This document shows positions 1 to 64,000 of a stretch of DNA of 64,000 bases, piece after piece. Numbering within the stretch: the first letter of the stretch is position 1; each line of letters opens with the position of its first letter. The stretch lies in contig SSNU01000051.1 of assembly GCA_012064415.1 (NCBI GenBank), positions 27,102-91,101 of the forward strand, written 5' to 3'. The notes beneath the pieces were generated by a model, which was given only the letters and a program-made list of their open reading frames with translations, made no database searches and was not told the origin of the DNA. The stretch is from Gyrodactylus bullatarudis (lineage: Eukaryota > Platyhelminthes > Monogenea > Gyrodactylidea > Gyrodactylidae). The translations under genes were made by a program, and so were the position numbers.

Positions 1-316
1 TGAGGAAGGTATTGAAGAAGAAAATTTTAAAATACTTAGACTACCTCCCTATTCATATCTCATAAATCCTATTGAAAAAGTATGGAGCATATTCAAAAGT
101 AAAGTTAAATCATATTTGGATACGAGAAAGGAAGAAATTCTTGAATATTCAAGAACTGGAGGAGATATCCCTAAATCTGAGTTCAATATGAGAATTTTGG
201 AATTAGCATCAAATAATGCCATAAACCAGGTTTCCCCATACTCAATAGCAAATTGTACAAGACACATTGAAAAATATTTTCCTGTAATAATGAATAAGCA
301 AGATTTAAATGAATGA
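1..316 (+). pseudogene. Tc1/IS630-type transposase, C-terminal part
   Basis: An open frame runs from base 2 into the window and stops at 314-316. It carries the C-terminal DDE signature of Tc1/mariner/IS630 transposases: PPYSYLINPIEKVWS followed by a lysine-rich stretch, where the E is the expected third catalytic acid. The N-terminal half lies outside the window, so I cannot say whether this copy is intact. The last 66 residues match a second copy on the other strand at 63254-63454 (shared pattern EYSRTGGD-P--E-NMRILE / DYSRTEGD-P--E-NMRILE and the same C-terminal MDKQDL-E / MNKQDL-E ending). The two copies therefore belong to one family and sit in inverted orientation at the two ends of the window. 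Confidence 0.75.
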
Positions 317-1842
317 AGAGTCCCATAATGAAATAAAAAAGTCCTATTTTGAATTTTATTTTTTCTTAATTATAGTATGCAAAAAAAAACCCGTCGTGAC
401 ACTAATTGTACATCAGCATATACTATTATATATAAAAATCCATTCAATTACATTAGGCCTTTTGTACATAATTATATATTCCCATAATGAATTTAAATTG
501 GTATCAAATTGTTTTAAGAATAGTATCATTTTCGTCTGTAAAAGGTATAGACTATGGGACATGAAATGATAAATTGTCTGCTATTTTTATCTTCTTGATT
601 TACTTATAAAACAAGCCGTTAATTTATTTATCAAATTTTTTAAAATTTTATCATCTTTAAAGTGGCACTACTGATGATCCAAGAAATGTACAATGTACAT
701 TTAGTGGTATGATATATTTTCTTCAAGTTTTTTCTTTCACGGAATGGTGAGTTCAGATTAAGACACTCATATTTTTAGGCTTGAATGTTTCCTAGCAGGA
801 CTGAGACTAGTAGAAAAAAACATGAAAAAAGTTTTAATTTTTCTTGAATTTTACATGAATTTTTGACATCAAATAAAACAAATAAATATAAAACAAAAAG
901 ATACAAGAAAAAGTTGTACAGAATTTGTTTTTTCATCGAATGATCGATCTTATATTGCTTCAAGATTAAAGACAAAAGATTCAGCGTTATCGTAAAAGTT
1001 GCAGGTCAGTTTTTTGGTTTAGATTGAACGACTCGAAAAATACACGCTCAACCAAACTCAACATTCGCTACAAAATTTATTTGATTCTATTCACTCGGAA
1101 AAAAATCCTTCAATTTTTTTTATTAAAGTTTTGCCCCTAACGATGCTTTAAAAAATGTACATTTGGCCTTGTATCTACTTTTCCTATATAGGATTTAAAA
1201 TAGATTTTCGGATTCTAAATGGCCTGAATATTTTTGGTAATTTTTTCCTCTAACAACTTACCGCTTTTTTTATAATGAGATTCAAAAATTATATGCGGAA
1301 AAAATATTAAACTAATTTGAAAGAACAAATGATAATTCTATGAATTCTAAAAATTATTCTCATGTATTCGATCATGTATCAAAATGCTTGTCTGTGATAA
1401 TATTCTAGTTTAAAGATAAGACTTTTTAAAAAATGCCGCTAGATTTTTACTACGTTTTCACTAAAATATCTTTTTTGCTGATAAGGATCTGAGGGTTTTT
1501 TCGATGAAAATAGTAATAGAATCATGTTAGGAATATTTCTGTTAAATTTTGTTATTCCACTATGCCTACAAGAAAATTGGAAAATGGGCAATGCACGACT
1601 ATGCATGGGATTGCAAACGAATTTTCAGTTATTTTAGATCTCACACATCATTGTTATCAAAATCAAATGTGGAAATTTCACGGAAAACTTTGATTTAAAA
1701 AAAGGTCAAAATTCGTTACATCACTACGGCTGATATTAGTTCTTTAAGAGCTCTTTTAAATGCTACAATCTGAGCATACTATTTATTTATTCAATGAATT
1801 TTCTTGAGTATTTCAAATTAAATAAATATTTAAAAATTCTTT
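317..1842. other. Gene-free AT-rich stretch with repeat relics
   Basis: I see no convincing gene here. Two places resemble the arms of the foldback element at 36041-36476: about 663-725 and 1138-1230 share the order 'actgatgatgc-tcaagaaatgtacatttgg' and 'tggattttcgga' in degraded form. The rest is AT-rich with no clear coding or RNA signal. Confidence 0.45.
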
Positions 1843-3255
1843 CTAAAAAATTAATTGGCTAGTTCTCAAAACCATCAAAACAAAAACAGTCAACATAGAA
1901 TTTTTACATTCCCTTTGTTGTGAGTTTTCAACTTCTGTAGGGGTTTCGTCGTTGAAGAAAAACGTTTCTCCCGGACGAATTTTAGGATTCCTTTTGGGTA
2001 TTTCACCTCCAATGAAGGCATCTGTTATTTTAGACTCAATGAATTCAATGTAATACCCGTATTTACCGCCAAACTCTTCAATACTTATAATTGAATATTT
2101 TCCATCTTTAATCGTAATAAAGTCACTGAGGGGTTTCAAATAAATCATGGGACTCTTCCCACTAGTAAGGACACTTAAATGATCTCGGGCTAGAAATAAT
2201 AATTCTTCGGCAAACCGATTGTCATACGGCTTAATCATAGAGCGTAGGAAAAACAGTCGACAAGCCCTCAGTTCACTCTTCATAAAACAGGCATTGCGAT
2301 TTTGTACGATTGTATAGACATTATTATGTTCTGAAATGCCCTTATCCCTCAACTTTTTCTTACCCAGACTCTTCCTCAACGGAGCAATCTGTTCAAAGAA
2401 ATTCTCTTGTGGATACGTAATATGAGCATAGGCTAAAGTGACTATTTTACTCTTGGCAAAGTAGGCTTCCTCTGTTGTGAATCCGACTCCGATTGAATTT
2501 ATATTTCTTGATATTTTCCTGGACTTTTGACTAACCTTTTGGCTGCAAACTTTGTTTTTTTCAAAATTGAAAAAGTACAAGGAATCAAAAAAATTCTCTT
2601 GCTTATCATATCCCTTGAACTCGTAGACTTCGACGTTTGAAAAATTGGCCTGACTTAGAGTTTTCTTTATGACCGATGGTGTCTTTGTTAGGATTCTGTT
2701 CAATTTTTTACTCATCATGCCCTCTTCAATTCTATTATCCGCTATCTGAGCATTAATGATTATCTGCTTCAACAGATTAAAATCCTCACGAAATTTGACC
2801 AGGATGCACCAAATCATATTTATCGAAGTGTCCTCCTTACAGCCCATATAGTCTACTTTATTCATGTCTATATCTTTAGAACGTTCGAGCTTGTTCAAAT
2901 TCTCATCGTAGATTACTTGAGAATCTACATCTACAAAGTCCGAGAGAATTTGTTCCAATTCCTTCTGCTCAAAGACTTTGATTAGATATACTAATTGGTA
3001 GTTTTCCATTTGCGATAAGATATCTTTCCATTGTCGCTCGTTCCTTGACATGATTTGGCCAAGGATTTTATCGAAATATGGCATATAAAAAATATTTTCC
3101 TTGTATTTATTTGGAAAATGGAGAAGATCTTTTGGAAAGTGATAACAGTAAATTTCCTTCAAGTGTACTATGTTGTCAACATTTTTGTATGCATCGGTTA
3201 AATCAAAATTTTTTATAAGGATGAAAAATATTGCTAGAAGAGAAATTAAATTCAT
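1843..3255 (-). CDS. Secreted protein of unknown function, divergent paralogue A
   Basis: Intronless gene for about 470 residues. The frame stays open a little upstream, but the first ATG is at 3255, which directly gives a hydrophobic leader (MNLISLLAIFFILIKNF), so I chose that start. No known family is recognised. It looks like a diverged relative of the genes at 12307-13737 and 23122-24465. At residues 133-150 it has VIYDENLNKL, then VDYMGC, then a second cysteine 11 residues on (WCILVKF), the same order and spacing as in the other two. A second similar block is ACF...C..FFL near residue 325. The tail (CKNSMLTVFVLMVLR...) is hydrophobic after a small-residue stretch, which could be a GPI-anchor signal; this is inference. 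The gene ends on its own, with NDUFV1 as the nearest neighbour beyond a Merlin element. Confidence 0.7.
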   Translation of the reverse strand: MNLISLLAIFFILIKNFDLTDAYKNVDNIVHLKEIYCYHFPKDLLHFPNKYKENIFYMPYFDKILGQIMSRNERQWKDILSQMENYQLVYLIKVFEQKELEQILSDFVDVDSQVIYDENLNKLERSKDIDMNKVDYMGCKEDTSINMIWCILVKFREDFNLLKQIIINAQIADNRIEEGMMSKKLNRILTKTPSVIKKTLSQANFSNVEVYEFKGYDKQENFFDSLYFFNFEKNKVCSQKVSQKSRKISRNINSIGVGFTTEEAYFAKSKIVTLAYAHITYPQENFFEQIAPLRKSLGKKKLRDKGISEHNNVYTIVQNRNACFMKSELRACRLFFLRSMIKPYDNRFAEELLFLARDHLSVLTSGKSPMIYLKPLSDFITIKDGKYSIISIEEFGGKYGYYIEFIESKITDAFIGGEIPKRNPKIRPGETFFFNDETPTEVENSQQRECKNSMLTVFVLMVLRTSQLIF

Positions 3256-3713
3256 TAAACTCAACTAATGTTGAATGAACTTTTCGTTCATTTCTCCAAG
3301 TGTACGCACGTTCATTCATTGAGTTTTCATTACCTTCTTTACGATCATATCTATCAGTAAAAATTCAACAAGTCGAAAAATATTAAAGAAGGCATCATTT
3401 TAAAATTATATTTTTGACTATTTTGTACCGCTTTTGTTCCTGTTAACACGTTTTAGTTTCATCAAATCCCCCCCTACTTTAACAAAGGTGCAGGGCTACT
3501 GTGTCTAAATCCTGACTGACAGTGCTGCATTTAGAAATTGTTACAACACTACTCATTCTTACAAGAAAATTGTGAACGACAAAATTGCATCCATTTTAGA
3601 CGCATGACTTTAAAGGATAGCTACCATATTAAGAAAGAGTGAAATTGTTTTTCCTCCAGACAGCTCACACGAATTTAGTACTCATACGATTATTTTTAAT
3701 TATGTTAGATAAT

Positions 3714-4515
3714 TTTTGGTAGCAGTTTGTTTCAGGTTCGGCGAAAAATTGGGCCTAGCACTCCTATTGCGCGTAACCAATCAGATTCATTTGAATTCTT
3801 ATAAGTGGGGGATCATGGTGTAAGGTCTATTCGAGCCTATGATTTTTATAAAATATGAAAACTGGCCCTTAAATTGTTTGTTGGAAGATAGAAAGCCAAA
3901 TTTCTTAAAAATTTGTAAGGATAAATATGATAATGAATTGATTAACAGTAACATGCAAATGGCCAGCTTTTTCTGAATAACCTCTTCATTCATCAAAGAT
4001 TTCTGTTGATCATGATTGATGACTAAATAAACTTGCCAAGAACTTCTTGATTTCTACTGGTAACAAATCCCTGTGGAAGGCGCCACCAATCCATTCATTT
4101 CGCAGAATACCTCCCCTAATATATTTTCCTTTCGAAAGTTTTGTTTCATCAATTTCAACCGTATGACCAATGGTCATTGACCATTCCCTACCATTCGAGC
4201 TTGAACATGGAGAAGAGTCGAGATTAATAAATTTATTCTCTACCAACTAGTTCTCGTAAACTTGAGTACTTCTCGTTATTGTTTTTCAGATTTTTCTTTT
4301 CCGATAAAAGCGCCAGTTCTCAAATTTTATCTTGATTTAATCATATCACATGAATAATTTCTACTGAATAGACTGAACCTTAACCGAACCGTAGGCTCGA
4401 ATAGACCTTACAACATGTCATGGTGACCATGATCCCCCACTTTCAAGAATTCAAATGAATCTGATTGATTACGCCCATTTTTTCGCTGAACCTCATACGA
4501 ACGGCTACCTAAAAA
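3714..4515. mobile_element. Merlin-type element with long terminal inverted repeats and transposase fragment
   Basis: About 110-120 bp at the left (from 3714, ttttggtagcagtttgtttc) and right (to about 4515, read in reverse: ttttaggtagccgttcgta) are inverted copies. They share a run ending in gatcatgg and 'gtaaggtctattcgagcct'. Between them lies a transposase fragment (4010-4246, minus). The total is about 800 bp, so this is a short, non-autonomous or deleted element. I could not find a clear target-site duplication. Confidence 0.7.
4010..4246 (-). pseudogene. Merlin (ISXO2-like) transposase, central fragment
   Basis: A 78-residue open stretch contains VEIDETKLSKGKY followed by RG...EWIGGAFHRD. 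This is the start of the catalytic domain of ISXO2-like transposases (IDE-K---KY--GR---W--G), as used by IS1016 and eukaryotic Merlin elements. The N-terminal zinc-binding part and the C-terminal 'HTN-IE--W' part are missing here, so it cannot make a working enzyme. It lies inside the inverted repeats of the 3714-4515 element. Fragments of the other two parts of such a transposase are at 60802-61101 and 61272-61645. Confidence 0.75.
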
Positions 4516-4636
4516 ATAAAAATCTAATGAAAATAACTAAAATTTGTCATATTCTTAGGTAACACGATAACTTGAAGTAGGTGGTAATAATAAATTTATT
4601 TTGATCAATGAATGAGAAAAATCTAAATTTTTCTTG

Positions 4637-6483
4637 TTATACACGTGCTGAGGAAGTTTCTGAATTTCTCTTGTCTATTCTTGCTTCAATTTCTGGTTTA
4701 AAGTTCCTTATCAGACCTTGAACTGGCCAGGCAGCTCCATCACCAAGGGCACAAATAGATTTTCCCTCAATTTGCTTACTAACTTCGTAGAGCATGTCAA
4801 TTTCATCCTTTTTGGCGTCTCCTTGAACAAACCTCTTCATAATTTTATTCATCCAGTTACAGCCCTCACGGCATGGAGTACATTGGCCACAAGACTCATG
4901 CTTGTAGAATTCAATCAGACGAGAGATGCAACGAATCACATCTGCTGATTTGTTCATCACGATAACGGCAGCTGTTCCAAGACTTGATTTGTGCTCAATC
5001 AAACCATCAAAGTCCATCAATGCGACTTCACAAGCTCTAAAAAGGTAAAAATTACACACTTGGACGCCTTCTATGATTTTTAATTGGTTTATTATTCGAG
5101 CTTAATAGTTCTAAAATTACTCTTTGCGCATAAGAGGTGTTGAAGAACCTCCAGGGATAACAGCAAGAAGGTTATCCCAGCCACCAATTACACCTCCGGC
5201 ATGTCTTTCGATTAGCTCTTTCAATGGAATAGACATTTCCTCTTCAATAGTGCATGGGTTGTTGACTTGACCAGAAATATTGAATAGTTTTGTTCCACGA
5301 TTACGTTCACGACCAAAGCCAGCAAACCAGTCGCCACCTCTTCTGCAAATAGTAGGAGCAACAGCGACTGTCTCGACATTGGTCACTGTGGTAGGACAAC
5401 CAAAGACGCCGATATCGGCCGGAAAGGGAGGCTTAAGTCTTGGTTTCCCTTGTTTTCCTTCCAAAGACTCAATAAGTGCTGTTTCCTCGCCGCAAATGTA
5501 GGCACCAGCACCTCTGTGAACATAAATATCAAAATCGTAGCCAGATCCACATGCATTCTTGCCGAGGAATCCTTTCTCATAAGCCTCTTTGATTGCAACC
5601 TAAATATTTTTTCATGATAGAAAAAAAGAATTTACAGAAGAAATTTGAATCTAATCATATGAGCCAAAAAATATTAAATTAACAAAGAGATCTATGTATA
5701 ACTTCGTAAACTCGAAAAAGAATGTCAAGATATACATTGTATATTAACGCTAGAATGAAAAATTCTTAATGGGAGTTTTAATACAAATGGGGGTTTTTAG
5801 ACCCCCAAATTTCATTCTAGTGTTAAAGAAGCCATTACATCCGAAAAAAGTATGTTGTGATAAACCAATTTATGAATAAGGATGATAAGTATTTTAAGCA
5901 GATAGATATAAAAAATAAAGAATACAAACCTGTAGATTAGATGATTCATTATAGAATTCTCCACGAATATAAATATATGCAGCTCTAGCGCCCATTGCCC
6001 TTCCAGCAATAAGGCATCCTTCAACTAGGGTATGAGGGTCATGCCGCATAATCTCACGATCTTTACAAGTTCCTGGTTCTCCTTCGTCTGCATTGATGAC
6101 AAGATACTTAGGTCGGCCATCATCAAAGGGTTTCTTCATGAAACTCCACTTGAGACCAGAAGGAAATCCGGCACCACCTCGACCACGAAGACCAGATTTT
6201 TTCACTTCCTCAATGATCCAATCATCTCCTTTGAGAAGAATTTCTTTAGTTTTATACCAATGACCCTGAGAAGTAATTTAGAGATGAATTACTTACTCTT
6301 TCCATGGCTCCTTTGATCTTCCAATCATGACGACCATAAAGATTAGTGAATATGCGGTCTTCATCAGCTAAATTACCATATGAGCATTTTTGATTAAGCT
6401 GAGAAGCACATCTTAATAGCTTGCTAGTTGATCCTTGAAAGCAGACATTATTAATACATATTTTAGTTACTTTGAGAAATCAT
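4637..6483 (-). CDS. NDUFV1: NADH dehydrogenase flavoprotein 1 (complex I 51 kDa subunit)
   Basis: Five exons (6471-6483, 6297-6433, 5930-6265, 5121-5599, 4637-5036) join in frame to 454 residues, the normal length. The protein is the mitochondrial matrix subunit that takes electrons from NADH through FMN and a 4Fe-4S cluster. Seen: [10 protein letters not shown] (NADH/FMN site), [23 protein letters not shown], and the cluster ligands [12 protein letters not shown] plus the later ICALGDGAA. The first exon has only 13 coding bases and adds a basic, serine-rich leader ([16 protein letters not shown]) that fits a mitochondrial import signal. Introns 1 and 2 are 37 and 31 bp, intron 3 is 330 bp and intron 4 is 84 bp. 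VMP1 lies upstream on the same strand. Identity is certain; the exon 1 choice rests on phase and leader only. Confidence 0.97.
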
Positions 6484-6926
6484 ATTTCAAAAACACTCAA
6501 AAACTTTCGAAAATAAAAACAATCCCGCTTTAAGTTTGTGAAAACTGTTTTAGTGAATTTGAATTTATAAACTTCATGTACTATTAATTAGTAACTATTC
6601 AGACAATTAGACTCTAGAGTCTAGAAACTTCAATCCGGAATGTTTTTTAAAAACCACTAGATGAATTGGTGTAGAATATAAAAAAAGTTGTCAAACATAA
6701 ATTGGTCAAATCTAGGATTCCTAATCTCTTCACCTTATATACTTTTACTTGAATGAAAAGTTTAAAAATCCGATTATTGATTTATTTTGATTTGTAACAG
6801 AGTTTTATGATAAAATTTTTAAGTAAAAAATTCATTCTTCATAAATAAACTAGATTTTTAAACTTGAAGAATAGCTTCTTTTTTTATCTGAGGCCAAATT
6901 AAACCATAAAGTGATTGGCAATTCAG
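6484..6926. other. Intergenic, NDUFV1 upstream / VMP1 downstream
   Basis: About 440 bases between two genes read in the same direction. It must hold the NDUFV1 promoter and the end of the VMP1 transcript. I see no specific motif beyond AT-rich sequence. Confidence 0.5.
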
Positions 6927-8936
6927 TCATTTTTCTTTTTCATTAATTACAATTTCTCCTTCTGCTTTGTGACGCCATGTGCACAGTCTCTTGTGATATT
7001 CTTGTGCAAATGAATTGATTATTGAAACCATGAAGCTTCCCATTAAGGCAATCACAAAGAAACTTATCAAAGTTGCAATTATATTCGATCCCTAGAAAAA
7101 ATAATATTCAAATAAAATAACTAGAGATTTTTCAATAAAATACAATAAAGTAAGGAAAACAAAGAAATATCTAATCAATAATAATCATTCGAAAGAATTA
7201 TATCAAGTAAATTTTTGTAGAATCGAATCATTTTATTTCGAGATATTTCATCTGATAAGCTTAACATTTTCACAAACAAATGACGCCATGTATTAATGTG
7301 AATGTAATATTTGAGAGTAATTTTTCTAGATTTAAATTTTTAGATTGAAAATTATGAATATAGCAACCCTAGAGTATATTATATATCAAATAGATGCGAT
7401 GTTATTAAGAAAATATAAATAATTTAATTAATAATAATTTCATGTTTATCGATTATTTATCAATGTATAAAACTCACGGATGATTCTGTTTGTCTTTTGT
7501 GTAGTTTTTCCTTTTGACTCACGATTAAATTGACAATTTGCGGCTTCAGCTTCTCACCAACATAGGGGATTTTCCTAGGAAAAATGACATGAATAATGAA
7601 TTCTAATCTGATTTGTGGAAGAAAAACTCACGATATATTTTCAATAATCAAATCGAGGTATTTTTGAGACATAAGGAAAACCACGAAAATTTGTTGAATA
7701 TGCACTTTAACAAGAGCTTTGCCAATGAAAGTGGCTAAGAAAAAGTGCCAAAAGGGAATCAGGAAATGTCCGCAAGTCATACCGGCCAAGTCAAATAGTG
7801 GATTAGGAATCTAGGAAGGAGAATTAAATTAGAGAATTATTCTGATTTGGCAAGTAGACATTATATTTCGTGCAAGATTCATATTTGAAAACGCGTTTAA
7901 CTTGACATAGTGTATTTTATTAGACTTTATTCAAGTACTAATAGGGCTATAGTTTAAACAAAAAAAGGAGAATAACAAATCAATATTAACATGATATATC
8001 TTTTCTCTTAATATTAAATTATGCAAAAATACCTTTTGTAAAAAATATTTAATAAATACTCACTGAGGCACAGAGTAAAATTCCAACAAAACCAGCTCTA
8101 TTTATCAAGGAATGTAGAGAGTATTCGAGGCGTACTTTAAGTGGAATGGACGAGTCAAAAATAGATATGTTCTTATTGTTTGTTTCAGCAATAAGATCTT
8201 GAAATTCTTTTAATTCGTCATCATCAACTGAAGTTCCAGAGAGTCTAGCACTTCTTGCCATAAAGTATGGAGGCAACTCGCCAATGGCAGTTCCAAGACC
8301 CTGAGAAATGATTTATTACAAGAAGGATAATTTACCCATAATATGGCTTCAAGTTGAGTTTTCATAATAATTTGAATGAGACTTGGTTGAGAACCTTTGA
8401 CAGATTCACTTGGACAAATAATTTCATCAGGATACGGAGGTTCAGGGAAATCAACAGTTTGACATTCAAAAGCTCCAAGTGTGACCTCTGCAATAAACGG
8501 ACCCAGATACAAGACAAAAGTATGAAGACCTGTTCCAAAGCCGCATGAGGACAAGAAACCCAAAAGTATCCACCATAAATACCAAAACGCTCTCTTATGA
8601 ATAAAGAAAGCAGTCTGTAGAAAGATAACATTAATGACAATTTAAACCTACTTTTTGGAATGGATTTGGTATTTTGTACAGTAGATATTGGAGCGAGATT
8701 AGGAAAATCACTGTGAAGCATGTCTTTTTCCAGCAAAGTAAATTTAGGATGAAGTATTTGAGTTTTGTCAGGACTTCAAGAAAAAAATAATTCAGTGTTT
8801 TTAGTGGAGATTTCCATAACACGAGATTTTCTCTTTCGTTCATCTCTATATCTTTTAAAGACTGAGGTCTGGATCTGTCATTATCTGATTTTTTTGTATT
8901 TCGTTTAGAAATAACATTGCTATCTTCACATGACAT
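6927..8936 (-). CDS. VMP1: Vacuole membrane protein 1 (ER lipid scramblase, autophagy)
   Basis: Six exons (8652-8936, 8336-8614, 8064-8300, 7632-7810, 7478-7574, 6927-7091) join in frame to 413 residues, close to the usual length of about 400. VMP1 is a multi-pass ER protein with a DedA/VTT-type domain. It works with TMEM41B in lipid scrambling and early autophagosome formation. Seen: [25 protein letters not shown], the signature [22 protein letters not shown] split over positions 8300 and onward, then [20 protein letters not shown]. and a last hydrophobic exon ending in a lysine/glutamate-rich tail. The tail lacks a clear KKXX signal. The N-terminal about 60 residues are charged and variable. 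The first two introns are 37 and 35 bp; later ones are 253, 57 and 386 bp. Identity is secure. Confidence 0.95.
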
Positions 8937-9432
8937 TTATAAAATATTGTTTGTAAATTATTTGAATTATTGATTCAACATAAAACAACCAAAACTAATT
9001 CGATGGTATTTTAAAAAAATATTGCTTCATTAAACTTTAAAAAAATTATTTTTTCCCTATTTGAGAGTATCAAGGGCAAAACTAGCTTGTCATATCATGC
9101 ATTATGTGGTGTTATAACTATCTCAAAAGATTTATCAAGGTTGATCTAGCGAAAATAAATTGTTTTCATTAGCAAAGTTAATATTTTTGATTGAAATGTA
9201 CATATAATATATAAATATATATAGACAAGGAAGGAGGAAGAGGGATTTGTCGATAAGATTACTGAAAATAATCAAAAATTAAAGTTGATATATTAGCGTA
9301 TAATACATATAGAAATCCATTTGTAGTAAAATGTCGATGATCTAAAATTGACATTCTGGCTGAGATTTTTAAAAATTTATGAAAAAATTTGCTGCTGTGT
9401 ATTTTCCAGACGAGCTCATTCTCTACTTGAAA
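8937..9432. other. Intergenic, VMP1 upstream / eIF4A downstream
   Basis: About 500 bases between same-strand genes, very AT-rich. It contains the VMP1 5' region and the eIF4A 3' end. No element or RNA gene is recognised. Confidence 0.5.
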
Positions 9433-10742
9433 TTAAATAATCTCAGCAACATTGGCAGGCAATTCAATAATTTTGGTATTGTAATAACTTTCAAGACTTT
9501 TAAGGATCTCCCTGTCGTCTTGAGTAACAAAGTTTATTGCAGCACCCTTTCTTCCGAAACGACCACCTCGACCAATTCTGAAATAAATATCAATAATATT
9601 CATGGAAAAAATTTCATATTTCTCCCCTTAAAATTACTAATAGCTGTCAATAGCTAGTGACAAAATATAATTATTCAATTTCAAATTGTATAAAATGTGC
9701 TTTTGCATCAAAAATAAAATTACCTATGGATATAACTTTGCGGATTAATGGGAAGATCGTAGTTAATGACAAGCGAAACCTGTTGCACATCAATACCACG
9801 TGAAAGTAAATCTGTAGTAATCAGGATTCGTGTTGAGCCCGTTCTGAAAGCAGCCATTATATTGTCCCTTTCTACTTGTTCCATGTCTCCATGCATACTG
9901 GAAACGATAAAGTCATTTTGCGTAAGCTGTGAAGTTAAAATGTCAACCTTGCGTCGGGTATTGCAAAAAATAACTGCTTGTGTAATAGTTATCATTCTAT
10001 AGAGATCACAAAGTGTAACGAATTTCCACTCTTCTTTTTCAACATCAACATAAAATTGACTGATACCCTCAAGAGTTAATTCTTCTTGTTTAATTAGGAG
10101 GCGAACAGGGTTGTTCATGAAATAATTTGTTATTTCCAAGACTTCAGGAGGCATTGTAGCAGAAAGCAAAATAACTTGAATGTCATTGGGAAGTTTTTTG
10201 AAAATTTCTTGAATTTGATCTTTAAATCCTAGACTGAGCATTTCATCAGCTTCGTCCAAGACAAATAGCCGAATGTTTGAACAGTCCAAACAACTACTTT
10301 TGATCATGTCCAACACTCGACCAGGAGTTCCAACGACAATTTGTTGACCTTCCCGAAGTTCTGCTGAATTAGCGTTCCATTGTGTCCCACCGATACAAAG
10401 ACAACATTTTATTTTCATATAATCACCAAGATTTAGAACAACTTTTGAAATTTGACGCGCTAATTCTCTAGTGGGTGCTAAAACAAGGGCTTGAAGTTTA
10501 GAGCTATTGCCATCTACTCTCTGTAACATTGCTATACTAAAAGTTGCTGTCTTTCCTGTTCCAGATTGGGCCTGGGCAATAACGTCCCGTCCATGTATCG
10601 AAGGGACGATGGCTTTCTGTTGGATTGCAGAAGGTTTCTCAAAGCCATATGCAAAGACTCCTCTAAGTAATTCATCTTTTAGGCCCATTTCATCGAATGA
10701 ATCATAAACTTTATCATAATCACTTGAGGAATCAAATTCCAT
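9433..10742 (-). CDS. eIF4A: eIF4A-type DEAD-box RNA helicase
   Basis: Two exons (9724-10742 and 9433-9577, one 146-bp intron) give 387 residues. All helicase motifs are present: Q motif region GFEKPSAIQ, motif [26 protein letters not shown], the motif V region [10 protein letters not shown] and motif [15 protein letters not shown], the last split across the splice junction. The C-terminus ends in LPANVAEII, matching the eIF4A ending. RGGRFGRKG and ELTLEGI-QFY are typical of eIF4A-1/2; the CIGG block fits both eIF4A-1/2 and eIF4A-3, so I favour the cap-binding complex helicase over the exon-junction one. It drives ATP-dependent unwinding of mRNA 5' leaders in the cytoplasm. Its start codon lies 107 bp from that of a FAM136A homologue on the other strand. 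Confidence 0.96.
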
Positions 10743-10849
10743 ATCAACTTGCCCTTAATTTATCCAAAATTTAAAGCTGTTAATAACAAAATTCTACGAA
10801 GAAAATTGGTAATAAGAATTTGTTTAAAAAGTCCAAGTTTACAAAAAAT
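10743..10849. promoter_or_regulatory. Shared promoter region of eIF4A and FAM136A
   Basis: Only 107 bp separate the two divergent start codons (77 bp if the upstream in-frame ATG at 10820 is used). Both 5' leaders and core promoters must fit here or overlap the neighbour. No TATA box is obvious. Assignment is by position only. Confidence 0.55.
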
Positions 10850-11281
10850 ATGAATGAACATGATGTAGATCGCCTTCAGCATAAATATGAAGGAGCTGTT
10901 AATGATATGATTGACAAACTCGATTCGAGTTATATTCGCAAAATACAGAAGAACTTCTTTACATGCGCCTCGAAATGTTGTGACATGCCAATTAAAGCTA
11001 ATCAAGTCCAGGATTGTATCAAAGATTGTGAAAAATCTCTTAGTCAAGCTCATAATATTCTCAATAGTGAATTAAATCTTCTTCAATCTCGTCTCCACAA
11101 TTGCTCATCAGAATGCATAAATAAAGCAAAAGATTATTATAATCTTGAAGATCCTGAATCTCGGAAAAAGGCTCAAATGGATTCTATTAAGTGCTCAGAA
11201 AAATGCATCGATGATAATATATCTCATGGTATTCCAGCAATGTACAATAGAATGTCAAAAACTTTTGAAAAGTTTATCTAG
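10850..11281 (+). CDS. FAM136A: FAM136A-like mitochondrial CX3C protein
   Basis: Single exon, 143 residues from the ATG at 10850. An in-frame ATG at 10820 would add ten residues (MFKKSKFTKN); I prefer 10850 because FAM136A proteins start close to the first conserved helix. It shows the family's repeated cysteine pairs: CASKCC, CIKDC, CSSEC and CSEKC, with helical, charged spacers and a final PAMYNRMSK helix. FAM136A is a small, poorly studied, conserved protein of mitochondria, and the CX3C pairs suggest oxidised helical hairpins of the intermembrane-space type. It shares a promoter region with eIF4A. Confidence 0.9.
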   Translation: MNEHDVDRLQHKYEGAVNDMIDKLDSSYIRKIQKNFFTCASKCCDMPIKANQVQDCIKDCEKSLSQAHNILNSELNLLQSRLHNCSSECINKAKDYYNLEDPESRKKAQMDSIKCSEKCIDDNISHGIPAMYNRMSKTFEKFI

Positions 11282-11465
11282 GATGCCCATCAATTGTAGT
11301 TATTTTGTTATCGCAAAAAGAATGAATTCAGTTTTGATATTATAAAAAATATTCCAGAATCACCAAGACTGCTTATTAAATGGCATTCAATGATTATTAG
11401 TTATCAATACATTTGAGTGTAATTTTTAATATTTTGAGTTTGGAAGGGTTCAATAGGCAATTGAG

Positions 11466-12200
11466 AGTTGATATGAAGATGAGAATTTACTATTTTTACT
11501 CGATATTTTTCTCCGGATTCACTGAAAAAAATAATTTTTGAATTTTAAAATGAAATGAGCTAATAAAATGTGGATATTCGAAAAAATTCTAAAAAAATTC
11601 AATCTGACCAAAATAAGGACATTTTTTGAATTTCGAAAATGCACCAAATTTCCACTTGAAATTTTGAGTTCAAAATTTTTATCGATTTCAATGATTCGAA
11701 GTAGTTAAATGCAGAAATTTGGGATCAACATTAGACAAAGAATTCCAATTCACCTGCAGACTCTTGAGGTTCCCTGAAATTCGTCATTACTGTGGGAAAT
11801 CTAACCATTCGAATTTTTCGATTATTATGAAGAAAAATTATCCAAAATCTGGAAGTTAAACTTTTTCTCTGAAACAATAAGATCTTCGCAATCTCTATGG
11901 CCAAATTCGAATTCTTCGTTCAATGTTGATCCCAAATATCATCACTTAACTGCTTTGAATCATCGAAATTGATAAAAAAATTTAGCTCAAAAGTTGAAAA
12001 AGTGGAAATTTAGTACATTTTTGAAATTTGAAAAACGTCCTTATTTTGGTCAGACTGAATATTTTTCGGAATTTTTTCGAATAAACACATCTTATTAGCT
12101 CATTTCATTTTAGAATTCAAAAAATTATTTTTTTCAGTGAATCCGGAGAAAAATATCGAGTTCGTTGTAAAAATAGTAAATTCTCATCTTCACGTCAACT
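11466..12200. mobile_element. Foldback/MITE element with long inverted arms (copy 1)
   Basis: The left arm begins agttgatatgaagatgagaa and the right arm, read in reverse, agttgacgtgaagatgagaa. The arms match over roughly 330 bp each with small gaps, including 'tttctccggattcactgaaa' and 'ctgaccaaaataaggac'. No coding capacity is seen. The same terminal motif (TATGAAGATG-GAATTTA-gATTTTTACA) recurs at 15894, 18409, 19020-19220 and, more weakly, elsewhere in the window. Confidence 0.75.
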
Positions 12201-12306
12201 TATATTCTCTTTCAACTTTTGAATTTTGAATTATAAAATGTAAGGATTATCATGCCTGAAATCACAATATTCATTGAAATTTGTAAAAAATTTCATTAAG
12301 ATTCTC

Positions 12307-13737
12307 ATGCGTATGAGTTTTCTCGTCATCAAGATTTTTGTGATGGTTATTTTCGGATCTAGGACCATTGATTTGTTTGCTTGTTCAACAAAATATCAAA
12401 AATTTCTAACTGAACCAACATTCGAAGATCTTTATTGTCTTAGAAGAGATTACTTGGACAAGTATGCAAAAAGTATTTTCACACGGACCAAAGCAGCCTA
12501 TGAAATTTTCTCTTTCAAAGTAATCTATCATATTGAAGGTGCCATTCCTCAAGTTAACTTGTCCATTTTAATTTTCAACTTCATGGCACAGGCTACAACA
12601 CTTCACAGACACCAATATCCGACCAAAGATGACTATTTCTCATACCTCAAACTCTATGATAAAAATATGAATAAAATTGACCTGGAAAATCTTAAATTTG
12701 TGGCTGGAATTGATACATTCGGATGTCACTTTAGTGTGAAAGATTCAGTATTCTGTGTCTTTGCCAAACACGAATTGGTTAATTTTCGCTTCAACATGTA
12801 CCATGGCCTCAGGCTAAAAGGTTTTCAATTTGAGGAAAGTCTAATTATGGAAAAGCTGATTTCTGCACATGGATTTTCTTTCTCCTCTTACTATAGGATG
12901 ATGAATTCCATGAGTGATCTTAAATTTTTATATCAAGCACATTCGAGAAATTTTGATTTATTATTCGGGTCCACAATTTATCTAGACAGTTATGATTTTA
13001 CTGACCTGAATGGAAAACGTTATACAGCTTGTCTAAATTACAAAAACGGTCGAATTGGGGAATGCCCTAGAAAGTTGGATAAAATTAAAAAGTACATTGT
13101 TGGATGTGATCATACGATTGAGGATGGATTTAAACGATTCCAGTGCATTTTCTTTACCTATAAAAAACAAAAGATGCTTGTAATCACAGCCATCAATAGT
13201 CTGAGGAAGAAATCTTTCCACAATGACATCCTAATGGATCATGAATATATGCACAAGGACATCAGTGTTTGTTATATATCTTTAGATAAGCAATATATTT
13301 GCACTGTCACATTCTTTTGTAAGGCTAAAGAATCAAGTTTCTTGAAGACCCAAGAAATGGCCATAGTAAAAATTCACCAATTCTTTTCAGATGACTACCT
13401 CGGTCATTCAATAATTGGTTGGAATAAGGTGATTAAAAACATTTTCTTCCCCAAAGTGTACTACAACTTAAAAGTTGATAAACAAAAAGATGACTTTATT
13501 TTATTTATTTCAATAAAACACAAACTCGGTCCATCCTCTAGACAGGCGAGTAAATTTGAAAAGAGGAAAGTGCAAAATGAGGTAACACTGAAATCTGAAT
13601 TAGAGACAAAGGTAGCCTATCCCGAGGAAGATTTACAGCCTGTTAGTGTTAAAGTCTTGGAGTATTCAGCGTATTCAAGGAGTAAAATCTTGAATTTCTC
13701 ACTGTTGACTGTGATTTTAGAGCTTTTTTTTCAATGA
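12307..13737 (+). CDS. Secreted protein of unknown function, paralogue B
   Basis: Intronless, 476 residues from the ATG at 12307. The frame is open slightly upstream but without an ATG, and 12307 starts a good signal peptide (MRMSFLVIKIFVMVIFGS, cleavage probably near FA-CSTKY). It is clearly related to the gene at 23122-24465. Shared blocks are KFLT...L.CL.R.YL..YAK, YD.......L.FVAGIDTFGC (residues 125-140), CVFAKH about ten residues on, and DISVCY-SLD--Y-C followed by a QFF....L...I..W..V block. The tail ILNFSLLTVILELFF is hydrophobic and may be a GPI signal or membrane anchor (inference). No known domain is recognised, and I give no function. Neighbours are a foldback element upstream and the 3' end of TRAPPC8 downstream. 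Confidence 0.8.
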   Translation: MRMSFLVIKIFVMVIFGSRTIDLFACSTKYQKFLTEPTFEDLYCLRRDYLDKYAKSIFTRTKAAYEIFSFKVIYHIEGAIPQVNLSILIFNFMAQATTLHRHQYPTKDDYFSYLKLYDKNMNKIDLENLKFVAGIDTFGCHFSVKDSVFCVFAKHELVNFRFNMYHGLRLKGFQFEESLIMEKLISAHGFSFSSYYRMMNSMSDLKFLYQAHSRNFDLLFGSTIYLDSYDFTDLNGKRYTACLNYKNGRIGECPRKLDKIKKYIVGCDHTIEDGFKRFQCIFFTYKKQKMLVITAINSLRKKSFHNDILMDHEYMHKDISVCYISLDKQYICTVTFFCKAKESSFLKTQEMAIVKIHQFFSDDYLGHSIIGWNKVIKNIFFPKVYYNLKVDKQKDDFILFISIKHKLGPSSRQASKFEKRKVQNEVTLKSELETKVAYPEEDLQPVSVKVLEYSAYSRSKILNFSLLTVILELFFQ

Positions 13738-14702
13738 TAAAAATGAATGAAACATAAGCTTGTTATTATTATGTGTACTTGTAATGACTTTATAAATCAG
13801 AATTTTTCACCAAAAATCAATACCAGTTTGATATTCAGATGTCCGAATTAAGAACTTAATGCCACTTTATTGAGTTGAGTTTTGTTCATTTTCTTGTCTA
13901 ATTCTGACCCTGAAAAACTTGTTTTGACCACTCTCCCAATTTCAAATCGATAAAAATTTTCAGCTCAAAATTAGGCGTAAAATGACCATATTTTTTAAAA
14001 ATAAATTTGTTCAGAATTTTTCCATCAAATTATAAAAGTTGTTAACATGATGATATAAATCTTTAAAAAATTCGATTTCTAGATGGAAAAATTGAGAATT
14101 TTGTGAAAATCATAGATTTCATATAGCCCTTCATGTCCCATTGTTACACTTTCTTGAGCGATAATTTGAACTGAAACTTTCAGTCTGAAAGATACTTGGT
14201 ATAATTTTTTCACCCCTCATTTGAAAGGAAATTTATTAAGCTACAAAAATATGTATTATTCATTAAGATAGGTTTTCACTGATGCCAACCAGAGTTACTC
14301 AAAGAAAAATCAATTAAGTATCAAGTATTTTGAACTATCATATAAACTTTAGGTTTATATCAGCTGACTTAAAATACTACATTTTTACTTGTGAGAATAG
14401 CAGCATAGGTGAGATACCCTATTGTCAATTGATATCTCATATCCGAAAAACGTATGATAAAATTGTTTCAAAATATCAAAACTCGAGTAATCTTTTTCAT
14501 TTTTCAAATTCAAAATTAGGGACCCACTTCAATTATTGGTTAGCCAGAATTAGAAAATTAGGAGAAAATCAACGAACCGATCAATAAAGCCAGTTAAAAT
14601 AAATAAATAATTTATTAAAAACGACAAGATAATCATCACAAGGCATGGAAAAATTGGGAATGAATGTTTAACTGTATTGTGAGCATAGAAAAGAGGTGGG
14701 TT
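13738..14702. other. Intergenic with degraded foldback relics
   Basis: The stretch separates paralogue B from the 3' end of TRAPPC8 (convergent). About 13900-14125 resembles one arm of the foldback family: it ends 'attttgtgaaaatcatagatttcat', like the right arms elsewhere. No gene is supported. Confidence 0.4.
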
Positions 14703-17700
14703 TTAAACTTTGATAATCTTTGGCATGGTTATATCTTGTTTAATGAAAGAATATGTACCAGATCTTTCAAGATCTTCTATTCGTGCAACTTTGAGACTGA
14801 TATTGTCCACAGTGTAATAACCCTGATTACTGACCAATCCTGTTAGAGTAACTTCCTTGGTTTCATTTCTTTCCAGTTCAATGTTGAAGTCGGTCTTTTC
14901 ATACCAGAGTATTCTACGTGATACTCTAGCCTTGGAAGAGTCCTTGCTAGAATTATTACTACAAGGGAGGAGTAAGGAAAAAGTGTGAAAATAAACTTTT
15001 TCCACTTACACGGGAATGTTTTGAGCACGTAGTCTGGCCAAAATCTTTTGATTTGATGAATTCAACAGTCTACCGGTTAGAACAAGTTTGTAGAATCTAA
15101 AATTACAAAGGGAAGATAGGTTAAAAAGGGATTCTTCCGAGAAATTGAGCTTATTTTAGATGTGTGAATCATTGAATTTAATTCATCCCTGGAAGAGGCT
15201 TGTTTGAAAGTGGAATTTCAAGCTCTAGATCTTAACAGCACAGTTAAAGTTGATCGAAACTGATGGAACCATAAGGTTAGTATCTAGAACTATTAATCTA
15301 AACTATTTTTATCTCAACAGGTGATATTAAGACTATCAACAATGGGCTATACAAAATTTTATTTTCATACAAAAAATTTCCAAGCCTTAATCAATTATTC
15401 ATGGATTCACCGGGAAATGAGATTTAGGCTGGGAAAAATTGAAAAATTTGACTTTTTAGATTGAATTTGAATTTGCTCTAAACGATTGACTCTGATATAG
15501 AATAACGAAAAAGTTTTCTCTCGTATTTAAAATACCAAGATTTTTAAATTTATGATGATTTCACAATTTGGCAGAGGGTGACACGAATCCTTGTTCAAAA
15601 ACTTCGAAGAAACAATAAAAAATACAAACTCATTGTTTGAAGAAGATTTGGCTGGCTTTACAACGCAATCACTCCACGAGACAAGAACCTGTTTACTTTC
15701 GACGAGAATCTTTGTAGCCATTGGATAATGAACCTTGGTTTTTGTCGGCCTAATAGGCTTATAGTTCTTCTTTGAGCTCATAAAAGAGACAGGTGATTCT
15801 ATTGTATTGGCACGACACTGTTCAATGCTTTGAGCACGATTACTGAGGATATTAGCCTTGAGAAATAAAAAATTTGTTGAAATTTCTAAAGCTAGTTAAT
15901 ATGAAGATGAGAATTTATGATTTTTACAAAAGTCACATTATTTTTATCAAGAAATCGAATATGATCAAGATTTTTTGAAATCTACATCACGAGGCCCACT
16001 TTTACACTACGGAGGAAAAAATTTTGAAAAAAAATTTTTAAATGAAACTTAGGGCATATTTTAAATCTCGAACTTGAAAATTTTTGCTGATTTCAAAGCG
16101 AAAGAGTGATCTAACGTTGAAAAAGAAATCAAAAATGCAGAAAATCTAATTTGTGTGAAAATTGATTCAAAAAAAAATTATTTTGCCTACTTGAAAGTAG
16201 ATGTAATTTTGATGATCCTAGATACCTGAAGAAACACGAATTTCTCTAAAGTTTTAAGGTGATAATTAGTTTTCTTGTCTCATTGTGATCTTAATAATCA
16301 ACTCTTGATCACTCTTTCACTTTTAAATCAGCAGAAATTTTCAACTCAAAGTTCGAAAAGTGGGAATTTGGTGTTAATTCGAGATTTAAAATATGCCATA
16401 ATTTTCATGAAAAATTATTTTTTTCAAAACTTTTTTTCCTCCATAGTGGATGTGGATTTCTTGATCAAATTCGGTTTCTTGATGAAAAAATTGATATATA
16501 CATCATAACTCATGATAAACAGTTTCCAAAGGATTTTGACTGAAATTCATGAATACACCTCAAAGCCACATTTAGCACTCATTGTTTTACATCAAATTCG
16601 TGCAAAATATACATTCTTTTGAATTAACTAAAACGAAATTTCTTCAAGAAAAAATATGTCAAAATTCTGGATTCTGTGGAAAGAAAGGTAACTCACAGTT
16701 TTATTATCAGAAAGGGGAACTCTGGTGGGAGTATTCAAATTTCTAATTTTCACTGTTGTCTGGCCATAATTTTGATAGTCTTTCTCATAATCAAAAGGTC
16801 TTTCTGCACTTGACGGCTCAAAGATTTTGAACTAAATGAAATCATGTTGAAATATAATACATAAAAAATATAATCAGGTACTTGTGGTGTGTACTAACTT
16901 TCCATAAAAATACAAGTGGGATTGTTAGGTCAGGATTCTTTTTGCGAGAGAGAATTTTCTTCTTGGTCACGAAACCGGTCTAGAAAAAATCAGAATTAAA
17001 ATATTGTACTCTCAGAGTTTATGGTTTGACATGGAAACTTACGGTACTAGAGAATTCTGGCAGATATTCACTTTTATGGAGCTTGAGAGCAGACCAATTA
17101 GTACCCGAGGATTTGTAAAATTTTTCATCAAACACTCGATCAAAATCCGACTTGGCAATGTTGACACGATCATATCCAGACTGACTGAAATCTCGAGTTC
17201 TTCTCTTGAGTCGATAGAAATGAGATTCAATCTCACGTGGGAATATGCCAGGGTTATCTGATGAAATTAGTATATAGATAATCATCATAAAAACATAGTA
17301 TGGTGAGTTGATAGAGTTGACGAAATACAACACTTTTACTCGAGCTCAAATTAGTCGGGCAGTGGATTGTAGCTAATTTTCTCCTTTCGAACTTGATAAA
17401 TCACGTATCGATATTGAATTTCAGTCTTGCTACTTTTTCAATTTTTAAGCTAAAAATTTGTTGATATTTGGAATTTAACCCTTTCGGTACCAGAGGTCAT
17501 ATATGACCTCTATGTTCAAACTGACTTTTTTCAATGATTTTGAAACATTTTTTCATGATTATTTTTTGATAGTATATCACAAACTATCTTAGTTTGCTAT
17601 CATGCTATATTTTTGCTAGCCAGGAATAAGAATGCCATAGATATTTGAACTTTTACCAAAGGAAGTAGAATTCCTTAATTCATGATTCTTTTTGATTGAA

Positions 17701-20700
17701 ATTATTAAACATATCAATGTTAAGAGATAATAAGATTAATTTCCATGGAAGCTAAATAGTTAATCCAAAACAAGTTATATCTTTTATGCATGAAATCAAT
17801 GAGCAGTTCCATCAATAGTCTCGTGAAAATGGGGCAATTTTCAACCCCATTTTTACCTTTTTGATATTAATTAACTTTCAAATAAATCCCTTCATTGGCA
17901 AAGTTTCACTCTAAATAACTCACCAGTAGATGGGAATTTCAATATAAATCAGACCCTGATGAAATTATGTGTAAGTAAAGATTTTCATAAAATTTTGTCC
18001 TAGTAAATGTTTTTTATCATCACAGGTAGGTAATTCTGTGAGAGAATTAAGCCTGAAACTTAGTTCGTTCAGCTATGATATCGAAAGGGTTAAAGCGGTT
18101 ATTTATTGACAAAAAGGATCAGAATTAGACAAAAATATCTAAAAATTTCTCCATCGTCAAGAAAAAGTTAACGGCCATTCATCTGAAATATAAAGCAAAA
18201 TTTTTTTGTCTGATTTTGATTTCAATCATCAGTGAAAAACTGCTTCAAAAGTTGAAAAGGTGTCATTTTGACTCTATTCCAAAACCCATAGCATGACCAA
18301 ATTTTCTTCGTATTAAATTCATTTTTGTGACTATAGTAAGAATGGTAAATTTTCAATTTTCTATATATCAACTACCTTTACATGTATTTACAACTAAAGC
18401 TACGAGTTAATATGAAGATGGGAATTTAAGATTTTTACAAAATTCTTAATTTTTCAGAAAGAAATCGAATATGATCAAGATTTTTTGGAATTTAGATCAT
18501 GAGGCCCTCTTTCACGATACGTAGAAAAAAAATCAATTTTTAAAGAAAATAAGGCAAATTTTCAATCTTAAAGTAGCGCCAAATTTCCATTTTTTTGAAC
18601 TTCAAATTTTTGTTGATTTCAATGTGAGAGAGTGATCAAAAGTTGATTTTTAGGATCACAATTAGTCAAAGAAATTAAATATGCTTAATCTGGTTTTGAG
18701 AATCACCCCATAACCGAAATTGATCATTTTCCCTACTTGAAAGTCGATGAAATTTGATATTTCAAGATCCCTGAAAGATGACAAATTTATCCAATTTTTA
18801 TGTTGATGAGCGTTTTTATTGTCTTATTGTGATCCTAAAAATCAACTTTTGATCACTCTCTCACATTGAAATCAACAAAAGTTCAAAAAAATGGAAATTT
18901 GGCGCTACTTTAAGATTGAAAATTTGCCTTATTTTCTTTAAAAATTGATTTTTTTTCTACGTATCGTGAAAGAGGGCCTCATGATCTAAATTCCAAAAAA
19001 TCTTGATCATATTCGATTTCTTTCTGAAAAATTAAGAATTTTGTAAAAATCTTAAATTCCCATCTTCATATTAACTCGTAGCTTTAGTTGTAAATACATG
19101 TAAAGGTAGTTGATATATAGAAAATTGAAAATTTACCATTCTTACTATAGTCACAAAAATGAATTTCTGAAAAAATTAAGAATTTTGTAAAAATCTTAAA
19201 TTCCCATCTTCATATTAACTAGGTGTAGGTTTATATTCTGAAATAAAAATATCACTCACTTTTATCAATGATCTGATTTGAATCTCGGATAAACTCCCAT
19301 TCAGTATTCATGCAGACAATGTCTGTAACCAGAAACCGTACAGAAACTTTAGTGTCTGATGGACAGACATTCTGAATGGATATCGAAAGATCCAGACTGC
19401 TCATTTCATCTTCATTAGTTTCATTGACTTTTGAAAGATTGCTCCATGTTAGCATACACTCGAAGCGGAGAGAGGGCCGAATTTCGAATTTGGTTTCCAA
19501 AAGACAATTTCGATATCTAAAGATTCAAAGAAAGTTTATTCTTTGTTTTTTAAACCCTATTGATCATGGATAAAAAGTAAAATAGCTTTTATCGATTAAT
19601 AGAGCAGTAATCATACAGTTCAAATATACAACCCATAAAGAAAGGCGATGCCAGGTTTGTTTGAGAGAATGTCCAGAAAAAGTTTCCCCATCAAATTTTG
19701 AAATCCTTTACAAACAACTAGGGAAAAATCTGACAGCAGAGGCTCTTTTCATTGAAAAAGAAAAGCCAAACTTGAGCATAGAGAAAGTAGATATCAAACC
19801 TCTAGTCCTACCTAGAGGAACTTTAAAAACAATATACATGAATGAAGAGACCAGAGAGAAATAAGCTAATTCCCAACCTTCAACCAGATCCAGACCAAGA
19901 AAAAGGAATATATGGCGGAAGGAAACCAAGATCAGAAAAAGATAACCAGATATTTCTCTCAAAATTAATACTAATAGAACTCAGATAATTAAACTCAAAC
20001 CATTATTTTTCAAAATCCTGTTTAGCATGGTCTATTCCATTGAAAGACCGTATACAAATGTACAAAGAACCAGTATACACACGCACATGGTAACTCTCCC
20101 ACAACCAAATGTACTCGCATAATACCAACACCAAGAAAACTACAGAGAAGTACCAAAAGAAGCACAAACGCACTCACCTCTAAGGAGGTGAACAAAAAGA
20201 AGGGCTAATCAGATCAATTATCATCATTTCTTGTAATTTTTGTATATAAATCTGGCATGTAAAAGCTGAAGAATATACCACGAAATAAAGCGCTATTCTT
20301 TTAACAAACCTGGCATCGCCTTTCTTTATGAATTCTTCTATTGCTCAGATAAAATCAGAGGTTAATCAACACCTCTCAAACAAAAATATACAATCGTCTG
20401 AACTAAAAATAGTTGCGTGAAAATTCACGATCACTTAAAGGGGTAACTAGTCTTTCTTAATAAACATGGAGCTAAACCTAGTTAGCATAAATATGAGAAT
20501 TTACTATTGTTACAAAAAAATCGAAAAACCAAAAGTAAATAAATAAAATTGAATTTGGCCATTTTATGAATCTTGAAAGTGCTCAAGTTTTTCAACCTTT
20601 GAGCTAAATTCAATTCTTTTATTTCAAAAACTTATGGCCTCTTTTCAGAGTGGAATTTAAAAAATAAAATTTTTTCTGGCTTTCGGAGTTTTTTGTAAAT

Positions 20701-23700
20701 TTTTTGTCAATTCTAGCTAGGTTTAGTTTTTTACAAGGTAAAGGAAATTTTGAAAAAAAAATTGGCTCACTTCGAAATTTTCCTTGGGACTGTGTAATCC
20801 TCGGATGCTTGGTACTGCAAAGCGAATAGGTAATTTTTCGAATGAAGAGAACTCGTATGTGAGCTTGGTGGCAGAAGGAGAGTGTCTACTGAAACATTAC
20901 CAAAAGAGCTATTTCGATTGTGGTACTTTTGGTATAGGCTAGCAACAGGTGCACGCAAGGTAATGTCAAAAGATTCTTCTTGACCAGGCTTGAGGTTGTC
21001 AATTGGAAGTTTCGAGAAGAAAACATCCTTGAGAAAGGGTAAAAAAGGTTGACTTAAAAGATTAAAAAGAGGCATGGGTAAATCTACATTAGAGTTTGAT
21101 GATTGATTGAATTTAAGAAAACCAGGCCAGTTTGACGTGTAGGTCAGACAATTTGCAGTCTTGGAGCTTTTATTCTTGATTCGAAGTCTACCTATGATGA
21201 TTTGGCCCTGGAGCATTGACCTCTGGCTGATAATAAACTCAACATGAAGCAGTGGCATCTCATCAAGCAATTCCCACTCCAAAACTCTGAAAGAAAAAGA
21301 ATAAAACTATGAAATGGTTATTGGATATGTATAGGGCAACAAAAAATATGCAATTAAAAAAAAATTAAATGCCATTTTCGAAAAAAATATATGTCGAAAT
21401 ATGTAGTTCATTTTTTTAGGTACTATTACTTCATAATAGTTTAAATGGATAAAATGAAAAATATTTAATTGGGAAAGTTCGTAAATGCTTGTTGCTTGAC
21501 ACCTATTTTAATGATTGACTCTGAGAACCGATTCAATAACTTTGAATTGTACCAATGAGAGAGAAGTATGAAAATTAAAATTTTATCTTATTCTAATTGT
21601 TTCTGTTCAAACTTTACTACATAAGACCTTGACAACAAATGGAGGTTTGTATCACATTCATCTCAATCAGCCTACTTTGTTTGAAAAGGGATGAAAAAAT
21701 TGTTGCTTATAATATGCATAAAATAGTGTAATGCAGACTAATAATGTGATAAGCTTAAAAATATGTAAAATATGCGGTCTAAAAATTAGAATTTTTAAAA
21801 ACAGTTTACATAACTACATTCGAATTGGATTTCTAAAAGGGGTATATGACAGTTTTGAAAATATGCAAAACATATTTTTTGTCGCTCTAGACATGAGTAA
21901 TAAGTACAAAATTATGATTTTGGAGTCTATAGAAATTAAACTAAACGAGGTTGTACCATTAACAATAATATAGCGAACAACATTATAGTCAATAAAAACT
22001 CTTGATCATATTAAAATTAAAATATGCTCAAGTTAAAATTACTGTTAATTATTATAACGATAATATTGCCGAACTTCATCAAGAATATTTTCGTTTGGTT
22101 CTAAACTCATGAGTTTATTTTGGGTTGTTTCAAAAGTATTAAGCAAATTTTTCATAAATCAAGTATGAAATAACAGCAGAAATTCATCTCAAATAATTAT
22201 ACATTTTTAAATACAAAATTTATCAAAGAATTCGGGTTTCTTAATGACAATTTCTAAAATTCTATCGTTCAAAAGTTAAAATGGAGTTGATATCGGAGCA
22301 ATAATTTATTCAGGCCGAAACTTATCAGAGGCTTATCCATCGGCTCACAAAGAATGATTTCCTATCACATATCGTAATGACAGATAAAAAATGAATATAA
22401 CGGAAGGATCAGAGCCGTAAAAAATACTCAGAATTTGCTAGGGATACATTCTTACAGGACAATTCCAGGCCTCATGCCTAAAGATTAGTGAAAGATTTTT
22501 TCAAGGAGAGCAGCGTCGACGATCTTAACCATTCTCCCTACTGTACAGATCTTGATCCAACAGATTATCACTTAGGAACCCTCTGCTCATAACTAGCTGC
22601 TTTTATCTTTTCATAAAGTGATCAATTTTTTTTCCCACTGTCTCGACTTCGTTTTCTTTTACCTTTTCTCACAATTTTTCTTCTCAATAGTTAAAGGTTG
22701 GGTCATAATCGGATTACAGTTATCAACTATCGTAGACTTCTCGTTAACTTCATTTGTATCCAACTCTGTAACTGTTGTTGGGGCGCTGCTAGAAACTAAA
22801 TTTAATTCCATTTTGTTTTTGAGATAGGATGAGAGGTCCGATTGTGGGTTTGAGCATTCTACCTATTTTTGTAATTTACTTTCTCTTTAAATACTTCATT
22901 GAATTCATCAAATTCGTATTTTTTACACATTGCAAGAAAAATTTAAATTTGTACTGAAATTAAAAACTAAATACTGATCAAGTTTTAATAAAATATTTCC
23001 TTATTATATTTGTGAAAGCTATCAAATTATAAAAATTTTAAAGATTCTTATGAATTACATTTTTAAAATTTTCTCAGACCATCCACAAGAAAATGATGAT
23101 TCGTTCGATTTCCATATCAAATTAGGATTCCTCAGTGGGGATGTAGAGAAAAGATTTTTTCTCCTCGGCAATGTTCTTCATATTTTTATTTTTCTCTCGA
23201 GTCAACGTTCTCCTTCGAATTCCAATATTTTTGAAATTAGAGGGTGAAGAGGAGTACTCAGAAATAACCATGGCATGTTTAATTATCAATTTGATGAAAT
23301 GATACCCCGCTATGGGCTGATCGAATGCTTCTATCTGATAAAATACTTTTGAAATTTTCAAACTTTGCGCTACCCTCCGCCAAGCAAGTATGGTATTTTT
23401 CAAGAAATCAGTTTTGAAGAATTGATCAACCCTGGTCATGAACGATTCTTCAAGTTTTAGAGAATTCGATTTGTTAACACTGCCAAAATAGGCTATTACA
23501 CAAGTGTAGTTTTGATCAAGGGATTTATAACAAACACTAATATCACTAGTGGAAACCTTGTCTCCCAGAATCATAGGAATTTTACCATGCCTCTTCCTGG
23601 TCTTGTCCAGGAAATGAACTATGAGATATTCCTTGAAGTAATTAGAGGCGATAAGACAACGAATTTTCCTTCTCTTGTACAAATTACACCCTATAGTGAA

Positions 23701-26700
23701 GGGACTCGATCGGCCCTGGCATTTTGTTGGATTGTAGCAGGAGTTGGCAAAATATCTCAAAATTTCCTCTCTATCTTCATTCTTCTCATAGATTAAGGCC
23801 GCATCAAAAATTAGGTCAACTTGTCGAACGTCCAAGGTCAAAATAAATTCGAGGTTGTAAAGGGGCAAAGGCTTATGGTACAAGGATTCATCAACAGACT
23901 CAATAATCTCTTCCAGGATGCAGCTATCTCTAAAGAATATTTTAAGTTCCCTGAAATAGTTGTACACAATGGATTTGTAGTCAACCTTTTTGTGTTTGGT
24001 AAAGACACAGAAAAAGTCCCTTTTCGCATTGTAAAGATAACACCCAAAAGCATCAACCCCAGCAATAAAGGGTAGGCTATCATGATTAATTTCCCTGAGT
24101 TTACGATCATAAACAGTATATATTGGTTTGACAATTTCTGGATATTTTGGATGATAATTGCCAGTCGCTATGTAACTCAAAAAGTACAAGAGTGTTGTAT
24201 TGAATGTCAGTTGTGAGTAATTGCCACGGAGAAAGTATACTGGCTCAAAGGAGAATAATTCACTGATGTTATTTGTCTTGTGTACATCCTTGGCGTAATG
24301 ATTGAGATAACTTCTCACTAGACAGTCCAAATTCACAGTCATGACTCCAGTGAGAAATTTCTCATAGTTTTCATAACAATGATAAGGAAGGATTCTTGCT
24401 TTACATAGAATAGTTGTGAGTAAAATGACGCTAGTGATAGTTGTTACAATCATCCTTTGAATCATTTATTCTAATCAACAATTTTTCATTTATTAGGTTT
24501 TATTCATACTAATTCATTGAAATATCTTTAAATCTGAAAGATTCTTAAAATTTACACATTATATTACGATAAAAAGTTGTAAAGTTGAAAAAAGGAAATT
24601 ATAGATAAGCAACTAAAACAGAGCTTGGGAAAGGTCTTACTTTTACTCTAAAATGTTTGCTCGCATTACAATTCCAAAAAGATGGAAAAAATCTGCAAAA
24701 ATTTCTCTACAACTCATTGCCTCAAACTTCTGAGCTATTTCATTCAGATCTTGAATAGTAAAAAATACAAAAGCCGTTTTTGAATGTGTGAATTATAAAC
24801 TTGGGTGTACATATATCGGACGTAGATAAAAATTTACTTGATTTACTAATTCAGAGAAAGGTTATGAGAAGAAAACATAACACACAAACATAATAAAATG
24901 TGACTTGCCTGAAATTTTTCAAAGGAACAAGTCTTTGTTTTGTAATTAAATCGAGTTGATCTACATATTCATCATTGGTCAGTTCATATTCTGCTTTTGG
25001 GCCACATTTGAATCCAACCATATTCAAGGGTATCCGACCTCTGATTGATTTATGTCCCTCAATTTCAGATTCAGCGTTGAAAGTGATGCCAGTAATTTTG
25101 AGGTGGCCTTTCGTTAAGCCTCTAACAGCCAAGTTGATCTCAAAAAATAGAGATATTCTATAACTATAATTTGACCAACTTGAGATTCAACATGTCTGAA
25201 AGTCACTCTGATTCAAACTAATTATCCTTTTAGGAATAATTACCAGTTTTTCTCGAAATATTTCCAATTTACGTATTTCAGTGTATTTATTTCAGCAAAA
25301 AAATAAGATTATAATTATAATCTGCCTTTTAAATTAACTATTCCATCTAAGCAAACTGGTCAAAATTAGAGTCAATAATAGCATTCTCAATCAATTGTAC
25401 TTTTCTTAGTTCAAACGTTTAGAAACATACTACTAACGTGCTACTATGTATGAATTTTAAAAGCAACCTTCGAATTAAATTTTTAATAAACTTTAGATAA
25501 CAGAATAATAATATGGTAAAAACAACTTTATTAAACCAGTCAAGTTGATACAACTGATTGAAATCAATCTCGGTGTCAACAAATATTCGAATATATTCTA
25601 ATGAAATACTAGTGAAGATTATAAAATTTCGGTGAAATTCTCTTTCGAGTGTAGCTTTGTAAAAGTCTACATTCTCTAGGGAAAAATTTAGGGTTGAAAG
25701 TTAATCTTTGATCAATTTTAGGAATCGCTATAATAAAATCTTCAATGGAAAAAGGAAAATTTTGTAACGTACTTATATCCAACACTCATTTTGAAGTGAA
25801 ATTCTCTGTATTAAACTACATGTGTTTTAAATTTTCTTGTGTTATACCAAATTAGAGAAATTCACTTCTTGAATTTGCGCCAATGACACTATTTTCAGAC
25901 ATATCGGTAATTTTTTTCAATCAAAGAATATGGCGAATTAAAACTAAAACTATTTGAAACAGTGAAAAAAATTCCAATAATTTCGATGTATATTTAAGGA
26001 TTTGTTTTCAATCGAATATTGTTCGGAGAAAAAAGAATTTAACCTCTTCCTGATCAAATCCTACCTGGGAAATTTTCATTATACAAAATAATTTCCCAAA
26101 AATAATGATGTTTATTCCAGAGCGTGGATAAAATTACCAGTGTGATTGCTTTGGCATTCAACTCGACCTGTTCCAATGGTGTGACCTGATACATTTCCTC
26201 ATCGAGTCCATCTGAAGAATCCACATGGCACTCCAACTTGACATTTCTCAGAGTCAAATTGAATAGAAAGTCATTCCTAAGGACCAGTTTCACCCAGAGA
26301 TCCTCTGTAATAATATCAAGTTTAAGTCACATCATAACGTATTTACATTGCATGAGTTAAGAGAGGGAAATCAATATTTTTTGCAAATTTTTGATTATTC
26401 GTCCACTATAAGAAGATGAAGAACGTCTTAGTTTACTCATGATCTTTGCCGAATATTAAATCTTGAAAAGAGAATACGTCATAATTAAGAATTGGAATTC
26501 TGAACACAGATTGAGTTTCTTAAGATTAATAAAGAATTTCTCTTTATCTATGCTGTCATTCCAAGGATTTTTTTAGATAAAACGGACGGTGTAGATGTTC
26601 TAATGACGAGTCCTAAGAAGGACGAAACGCGTCTATATCTGCAACTGTGAGTTGAATATTATTTGTATGGAATTGACACTTGCTTCTTCGAATTCTAACA

Positions 26701-29700
26701 TTTAAAGGTGTGAGAAGACAATATCGCTCAAGTTAAATTTTATATGGGCATAGTAATTACTAGGGCCTCAAGAAATATGACCTAAAAATTCATTTATATG
26801 CGCATAAAATATGCTCTATCGATTTTGATGTATTGAAAAAAAATTTGGTGGCATGGGAAATCTGACTATCATGAAGTTTCACGTCATTGTCTTAGTAAGA
26901 ACGATCCTGATTGGTTAATTCAATAAAATACACAAAGAAAAGTGAAATATGCCCTATTAAATATGCTCTTTTAATATATGACGCCAAACAAAATATATGA
27001 CACATATATGCACAAACAACCCACAGCAGTTTCAAATACCACAAAGTGTTTATATTTAAAAGTATACTTGGAATTTAAATTATGCTTTATTTGCATTTTT
27101 GAGGCCCTAGTAATAATAATTACCTGTGACCACACTTTACAATCAGGTTTATTGTCCAAAATCATTGTAAAATTCTACATTGTGATTAATTTAAATTCGG
27201 ATTATTTCTATAATTCTAAGAGAGAATTTTTTCATACTAATCACTAGTAGGGAAGACTCAAAAAAAAATAAAGCAAGACTAACCATGAATTGGTAGAATG
27301 TTTCTTCTCGTATGACCACAGGAATTTGTGTAAATTCTCGATTTAATATTGTCGAATAGTGAAAATAACTTTTTGTTCGTGTCATCCTTATTATTTCGTT
27401 GGCTTTGAGCCTCTAAAAATAGATTCATTCTTCGGAGTATTTTATTGTTGAAATAAATTCGATGTTGCTTAGAATCAAAAATGTAGCTGGGAAAGTAGAA
27501 CCATTTCATTAGAGCATTCGAGTTCTCAATTCTATCGTATAAGCTCGGGTTAATTTCTGAATCAGAGTCAGTATCAGAATTCTCAGTGCCAGAAAACCAG
27601 TCGGGAACAACAAACTTGGATTCTTCTCGTCTGGCGAAAAGCTTTTCAGAATTGAATGAGCGCAATAGAGTTTCCATTTCAGCCTCTTCAAAGCCATTGT
27701 CATGGTCGAGAATGGAATCGTCCAATTCATTTTCCATGTTGATACGAGAATACTGGCCGATTCTCACAGAGATCTTGCCAATCTTTGGAAAGGGTAGATC
27801 GATTGGCTTTTGATCATCGAGAAATTGCTAGAAAATTGAAGCAATTCGTTATGTAATGGTCAAGAAAAACAACTAATAAACACTCTAATTGTCTTTCATG
27901 CAAGAAGAATATTTTGTTTTTAATCAAAGGCAACATGAGGTGAAAATTAAATCAATGATGAGTAGTTTTTCCATATCCATGAATAACACTCGGCATCGCA
28001 TGCATGTAAAGAGCAATTTTATCGAAAGCAGAACATTATAATTAACAGCCAGAAAAAAATGTACAAACTGGTCAATCAAAAGTAATGGATAATGAAAATA
28101 TTAAAGCAGACACGTGATGATCAAACATATTTGCTTCTTAATTATTACCTGTTTCAGAGTTAACTTGAAGAAAAGAAATTAAGTCGAGTTTAGATTATTT
28201 TCGAATAGGTTATTAATTTTTTCAAGCACATTGAAATTAGAGAGGATCTAGAGTATGTTTTGAATTTCCCGCTTTCAAAACTTTCAATTTGCTCTGCAGT
28301 GATTTTTTAAAAATTAGCACATTTTTTTCCTAGTTATAATTTAGAAGGTTAACTTTTTAACCCTCCCCCTGGATATGGGGTCTCTGCGGACCCCATTTGA
28401 ATTGATTTTCCTATGACATTTTTGTATGTATAAAACACTTTTAAGTTCTGAAAAAGTCCCAATGATGCTTTGAATAGATTGAATGATTTTCCTATCTAGA
28501 TGTATTGAATGTCAAATTGCGATTATTTTTCGAATTTCTGAAAGCTGTAAATGATTTCATCTTGTAAGTTATTCATGGATCTTTGAAGAAAATGTGAATT
28601 AAAGTTAATTTTGGTAAAAAAAGCGAATTTTTATAACTTAATGTATTGACACCACCTTTGGGAAAATATTTTACCAAAGAGAAATACTTCACCTAGAATA
28701 CTCAGGTATTAAAGCATCATTATTTATGTAGATATCTTAAAATTCTCGAAAAAAACATTTTTCAACTATCCCTACTGGTTAGGCAAGGTTATTAATGCAG
28801 TATGAAGAAAACATACTTTGGAAACATTGATAAAGTCCTTGAAAAATGTCTTTTGTTGTTCATAGCTCTGATGATCAGAGTTTTGGAATAGGTTGTAAAG
28901 ACTGGCTCTTGATTCGGTTAACTTTTTCAATTCAAAATATTTACTTCCAATGAAATAGTTGATATGATCCTAGATATAAAATGTAATTATTGGTTGGTTA
29001 CATTAAACGAACGATTCTTTTGAAAGATTTACTTACAGTTGCATGTTTCATATTTGAATCCTGAACATGTGGCAAAGCTTCCTTCAGACATCGTAATGTG
29101 AGCAGATTCTGAAATTTAAACACACTCGATTAGTTTTCTGACCAAGTTATAATTTAGTTAGTTAGCTTATAGTTTCAACGAATATTTCGATTTTGTCTAT
29201 CTTGCCTAGATATTTTTCACACTCGATAGCTAGCTAAATCATCCAAAAACAATACTACATCTTTGCAATATATCAGAAGATGAGCAGTTTACAGTACAGT
29301 TTTGATCTAGAAATAATAGCCAATTAAATGGTTTAAAATGCAACTGAAACTAAACTGAAGCACAATACTATTTCTACTTTCAAGGACAAGAATATTTCTT
29401 TATATATATTTGGAGGGTAGACACAGGACTCCTGTAACAGGAAGGGTTAATTTTTCACGACTATTACATGAGTTCTATACTACTGTTTTACAAGAAGAAT
29501 ATTTATGGATGAATTTCTTTACAAAATCTTGACTTTTTCATCGAAAAGACGAAAAATTTATTTCTGAAATTATTATTATGAGGGCCAATTTTGACAGTGA
29601 CAAAAAAGACTAAAGATGAAAATTCAGTCAGTTGTCATATCAAGTCAATCCGAATTTTTTATTTTGATTTTTTGCATTAATTTCTCATCAAAAATGAGCC

Positions 29701-31923
29701 ATATTAGAAAAAACTCACCAAATTGGTCTTCATGTATCTGGCAGAGGCCAAAATCATTCTGAATGCGTATTTTCGATAGTTTTTAGTATTCAAAAAGTAG
29801 TAGGCTGACCGTTCCAGCATCAAACCAGATATTTCAAAATTATCCTTGATACAATAAATGATTTTAGTATTCTTTTTGTAATTTTGTAAGAATGCAGTGT
29901 AAACTTACAAATTTTGCAAATTTCAGAAAGATATCTTCAGCCTCGGAGAACATTTCCATATTTTTCAGGATTTCTGTCGACAGAAAGCTCATCAAGAGAA
30001 CTCGTTCAAAGTCCCTAGAGATGTATTTAGAAAAATTTTATATTCTCTAAAGAGTCTGAATTTATTCATAGTTGTTCAGGGAACTGTGAAAAGTCTTACA
30101 TAGGTCGTACCGAGAGAAATTTTGTGACTATATGTAAAGAATACAAAAAGACTATAGAAAAGGTACAGGTGAACAAGTCAGCACTAGCTAAAAATTGGGC
30201 TAATAATCCAGATCAAATTATAGATTTTAATGAAGTAAGAAGTCTAGTAATGATTACTAAACTAAACGAAGTTGTTAATGGTAAGAAATACTAAACCCTT
30301 TTCTTTTTCTACAGATACAGACCAATATAAGCCAGAAGAAAACTTAATCAGGTAGCAAGTGAAAAATGTATTACTCTACATTTTATAGATAAAACTTACA
30401 TTGGATTTTGAAGGAAATGAGTTATTGCAATATCAAAATTTCTCCTAGGATAATTAACAGGGCTTGTTTTGTTGAAGAATTGTGCAACACCAATGAGAAA
30501 CTGTTGATGAGGAAAACTTGGTCAATATTTTACTTTAAAAAAACAGGACTCAAAAACTCACGAGGACGTTGGCGTAATTAGACCAGGCGTTGTCGTTGAG
30601 AAAATCCTTCTTTAGAATTTGATAAATCTGATTGGCACTATCGTATTGTTGCATCACAAGGCAAATGTCTGCATATTTTTTCATTTGAATTTCTGGAGCT
30701 TCCTAAAAAGATTTTCGGAATTTAATTGAAACTTTACTTACACTAGTATAGAATACTTCGGGTGTATTTTTATTTTGACCAAGAATAATGGGAGGTTTCT
30801 TGTCTGTCTCACTGCTGCCTGTCAACAATTTTTTGGTGATGCCGAATATATTCTTTGAGAATCTAGTCTTGTTCATGATTGGTTCGTGAAGAGACTTTAG
30901 ACTCTTCTCAACCCAGGGAATTATTGAAACCATGAAAATAGTTTCAATAAAGTTTGATATACCCTTGAGATCTTCATTGGAAAGGTAGCTGCCATGCTTC
31001 TTTAGACAGTGATGAAATAAATTTATTTGATTATTTCTATTTGATTTATCGATATATTTATCAGAAAGAGGATCATCAATTTCTGTATTATCCTCTTGTT
31101 TACCAGATTGAGAGAATAATTCCTTTTTCAAATGGGAAGTCATGTTAATCGGATTCAGATGAGCTATCCAGGGATCTTCCGTGTCACAAGGTTCCTTATG
31201 AGAGTTAATACTGATTGTAGAGAGATTTCCATCATTTTTTATGAGATCTTTTAGATCATTCAGTGTCTGAGAAAGTCTATAAATTAATTTTAATTAGACT
31301 TACTCTTGTTCTGAAATATTTCCATTCTCATAAACGTAGAGAAAATGTTTGAAATGTGTCGAGGAAACGTAAATTTCATTCTTGTTGTTTTTGTAATTTT
31401 CAATTAGACTGTTGAAGCAAGCATTAGTGTCAGGGCAACAGCCAATGACAAAAATTGAACCAAAAGACTTTTGCCAAAAATCAAAGTCTTTGGAAGAAAA
31501 GTTATTCAAAACATTATGACGAAGAGCATTGAACCAAGGAGAGCCATCTAGAAAGATTAATGTTTAAACATACCAGTAAAGTTTGGATTTAGATCTAAAT
31601 CATTGGAAGATAAAAGAGATTGAACATAGTTGTAGACTAACTGAGAGCAATATTCTTTTGATAAGGATTTTAGCTTCTGATAGTCAATAATATTTAGAAC
31701 AGGATTCTTAATCTGACAAAATGACCCATTAGGATCCGTGAAAGTGACTAAATTTCATAAAAAATTTCAAGTTACAATCTTTTTTGAGAGAAGAAAATGG
31801 CATAAGAAGTTCCATAAAGTTTAGATTATTACAAGCAACAGCATTTTCAACATGACTACAACAATGCAATGAGACAATAGGACTAAAAGACGTTAGTAGT
31901 AGTTCTAATGAATTTGCTGTCAT
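14703..31923 (-). CDS. TRAPPC8: Trafficking protein particle complex subunit 8 (TRAPP III)
   Basis: 21 exons (5' to 3': 31776-31923, 31574-31747, 31304-31547, 30742-31276, 30562-30702, 30400-30500, 29909-30014, 29719-29844, 29037-29108, 28817-28970, 27284-27827, 26138-26304, 24909-25138, 20771-21286, 19260-19516, 17043-17257, 16899-16979, 16697-16831, 15630-15856, 15010-15096, 14703-14958), about 1,504 residues; human is about 1,435. TRAPPC8 is a subunit of the Rab1 exchange complex TRAPP III in ER-Golgi traffic and autophagy. Recognised blocks: LNFMELLMPFSSL, GSPWFNALR, EAPEIQMKKYADICLV..YD, KKDFLND, RKYAFRMILA, DHINYFIGSKYFELKK, and EMPLLHVEF in the C-terminal half. Every splice phase agrees except one extra base inside exon 10 near 28915-28922. 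Introns 1-3 are 28, 26 and 27 bp; intron 13 uses a GC donor. Exons 1-3 and part of exon 4 are duplicated upstream. Confidence 0.93.
15894..16512. mobile_element. Foldback element in TRAPPC8 intron 18 (copy 2)
   Basis: Left end agttaatatgaagatgagaa. The arms share 'atcaagaaatcgaatatgatcaag' (right arm: atcaagaaaccgaatttgatcaag, read in reverse) and further matching inside. It is more degraded at the right tip than copy 1. It is non-coding. Confidence 0.6.
17479..18089. mobile_element. piggyBac-type MITE in TRAPPC8 intron 15
   Basis: The element starts CCCTTTCGGTACC and ends, read in reverse, CCCTTTCGATATC. It is flanked on both sides by TTAA (17475-17478 and 18090-18093), the target site of piggyBac transposons. 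At 611 bp with no open frame it is non-autonomous. Just inside the left end is a small palindrome (gaggtcatatatgacctc). Confidence 0.75.
18315..19166. repeat. 852-bp near-perfect palindrome containing a foldback element (copy 3)
   Basis: Bases 18315 to about 18685 are repeated as the reverse complement up to 19166. The arms look almost identical, apart from a small gap (an extra 'caaattt'-like stretch in the left arm near 18600) and a divergent centre at about 18690-18800. The outer about 95 bp of each arm (for example 'gtgactatagtaagaatgg') are not part of the foldback family termini, which begin at 18409. So flanking sequence was inverted and duplicated along with the element. It lies in TRAPPC8 intron 15. 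Confidence 0.85.
19167..19222. repeat. Extra copy of a foldback arm end
   Basis: Directly after the palindrome, about 55 bp repeat the right arm end (ctgaaaaaattaagaattttg through tcatattaact), which also occurs at 19020-19075 in the same orientation. Confidence 0.7.
19634..20330. mobile_element. 697-bp element with perfect 27-bp terminal inverted repeats
   Basis: Bases 19634-19660 (starting cataaagaaaggcgatgcca) and 20304-20330 are perfect inverted copies. Inside is a short open frame on the plus strand (to 19864) reading RRCQVCLRECPEKV near its start. A tataaat sequence lies near 20247 and an aataaa near 20285. I cannot place it in a superfamily, and no target duplication is evident. It lies in TRAPPC8 intron 14. 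Confidence 0.65.
20474..20729. mobile_element. Short foldback element (copy 4) in TRAPPC8 intron 14
   Basis: The ends aacctagttagcataaatat and, in reverse, aaacctagctagaattgac pair. The inner part keeps the family pattern 'gagaatttactattgttaca'. It is about 255 bp, diverged and non-coding. Confidence 0.5.
22308..22600 (+). pseudogene. Mariner transposase relic in TRAPPC8 intron 13
   Basis: Plus-strand translation, with stops, shows the order of a mariner DD34D enzyme: QDNSRPHA (catalytic D of the HDNARPH motif) around 22456, then about 34 residues on NHSPYCTDLDPTDYHLGTL (for H-PYSPDL-P-DYHLF), whose D is the third acid. Several stop codons interrupt it, so it is dead. No ends were found. Confidence 0.7.
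23122..24465 (-). CDS. Secreted protein of unknown function, paralogue C (nested in TRAPPC8 intron)
   Basis: Intronless, 447 residues, start ATG at 24465 giving a strong signal peptide (MIQRMIVTTITSVILLTTI, then CKA). It shares with paralogue B the blocks EKFLT...LDCL.RSYL.HYAK, YDRKL.......FIAGVDAFGC (residues 119-142), CVFTKH at 153-158, DISVCYKSLD--Y-C, and a downstream DQFF.....KNTI.AWRRV segment. The C-terminus is lysine-rich and lacks the hydrophobic tail of paralogues A and B, so it may be freely secreted. It sits wholly inside TRAPPC8 intron 13 (21287-24908), on the same strand as its host. Function unknown. Confidence 0.82.
   Translation of the reverse strand: MIQRMIVTTITSVILLTTILCKARILPYHCYENYEKFLTGVMTVNLDCLVRSYLNHYAKDVHKTNNISELFSFEPVYFLRGNYSQLTFNTTLLYFLSYIATGNYHPKYPEIVKPIYTVYDRKLREINHDSLPFIAGVDAFGCYLYNAKRDFFCVFTKHKKVDYKSIVYNYFRELKIFFRDSCILEEIIESVDESLYHKPLPLYNLEFILTLDVRQVDLIFDAALIYEKNEDREEILRYFANSCYNPTKCQGRSSPFTIGCNLYKRRKIRCLIASNYFKEYLIVHFLDKTRKRHGKIPMILGDKVSTSDISVCYKSLDQNYTCVIAYFGSVNKSNSLKLEESFMTRVDQFFKTDFLKNTILAWRRVAQSLKISKVFYQIEAFDQPIAGYHFIKLIIKHAMVISEYSSSPSNFKNIGIRRRTLTREKNKNMKNIAEEKKSFLYIPTEES
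26589..26642 (+). ncRNA. Hammerhead-ribozyme-like motif (Penelope-type)
   Basis: The order is: possible stem I strand gtagatgt; core-like TGACGA; stem II GTCC-taagaa-GGAC; GAAAC; GCGTC (cleavage site GTC); then atatctgc, which pairs with gtagatgt over 8 bp including two G-T pairs. The core has an abnormality: the conserved CUGANGA reads CTAATGACGA, so C3 is replaced or three bases are inserted. Similar motifs occur in the terminal repeats of Penelope-like elements. Whether it cleaves is doubtful. It lies in TRAPPC8 intron 11. Confidence 0.45.
28359..28420. repeat. Possible piggyBac-type left end
   Basis: TTAA followed by CCCTCCCCCTGG and a small inverted repeat (ggggtc-tctgc-ggacccc). It looks like a piggyBac-type end similar in style to 17479. 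No matching right end is found before TRAPPC8 exon 10. Confidence 0.3.
29310..29450. repeat. Dispersed repeat, copy in TRAPPC8 intron 8
   Basis: Shares order and sequence with 49640-49765: 'caactgaaactaaa', 'cacaatactat' / 'cacaatattat', 'gacaagaatatt', 'gtagacaca' / 'gttagacaca', and the end 'gggttaattt'. It is probably the right part of one transposon family ending at TTAA. Confidence 0.45.
30062..30294 (+). pseudogene. Penelope-like element, GIY-YIG endonuclease fragment
   Basis: An open stretch of about 77 codons, antisense to its host in TRAPPC8 intron 6, reads HSCSGNCEKSYIGRTERNF, then KEYKKTIE, SALAKNW and IIDFNEV. This is the order of the GIY-YIG domain at the C-terminus of Penelope-like retroelements (C--C---YIGQT-R, then EH, S-LA-H, H-IDF). 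It ends with a stop at 30292-30294 right after the domain, as expected for the element's C-terminus. The reverse transcriptase part is absent, so this is a 5'-truncated copy. Confidence 0.7.
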
Positions 31924-32068
31924 TTTTGAATAATTTTTTGTATTTGTGTGTTAGTTAGAACAATAAAAGTGAGATTTTCCGTATTTTTATCTAATCAGCG
32001 TTTTATATTAAACAAGATTCGACCACTCGATTTAAATTTTTTTGATAGAATAAATTTTTCATTGTCTA
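31924..32068. promoter_or_regulatory. Divergent promoter, copy next to TRAPPC8
   Basis: 145 bp between the TRAPPC8 start codon and a truncated copy of the RHO1 start codon (32069). It is identical to 33191-33335. On the plus side it leads only to an 18-residue open frame ([18 protein letters not shown]). Confidence 0.6.
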
Positions 32069-33190
32069 ATGTCCGCAATACGTAAAAAGCTCGTTATTGT
32101 TGGTGATGCCGAATATATTCTTTGAGAATCTAGTCTTGTTCATGATTGGTTCGTGAAGAGACTTTAGACTCTTCTCAACCCAGGGAATTATTGAAACCAT
32201 GAAAATAGTTTCAATAAAGTTTGATATACCCTTGAGATCTTCATTGGAAAGGTAGCTGCCATGCTTCTTTAGACAGTGATGAAATAAATTTATTTGATTA
32301 TTTCTATTTGATTTATCGATATATTTATCAGAAAGAGGATCATCAATTTCTGTATTATCCTCTTGTTTACCAGATTGAGAGAATAATTCCTTTTTCAAAT
32401 GGGAAGTCATGTTAATCGGATTCAGATGAGCTATCCAGGGATCTTCCGTGTCACAAGGTTCCTTATGAGAGTTAATACTGATTGTAGAGAGATTTCCATC
32501 ATTTTTTATGAGATCTTTTAGATCATTCAGTGTCTGAGAAAGTCTATAAATTAATTTTAATTAGACTTACTCTTGTTCTGAAATATTTCCATTCTCATAA
32601 ACGTAGAGAAAATGTTTGAAATGTGTCGAGGAAACGTAAATTTCATTCTTGTTGTTTTTGTAATTTTCAATTAGACTGTTGAAGCAAGCATTAGTGTCAG
32701 GGCAACAGCCAATGACAAAAATTGAACCAAAAGACTTTTGCCAAAAATCAAAGTCTTTGGAAGAAAAGTTATTCAAAACATTATGACGAAGAGCATTGAA
32801 CCAAGGAGAGCCATCTAGAAAGATTAATGTTTAAACATACCAGTAAAGTTTGGATTTAGATCTAAATCATTGGAAGATAAAAGAGATTGAACATAGTTGT
32901 AGACTAACTGAGAGCAATATTCTTTTGATAAGGATTTTAGCTTCTGATAGTCAATAATATTTAGAACAGGATTCTTAATCTGACAAAATGACCCATTAGG
33001 ATCCGTGAAAGTGACTAAATTTCATAAAAAATTTCAAGTTACAATCTTTTTTGAGAGAAGAAAATGGCATAAGAAGTTCCATAAAGTTTAGATTATTACA
33101 AGCAACAGCATTTTCAACATGACTACAACAATGCAATGAGACAATAGGACTAAAAGACGTTAGTAGTAGTTCTAATGAATTTGCTGTCAT
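32066..33190 (-). pseudogene. Truncated duplicate of TRAPPC8 exons 1-4
   Basis: An exact copy of exons 1-3 (33043-33190, 32841-33014, 32571-32814) and the first part of exon 4 (from 32543). At the duplication junction the frame runs into antisense RHO1 sequence and stops at 32066, so the product would be 347 residues, with the first about 335 from TRAPPC8. It has its own copy of the promoter on its upstream side (33191-33335). It overlaps the truncated RHO1 copy at 32069-32108. Confidence 0.85.
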
Positions 33191-33335
33191 TTTTGAATAA
33201 TTTTTTGTATTTGTGTGTTAGTTAGAACAATAAAAGTGAGATTTTCCGTATTTTTATCTAATCAGCGTTTTATATTAAACAAGATTCGACCACTCGATTT
33301 AAATTTTTTTGATAGAATAAATTTTTCATTGTCTA
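33191..33335. promoter_or_regulatory. Divergent promoter, copy next to RHO1
   Basis: 145 bp between the RHO1 start codon and the start codon of the truncated TRAPPC8 duplicate. It is the only copy that can drive full RHO1. No TATA box is clear; the assignment is positional. Confidence 0.6.
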
Positions 33336-33976
33336 ATGTCCGCAATACGTAAAAAGCTCGTTATTGTTGGTGATGGCGCTTGTGGCAAGACTTGTCTTCT
33401 CATTGTTTTTAGTAAAGATCAGTTTCCAGAAGTATATGTTCCCACCGTTTTCGAAAATTATGTCGCTGATATTGAAGTAGATGGGAAGCAAGTAGAACTC
33501 GCTCTTTGGGATACAGCCGGTCAAGAGGATTATGACAGACTTCGCCCTCTTTCATACCCAGACACTGACGTGATTCTTATGTGCTTCTCCATTGATAGTA
33601 CTGATAGTTTGGAGAATATCTCAGAAAAATGGTTCCCCGAGGTCAAGCATTTTTGTCCCAATGTCCCCATTATCCTTGTTGGCAATAAAAAAGACTTGAG
33701 AAATGACGAGAGAGCACGTCATGAACTGGCAAAGATCAGACAAGAACTTGTTAAACCTGATGATGGACGGTTAATGGCCGAAAGAATAAGTCAGTTTTGT
33801 TTACATTCTTTTTTAATAAATTCAGCTTTAATTTATCTAACCTCTTTCTAGATGCCTATGCCTATCTAGAGTGTTCAGCCAAGACTAAGGATGGTTGTAG
33901 AGAGGTATTTGAAACAGCCACAAGAGCGGCCCTATCCACAAAGAGAAAAGGAAAGAAAGGTTGCGATTTATTATAG
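33336..33976 (+). CDS. RHO1: RHO1/RHOA small GTPase
   Basis: Two exons (33336-33789, 33852-33976; 62-bp intron with a gtcagt donor) encode 192 residues, the normal length. Rho GTPases switch actin organisation and cytokinesis at the plasma membrane. Seen: G1 GDGACGKT, switch [10 protein letters not shown] with the effector threonine, G3 [16 protein letters not shown] with the catalytic glutamine, NKKD, and ECSAK. The C-terminus has a basic stretch (KRKGKKG) and the CAAX box CDLL, whose final leucine predicts geranylgeranylation. The Rho insert helix region ([16 protein letters not shown]) is somewhat diverged. It is divergent from TRAPPC8 with a duplicated promoter upstream. Confidence 0.97.
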
Positions 33977-34365
33977 ATTGAATCTATCTCTTGGACAATC
34001 ATTTACGCTTAATGTTTGCATTTCTTATTAAAAACATTGTAAATGTTAAAATAAATTTTGCTTAGTTCTTATTTACCTAAATATGATCTAATTTCTTCAA
34101 TTCTTCCAAAAATCCCTCGATCATCCCGTATCAATAAATTTTCATGATAACCTAGCTTTTGACCCTTTATAGATATGAACGCGTCATTAATCTATAAAAC
34201 AGCAGAATGCATTATGATTATGAATATTTGAAGAATAATAATAATCCTTCAGAAATTAAAATTTTTTATCACAATTTGACAATTTTGGCGCCAAATTCTC
34301 TTCCGCATGATTGATCTTTGTTTTAACTAACAACCAAACTATTCAGGTTTGAATCTTTGAGGCAA
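33977..34365. other. Intergenic, RHO1 3' end / HSF 5' region
   Basis: 389 bp between two genes on the plus strand. An aataaa signal at about 34050 could serve RHO1. No clear inverted nGAAn arrays (heat shock elements) that I would stand behind. Confidence 0.5.
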
Positions 34366-37300
34366 GATGACTAGCAGTACTATACCAGCATTTCTGACCA
34401 AACTCTTGTTAATGATTGAAAATGAAGAAAATAACAAGTATATTTACTGGGGAAAGGTATAATAATTATTTCACAATCTTGTTCTAGAATGGAGAAAGCT
34501 TTCATATTAGAGATTCAGCCAGATTTGCTAAGGATATTTTACCTCTCTACTTCAAACATAATAATCTAGCGAGCTTTATTCGTCAACTAAATATGTGTAA
34601 TTTTTTTCACTCAATTCTTTCTTTAGATGGATTTAGAAAATTGAATTCTTATTCGAACAATGCCCTCAATAGTTCTTCAGAAATGGAGTTTGCACACAAA
34701 CACTTTATCAGAGGCAAATTCTCCCTGATGAACAATATCCACAGAAAGCCGAATAATAGTCATGGCTCCTCAGTATTGCATGAGCAGACCTTATCAAGTC
34801 TTAATAATCATGTTCCAACTATTGATGATTACAATTACCTGACAACTGTTGTCAATCGTTTAAAACAAAAACAAGATTTGACATTCTCCCAAATGTATCG
34901 TCTAAAGGCTGAGAATGAAGCCTTTTATCAAGAGCTGGTCACATTGAGAAGAAACCACGATAAGCAATCTAAAATGATTCATTCTGTAAGAATTTTTTCA
35001 CGACTCTATTTTCTCATATTTTTGTGTGTGTTACTTTTTTGTGCTTTCACGATCATTGATACCAAGATAAAAGCTACCTAATTGAATATTTATATTTTAG
35101 CTATTCTCATTCCTCTCTGCCATTGCACAAGATCCCAATCAAGGCTTTTGTATACCCAATTTTCGAAAGAGTCAACTATCTATTGAAGGTGGGAGCTCTT
35201 CTCAAAATTTTCTAATCGACTTTGACGAATATTTAAAACAGAATGATACCGCTGAAGATTTAACCACTCCTACCTTCAACGAAAACAGTCCTATCAATAC
35301 TACACAAAATCTTTTGACAAGACCCATGTCACTCACTGACCTTAACAGTATATCTTCTTTGTCTAATACAATAGTCACCAATAGACCCTTCCTTTCAATT
35401 AAAGCTCCACCTGCTAAAGATCTACAGTAAGTTTTTTTAAATATCTCTTTGTGTATCAAGTCTTTGGTAAAACAGAATGTAAGGTCTATATTCTCTTTAT
35501 TCCTTAGAACATCTCCTACTGTAATATCTGCAAATTCTGTCAAACTGCCAATAAAAGGCAGCTCAAATCTAATACAGAAACCTCGTCTCATAATTCCCTC
35601 TGTGAACAACAATAATACCACAAGCAATCTAAATACGAAAACATCATCGATCCCCTCTAAAGTTCCATTAATCAAACCAAAGATTATCAACGCGTATTCC
35701 AACAAAATTCCATTACCAATCGCTTCATCCAGTGCTACTCATAAAAGTTACCCTGTTCGGTTTATAAAGTCAGATCAGAATTTGTCTCAGAGACAAATCA
35801 CCTCATTGCCAGCTAATTTGCAGTTGAAAAATGCTACACCCCCCGAGGAAGATTTGCCCATGGAGGATATGCTAAAGAATCCAGATTCCAAGTGAGTTTT
35901 TACCCATTTTTTGTCGAAAATTTAATGAATTAATCATTCAGAGCACTTTTCAATAAATGCCAATTTTATCTTAACAACTATTGTCCATGTAACTGAATGC
36001 TCATGTTGATTCGTGTTCAAACTTGGCTTATCATCCAATTTAGAATATTGAAAGAAGATATATTAAAACCAAATGTACATTTCTTGAAGCATCATCAGTG
36101 GTAATTCTTCAAAAATGATATTAGTTAAGAATTCATTCAAGATAATATTTTACAAATAACGAAAGAAATAGTAAAGTCAACGAAAATAAGAATTAAATGC
36201 AAGCTGAAAAAACACCAAAACTCTCCAATAAATAGCAACAATGGAGAGAAAAGTGAAAAAGCTCACATTGGCCAAGGTAGTTGAAGATTATAGGAATAGT
36301 TTTTTTGCATTTAATTCTTATTTTCGTTGACTTTACTATTTCTTTCGTTATTTGTAAAATATTATCTTGAATGAATTCTTGACTAATATCATTTTTGAAG
36401 AATTACCACTGATGATGCTTCAAGAAATGTACATTTGGTTTTAATATATCTTCTTTCATTTTTCTAAATTATGGATAAAAGTGGATTTTCGGACGTTTTT
36501 GAAAAATTACGTGAATTACTTATTCGTAATATCATCCAAGTATGAAATAAAGTTAATTATCACAGCTAAATTTTTACTACGATTTGTAAAAATATTATTC
36601 ATTCAAATAGTGGATCTTGATTATTTATTCTGCAATGATCTTAATTAAATCTTTTTATAGTCTTAATTTATTGATTCAATGTGACGGTTTAAGCCAAGAT
36701 AGGGAGACATTCTATTACAGTATTCTAAAATTGATCTTTAGAAATCGATTGGCTAATTTAGCTATTCATTACTCAATTTCCAGTTATTATTACCTGTTGG
36801 TTTGCAAAAAAATATTTTTTTTAAACTGAGAAGTTATTTTGACATTGATTTATGGTATTTTATCTTTTAACGGTCTGAATGAGCTAAGGAATTATTAAAA
36901 ATTATTGATTATTCCTCTACTTGAGTGATTATTATTGAAAATAATTTCAATCGTAATTAAAGTATAGTACATGTCATTAATTGGATTTGAAATTTTTCCT
37001 CAAAAAAGCAACCCTTTTTATTCTCATTCCTCAGTTCCTTATTAATTATAATTAATGGTGTAGGATTATATAATTATCAAAATTAATAAAAATTGATTCT
37101 CAATGATTCTAAATTATTGTTGTACTTATCAATAAAGTAGTTCTTAAGAATTTTAGTCTTTTCTGTATTATTTTATGTTTGGTTTTCAACTTAAAAAGTC
37201 AAATGTTCGTATATTCAGAGTGAAGAAGGTGGTCGAAAATTATTTGCCAAATTTAGAACGATAATTTTCCACAATATTTGAAACAGCACCCAAGATAGAT

Positions 37301-40300
37301 GGTTCTTGGTTCGATATTACAGTAGTTTGAACCCCATTTCACAACATATGATTATTAAACTCTATGTTAACTAATTTAGAATTAGATTCTTTTCTTCAAG
37401 GGTTCAGAGTCTACACAGTAGACATGGACGAAATTTTGCAAATCGCCCATCGATATGAGAAATTTAATCTTCAAGTATTTAAATATTATTATCCCACCAA
37501 ACTTTGCTTCAAAATACCATTCCATGATTCTGGAATAAGGTGAATAAAATTGTGTAAATTAAAAACGTTTTTAATGTTTTATATTCATAATTTTAACTTC
37601 TTACAAATATTTGCAAAAACGACAAAAATCTTATTAAATTATAATTTACCATTCTAAATATTCTTGATTAAGAAAAATACTGAATGAATTTCAAAGTTAA
37701 AGTAATTTATTTAAATTTTATTTTCTCATAACATGTATCCCGGGTTGTGGACACCAACTCAAATAGAGATGTACAGAGTTGACATTTTCTTTGCTCATCT
37801 TTGTTCGGCATACTCAATAAATAATATAAGCATAAGTGAATCTGCTACCTCGGCAGGAAACGCCCCTGTGATTCAATACTTTTCTTATGATGCGCAAAAT
37901 AAAATGTATTTTTTTCACATTCACATGGATATGAATAAATACTCTTATTAATTCGTGTATTTTTAGTTAGCATTTAGAAATTTTATTTAGAACTATGCAA
38001 GAATTATCCTGAGAGATTGAATCTTTTAAACATTTTTTCTAAAACTAATTTTTTTTGTGGAAATAAATATAAAACATATATCTCAATACAAGAATGTCCA
38101 TCAATGCGATCATAATAATCGATATTTGTCCAATAACATATGCTCAGCTATTGTCTAAAAAAATCTTTTTTGGATAAATTTGATTTTCACATTGTTCACA
38201 GTCCAGACTTGTTAGCGAATTAAAATAAATTTATAATTTCGGTTACAAAGTTTTAATACATGGAAAAAAAAGTTAAGGAATACTATATCTATCTTGCTCT
38301 TTCCATTTTTGTGGTATATATGAGTTGGTATCTATTATAATAAGTTATTAATAATAACTAGGGCAACCAAATGCCTTTTTTGTCCATAGATTAAGGTGTA
38401 TTAAGCCTGAAAATGTTATTAAAAAGTCTCCTGATAGCTTGGTCCACGAGTTGGGTATGCCTTTTTTTGCTTTTTCTCATCCAAAAAAGCCTTTTTTAGC
38501 CTTTTTGAATTTACTTCTTGAAAAGCCATTTTTGCATTAGAATAAATAAGAATCCCCTGTCCAATCTCAGATACAAGCGACAATTAATAAAAATATGACA
38601 TTATACGACTTCAATGAAAAAATCGAAGGCTGTTAACTTCAAAATTATCATGATATTCTGCATTTAATGCTTCTACTAACTAAAGTTCAAAACTTGATTT
38701 TAACAGAAATCCAAGCTAAAATTAAATATTAAGTTCGGAAATTCAATTGAAACTTACCCTGTATTCTCCAAAGCTAGATAAAATCATAAGCAAAATGGTC
38801 CAAACGAATATTCAAAATATATAATCAATTATATTTCAGAGATTCTAGATATTTATACTTAATTCATTGGATGATCATACTTAACCAATGATAATTAAAA
38901 ATCATTTGTTAAAGGTTCTTGGTGGGCTGAAAACGGTTGTGATTCAAATTCGTTTTGAAAAATTGAACCAGTTCGTATCCATACCATGCAAATTGGAATA
39001 GTTCACGGGTAAAATGTATTCAGTTTAAGCGAATATTTTTATCTGCCTTTTTTTCATTCAATAAACTGCCTTTTTCTGGTTACCCTAATAATAACTAATT
39101 AGTTTTGTGTTTTGATATTTAAAACATTTTGATGTATAAATATTTATTATTTTAATCCTATAATTCTTAAAAGCCTAATGATGGATGAAATTGAGAACTT
39201 GGAGAATCTTGATAACCTGTTTATCGCTGACAATCTGGACGAAGAAGCCTTAAACCAACTTCTCCTGAGTCCGTCCACAGGTTCCTTCAACAACATGAAC
39301 CCTGAAAATGATGTTGAAGAAGTAATCAATAATCCAGATCTCAATCCAGCCTCTTCCCAGCAGTCATCATCAACTGAGGCAATGGATCAATTTGGATGTA
39401 CGTTTTACTTCAGTTATAAGTATTATTATTCAATTTAAAAAATCAGAATATTTTAAAGAGTTAAACTGAGCCTTATTAGTCTTTTTGATATAAAAGATGA
39501 GAAGTTACTATCTTTACTCAGGTAATACAAATTTTTTCGGTCATTTGCTCATTCAATAGAGAACTAAATTTTGAGAAAAAAAGCACCCACAAAGTCATTT
39601 GAGAAAACTATATTTTGCATTACCCTAATCTTTACAAATAAAAACTCAATATTTCTCCTAATATAGTGAGGAAAAATTGAATTTTTGAATCAGGTAACAG
39701 AATGACCCCATAATCTGTTGGAATGATATGAACTTCGAAAAAAATTCAATCTGATGTAAAATTTCAATCTTGAAATTTTTTATTATTTCGGAAAACTTTA
39801 TACTGATATTTCGGACAAACATGAAAATTTCGAATTTGGCCAGAGAAACTCACCATTAACAAGAAAAAGTAAAGTATTAAAATTTTGGATTATTTTCCAT
39901 CGTTATAGTTGAAAAACTGATGATTCGATTTCCCCCCATAATGGTGAATATTATATCCTAAATTATAATTTTCTCACCTAATTTCGATCCTAAATATCAG
40001 TATGCAACTACTTCAAATTTTTGGAACCATCAAACTTTTTGAGATTTTCGAAATTCAAAAAATGGCTCAATTTCCATCAGATTGGATTTTCTTCAGAATA
40101 AATTTTATTTCAAAAAAAAATATTTTTCTCCTAATAATTCTCATCTTTTAGTTTCATATCAATTAGTTTTATAAACATTATATTGTCTGGAAAATGCTTT
40201 TCTATGATGTCATTTTCGTTTTAAAATTCAAATACTACTGCATAATTTTCAATGAACTGAGTCCTAAATGAGTTACCAACTTTTTGGCACAATATTTTTT

Positions 40301-41130
40301 CTAACAATTCATTTTTCATCAAGCATTCAGATTCTTTCGTAAGATTTTCCTCCAATCATCATTAGTACATGTATACTTTTTTTACTATTTAAAAATATCA
40401 AATTATCCGATGAGGTGATTGATTTTTTTTCAAATATCGATCATGTACTCTACATAAAATCAGGTCAAAGATCCATCAAGTATATTAGGATCTGCTATTT
40501 GATGATCAATTTATTATAGTAGTTATAGGGAGTGACATCAAATTAATGTTTTCTACCAAAGTTGACTGCTATAAAATTGGCAATCTGTGATTTTTACAAA
40601 AATCTCATCTTCTCACTTTCAAATCAATAAAAATGTTTTCAAAGTTTAGAAAAATTGGATTTTGACACCTAAACAAAGTTTGAAAACATTATCATACTTT
40701 ATCTTAGAAAATTTACAGATTTTAAAAAGTAAAATTAGGAATCATGATCTGGTCTCCAGAAAATCTTTAAGCCATTCGAATTCTTCATGAAAAGATTGAA
40801 ATTTTTGTAAAAATCATACATGATTCAGAACCTAATATCGATTAGCTAGTAATTTAATTTAAATTCTGAAATTATTTTTCAGCCATGTCTCCGAATCGCG
40901 TGAATGCTCTTCCCTGGGAGAATTCTCCTAGTCTTTTCCTCGAAAACAACATACCTGAAAAGCCAGTTCCCTTTATATCTATTAATGATCCAAAAAACCT
41001 GAAGCGTCTTAGTGAAAGTGAATACGAGGTTGGCATCTTTACTGAGGCTGATAGTCCAATCTCGGAGATTGAATGTCCTGGCAAGAGACCTCGAAAACTG
41101 AGTTTATCGTCTGGTAAAACACTACCCTAG
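34366..41130 (+). CDS. HSF: Heat shock transcription factor
   Basis: Seven exons (34366-34456, 34488-34596, 34627-34985, 35101-35426, 35508-35891, 39174-39396, 40883-41130) join in frame to 579 residues. HSF trimerises under stress and activates chaperone genes in the nucleus. The DNA-binding domain (residues about 7-100) is clear: [48 protein letters not shown], here split by two micro-introns of 31 and 30 bp, then FIRGK. A coiled-coil trimerisation stretch follows (about 135-185, LKQKQDLTFSQMYRLKAENE). The exon 4-7 region is serine/asparagine-rich and acidic near ENLENLDNLFIADNLDEEAL, like an activation domain. Introns 5 and 6 (3.3 and 1.5 kb) hold foldback and hAT-type elements. The DNA-binding domain identity is certain; the C-terminal exons rest on splice phase. 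Confidence 0.92.
36041..36476. mobile_element. Foldback element in HSF intron 5
   Basis: Arms of about 165 bp pair around a loop near 36258. The left arm holds aaagaagatatattaaaacc and ttcttgaagcatcatcagtg, and the right arm carries their reverse complements. Arm identity is high. Relics of the same family appear near 663-725 and 1138-1230. It is non-coding. Confidence 0.8.
38359..39087. mobile_element. hAT-type MITE in HSF intron 5
   Basis: A 729-bp element with ends TAGGGCAACCA... and, in reverse, TAGGGTAACCA... It is flanked by a perfect 8-bp target duplication ataataac (38351-38358 and 39088-39095). An 8-bp duplication and such ends fit the hAT superfamily. The interior has repeated 'gccttttttg' motifs and no open frame, so it moved with help from another copy. 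Confidence 0.8.
39484..40166. mobile_element. Foldback element in HSF intron 6
   Basis: Left end ttgatataaaagatgagaag; right end in reverse attgatatgaaactaaaagatgagaa. The ends resemble the foldback family of 11466-12200, and inner parts pair loosely. It is diverged and non-coding. Confidence 0.5.
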
Positions 41131-42571
41131 ACAAATAAAAAATTCAATCATAGATGAGAGAAAAGGCAGCTCAGTGTCTACATCTTTTACTGAATGTAAC
41201 CTGGTGAATTTCTATTTTCCACCTACAAGATACAGATGAGAATTTATGCATTTAACATATTTTTTACTCAACTTCATAGAGTAATGAATTAAATTTGAAA
41301 AGTAAAAATAACTATAGTCTTTTTTCTCTTTCATCACTGTCCGAATTCGATCCACAAACTGCCTTTGAATCGGGCCAGATTCATAGAAAAACTTTTCCAG
41401 TCAATAAAAATTTAATTCTCCCATTTTAGTCCTAACCTCCAGCTTGAAGATTCCCTTCTCATTATTTCTCCACAAAAATGAATGAAAGGCTGTGATGATG
41501 ATTATGCTGGATCCAATTGATTAGAATCTACTGTTTCTTATAAATGCAATTTTATTTTTCTCTCAAAATAATCGCATCATACGATTGAACAAAGTGAAAA
41601 AAACCCACAAAATGTACCACTAATTTTATATTAACGCTCAAGACATTATCTGATCACAAAACTTTGTGCGTCATCCTAGACGAAAAAAGTATTAATATTT
41701 TTTCATACATTTGTGAATTATCAAACCCCATTTTATATTTCTATACATTGTATATTCTCAGAGACATATTTTCCATTCTAGTAATTTTTATCAATAAAAG
41801 TTCAGTGGCTTTCATCATCTGTGTATGCATGTTACCAGCTTTGCTTCAACATTCACATTTGAGAATAAATATTTGTACATGTTTATAATTCCAATAATGA
41901 ATTCTAAAGGCTTCTTCTAGCCCATGGAGAAGCCCCTATTTGAGAAGTATCACAAACCAAAGTTAGATTGGAAGCACAGGACTCGATAGACCTCGGACTA
42001 TTATGTCACTAGGAATGAATAGAAAGTAAAAGTAAAAAGAAAATTTCGTATTAAAAAAGATATTTACATTTTCTCCTTTTGTTCAACAAATTTTCCTCGT
42101 TGTACAAATATAGATTATCAGTCAAGTAAAGATGAGGATTTCAATTAGAAGAGGATCGGACCAATTTCATATCAAGTTACTTTATCACTTGTGCATAGAA
42201 TAACATTCAAATCTATGATGAACTTTGAATCTTTTCATTCAACTCACAAAAAAGATTTGAAAAACCTTCTTTATCAAAGTACAAGGGTTTTAATTCTTTT
42301 ATTGCAATACTGAAGATAAAAGTTGTGATTTTTTTTATTTTTCAATAGTAATATGTATGTACAATTATTAGAATGTTAGATGAAGGATAATTAATTAAAA
42401 GGTTGATTCGAAAAGAAAAGGAACTACTGTAATAATTTTGAGTAAAGACATTTTGCTAGGTAAAAAAGGAACTTATATTATTATTTTTATGTTTTGGGAG
42501 TTGAATGGGAGGGAAAAAAGTGAAGGAGTGTGTTTTGTAAAGAATGATTATAGGAGGAGTTTACAAATTTA
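41131..42571. other. Convergent 3' region of HSF and CDC27
   Basis: About 1.4 kb between two facing stop codons. It should hold both 3' untranslated regions. I see only AT-rich unique-looking sequence and no further gene. Confidence 0.5.
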
Positions 42572-45500
42572 CTATTCATCAAGGTCCATCGTATCATCAG
42601 CATAAAAGGAATAGTTGTAACCATCTGAGAAATCATCATCGTGTTCTTCGGTCGTGGGAACTTGGTTGCTTGCATAGGCACGTCTGAAATTAATCAAAAT
42701 GAATATTTTATCATTGATTAAAATACACATTTCATTAAAGACTACTTTATGACTATTTTATAGATTGAAATATAGTAAATTTAGTACATAAAAAATAACT
42801 AACGTATTGACTGTATCAATTTGAGATAAAATTTCCTCGTTGATACGTGAAGAGTTGTTTTGTTGTTCCGTATTCGCTACTTCGGGAGTGGAACGTCTGC
42901 GTGTAGGCGGTGTATAAATAATCGAGTATCCTTGGTTGTTTTGGTCGGGATTTCGTAAAAGATACGATGTCTGTACATTGGGAATGATGTTGGAATTTCC
43001 GACAGGTGAACGTGTACGTCGAAAAGGTGTTCGTGATCCAGTCTCGGGATCAATTTGACTATTAGGAGTAGTAGACTGAAGATTTGGTGTTGCTGACATG
43101 TAGTTTGAAGTACCAGATGATGAACTGATTTGATTTGAAACTGTCGGTGTTGTGGCATTGTTTGCATTATTTCCAATATTTGCAGAATTACTATTACTCC
43201 TGGTGGCAACAACTCCACTCCCAGTATTTCCACTACTGGGAATATTCGAAGTGTTTACTGACTCATCATTGCCAACAAAAGACATGGTATGAACACCATC
43301 CAGGTAGGCTGATGCTGTTATACTCAAATTGAACGAGCATGGATCAAGGTCAACGGCTCTGGCAAAGTTTATTTGAGCATTTGCATACTGATGTAATTGC
43401 TTATAGGCGTTGCCAAGCATCATGTAAATCTTAGCTTCATTTGGCAACCTTTTACTCAGCTTCATCAATTCCTCAATGGCTTCCTAAAAGAATTAAAAAG
43501 AATTTTATTTAAGTGATTTTTAATGTACAGGTACTTTAAATGTAAAACCTGTTGTTATTCTCCGGATATAATTTTTGTGTTTAATTATAGTCAATTAGTC
43601 TAATAATATGGCTAAAATAATAAAAATACAAATGGTGACTTAAACTTTCAGAAATCAAGAGGCTTTAAAGAGGTTTCATAAGAATTTAGCTCAAGACTTA
43701 TTTTACAAGACTTATGGAAAAGAACCAATTTTGTTCACTTTATAAATTGATTCAGAGATTTGCTATTGAATTCAGATCATAAATAAATCAGTCATTGATA
43801 TCTAGAGTAAATTGATCAAAAATTCAAGACCTATCGAGTTGTCTCATTTAGACCGAGAATAGAAAAAGATTCTTAAAAAAAAGAAATTTCAAATTTTAAT
43901 TTTGAGTAGTCTTCATTAAAGCTTATTTTCAAACAGATTTTAGATCACTAACACCTACTTCATAGTAGTTAAATGACCCTAAGAATAATTTTGAGGAGTA
44001 GTGGTGTTTTAGAGGAGGTGCTGTAACTTTCAAAAGTATGCAGAGATTAATGTCCAATAATATTTGGCTATCTTGATTTTCGAAAATGAAGGCAAAAATA
44101 ATGATTCATTTGTGTAGTCTTTCTTAATGAATTCATCAATAAACATCATCAACACTTCAATAAAAATATTATCAAATATTGTTTATGCCAGTCAAAATAC
44201 TGTTTTTTCATTGGTTCGTTCACTTTTTATATAGTTCTGCTTCTGAAGTAAATTGGACCACAACTTTCGTTTTACTGGAGGACAAATCAACAACATAAAA
44301 CATCAAAGTAACGAAAGAAGATGATTTCTGTTATTTCACAAATAAGGTTTTTATCTCGGGTATAATTAATTTTTACTAAAGGATGAGAAGAAGCTTGAAA
44401 GATTCACGGCAAATCACAAGCTATGATCTGGGGGAGGGGTGTATATTCTCATGAAGCCCAGTCATAAGTAATTATTGAGAGCTCAAAAATGAACTCATCT
44501 AGATTTACCGAAATAAAAGATAAAGCTTTACATTTATAACAAGACCATGAATCCTCCAAATAACTCAGGTATGAAAAAAAATTTTTGAAATCATTGAAAA
44601 ATGAAAGTGAACAGATTATTTCTTTGTTTTCAATTTCAATAAAAATGTTATTCAAAATTCATTATAATTATTCCAGACGTTGGAAAGAGTGGATGTATAA
44701 TTTTTAAGAAGTTAACTATTACTACTTATCTTTTAGCCTCTGTTATTTCTTTCGATCAAGCCGAGGAAAAGCCAAAGAACTTTGGTGTAGAAAATTAGAA
44801 ATCCATTACAATAAATGATAATGATAATAGTAGTGAATCAATAGCTGCTTTTGTGCGGAGAGAAAAAAAGTGAATGAATAAAATTAGCCAGATAGTCTTA
44901 CCTGATAATAATTCCGAGTTAGCATTAGGGTAGCACGATGGTAAATTGCTAGGTTATTGGTTGGATCGAGGCTGACGCCTAAGTTGAAGCAATGCAGAGC
45001 AGATCCTTTGTAGGTGATGGATTCACCAGTAACTAATGCCTTGTCAGTTTCCTCGTTGAGCTTACACAGCCTTTTGGTATAAATTTTACGATCGTCAACT
45101 CGCTTGGCAACAAATCCATACCAGCCTCGTCTCTCGCGAAGAATGGCCAAATGAGTAAATAGGAGACTGCTCTTGGGAAAGAGGAGGACAGCTTGGACAA
45201 GGTGCTGTTCCGCTTGTTCCAGCTGGTCCTTGTGGTAGTATGCTTTGAACATTCCGAAATGGGCAATATAATTCCTCGGATCAATACGTAGGGCATGGCG
45301 GAAGGCAGAGAAGGCTGCCTCGAGCGAGTCTTTATTCAATAATTCGTGTCCCAACAGAGTACAGGCATAGGCATCATTTGGTCGATTCTAGGAAAATGAT
45401 CAAAAGTTAGAGACTAAATCGGGAAACTTCAAAGCAAAAATTTAAAAAACTCACTCTGAGTGCCTGCTGGAAGAATTTGATAGCGAGAACAGTCTTTTTC

Positions 45501-46978
45501 TTTACAGAGTGATAGTTACCGGCTGCGATCCATGGCTCAGATGCATTCAAGTCTAGCTTGAGCAGCTTTTCAGCTAGATCGCCTAAAGCCTCTTTTTGTT
45601 TCAAATGCCAAAGCACAGAGGAATACATGTCCATGCCGATAAGTTGCCAGGGTTCCTTTTCCTGAATCATTTCAAAGTAGGCCTTGGAATATTGATACTT
45701 TGACTTGTGATAAAAGCACACTGCGGTCCAATACAAAATACGTCCTGTAACTAAATGTTTTGAAGGCAACTTTGTCAATGACTCTAATGCTTGTTCACAA
45801 TTATAATCTGATAAATTTTTGAATACTTCTCCAAACAACTTCAAAAGATCTAGATAGGCTTGAAATTTCATAGATTCTCTGCAGTCAGTAGTTTCCTTGA
45901 CTATTTCCAATTCGATTATGCTATCATCTTTAATTTTATCGAATAGCAAGTTTGAGCATGTGGATACTCGGCCAATAGGTTTTTTGATACCTTTATTATT
46001 AGCATTAGAAGTATTATTATTAATCTTTTTAACTGAGTCTACATCACTCATTGAGAGGGAATGCTTGTCTATACAGTTTAAGGGAGTGCTGCAAGCGACT
46101 TGTTTTGTCTTAAATTGTGATGTAACCATCCAAGACTCATTGTCAGTCTCATCTTTTGAGTCTGAAATGGAATATTTCTTGGTTTTTCTTTTATTTTTAC
46201 TTATGGATTTTAGGTTATTTATCATTGGAGTTTCGTTAAAATCCGATTGGAATGTCAAGTCATTTTGTGCTGAGGGCTTTGCAACTGGTGCAAAGTTTAG
46301 TTTCTTACAGGCGACTGAGCTGGGCGTGACTAGTTTATCTGGAGTCTCAAAGATGTCTTTCGATTCTTTAATACGAGATTGATTAGGATTTATATTTTCT
46401 GTGTTGCGGTCCTCAATTTCTTCTTTGATAATGGAAGGATCATATATTTGATCTGTACTGAAAATTTTATTTGTATCCACTTTTTCGCCCAATTTGCAGA
46501 TTCTCTCATATGCGACCCACAAATAGGGATTATGACTTAGCGCAGTTCTGTAAAAGTTTACAGCTAACTTGTTTCTATCCAAACAACGAAATATTTCCCC
46601 CAATAAAAAGAAAACGTAGGAACATTCCTTGTCGAATTTCTTTTCGATCCTTTTAACTATGCGATCACTGAAACCATCGACTTGTAAAGCCATTTTAGCT
46701 TTTTCGATATAATTTAAATCATAATAGCACTTTGCCAAAAGAAATCTAAGAGAAAATAATTTTAAATAGACTCACTGAGACTTTGCATAAAGAATGGGTC
46801 TTTGGGTTAATAGGGCGATAGCCTGCTTTGGTCTTCCAATTCGATATAGACATGTTGCTAATATGTATAAAGACTCATTATCGTTCTTTTCTGCATGAAG
46901 ACGTTCTGCTGAAAATAGGGCATCTTCATAGCAAAAATTCTGAAGACAGTCCCAGACATGAGACTTGACACTATCCAT
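42572..46978 (-). CDS. CDC27: Anaphase-promoting complex subunit 3 (CDC27)
   Basis: Five exons (46776-46978, 45455-46745, 44902-45387, 42804-43483, 42572-42683) join in frame to 923 residues, longer than the usual about 820. APC3 is a TPR scaffold of the ubiquitin ligase that binds CDC20/CDH1 tails. The N-terminal dimerisation TPRs are seen (LYILATCLYRIGRPKQAI, FLLAKCYYDL, NPYLWVAYERI). A long low-complexity acidic/asparagine-rich insert follows, then the C-terminal TPR superhelix (ILYWTAVCFYHK, EPWIAAGNYHSV..K..LAI.FFQQAL, DAYACTLLGHEL, IDPRNYIAHFGM, NEAKIYMMLGNAYKQL). After the last TPR comes an unusual serine/threonine/asparagine-rich tail of about 150 residues (repeated TPN, SSSG, GNN) that accounts for much of the extra length. 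Intron 1 is 29 bp. It is head to head with the zinc finger gene. Confidence 0.95.
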
Positions 46979-47121
46979 ATTGATACTTCAAGATACCAAG
47001 GGTTTATAAAATTTCATAGATTTAAACGGGTAATTTGATTTCAAGTCTAAACAAATTTTTGTTTGTCTTATTATACTTTTGAATATTAATATTTTTTTGT
47101 CGAAAAATATCCCTTGCAGAC
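46979..47121. promoter_or_regulatory. Shared promoter region of CDC27 and the zinc finger gene
   Basis: 143 bp separate the two divergent start codons. Both promoters must overlap here. Positional inference only; AT-rich with no clear TATA box for either side. Confidence 0.55.
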
Positions 47122-50100
47122 ATGAATGACTACAAGCTAGATTCAGGAAAAAGGCATTATCGTACTCTTACAATGCTGTGTGAAGATGAATCACTTTCGG
47201 ATAACCAACTAAAAGCTTACCAGACCAGATTTCAAGAATATAGAACATTTCTTGAAGCTGTTACACGTTTAGCTTCATGTGGAAATGTATGTATCACTGA
47301 AGAATCAGTTATGGTCGGGGAAAATGGTATGCTCAATGGAGAATCTCTAAATGCTCTTCAACATGCTGGAGCCATATCTGTTTACAATGCTCTGCAGCTG
47401 AATAACTGGGAGTTTCCTGTTCCTGAAGAAGGGGATATTGCAGTTACTAGAGAGAGCCCAGATTATAGTGATGAATTGTTAGATTCAGAGAATCCAATTC
47501 GCTCAGACTGGCCTTCAATTCATGTCAGTGATTGCTTTATTGAAGGCGATAAAGCAAAATTACATGGAAGTGTTCGTCCCCTTAGAACATTTTTACCTCC
47601 TACAATAACTTTTCGAAATGCTGCTGACCTGGAAGAGGATGTTGCAGAACAAGATCCAGTCACCTCGAATCCCATTCCACTTACTGATGAAATTGAAATT
47701 GTTAACTCACAAAAAGGACTTTTTGTTAAACGTACAAAAAAGGAAAAATCTGGGGAAGTTGAATTCATGTCAATTGACGAGTATTTCTACGGAAAGCAAG
47801 ATCCCAACCCGGATTACACAGAGGAAAAAGCCGAGTATAAATTCAAGTGCGCTGTTTGTCAGAGGATGTTCACATCAAACGTTAAGCTTATGCATCATAT
47901 TTTGGAACATGTTGACGAAACCTGCCCGGCTCTCATATGCTTCAACGACAACTTTGCATGCCAGGAATGTCAAATTTCTTTTGATTCTGCCTATGAGTTC
48001 AAACTACATCAAAGTCGAATTCACGGTATTGGCAAAGACCAGAGTGGCTACTATCAACGTCACGAAGACGAGGAACCCATAGATGAGTCTCAGTTAGCTC
48101 TTGTGAAATCAGAATGTGAATTTGAATGCAAGATTTGTGGCAAAGAATGTCCTTCAAAGTTGAGTCTTGGCCATCATCTCCAGTTTACCCATAGATACAA
48201 GGAGATGCCATATGTTTGTAGATTGTGCCTATTTAGATCTTCAATCTATGAAGATATTCTACAACACTTTTACTCTCATCATGGTAATACGAGTCATTTA
48301 CTCTGTGCCTATTGTCTTAGGATTTTTACGCCAACTGATGCTAGGCCAGCTGGTCAGAGTCCTCCTTCTCAGTCTATTACTGGAGCTGTTACAACTGTCG
48401 GACTTGGCACTGGAGTTGGACAAACACAAGTCTATCTCCAACACCTGAGAATGCATCAAGTTGGTCTAAATTTTTAAGATTTGTAATTGAAAAATGATTT
48501 TATTTTCTGTTTTATAGGTAAAGCATCACGTTAGAAGTTGTGGATGCTGCAAGTTAAACTTTACCAACAAGAGTGACTTTCAAATGCATCGTCGCCTTGA
48601 CCATCGCAGTGCCCTGCCTAATAATCCCTATCCGAATGAGTTAAAGTCTCGATCTAGGATTAGCACTGTGAATCAAAATCAAAACAAAAAAACTGAGTAC
48701 TCCGGAGAGGAGGTGAAGCCGTCGCAAGAAATGGTCCATGCTGCCAACGACCATCTTATGCATGTTGACCAAGATCCCATTTTGGAATATGAGGAACAAA
48801 CTGAACTTGTTCACGAAACCAATGAGCAAGTATGTCATCTTTAAAAAGAAAATCGATTAGAATAAACTTCCTAAAAATTGTATTCAAGTTTGCCTCATCG
48901 AAACATTTTTGACCCACTTCTCATGAGTACTCATTAGGTTAGCCTCTTCGATGAAAAAATTGTTGGGAGAAAAATAGTCAGGAAGTATTTTTTCCATTTT
49001 CAGTTCTGAGTTTTAGTTTTAAATTTTAATTACTTTCTACAAATTCTATTAGAAATAGTCCTACTCTAGACATGGTATAGAAATGATCAGTTGAAAAATC
49101 TCTTTCGAAAGGTATTAATTTTGTTGAAAATTAAGTTTTAGCCTATTTTTGGGTCAATATATCTGCTTTCAAGTAGTCACGATTTACATAAGAGATTTTT
49201 GAAGGGTAAAAATCAGGGGGGATAACTTTTACACGGTTATTAAAGAGGGAGTAATGTAGTTTTAAGTGCTAAAAAATAATATAAAAATGATCTTCTCTCA
49301 AATTGCGTCTTCGCATTTTAGCCTCTGAGCACTAGATTAATCCCTTGTTTTTATCAGGATTTTTGAAGGTTTTAGACTAGTACTCATGTCCATGAATTTA
49401 AAATTTTATTTCTTTTTTCAAAGTCGCCCGATTTCGAAGATTAATTTCATGCTCATTTAAATTGCAATTCCCTGAAATCTTGACCAAAAACTTGTCTGCT
49501 AGTCCTCTACAACCAAATATTTTTCTGAGACCTTCATTTAAATTCTCAGCACAACTGGGGATGGACTTAACATTTCTGTAATCATAACAGGGATTTGTTT
49601 CAAATCAAAGATAGGCAGTTCATTGTATGGTTATGATCTAGAAATAAAATTGGTCTAAAATTCAACTGAAACTAAATTTTGCTGTTGAAACACAATATTA
49701 TCAATTAATGACAAGAATATTTTGATATATTTCAAGGTTAGACACAGAAGGGGTTAATTTTCTTCATCTATTATAATAATTACAGAGGTACACTACTGTA
49801 TCAAGATTTCAGAAAATATACATCTAGATTTTATAGTATCGACTCAAACCAGTAATTACACTGTTTCATGTTATCCTTCTTTCTTAGACAAGGATAGAAA
49901 TCTCATTTAGCAACTTCCCAATTTACTTTATCTATAGGTAAAAACTCATATTCAAGACAAACTCCCAATTGGTAAAATCTTTCACTAAAACCAGCTGTTC
50001 TTCTTCCTAAACGTATTTCCAACTTAATTATATAAAGTTTGATTCTTTATGTTCCTGTTGCTTTTACCATATTTTTTATAGAAAAACTTGAAAAACATGA

Positions 50101-53100
50101 ACTTTTAAATATGATTCTACTTTCAGATCATTACAAATCCAATTACTGGTGTCACATACAAGACAAGTAATGATAAAATTCTTCCTCTTGACACATCTCA
50201 TAATGTAAAGAAGGAAATTTCGAATGAGGATGTCAAGGAAATCAACTCCAGAATGCCCACTCCAAGTAAAATCTCCAGATTGAAGGCTGCAACCCTCTAT
50301 GCTAATCAGGAGAGAATTGTGAGTTTTTAAACATTGAATAACCATCTAATAATCTTAGTAATCAGTTGGGCAGTCAGAAAATAGCAAAAATTTCACAAAA
50401 AATAGCATTTTTAGCAAAATTGAATTTCAAAAATAGTAATTAACTAAATTTCCCATTTTAAAATGTCATTTCTTCAGTAAAAGTTTATTTATTTGCATGT
50501 ATTATGTAATATTAAATGAAACTATATTTTTGTCTCGTTGAAACTAGAATTCTGTACACAATGTACCCATTCATACGATGAAAACCTATGACCAATGAAA
50601 ATCAATGATTTACTCTGATTGGTTTAAAAATAATTATCCAATAATATTCTAGTTGAATCAAAAACTTTCTTCGTTCCTATAGACGTTAATAGGCTTCAAT
50701 GGGTTGGTAATTTTAATATTTGATTATGTGAGAGATTTGAAGAGAGACTGAAGAAAATGATTTCACCATGAATAAGAAAGAATGGCTTTTTATTTTTATG
50801 TTTGGTGAGCAAATTAAGAAGCTAAAAATAGCAGAAAATTAGGAAAATAATAGCTCATGTTGAAAAATAGCAGAATTTTAGCAAAAATATTTCAGAAACT
50901 AAAACTGAGACAAAATCATGCCTTACATCATTTTAATCAGATTTCATTGCTTATTAAATAGCATTTTGACCGCCCTAGTAATCAGTAGAACACCTAAAAT
51001 GAAGCACTATTGAGTGCCAAGAGTAGAAAAAATGGATTAGAGTTAGTCCTAGTTAGACTTGATATTTCAACTCCAAGTTACAGCAATTCTTGTAGCTTTT
51101 ATCTTAATCTTGATTCCTTAATCTCAATCAAGTGTGAAAAATACTCTCCAACAGAATCACCAGAGAAACAATAATAATTGTTCCCCTTAGTGGAACACAT
51201 CACTTTATCGGGGGATAATGAGAAAGAAAATTTGGAACATGAAAGGTTAATCTAAACCAATGTACTTAATGTGCCTACTACCAAGTATTTAAACTACATT
51301 CTATTATTAAAGATCAAAGCCGAAGTAAACAGTCAAAAAGAAACCAAGAGCATCTCTCTTAATGCTCCCGAGGCTGGTCGCATGAAAGACTTGTCCTCAG
51401 TTAATTGCAATCGTTTCGATATCAAAAAGTATCCCTGTCTTGAATGTGAGAATTTTCTCATGGATGGTAACCATCGTAGATATCTCCCCTGTTCTGCTTG
51501 CCAGTTTGCAACTTGTTGTGCTGCCTCATTCAATCGACATGTCCAATCAATGCATGTTAAGGATTCCAGTAAACTATCCACATCAGAATATCAAAAAGGC
51601 ATGCCATTCCTAAAGCCAATTAAATTCCCTTGGATACAAATGGTTGGCAAGGGCTCTAAAAATAGTAATTCCAAATTTTTTATTCATCCTCGTCCAAATT
51701 TAATTACTGATGAAAATTATTTACTTTTAGCTCAAGCTACCGATGAAAGCCTAGAGGTTACCGAACCAAGTAACACAAGGAATTACAAAATTGAAAGATT
51801 TCGTTGCAAGAGATGTGGATTCAACGCAAACGACGGAAATAGTCTGGCCTGTCATTTGGTTGAAGAATGTGGATCATTAACAGTTACAATGAATCCAAGT
51901 GAACAGCTTGTCAAGAATTACCAGGAAATCTGCGAGCGACGTGCTACTGAGGTAAATAATTGACTTGGGAATATTCTGATTCATCATTAGCAATAATTTA
52001 TTACTTGACTACAAGTTATTATTAAATCTTTTGAAATTGAATTGTAGGCCAAAATTGCCGAGGAAAAATATCGTCTCAATGAGCAAAACCGTATACAACA
52101 AACTGTCATTCAAGAAGAAGAAGAAGGAGGCGTACAAGAGTTTGAAGTTGAGAATTCGCCAGCCACTGAAGTTGTCACTGGAACAGATAATGGTCATTCC
52201 GAAGGGCAACAGCAACAGGATCAACCAAATGCTGTCGCTGTGCAAACCCTTGGCGTCCTAATGCCAAATCATGCTGTTGAATTAACAAATGACCAGGGTG
52301 AAGTATTCCAAACTATCACTTGGCCAGAGGACTTGGTTCTTGAAGAAGATCAAATTGTCGTCGTAATGCAGGGGGAAGATGGTCAAGTACAATTGGCTGT
52401 TGTTAGCCAACAAAGTTTGTTGTTTTCATTTCTTTTCTTCTACTCGGGATTTTCCGTAATCCTTTCTTTATTTAATCAAATTAAAAGTTGAACTGCAAAA
52501 CAAAACTCAACCTGATCAACACCTATATAAGCTGCAAAGTTATTTAGGGGGGGATTGGTTGAATCTAAAGCTATTCGCGATGAATTTTAAAATTAGATGA
52601 TTTTTACAGAAATCTCATATTTTCTCAAAATTTTTCTGGAGCTCTTTTGAATCGATTAAAAAAATTGATGAAGGTGTTTTTAAGAAATTTTTTTCAAAGT
52701 TGAAATTTTTTGTTGATTTCAAGGTGAGTAAGGGATCAAACGTTTAATTTTTGGATCATTATGAGATAATGAAAACAAAAGGTGGTCGTTAATATTTTAG
52801 GAAATACCCCATTTTCGTGCGAAACTTCACATCCTATTTTTCGATCATTTTTACTGCTCCAAAATTAATAAATTTAGATGATCCGAGATCAGTTCAAATT
52901 GATGGTTCTTTCAAATATTGATTATGTATCACTATATAGTGATGATTGGTTTCTTTGACTAATGATGATTCCTCTCACATCTTGATATCAACAGAAATTT
53001 TCAACCCAAAGTTTAAGAAAAATGGAAAATCGCGTTAACTTCCATATTTTAATGGAATCATTAAAAATGTGCCTTTTGAATCGGTTTTTGTAAAAAAACA

Positions 53101-54659
53101 TTATTTCCAAAACTAATTGTGAATAGCTGTATAACCCAAATGTATATTTTCTGAAATTTTTGATACATGGCTCTTTGACAATTCGAGAATCTTAACCAAG
53201 TTTCAAGATGAAACTAATATAGCAAGAAAAAGGTGTTGGATTAGCTTATAACTATAATTCATTCAGTTCCTAATTGTAAAATAGGGATAGGATATACAAG
53301 ATTTATTTCCCTTATTATAACGAGAGCTATGTAAATTTTTGAAAATGCATTCTTTTTACTCTTTAATACAAAGATCGTAAAGAGAAAGAAATAGGCTAAA
53401 CTTCCTAAAAATTGTATACACATCTAACTGCTCATTAAAAAATTCTTGACTCTCAACTCATGAGTACTCATTTCGATGAATTTTTCATTTTATTTCTTTT
53501 TCCTAAGTCAGCCAACTTTGAGAATTAATTTCTTGCTTAAAACGGTATTTAACCCTTAAAGTCCAAGAGAATTTTCTTTCATGACTCGCATTCAATCTTT
53601 TGTCTATCCTATGGTTTGTGAATAGTTTTTTTAACAAAATTTGTATTAGTTCAGGACTTATCGATCTAAATTTGGGTCATTTTCTGATCCAAAAATTGGC
53701 TATCTTTAAAGCTTTAGCAGATAGAGTTCAGGCGAATGCATATTTGAATTCTACAGGTATGACTTCTTGGTAACTTACATTTTATCTATAAGATTGGAAA
53801 GTAGGTTTTCAAAAAAAAATTCAAACTTATATTTTTGGAAAAAATCAACTCTCTTTGAATTAGTATAGCACTAATTTGACGAATGATAGGACTTAGATTT
53901 TTGCGTATTCCAGGATATTAATAAATTTCCTATCGAATGGGTGTTAAACGGAGTATTTTCTGAGGCTTGGATGAACAAAAAAAATCTATTTAATATAATG
54001 AGTTGGCTATATTTTATTTTTACATATATCAAATATTGGTTTGGACTATTTCAAGCTTTGGAGAATATAGGCAAGTTTCAATAAAATTCGAATATTTAGT
54101 ATTTGAGTTTTAGTTTGGATTTCTGTTAAATTCAAGTTTTGAAAGTCCTCGTTTTGAACCATTAAATGCAAAATATCAAGATGATTTTAAAGTTAGCAGA
54201 CTTCGATTTTTAATTTTAAATGAAGTCGTATCTGAGTCGAAATTCTAGCATATAATATCAATTTTTGATTGTGTCTAAGATTATGAAGGATTCTTTGAAC
54301 CGATTGACAACTATCAGAGGTTTTCTTAACAACAGGCTTAAATAATTTGTACAAAAAGGGCATTTGGTTGTTCTAGTTATTAGTATCAATATCCAACTGT
54401 CTTTTAATTTAATTAAGTTATTTAAAATAACTAATTTCTTTTTTCAAGGTTATGACCCGATCACGCAGCAGGTCATAATTTCAAATCCTGAAGAGCAGGA
54501 AGTAGCCCCAGAGCAAGAGTCTGGCTTTCCAGTAAGTCGAATATGATATTTTCAATAAATAAAATGGATATTCTAATTATTTTCCATTAAATGTAGGTAG
54601 AGGAAGTTAAAGAGAATCAGGAACACCCTGAAATAATGGATTACGAGCACATTGAATGA
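47122..54659 (+). CDS. POGZ/ZNF280-like C2H2 zinc finger protein
   Basis: Seven exons (47122-48459, 48518-48829, 50127-50318, 51313-51951, 52048-52414, 54449-54531, 54597-54659) join in frame to 997 residues. It has C2H2 fingers at about 240-265 (FKCAVCQRMF...HH), 275-300 (FACQECQISF), 330-355 (FECKICGKEC...H...H), then MPYVCRLCLFRSSIYEDI..HF, HLLCAYCLRIF and CGCCKLNF...H...H. The run 'MPY-C--C-FRSS-Y-----HF---H--T-HLLC-YCL--F' is characteristic of POGZ and ZNF280 proteins. Two further finger-like units lie near 720-745 (CSACQFATCC) and 810-835 (FRCKRCGFNA). The C-terminus is acidic and glutamine-rich. No DDE transposase-like domain, as in POGZ, is present. It is a nuclear chromatin or transcription factor by family. 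I give no symbol because orthology is open. Confidence 0.88.
48865..49465. repeat. Dispersed repeat, copy in zinc finger gene intron 2
   Basis: Parts of this stretch recur with a deletion at 53385-53560 in intron 5 of the same gene: 'aaacttcctaaaaattgtat', 'ctcatgagtactcatt', and 'ttttatttcttttt' followed by 'agtc-gcc'. It is an old transposon copy of unknown class. Confidence 0.5.
49640..49765. repeat. Dispersed repeat, second copy
   Basis: Matches 29310-29450 in order and ends likewise in 'ggggttaattt'. It lies in intron 2 of the zinc finger gene. Confidence 0.45.
50366..50977. mobile_element. hAT-type MITE in zinc finger gene intron 3
   Basis: A 612-bp element whose ends, TTGGGCAGTCA... 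and in reverse TAGGGCGGTCA..., are imperfect inverted repeats. It is flanked by a perfect 8-bp duplication gtaatcag (50358-50365 and 50978-50985). It contains repeated 'aatagca' motifs near both ends and no open frame. The family differs from the 38359 element. Confidence 0.78.
53385..53560. repeat. Deleted copy of the 48865-49465 repeat
   Basis: Shares two blocks with 48865-49465 as described there. It ends in 'tttaaccctt', a TTAA-CCC type end. It lies in intron 5 of the zinc finger gene. Confidence 0.45.
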
Positions 54660-54858
54660 ATTGGAAAGGATCACAGAATCATCATACACTTTGCATAATT
54701 TGTTTATAGTTACGGTTTTTAAATAAAATTCGTTTTTTTACTCTCAAGATTTATTTTTTCAAAATTTCTGAGTGTTTCAAACTTTTTTCCCCCTGTTTAG
54801 ATTGGAACTATCAATTATTCTTTTATTTTATAAAATTGGCAAATAAGATAATGGCAGA

Positions 54859-55015
54859 TGATAAATCAGGGAAGACAAGAACGTGCAACAATGTTGGTGA
54901 TACAAAATCTGAATGTTGATGTATTTTAAAACAACTTATAATCATTAATGTCAATCTGAGTTTGTTTGAATATTTACAGATTTTAACATTGACTATTAGT
55001 TCAAGCTACATATCA
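54859..55015 (-). repeat. 3' LTR
   Basis: 157 bp, TG...CA, one difference from the other LTR. Confidence 0.93.
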
Positions 55016-55024
55016 TCCTTCACT

Positions 55025-58000
55025 TCAAACGGAAGTGAGTAGCCTATCGGTTTGCTTCCTGGTCCGAGATCCACGTCTTACACCTTGCTGCATGTTCATG
55101 GCTTGCGCGGGCCTGCCTGTCGTCTCGCCAGCACCACTCTCCAGGCTTTCATCCAGCCAAGGCTCTTTTTCCTCCTCGTCTCTGTTCACCGCCGTCTCAG
55201 CTTTGGGAAGTTCAGCAACATCAGCAACATGCACAAGTCTGCCGCGATCATCAATCATCGTGCTTTCCGAGTTTTGCTTGACTTCTCTGGGTTGCGACCA
55301 TCCATTCTTCTCTTCATACACAAGGGCCTGGGTTGGCTTCACCTCACCCCAGATTCTCTCCTCCTTTCTCATTCTCGGCCTGTAAGCAAAGATGCAATGA
55401 CTGGGGGTTTTGCCCTTTGAATCAGGGTTGTTATTCCGATCACATATGAATTTAGCTACCGCCTCCTCAACTGTTCCTCCATTCTTTTCTCTGAACATTC
55501 TTCGATCACGAATTGCACATGGTTGTATCGTACTCGTCCAAGAACCGTCTCGTATACTCAGCCACAAAGTTAGTTCCATTATCAGCTACCATTGTTTCCG
55601 GAGCTCCCATACGCATGAAAACACTGTTCAGCACCTCAACCAAACATTCAGCTGACATCTTGGGCAATCTTTCAATGTTGCAGAATTTTGAGAATGCGTC
55701 GATGAGAACTAACCACTGCTTGCCTTCGATATTCGCTACATCAGCATGCATCCTCTCCATGGCCTGCTCAGCTTCCTTCCATTGGCTAAGTCTGGCATTC
55801 ACCTTGTGTCTCCTGTTCCGCATGCAGGTCAATCAACTTCCAACCAGCTTCCGAACATCCTCATACATTCCTGGCCACCAACATATCTCTTTTGCCCTCT
55901 CATACATACGAGCCTCAAATGCATGACCTTCATGCAGAATTTTCAACGTTGTCTTTCTGAGCGCCTCCGGTATCACCACTCTGCCACAACGGAACACAAT
56001 TCCATCATCAACTTCCAACTCTTCCTTTAAGCTTGCCAAAATTTCGAAGCTCCTTGACGTCCCTCTTCCAGCCCTCATTTACCTGCCGGATTAATAGTAC
56101 ATACCGTGCATCTTTGTGCTCCCTGATCCTTTCAAAAATACTATTAACTTCCTTCATGCCTTCCACCGTGTTGACCTTCAATCCCACTCTGGATAGGGCA
56201 TCGGGTAGTGCCATCTGCGCACCTTCCTTGTATCTGATGTCAAAGTCAAATATGGATAGCCACTGACGCCATCCATCGATCCTTGATGCCACTCTCCGAT
56301 TCTCGTTGTGGTCGGCAAAGATATACTGCAACGGTTCATGGTCCGTCTGAATGGTGAACTTCTTGCCAATAATGAAGCGGTAGAATTTCCTTACACCATA
56401 TACTATCGCCAGGGCCTCACGCTCAATATTGGAATACCGCCTCTCTGAATCCTTGAGAAGTCTGTTGCCATACCCAACCACCTCTTTCATTTCCAGGTCA
56501 TACGATAAGACTACTCCAAGTCCACTTCCTGAGGCATCCGTACTTAACACAAGCTTCCTCGTTGGATCAAACGGTTTCAGGGTCCCTTCTGCAATGTCCT
56601 TCAATATCACCCTGGTTGTGTCACTATGTCTGGCCGTCCATTTCCATTCACTGTCTTTTCTTAACAGCCAGAACAACTCCTCAAGCTTTTCGGAGTACTT
56701 CTCACAGAAAATTCCATAGTGTTGGAACGCACCCAGTAGACTCTGCAGTTCTGCAATACTACCCAGCTTCTTTATTGTGCCCGGGTCCGGTTGGAGTCCC
56801 TTCTCATTAATCAGGAACCCCATAAAGCTGATTTCCTTCTTTTTGGTTTGCAACTTCGGTTGATTGACAATAAATCCCTTTTCTTTCAACCTGTTCATTA
56901 CCATGTTATACGTACTATCGTGTTCCGTTTCATTGTTTCCACCAACGAGAATGTCATCCTGGAAAACCGCCACTCTTGGGATATCTCCCAACATTCTGGT
57001 CATTACCTCCTGGAATATACTGGGAGCTGCCGATAGTCCAAATTGCAGTCTAGTGAATACATAGTACCCTTTGTGCGTAGATATACAAGTTAGGTATTGA
57101 GAGTCCTCATGCAGCTTAATTTGATGGTATGCATCGGACAGGTCTATCACCGAAAAGAATCTGCACCCAACCACTTTAGTTAGCAGGTCCTCTAGCCTTG
57201 GTGCCGGGTACCCTTCAGGGTCGATGAATCTGTTAGCCGTTCTGTTGTATCCACTCGTCAGCCTTATCTCTCCATTCCTCTTGTGCGCAATGGACAACAG
57301 TGCCGCCATGATCGGATTCTTCACCTTCTTGAGAATGCCTTTGCATTCCCAGCTGTCAAGCACGTTACTAATCTTGTCTTGCAATGCAACTGGTACTGGT
57401 TGGTGATGAAATATCAGATTGCTATCATCGATTTGTCTCTTTAGCTGAATCCTTGCCACAAATTCATTATCGACCAATGCTACAATATTAACAGCGTAAT
57501 CCAACTGCAATCTTTGACACGTTTCTCTGTTGATGATATTTTTACTGGTCTTTACTACCGCAAACGACGCCTTGTACTACCAACGAACGATGACAATCTC
57601 TTTAGCTCACCAGCAGAGAGGAGTTTCAGTCTGTTCTCCCACACCGTGTCTGCACTAATGATGTTCACAGCACTACCACCATCCGCAAGAAATCTCACTG
57701 ACTTATTAGCTATCTCAAGATCAACATATTTCAAAGAACACAAGGGCGAGTAAAGAGCATTGAACTTTATTGAGTTAACACACAGTTGCTCCTCGACGTT
57801 GTTCACATTTGCTTGAGCTGCAGTACATTCACTTTGATAGTGGCCCATCTTCTGACATCTGAAGCATTTGACCAATTTCTTTCTACAAATGGGATGGTTC
57901 TCGTACACCTTGTGTATTTTACAGTAGGGTTGTCTGACCGCCGCTGTAACCGGTTTGACTACATTTACTGTCTTCTCCGCCAACATGGTTTAGTTTTTTA

Positions 58001-58481
58001 CCACCTTTTCATGCCCCTCCAGTTGATCCAGCGTGGTCGACTTATCTTCCATTGACAACTTATTCTTGACTTTACCCGCATCAAGACCATAGATAAGCTC
58101 ACTTTCTATGCACAATTCTGGCAACTCAGCCTCCACTGCTGCTTTTCTTAACTTTTGGAAGTATTCCTCCAGGGGCAAACCATTCTGCCTGATGTCTTGG
58201 AACTCTATTCTTGCTGCTCGTATAAAACTCTTCGGCTTGATTTTGTTTCTGATGCAGCCTTAGAATTCCTCCCACGGTTTACTTAACAACTCCTTTGAGG
58301 TTTTGAACACTCTGAGAAGAAATGCCATTGACTTTGTGTCACAATTTGTCACAAACTTTGTTAACTTTTGTCGATCCGTTATCAACTCCTTCTCCGCTAT
58401 ATACATTTCAGTAGTGAACATAAATGCATCAAATTCGTCTATCTCCATCGGGATACTGAGGAATTTTTCCCATGTCACCAT
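55025..58481 (-). pseudogene. gag-pol of the Ty3-type element, interrupted
   Basis: Gag starts at an ATG whose first base is the last base of the LTR (58481). A CCHC zinc knuckle (CFRCQKMGHYQSEC) lies near 57870 and a protease-like FLADGGSAVN near 57690. RT and RNase H occupy 57510-56008, with FQDDILVGG at the active site and TDASGSGLGVVL for RNase H, and integrase pieces lie at 56078-55025 (ADNGTNF). The frame is broken by in-frame stops at about 58260, 57987 and 55833 and by frame changes near 57530, 56040 and 55540. The protease/RT change could be a natural frameshift; the rest look like damage. It should not make a complete working polyprotein as it stands. Confidence 0.88.
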
Positions 58482-58637
58482 GATAAATCAGGGAAGACAA
58501 GAACGTGCAACAATGTTGGTGATACAAAATCTGAATGTTGATGTATTTTAAAACAACTTATAATCATTAATGTCAATCTGAGTTTGTTTGAATATTTACA
58601 GTTTTTAACATTGACTATTAGTTCAAGCTACATATCA
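58481..58637 (-). repeat. 5' LTR
   Basis: 157 bp copy on the upstream side of the element, flanked by gcaga. Confidence 0.93.
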
Positions 58638-58671
58638 GCAGATTTTTCACAGATCAAGTTTTAAACTGAGC

Positions 58672-59764
58672 TTATAGTGAAGCTAATTGATATTATGTTA
58701 GGAATCTATGATTTTTACAGAAATCTCGATATTTTCATCAAAAATTCGAATATGTTAAAGAATTTTTTTTACCAGTTGAATAAAAAATTTCTGAAAAAAA
58801 TCTTTTTAATGAAATATATGGCCATTTCGATTTGGCGCCAAAATCCCATTTTTTCGAACTTAGAACTGAAAATTTTTATTGATGTGAAAAATGGAGGTTG
58901 TTCAAAAGAGTTTTTTCAGGATCAAGATTAGACAAGAAAATCAATTCAACTGAATCTCATCTGATGCATAGCCTTATTACAGGTAGAAGCTCTGTAAAGT
59001 GACGAGAGTTGTGCGAATGTGCAAGTATACTTTTCTTATATACCATTTCTACCCCAAATCTCATGAATAATAGACCAATAGAAATTGAGTATTTGTCGGC
59101 CAATCAGAATCGAGCAACATTCCTCCTACAATTTCCCAAGGTCCCAAATATATTTTGCTACCAGAATCTCAAATTTTTCAATAGGTTGATGAAATTTTGT
59201 AGATGTTCTCAATCTTTTATTCTGATTAATTTCCACTTCGAATTTTTTTTCTATCTTATCAGGAAGAGACCGTAGCAAAAAGAGCTAAAGCAGCAGTCAG
59301 TCAGACTTAAATTTAGTACCATTATATTCAGCATGAAATTTAGAGTAAACTTGGAAATTTTCAAGCTTCTATTCTAAAATATATGGCTTAAATTCGATTT
59401 TGAAATCAGTCTCAGATTTTGAATGATTTTAGATGAAAATTCCAAAAAAGTCATTTTTCCTTTTTCCGATCCGATACCCCTCCCCATGATTAGTCATGGG
59501 GTTGACCATTTGTACATTGTACATACATAGGTGTGAATACAAACATGTCAATCAAAGCTGTCACACTGTTCTCTTCCTTTTACATAGAATAGTGGTTTCT
59601 ACACACATACGCACCACTATCACAATGAACATAGAGTGGGTCACACACACACTTTCTATAGAATGTAATGTAAAATCCTATCAAAAAAAAATTTTGAATT
59701 CTTAATGAAAATATCGAGATTTCTTTAAAAATCATAGATTCCAAACTTCATATCAACTAACTTT
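58672..59764. mobile_element. Foldback element (copy with divergent centre)
   Basis: Left end 'ggaatctatgatttttacag' followed by aaatctcgatattttcat. The right end in reverse is 'ggaatctatgatttttaaag' with the same following bases. The ends belong to the foldback family. The centre (about 58950-59690) does not obviously pair and may be a nested insertion. Confidence 0.6.
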
Positions 59765-60054
59765 ACGTTATTGTGCAAAAAACAAACTATAAATTTCCAA
59801 TACAATTCTAAAATCAAATTCCGAACGATTAATCGAAAAACATCTTTGAGGATCTATTGAATGCACAATTTTAAAAATATTCTCAACAATACAGTCAATT
59901 TCACACATGACGAGGCGAATTATCCTCTCTGCCCTTTCTAGAATTTGTTTTATACTAAACCGGCTAGCCAATAATATTGCTCCATTTCAATGACAAATGA
60001 GAATCGACTTTCCTTCTCAACATTGCTCGTTTCATTATTTTAGTTCTAAATTAA

Positions 60055-60189
60055 ATGTATTACTTTGTACCAGTTTGGAATCATGATCATCGTTGAGACA
60101 AAAGTGAATAATAGGAAGGGGGTTTTCTTACAGGGTATCTTGTCAAGACCCCTTTTTACACACTAGTCTGTACAAAGTAATACATCCAG
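60055..60189. repeat. Short inverted repeat (135 bp)
   Basis: tgtattactttgtaccag near the left and its near reverse complement ctgtacaaagtaatacatc near the right. Possibly a very small MITE. No duplication found. Confidence 0.4.
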
Positions 60190-60517
60190 TCAAGAATTCT
60201 CAAGGGGGTGCTACTACATTGTGGGGACATGTTTTGATTACGTCATCGGTAAGAAAAAAACGGGGGTCTGTAACTAGAGTCAGATTGAAAAGTGAATATT
60301 TTTTCCATTTTATTTGATATCTAAAAATGGACCATTCCAACTTTGAGCTTTTCTAGCTTCCAGCGGCTAAACTTAAGATGAGCCTAACACCCTATAATTG
60401 TTAATATATCCCTTGTAAGTAGTTATGCAATATAAAAATATAATATAATTAATTAATATTTTAATAAAAAGCATTAAATACTCACATCAGTTAATTTATT
60501 GACAACATGAATTTAAT

Positions 60518-60549
60518 TTGAAGTGCTATTTTTTATTTAAGTTAACTCA
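60518..60549. repeat. 32-bp direct repeat, left
   Basis: Starts ttgaagtgctattttttat and is repeated exactly at 61201-61232. The two bracket the Merlin C-terminal fragment. Confidence 0.75.
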
Positions 60550-60801
60550 TTAGTATTCGTCTCTTTATTATTTATTTTGAATACTTACAATTATCATTAT
60601 TTTGCAATACCATTATTACCATGCGCCTGTTTACAAATCATGATAAAGATATGTTATCTATTTCAATCAACTTAAAATTTATACAGTTCATATATTAAAG
60701 ATAAGTTGAGAAATCAGAACTAAGCTATGGTTCAATCTTCATCTAGTTAACTCAAATTTTATCAAGTATATATTTAAAACATTTAAGTTAATTAAGAATA
60801 T

Positions 60802-61101
60802 TTATTCAATAGGATATAGTTGATGCATAATTCTCAGGAACTCTTGCATCCTATTCTCTTTGTAAAAATGTTTGAAAAGATACTCAGAAATATAAGATTC
60901 AATCAAATCTCCTCTCTTATTTCTTATATTCTTGAACATTCGTTTGAATGCTCCCCAAATGGCTTCAATTCTATTAGTATGAAGTCCCTCGTTATTTACA
61001 AATTCTTTCTTGTGACACACTGTGGACACAATGTTCATCTGAATACTTGAAAACAGGCCAGTTTTAATCCAACACAAGTATATTCGATCCTCAAATACCA
61101 A
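60802..61101 (-). pseudogene. Merlin (ISXO2-like) transposase, C-terminal part
   Basis: About 99 residues with the C-terminal catalytic signature: FVNNEGLHTNRIEAIWGAFK, then YISEYLFKHFY. ISXO2-like enzymes have 'HTN-IE--W--LKR' with the third catalytic glutamate. The upstream catalytic part is missing in this orientation. An N-terminal fragment of the same family reads away from it at 61272. Confidence 0.75.
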
Positions 61102-61200
61102 TAAAATTACATTTAATACTCCAATATATGATTAAGTTATGTCATTGACTTTACTATTAAATTTTTTGAAAATGCTTCTGGTGTAAACAAAACATGTATT

Positions 61201-61232
61201 TTGAAGTGCTATTTTTTATTTAAGTTAACTCA
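61201..61232. repeat. 32-bp direct repeat, right
   Basis: Exact copy of 60518-60549. Confidence 0.75.
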
Positions 61233-61271
61233 ATAAAAGACAATAAAATTTTCACCAATTCGAAATTCATC

Positions 61272-61645
61272 ATGCCCGAACAAAACATATTCAATTATCC
61301 CCTAAGTGGAATATTCTTCGATAATGTTGAAAAATTAAATATTGTTAATTTAATGTCAAGTCATGAAGATCACTTGGGAACAATTCAAATGAGTCAGAGA
61401 CTTGGATTAATAGCTACTAGCCACAAGCATACTTGTGGAGAGATAATGAAGCTAAACAAAAAATCCCAGGCGATCGACCAATATGAGTTTTTCTGTAATA
61501 AGTGCAGGAAATTTGTTAGCATTCGAACTGGTAGGTTTTGTTAATTAATTATTTTCAGGAACATTTTTTGCTGGTTCAAGGTTGGCGATTGTCCAGATCC
61601 TTACCATAATTTATATGGTTCTAAAATCAGCTACGAATCTAGAAT
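61272..61645 (+). pseudogene. Merlin transposase, N-terminal part with a micro-intron
   Basis: The first exon (to about 61530) gives a zinc-binding N-terminal domain: HKHTCGEIMKL then FFCNKCRKFVSIRTG. A 28-bp intron (gtaggt...ttttcag) fits, after which the frame continues as TFFAGSRLAIVQILTIIYM and stops near 61643. This is the usual 'C---M-L----W-C--C---VSIR-GTFF--S' N-terminus. The catalytic domain is absent downstream, so the gene is broken. Confidence 0.65.
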
Positions 61646-62324
61646 AAATTTGTGACATAGTCATGATATCAGTGCCAACAGTAAGGAAATCGAATCAGCT
61701 GAGTTCAGTTTTTCACGCTGATTCTCGTGGTGCCATTCGTTTTTTTCTCAAAATTTTTTTACGGCCACCAGCGGCCATTAAAGTTTTTACTGAGTAACTT
61801 TTTTCTAGAACGTATAACTCTCTCATTTTTTCACGTACACAAACGAAATTAGGCATAAATGAGAGTTAAATGATCAAAAAAGATGATGAAATGTGTTCTA
61901 GTTCTGAAATCTCGATTTTTATACAAATTTTTACTGAATAAGTGCTCAAAATTCGATTTTCCAAAGTAAAATTGAGTAAGAAAATTATTACTAGCATAAA
62001 GTTTATACCAGTTCATTCGTCTTGTCGAGCTGATCAAGAATATGTAACTTTCATTTTTGTAGGTAATTCCTGTGAAAAGTTATAAGTCCTCAAAGTTTCG
62101 AATATATCACCAGAAGTGACCAGAAGTGAATGTAATTTTTACATTTTACATACACTGTGCAGGGCATTGTGTAATGTCAACATCTGTTACATATAATCTT
62201 CTCTTCCCCTAGTATTATGTGTCGCAATTCTGCCTCTTATTGACCAATCAGAGTAGAGTATTTTTCAGTGAACAAATTAAGAAAAATTTATGATAAAAAG
62301 TTATACTATTATGCATTTATCTTT
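61646..62324. other. Gene-free stretch with one copy of a direct repeat
   Basis: 61915-61985 ('atacaaatttttactgaata' onward to 'gagtaagaaaattatta') recurs at 63044-63112 in the same orientation. Otherwise no gene is seen. Confidence 0.5.
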
Positions 62325-63020
62325 TCAATTTCTAGATATAAACCAGCAATAATCACTAAGAATTCCTTCTTTATTTTCACCTAAGAATCTTTCTTCAAAG
62401 TTTTTCAACTCCTGGTGGAATCTCTCGCCACGCTGATCTGTGGTTCTGTCTTGAGGCAATTTATTTAAATGACTCCACAGCAAATGCACTTCATAACTCA
62501 TATGCACTTTAATTGTCTTAAAACAATGAATTAAATGGCCAATTCTTCCACGAATACCGTCCTTTTGATCATAGTTTATAGCAGAAAAAACATTCGAAAT
62601 AGCTTGTATTGCTTTGACTTGAGGATAAGTCAATGTTCTGTGAAAATCCTTATCTTCAAGTATTTTGTTAACTTGAGGACCTATGAAGGCCCCCTTTTCT
62701 GCTTTTGCAAAGATCATTTTGTATTTGTCTGCTAAAAATCTATGATTGTCTTCAGACAAACTCTTAACAAATTGTGCAAATACTCCTAACTTCAAGTGGA
62801 GAACTGGCAGAATAATTCTTGTAAAATTTACAAGAGGAACATTGAATCTCGAATGGTCATCTGTAATCAATCGTGGGGGCCAGTCCCTTAAGAAATAGTG
62901 ATTGACATCATCTCTTGAGTTCCAGAGGCAGAAACAACAAGGGTACCCCGAATACCCCCCACTTATTCCATTCAATATCGAAACAATTTTTAAACCACAG
63001 AGAATTTTCCAATTTTGTAT
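62325..63020 (-). pseudogene. Transposon-associated protein, C-terminal fragment
   Basis: About 230 residues, starting NWKILCGLKIVSILNGISGG. It contains YPCCFCLWNSRDD, ILPVLHLKLGVFAQFVKSL, IGPQVNKILEDKDF and RGERFHQELKNFEERF, and ends LSDYCWFISR. I recognise this pattern from a highly repeated, uncharacterised protein family found in many arthropod and other invertebrate genomes, always in transposon-like settings; its chemistry is not known to me. There is no ATG and no upstream domain here, so this is either the last exon of a larger gene or a fragment. Direct repeats of about 70 bp lie on both sides (61915 and 63044). Confidence 0.6.
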
Positions 63021-63253
63021 ATCTTTATAATGAAATCAATTCTTATACAAATTTTTACTGAATACGTGTTCAAAACTCGATTTTCCAAAGTAAAATTGAG
63101 TAAGAAAATTATTAGTGTAATTACATACAAGTATATGTACAACAGTCGATTCGGATATATAATTAATGGTGTGACGGATTAATTGACAGTAATGTGACTA
63201 AAAAATAAACTCTAATCAAAAAGAAAGTTTATATTTCAATTTGAGAACATTAT

Positions 63254-64000
63254 TTATTCGATTAAATCTTGTTTATCCATTATAATATGAAAATATTTTT
63301 CAACATGTATGGCACATTGAGAAATTGTAGCTGGAGATAACTGTCTTATATCTCGTTCAGCCCCAATTTCTAAAATTCTCATGTTATATTCACATTTTGG
63401 AAGATCACCTTCAGTTCTTGAATAATCGATAATATCTTGTCTTCTCTCATTCAATAGCTTTTTACTTGGCTTTTAAATGAGCTCCAAACCTTTTCAAGGA
63501 ATAAGGAGCTAGCAATTACAGGGAAAAAGACCATCATTCTGACATTTTTCCTTCAAATAAATGAGATAATCTTTGAAACTGTCTTTTTTCAAGCTTCCTC
63601 TTTTTATTTTGAAGTCAATTAACCTTTGATTTGAAATTACTTCTATACAATGGAGATTCTGACCTTTGGAGTTTGTGTCAACCACGTTACATTTCTCCTC
63701 AATACTTGAGATCTTGAACAGTATAAATTAAAGTTTGTTTCGTCTTGATAAAGGATTCAGCTCTGTGTTCGAATAATATTTCCAAATATTCGAATCTTTT
63801 CTGTTTATTATTTTCAGTGTTAATATTCATAGGGATATGTTGCATCTTTTTTAATGTGAAGAATTATCCATTTAGCCAATTTCTTACACTTGAAATTGAC
63901 AGTGACTCATTAAAATTTCGTTCGTGGTGAAGACAGTACTCTTTAAGTGTTGCTGCTGGATTTTCTTCGATAAATTCAATAAGACTCTGAACCTTAACTT
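63254..64000 (-). pseudogene. Tc1/IS630-type transposase, degraded second copy
   Basis: Reading inward from 64000: an HTH-like segment (KVQSLIEFIEENPAATLKEY, ending SSVRNWLNG) interrupted by a stop near 63870. Next come relics of the central part in several frames, then the C-terminal 66 residues intact at 63254-63454 (DYSRTEGDLPKCEYNMRILE). It has many stops and is inactive. It continues beyond the window. It is the same family as 1-316. Confidence 0.7.

What the first reader, a model, noticed from the sequence alone, without database searches (positions are those of the whole stretch)
1843..24465. Three intronless genes form an unassigned secreted protein family
Genes at 1843-3255 (-), 12307-13737 (+) and 23122-24465 (-) each encode 447-476 residues with a signal peptide, no introns, and a shared core: YD--L/M, G-[VI]D--GC or VDYMGC at about residues 133-142, then a second cysteine 10-11 residues on followed by a hydrophobic and K-H/K-F stretch. 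B and C also share DISVCY-SLD--Y-C. All neighbouring genes are intron-rich, so the absence of introns is striking. I know no family with this pattern. Two have hydrophobic C-termini that could be GPI signals. This may be a lineage-specific secreted or surface family, possibly spread by retroposition.
Basis: partly seen in the sequence, partly recalled or inferred. Interest (0 to 1): 0.8.

Follow-up and report, generated by a model that had tools for sequence, protein, structure and literature searches.

The report
Seven-member intronless secreted-protein orphan family
In a small animal genome, probably a roundworm's, three uninterrupted genes belong to a family of at least seven apparently secreted proteins for which we found no known relative; five of the seven sit close together among housekeeping genes, and what they do is unknown.

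Summary
A (1843-3255 -), B (12307-13737 +) and C (23122-24465 -) are complete single-exon ORFs. B and C are plainly homologous; A is too distant to link directly, but a gene found here 7.2 kb beyond it, F, matches A at E 3e-8. Genome searches and reading of flanking DNA gave seven members: B, C, D, E and A, F, G. Profile comparison joins the two subfamilies over 259 collinear columns (score reached by 0 of 200 column and 1 of 200 block shuffles). Five of seven lie within 37 kb, on alternating strands; C lies inside TRAPPC8 and G inside WDR1. No member reached a Pfam cut-off; protein-database, viral and prokaryote searches were blank, but nematode coverage was not controlled and A/F/G were not scanned in the last two. 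Conserved cysteines pair up 8-18 residues apart and two pairs are lost together. No fold could be assigned (pLDDT 57.6). Best reading: a lineage-restricted extracellular family from an intronless founder, enlarged mainly by local DNA duplication, probably secreted or GPI-anchored binding proteins. Retroposition as the way of spreading is not supported.

The parts
1843..3255 (-). Gene A, 470 aa, single exon, A/F/G subfamily
2806..2841 (-). A, hairpin 1: C139-C150 (VDYMGC...C)
   Evidence: positions computed from the CDS
2260..2289 (-). A, hairpin 3: C323-C332 (hairpin 2 has neither cysteine in A: V257, Y276)
12307..13737 (+). Gene B, 476 aa, single exon, B/C/D/E subfamily; hydrophobic C-terminus
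12724..12756 (+). B, hairpin 1: C140-C150 (GIDTFGC...C.FAKH)
13105..13146 (+). B, hairpin 2: C267-C280
13270..13302 (+). B, hairpin 3: C322-C332 (DISVCY...C)
23122..24465 (-). Gene C, 447 aa, single exon, B/C/D/E subfamily; no hydrophobic C-terminus; lies inside the span of TRAPPC8, same strand
24007..24042 (-). C, hairpin 1: C142-C153
23656..23688 (-). C, hairpin 2: C260-C270
23500..23532 (-). C, hairpin 3: C312-C322
14703..15005 (-). TRAPPC8 C-terminal Ig-like domain exon (3' of gene C; context)
   Evidence: PF24542 E 6.7e-6, 26.3 bits against a cut-off of 27
20767..21306 (-). Inferred TRAPPC8 exon just 3' of gene C; splice frame compatible with 24851-25186 (context)
   Evidence: sequence printed; frame and GC-AG sites read by eye; no Pfam or PDB hit
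24851..25186 (-). Inferred TRAPPC8 exon just 5' of gene C (context)
   Evidence: no Pfam or PDB hit
30703..31293 (-). TRAPPC8 Trs85 domain exon (5' of gene C; context)
   Evidence: PF12739 E 4.4e-13, 49.6 bits against a cut-off of 26.7
10787..11281 (+). FAM136A/DUF842 ORF, apparently intronless neighbour (context, not a member)
   Evidence: PF05811 E 2.1e-31
4637..6277 (-). NDUFV1-like exons (context)
   Evidence: PF10589 at 4637-5101; the rest read by eye

Best explanation
The three genes are members of a small lineage-restricted family (7 found) of extracellular proteins. Shown: all 7 are complete single-exon ORFs; two subfamilies, with good evidence of common origin; five clustered in 37 kb, two of them inside WDR1 and TRAPPC8; protein sequence held back by selection although it changes fast. 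Inferred: the protein enters the secretory pathway by an N-terminal signal peptide, folds into strand-strand-helix units pinned by nearest-neighbour disulfides, and in several members is held at the cell surface by a GPI anchor added at the hydrophobic C-terminus, with C as a secreted form; it acts by binding (surface recognition, host-facing or reproductive), not by an enzyme mechanism that I can recognise. The family descends from one intronless founder and grew mainly by local DNA duplication into introns and intergenic gaps of housekeeping genes.
For: Homology: B, C, D, E all six pairs at E <= 3e-43; A-F E 3e-8 or 2e-7; F-G E 1e-48; the two subfamily profiles align over 259 collinear columns, score 25.4, reached by 0/200 column shuffles and 1/200 block shuffles, with 99th percentiles of aligned columns of 90 and 147. 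Consensus searches recovered B, C, D, E and F, G, A and nothing else (these are the sequences that the consensus was made from). Selection: pN 0.39-0.54 against pS 0.74-0.83 in 9 of 9 within-subfamily pairs. Disulfides (columns of alignment A4): 382/392 Cys in 7 of 7; 307/329 both Cys in 6 and both absent in A; 40/58 both Cys in B, C, E and both Ser in D. Clustering: C119:14841-51566 holds G, F, A, B, C. Nesting: G lies between WDR1/AIP1 exons that match residues 78-329 and 408-520 of chain 1nr0_A; C lies between Trs85 and TPPC8 C-terminal Ig exons on the same strand. Tails: a 15-residue window of mean hydropathy above 1.6 at the C-terminus in A, B, E, F.
Against: Function is not shown by anything here: no expression data, no fold, no domain. 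No signal or GPI predictor was available; the hydropathy threshold flags the N-terminus in A, B, C only and the C-terminus in 4 of 7, and most tails carry a charged residue (A, B, D, F by eye). Single-sequence HMM links between subfamilies are weak: A 3.6 bits with 6 of 284 scored shuffles as good, G 13 of 269, D 20 of 292; F, B, C, E no better than shuffles. hhalign's own probability for the subfamily match is 1-2% (with the same score). Column 40 keeps its Cys in A, F, G, where column 58 has none, so the 40/58 pairing cannot hold there; G lacks the first Cys of hairpin 1. pS is saturated, so no dN/dS is given. Members on C16 and C459 are not explained by local duplication, and flank comparison showed no shared duplicated flanks.
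Confidence: 0.6

Rival explanations
1. Retrogene family: each copy is a separate reverse-transcribed insertion of a spliced mRNA.
For: No coding introns in 7 of 7; C and G sit within unrelated genes; D and E lie on other contigs; an ORF with a reverse-transcriptase domain and a GIY-YIG match (22.4 bits against a cut-off of 22.6) lies 0.7 kb past F, and a similar-looking remnant lies near D (by eye; its piece 1433-1777 gave no such Pfam match).
Against: Five of 7 within 37 kb; no intron-bearing parent found (which are not exhaustive for distant relatives); longest 3' A-runs of 6-8 nt equal background (median 6, 95th percentile 8). Age could have erased tails and target-site duplications.
Confidence: 0.15
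2. Captured gene of a virus or other mobile element (for example an envelope or surface protein), intronless from the start and since domesticated.
For: Intronless, signal-like start, hydrophobic tail in some, cysteine pairs, no relative found; mobile elements nearby (others by eye).
Against: No relative in viral contigs with the B/C/D/E alignment (A/F/G not scanned there); BFVD rows are weak (TMq 0.09-0.17 in the 50 rows shown). CDS GC of 0.31-0.36 is like most of the window.
Confidence: 0.08
3. A member of a known animal family too diverged to detect by sequence (for example an M16-like two-domain fold, or a PLD/DNase II-like enzyme turned inactive).
For: Foldseek lists insulinase-like rows: a viral insulinase (E 4.4e-4, prob 0.69, first row), a designed M16 fold (E 0.012, prob 0.85) and insulin-degrading enzyme (E 0.34); a length of about 450 aa would suit two domains.
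Confidence: 0.17

Closest known systems
Taxonomically restricted (orphan) secreted protein families of animals (general class, recalled)
   Same: Secreted-looking, cysteine-paired, fast-changing, small copy number, no domain match
   Different: No coding introns in any of the 7 members; alternating strands; two members inside housekeeping genes
Nested intronless genes and retrogenes of animals (general class, recalled; PMC3532220 on Caenorhabditis retrocopies seen only as search listing and abstract start)
   Same: Single-exon genes inside host genes
   Different: No parent gene found, no poly-A remnant above background, clustered, all copies intronless
M16 (insulinase-type) fold
   Same: Appears among the Foldseek rows
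   Different: No HxxEH in 7 of 7; low TM-scores; resemblance not established

Membership tests
The proposed family itself | All three window genes of common origin | tested here: met
   B-C E 1e-46; A-F E 3e-8; subfamily profiles 0/200 and 1/200 shuffles. A to B or C alone: weak or not significant
The proposed family itself | No introns in the coding region | tested here: met
   Complete ORFs in 7 of 7 with an in-frame stop 0-21 codons before the ATG; UTR introns cannot be judged without RNA
GPI-anchored proteins | C-terminal signal: small residue, spacer, uninterrupted hydrophobic tail | tested here: inconclusive
   Hydropathy mean above 1.6 in A, B, E, F; not in C, D, G; no predictor available
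Retrogenes | Poly-A remnant and an intron-bearing parent gene | tested here: inconclusive
   A-runs at background and no parent found, but age could erase the first and the searches could miss the second
M16 metallopeptidases | HxxEH zinc-binding motif (recalled) | tested here: not met
   0 of 7
M16 metallopeptidases | M16 fold | tested here: inconclusive
   Low-confidence model, low TM-scores
Phospholipase D superfamily | HxKx4D motif (recalled) | tested here: not met
   0 of 7
DNase II | Pfam profile match | tested here: inconclusive
   No such row for any of 7, but remote members could be missed
Viral surface proteins | Sequence or fold relative in viruses | tested here: inconclusive
   None by sequence for B/C/D/E; A/F/G not scanned; fold rows weak

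The most novel reading that the evidence does not exclude
The family has a new extracellular fold built of repeated disulfide-closed strand-strand-helix hairpins, founded by a single gene that never had introns (born de novo or acquired horizontally) early in this worm's lineage, and kept as a set of fast-changing surface recognition proteins parked inside and between housekeeping genes.
Probability: 0.2. Interest if true: 0.6.

Novelty: new member of a known kind. Interest (0 to 1): 0.36.

Why it matters
It gives a small, clean test case for how lineage-restricted genes arise in animals: seven intronless paralogues, two subfamilies, known positions and a predicted disulfide map. If related species show the founder's origin, one could tell de novo birth, horizontal gain and retroposition apart. 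If the proteins are surface or secreted effectors they could also serve as species-specific markers. Without expression data or a fold the present importance is moderate.

Tried and rejected

Internal repeats: hairpin 1 against hairpin 2 of A1 gave P 0.0032 (0.012 against the whole C half), hairpin 1 against hairpin 3 0.36; the m/c2 score is an artefact of overlapping slices. Degenerate DNA patterns: the F/G motif found F, G and one 3-mismatch place on C137, against 1 in the reversed control; FC[VI]F[AT]KH found the four known genes at 0 mismatches and 22 other places at 1 mismatch, against 6 in the control; those 22 were not examined. Flank comparison of the 7 genes gave 7 short matches of 23-55 nt, taken as dispersed short repeats. 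Weak profile rows in fetched DNA, up to E 0.0077 for a 95-aa ORF at window 58264-58548, were not followed. Species identification by papers failed. A bacterial promoter scan of window 1-200 was run to no purpose.

Full report
What was checked. Each is closed at the 5' end by an in-frame stop 0-21 codons before the ATG. Uninterrupted ORFs of this size are not unique here: besides A, B and C the window's 7 ORFs of 250 aa or more include a TPR (CDC27-like) ORF, a zinc-finger ORF, an eIF4A-like helicase ORF and a Ty3/gypsy-type polymerase ORF (domains of the first three, finer names by eye). The FAM136A ORF shows that not every neighbour has introns.

Are they one family? B and C: 28% identity over 413 columns, E 1e-46. 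A to B 24 bits, E 0.008; A to C E 0.33. So the window alone does not tie A to the others. Searching the whole genome (77,324,412 bases, 471 contigs) gave D (C459:142830-144260 -) and E (C16:7640-9079 -) as relatives of B and C, and nothing for A. Reading the DNA upstream of the window showed F (C119:20437-21765 +), whose search gave G (C119:14841-16124 -). A-F: 41.6 bits, E 3e-8 as a single comparison, 2e-7 in the all-against-all run. A/F/G and B/C/D/E as profiles: hhalign's probability is only 1-2% and its E 0.028-0.055, but the alignment is collinear over 259 columns, and the score was reached by 0 of 200 column-shuffled and 1 of 200 block-shuffled versions of the A/F/G profile, none of those with 200 or more columns; the reversed profile scored 18.3 over 18 columns. 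Single sequences against profiles were weaker: A 6 of 284 scored shuffles as good, G 13 of 269, D 20 of 292, the other four no better than shuffles. I take common origin of the two subfamilies as likely (about 0.85) and that of A with F and G as firm.

How many are there? Consensus searches found the same four and three members and no more at E <= 10. The first look of that tool needs shared words, so seven is a lower bound.

Anatomy. By eye all seven begin with a short hydrophobic stretch; by a 15-residue hydropathy mean above 1.6 this is flagged in A, B and C only. The C-terminus passes the same threshold in A, B, E and F, not in D, G or C. Nine columns of alignment A4 hold Cys in 3 or more of 7; besides the N-terminal column 40, six do so in 6 or 7 of 7 (169, 185, 307, 329, 382, 392). 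They lie in neighbouring pairs 8-18 residues apart. In A both of 307/329 are replaced, and in D both of 40/58 are Ser, as expected if each pair forms a disulfide. In A, F and G column 58 has no Cys; there the N-terminal Cys (37/25/20) and one central Cys (237/220/213) remain without a near partner and may pair with each other, which is inference. G lacks the first Cys of hairpin 1.

Structure. With four sequences pLDDT was 44.7, with seven 57.6, pTM 0.41. The second model suggests repeated strand-strand-helix units (118-152, 235-271, 286-330, then two strands 353-376, numbered in the mature part of C). Searches of the PDB and of viral models gave no convincing match; 49 of the 50 VIA-align rows cover residues 278-389 only, so the rest of the protein is barely tested. 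No Pfam family reached its cut-off for any of the 7.

Where they sit. G, F, A, B, C begin at C119 14.8, 20.4, 28.9, 39.4 and 50.2 kb, on strands -, +, -, +, -. G lies between two WDR1/AIP1 exons that are on the other strand (matches to residues 78-329 and 408-520 of chain 1nr0_A). C lies on the same strand as TRAPPC8, between its Trs85 exon (window 30703-31293) and its C-terminal Ig exon (14703-15005); the two nearest ORFs can be joined in frame across the intron that would hold C (sequence, sites by eye), though by themselves they hit nothing. A and B lie between genes as far as I can tell. D and E have other neighbours: a Kunitz/TSP1 ORF near D, DnaJ and GPI-transamidase (Gpi16/PIG-T) ORFs near E.

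Selection. In the 9 within-subfamily pairs pN is 0.39-0.54 and pS 0.74-0.83: synonymous sites are saturated, protein change is held back. The genes are old and kept, but change fast.

How it arose. All members are intronless, and so most likely was the founder. Clustering on alternating strands fits local DNA duplication with inversion better than repeated retroposition; A-runs 3' of the genes are at background. Against a simple duplication picture, no shared flanks were found, as may be expected at this age. Retroposition of the first copy, de novo birth or horizontal gain remain open.

Organism. The mitochondrial contig C13 (14,926 bases) has a COX1 with 12 in-frame TGA, and nine protein genes that I named by eye (nad4, nad4L, cob, cox3, nad5, nad6, cox2, cox1, nad3) all lie on one strand. 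I judge it an early-branching nematode from the look of COX1 and cytochrome b, which is recall, not a test. Passages of PMC9115964 and PMC5288807 say that mitochondrial gene order is highly variable in Mermithidae and Longidoridae, and gave no name; nor did passages of PMC13233069.

Literature. Word searches showed no paper on such a family in their listings; they are too coarse to show that none exists.

Verdict.

Noticed in passing
window 30830-31129 and 32097-32396: A 300-nt stretch overlapping the TRAPPC8 Trs85 exon occurs twice at 100% identity, 1267 nt apart start to start: recent exon duplication or assembly artefact.
   Followed up: partly
L023:5296-6615 + (C119:22495-23814), and L020:947-1777 +: ORF with a reverse-transcriptase domain and a GIY-YIG match just under its cut-off (Penelope-like, name recalled) 0.7 kb past gene F; a similar-looking remnant with a stop lies near gene D (by eye; no such Pfam match for its piece 1433-1777).
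   Followed up: partly
window 55025-57989 -: Ty3/gypsy-type retroelement (by eye) with a long polymerase/RNase H ORF and GC 0.445 at 56001-58000, against 0.26-0.39 in the other 2-kb steps.
   Followed up: no
L021:7640-9079 and L021:3134-4320: Gene E lies about 3 kb from ORFs of the GPI-transamidase subunit Gpi16/PIG-T; probably coincidence, but it suggests that this organism has the GPI machinery.
   Followed up: no
L026:412-2610 and L023:494-967: Intronless gene G lies inside WDR1/AIP1, on the opposite strand.
   Followed up: yes
L021:6021-6251: Mariner-like transposase fragment near gene E (by eye).
   Followed up: no
L035:8754-9998 +: Another long uninterrupted ORF with a signal-like start and an LRR-like beginning on C459 (by eye), so secreted single-ORF genes may not be rare in this genome.
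   Followed up: no
B/C/D/E alignment, hairpins 1 and 2: Hairpin 1 and hairpin 2 resemble each other weakly (hhalign P 0.0032, single comparison), hinting at an internal duplication.
   Followed up: partly
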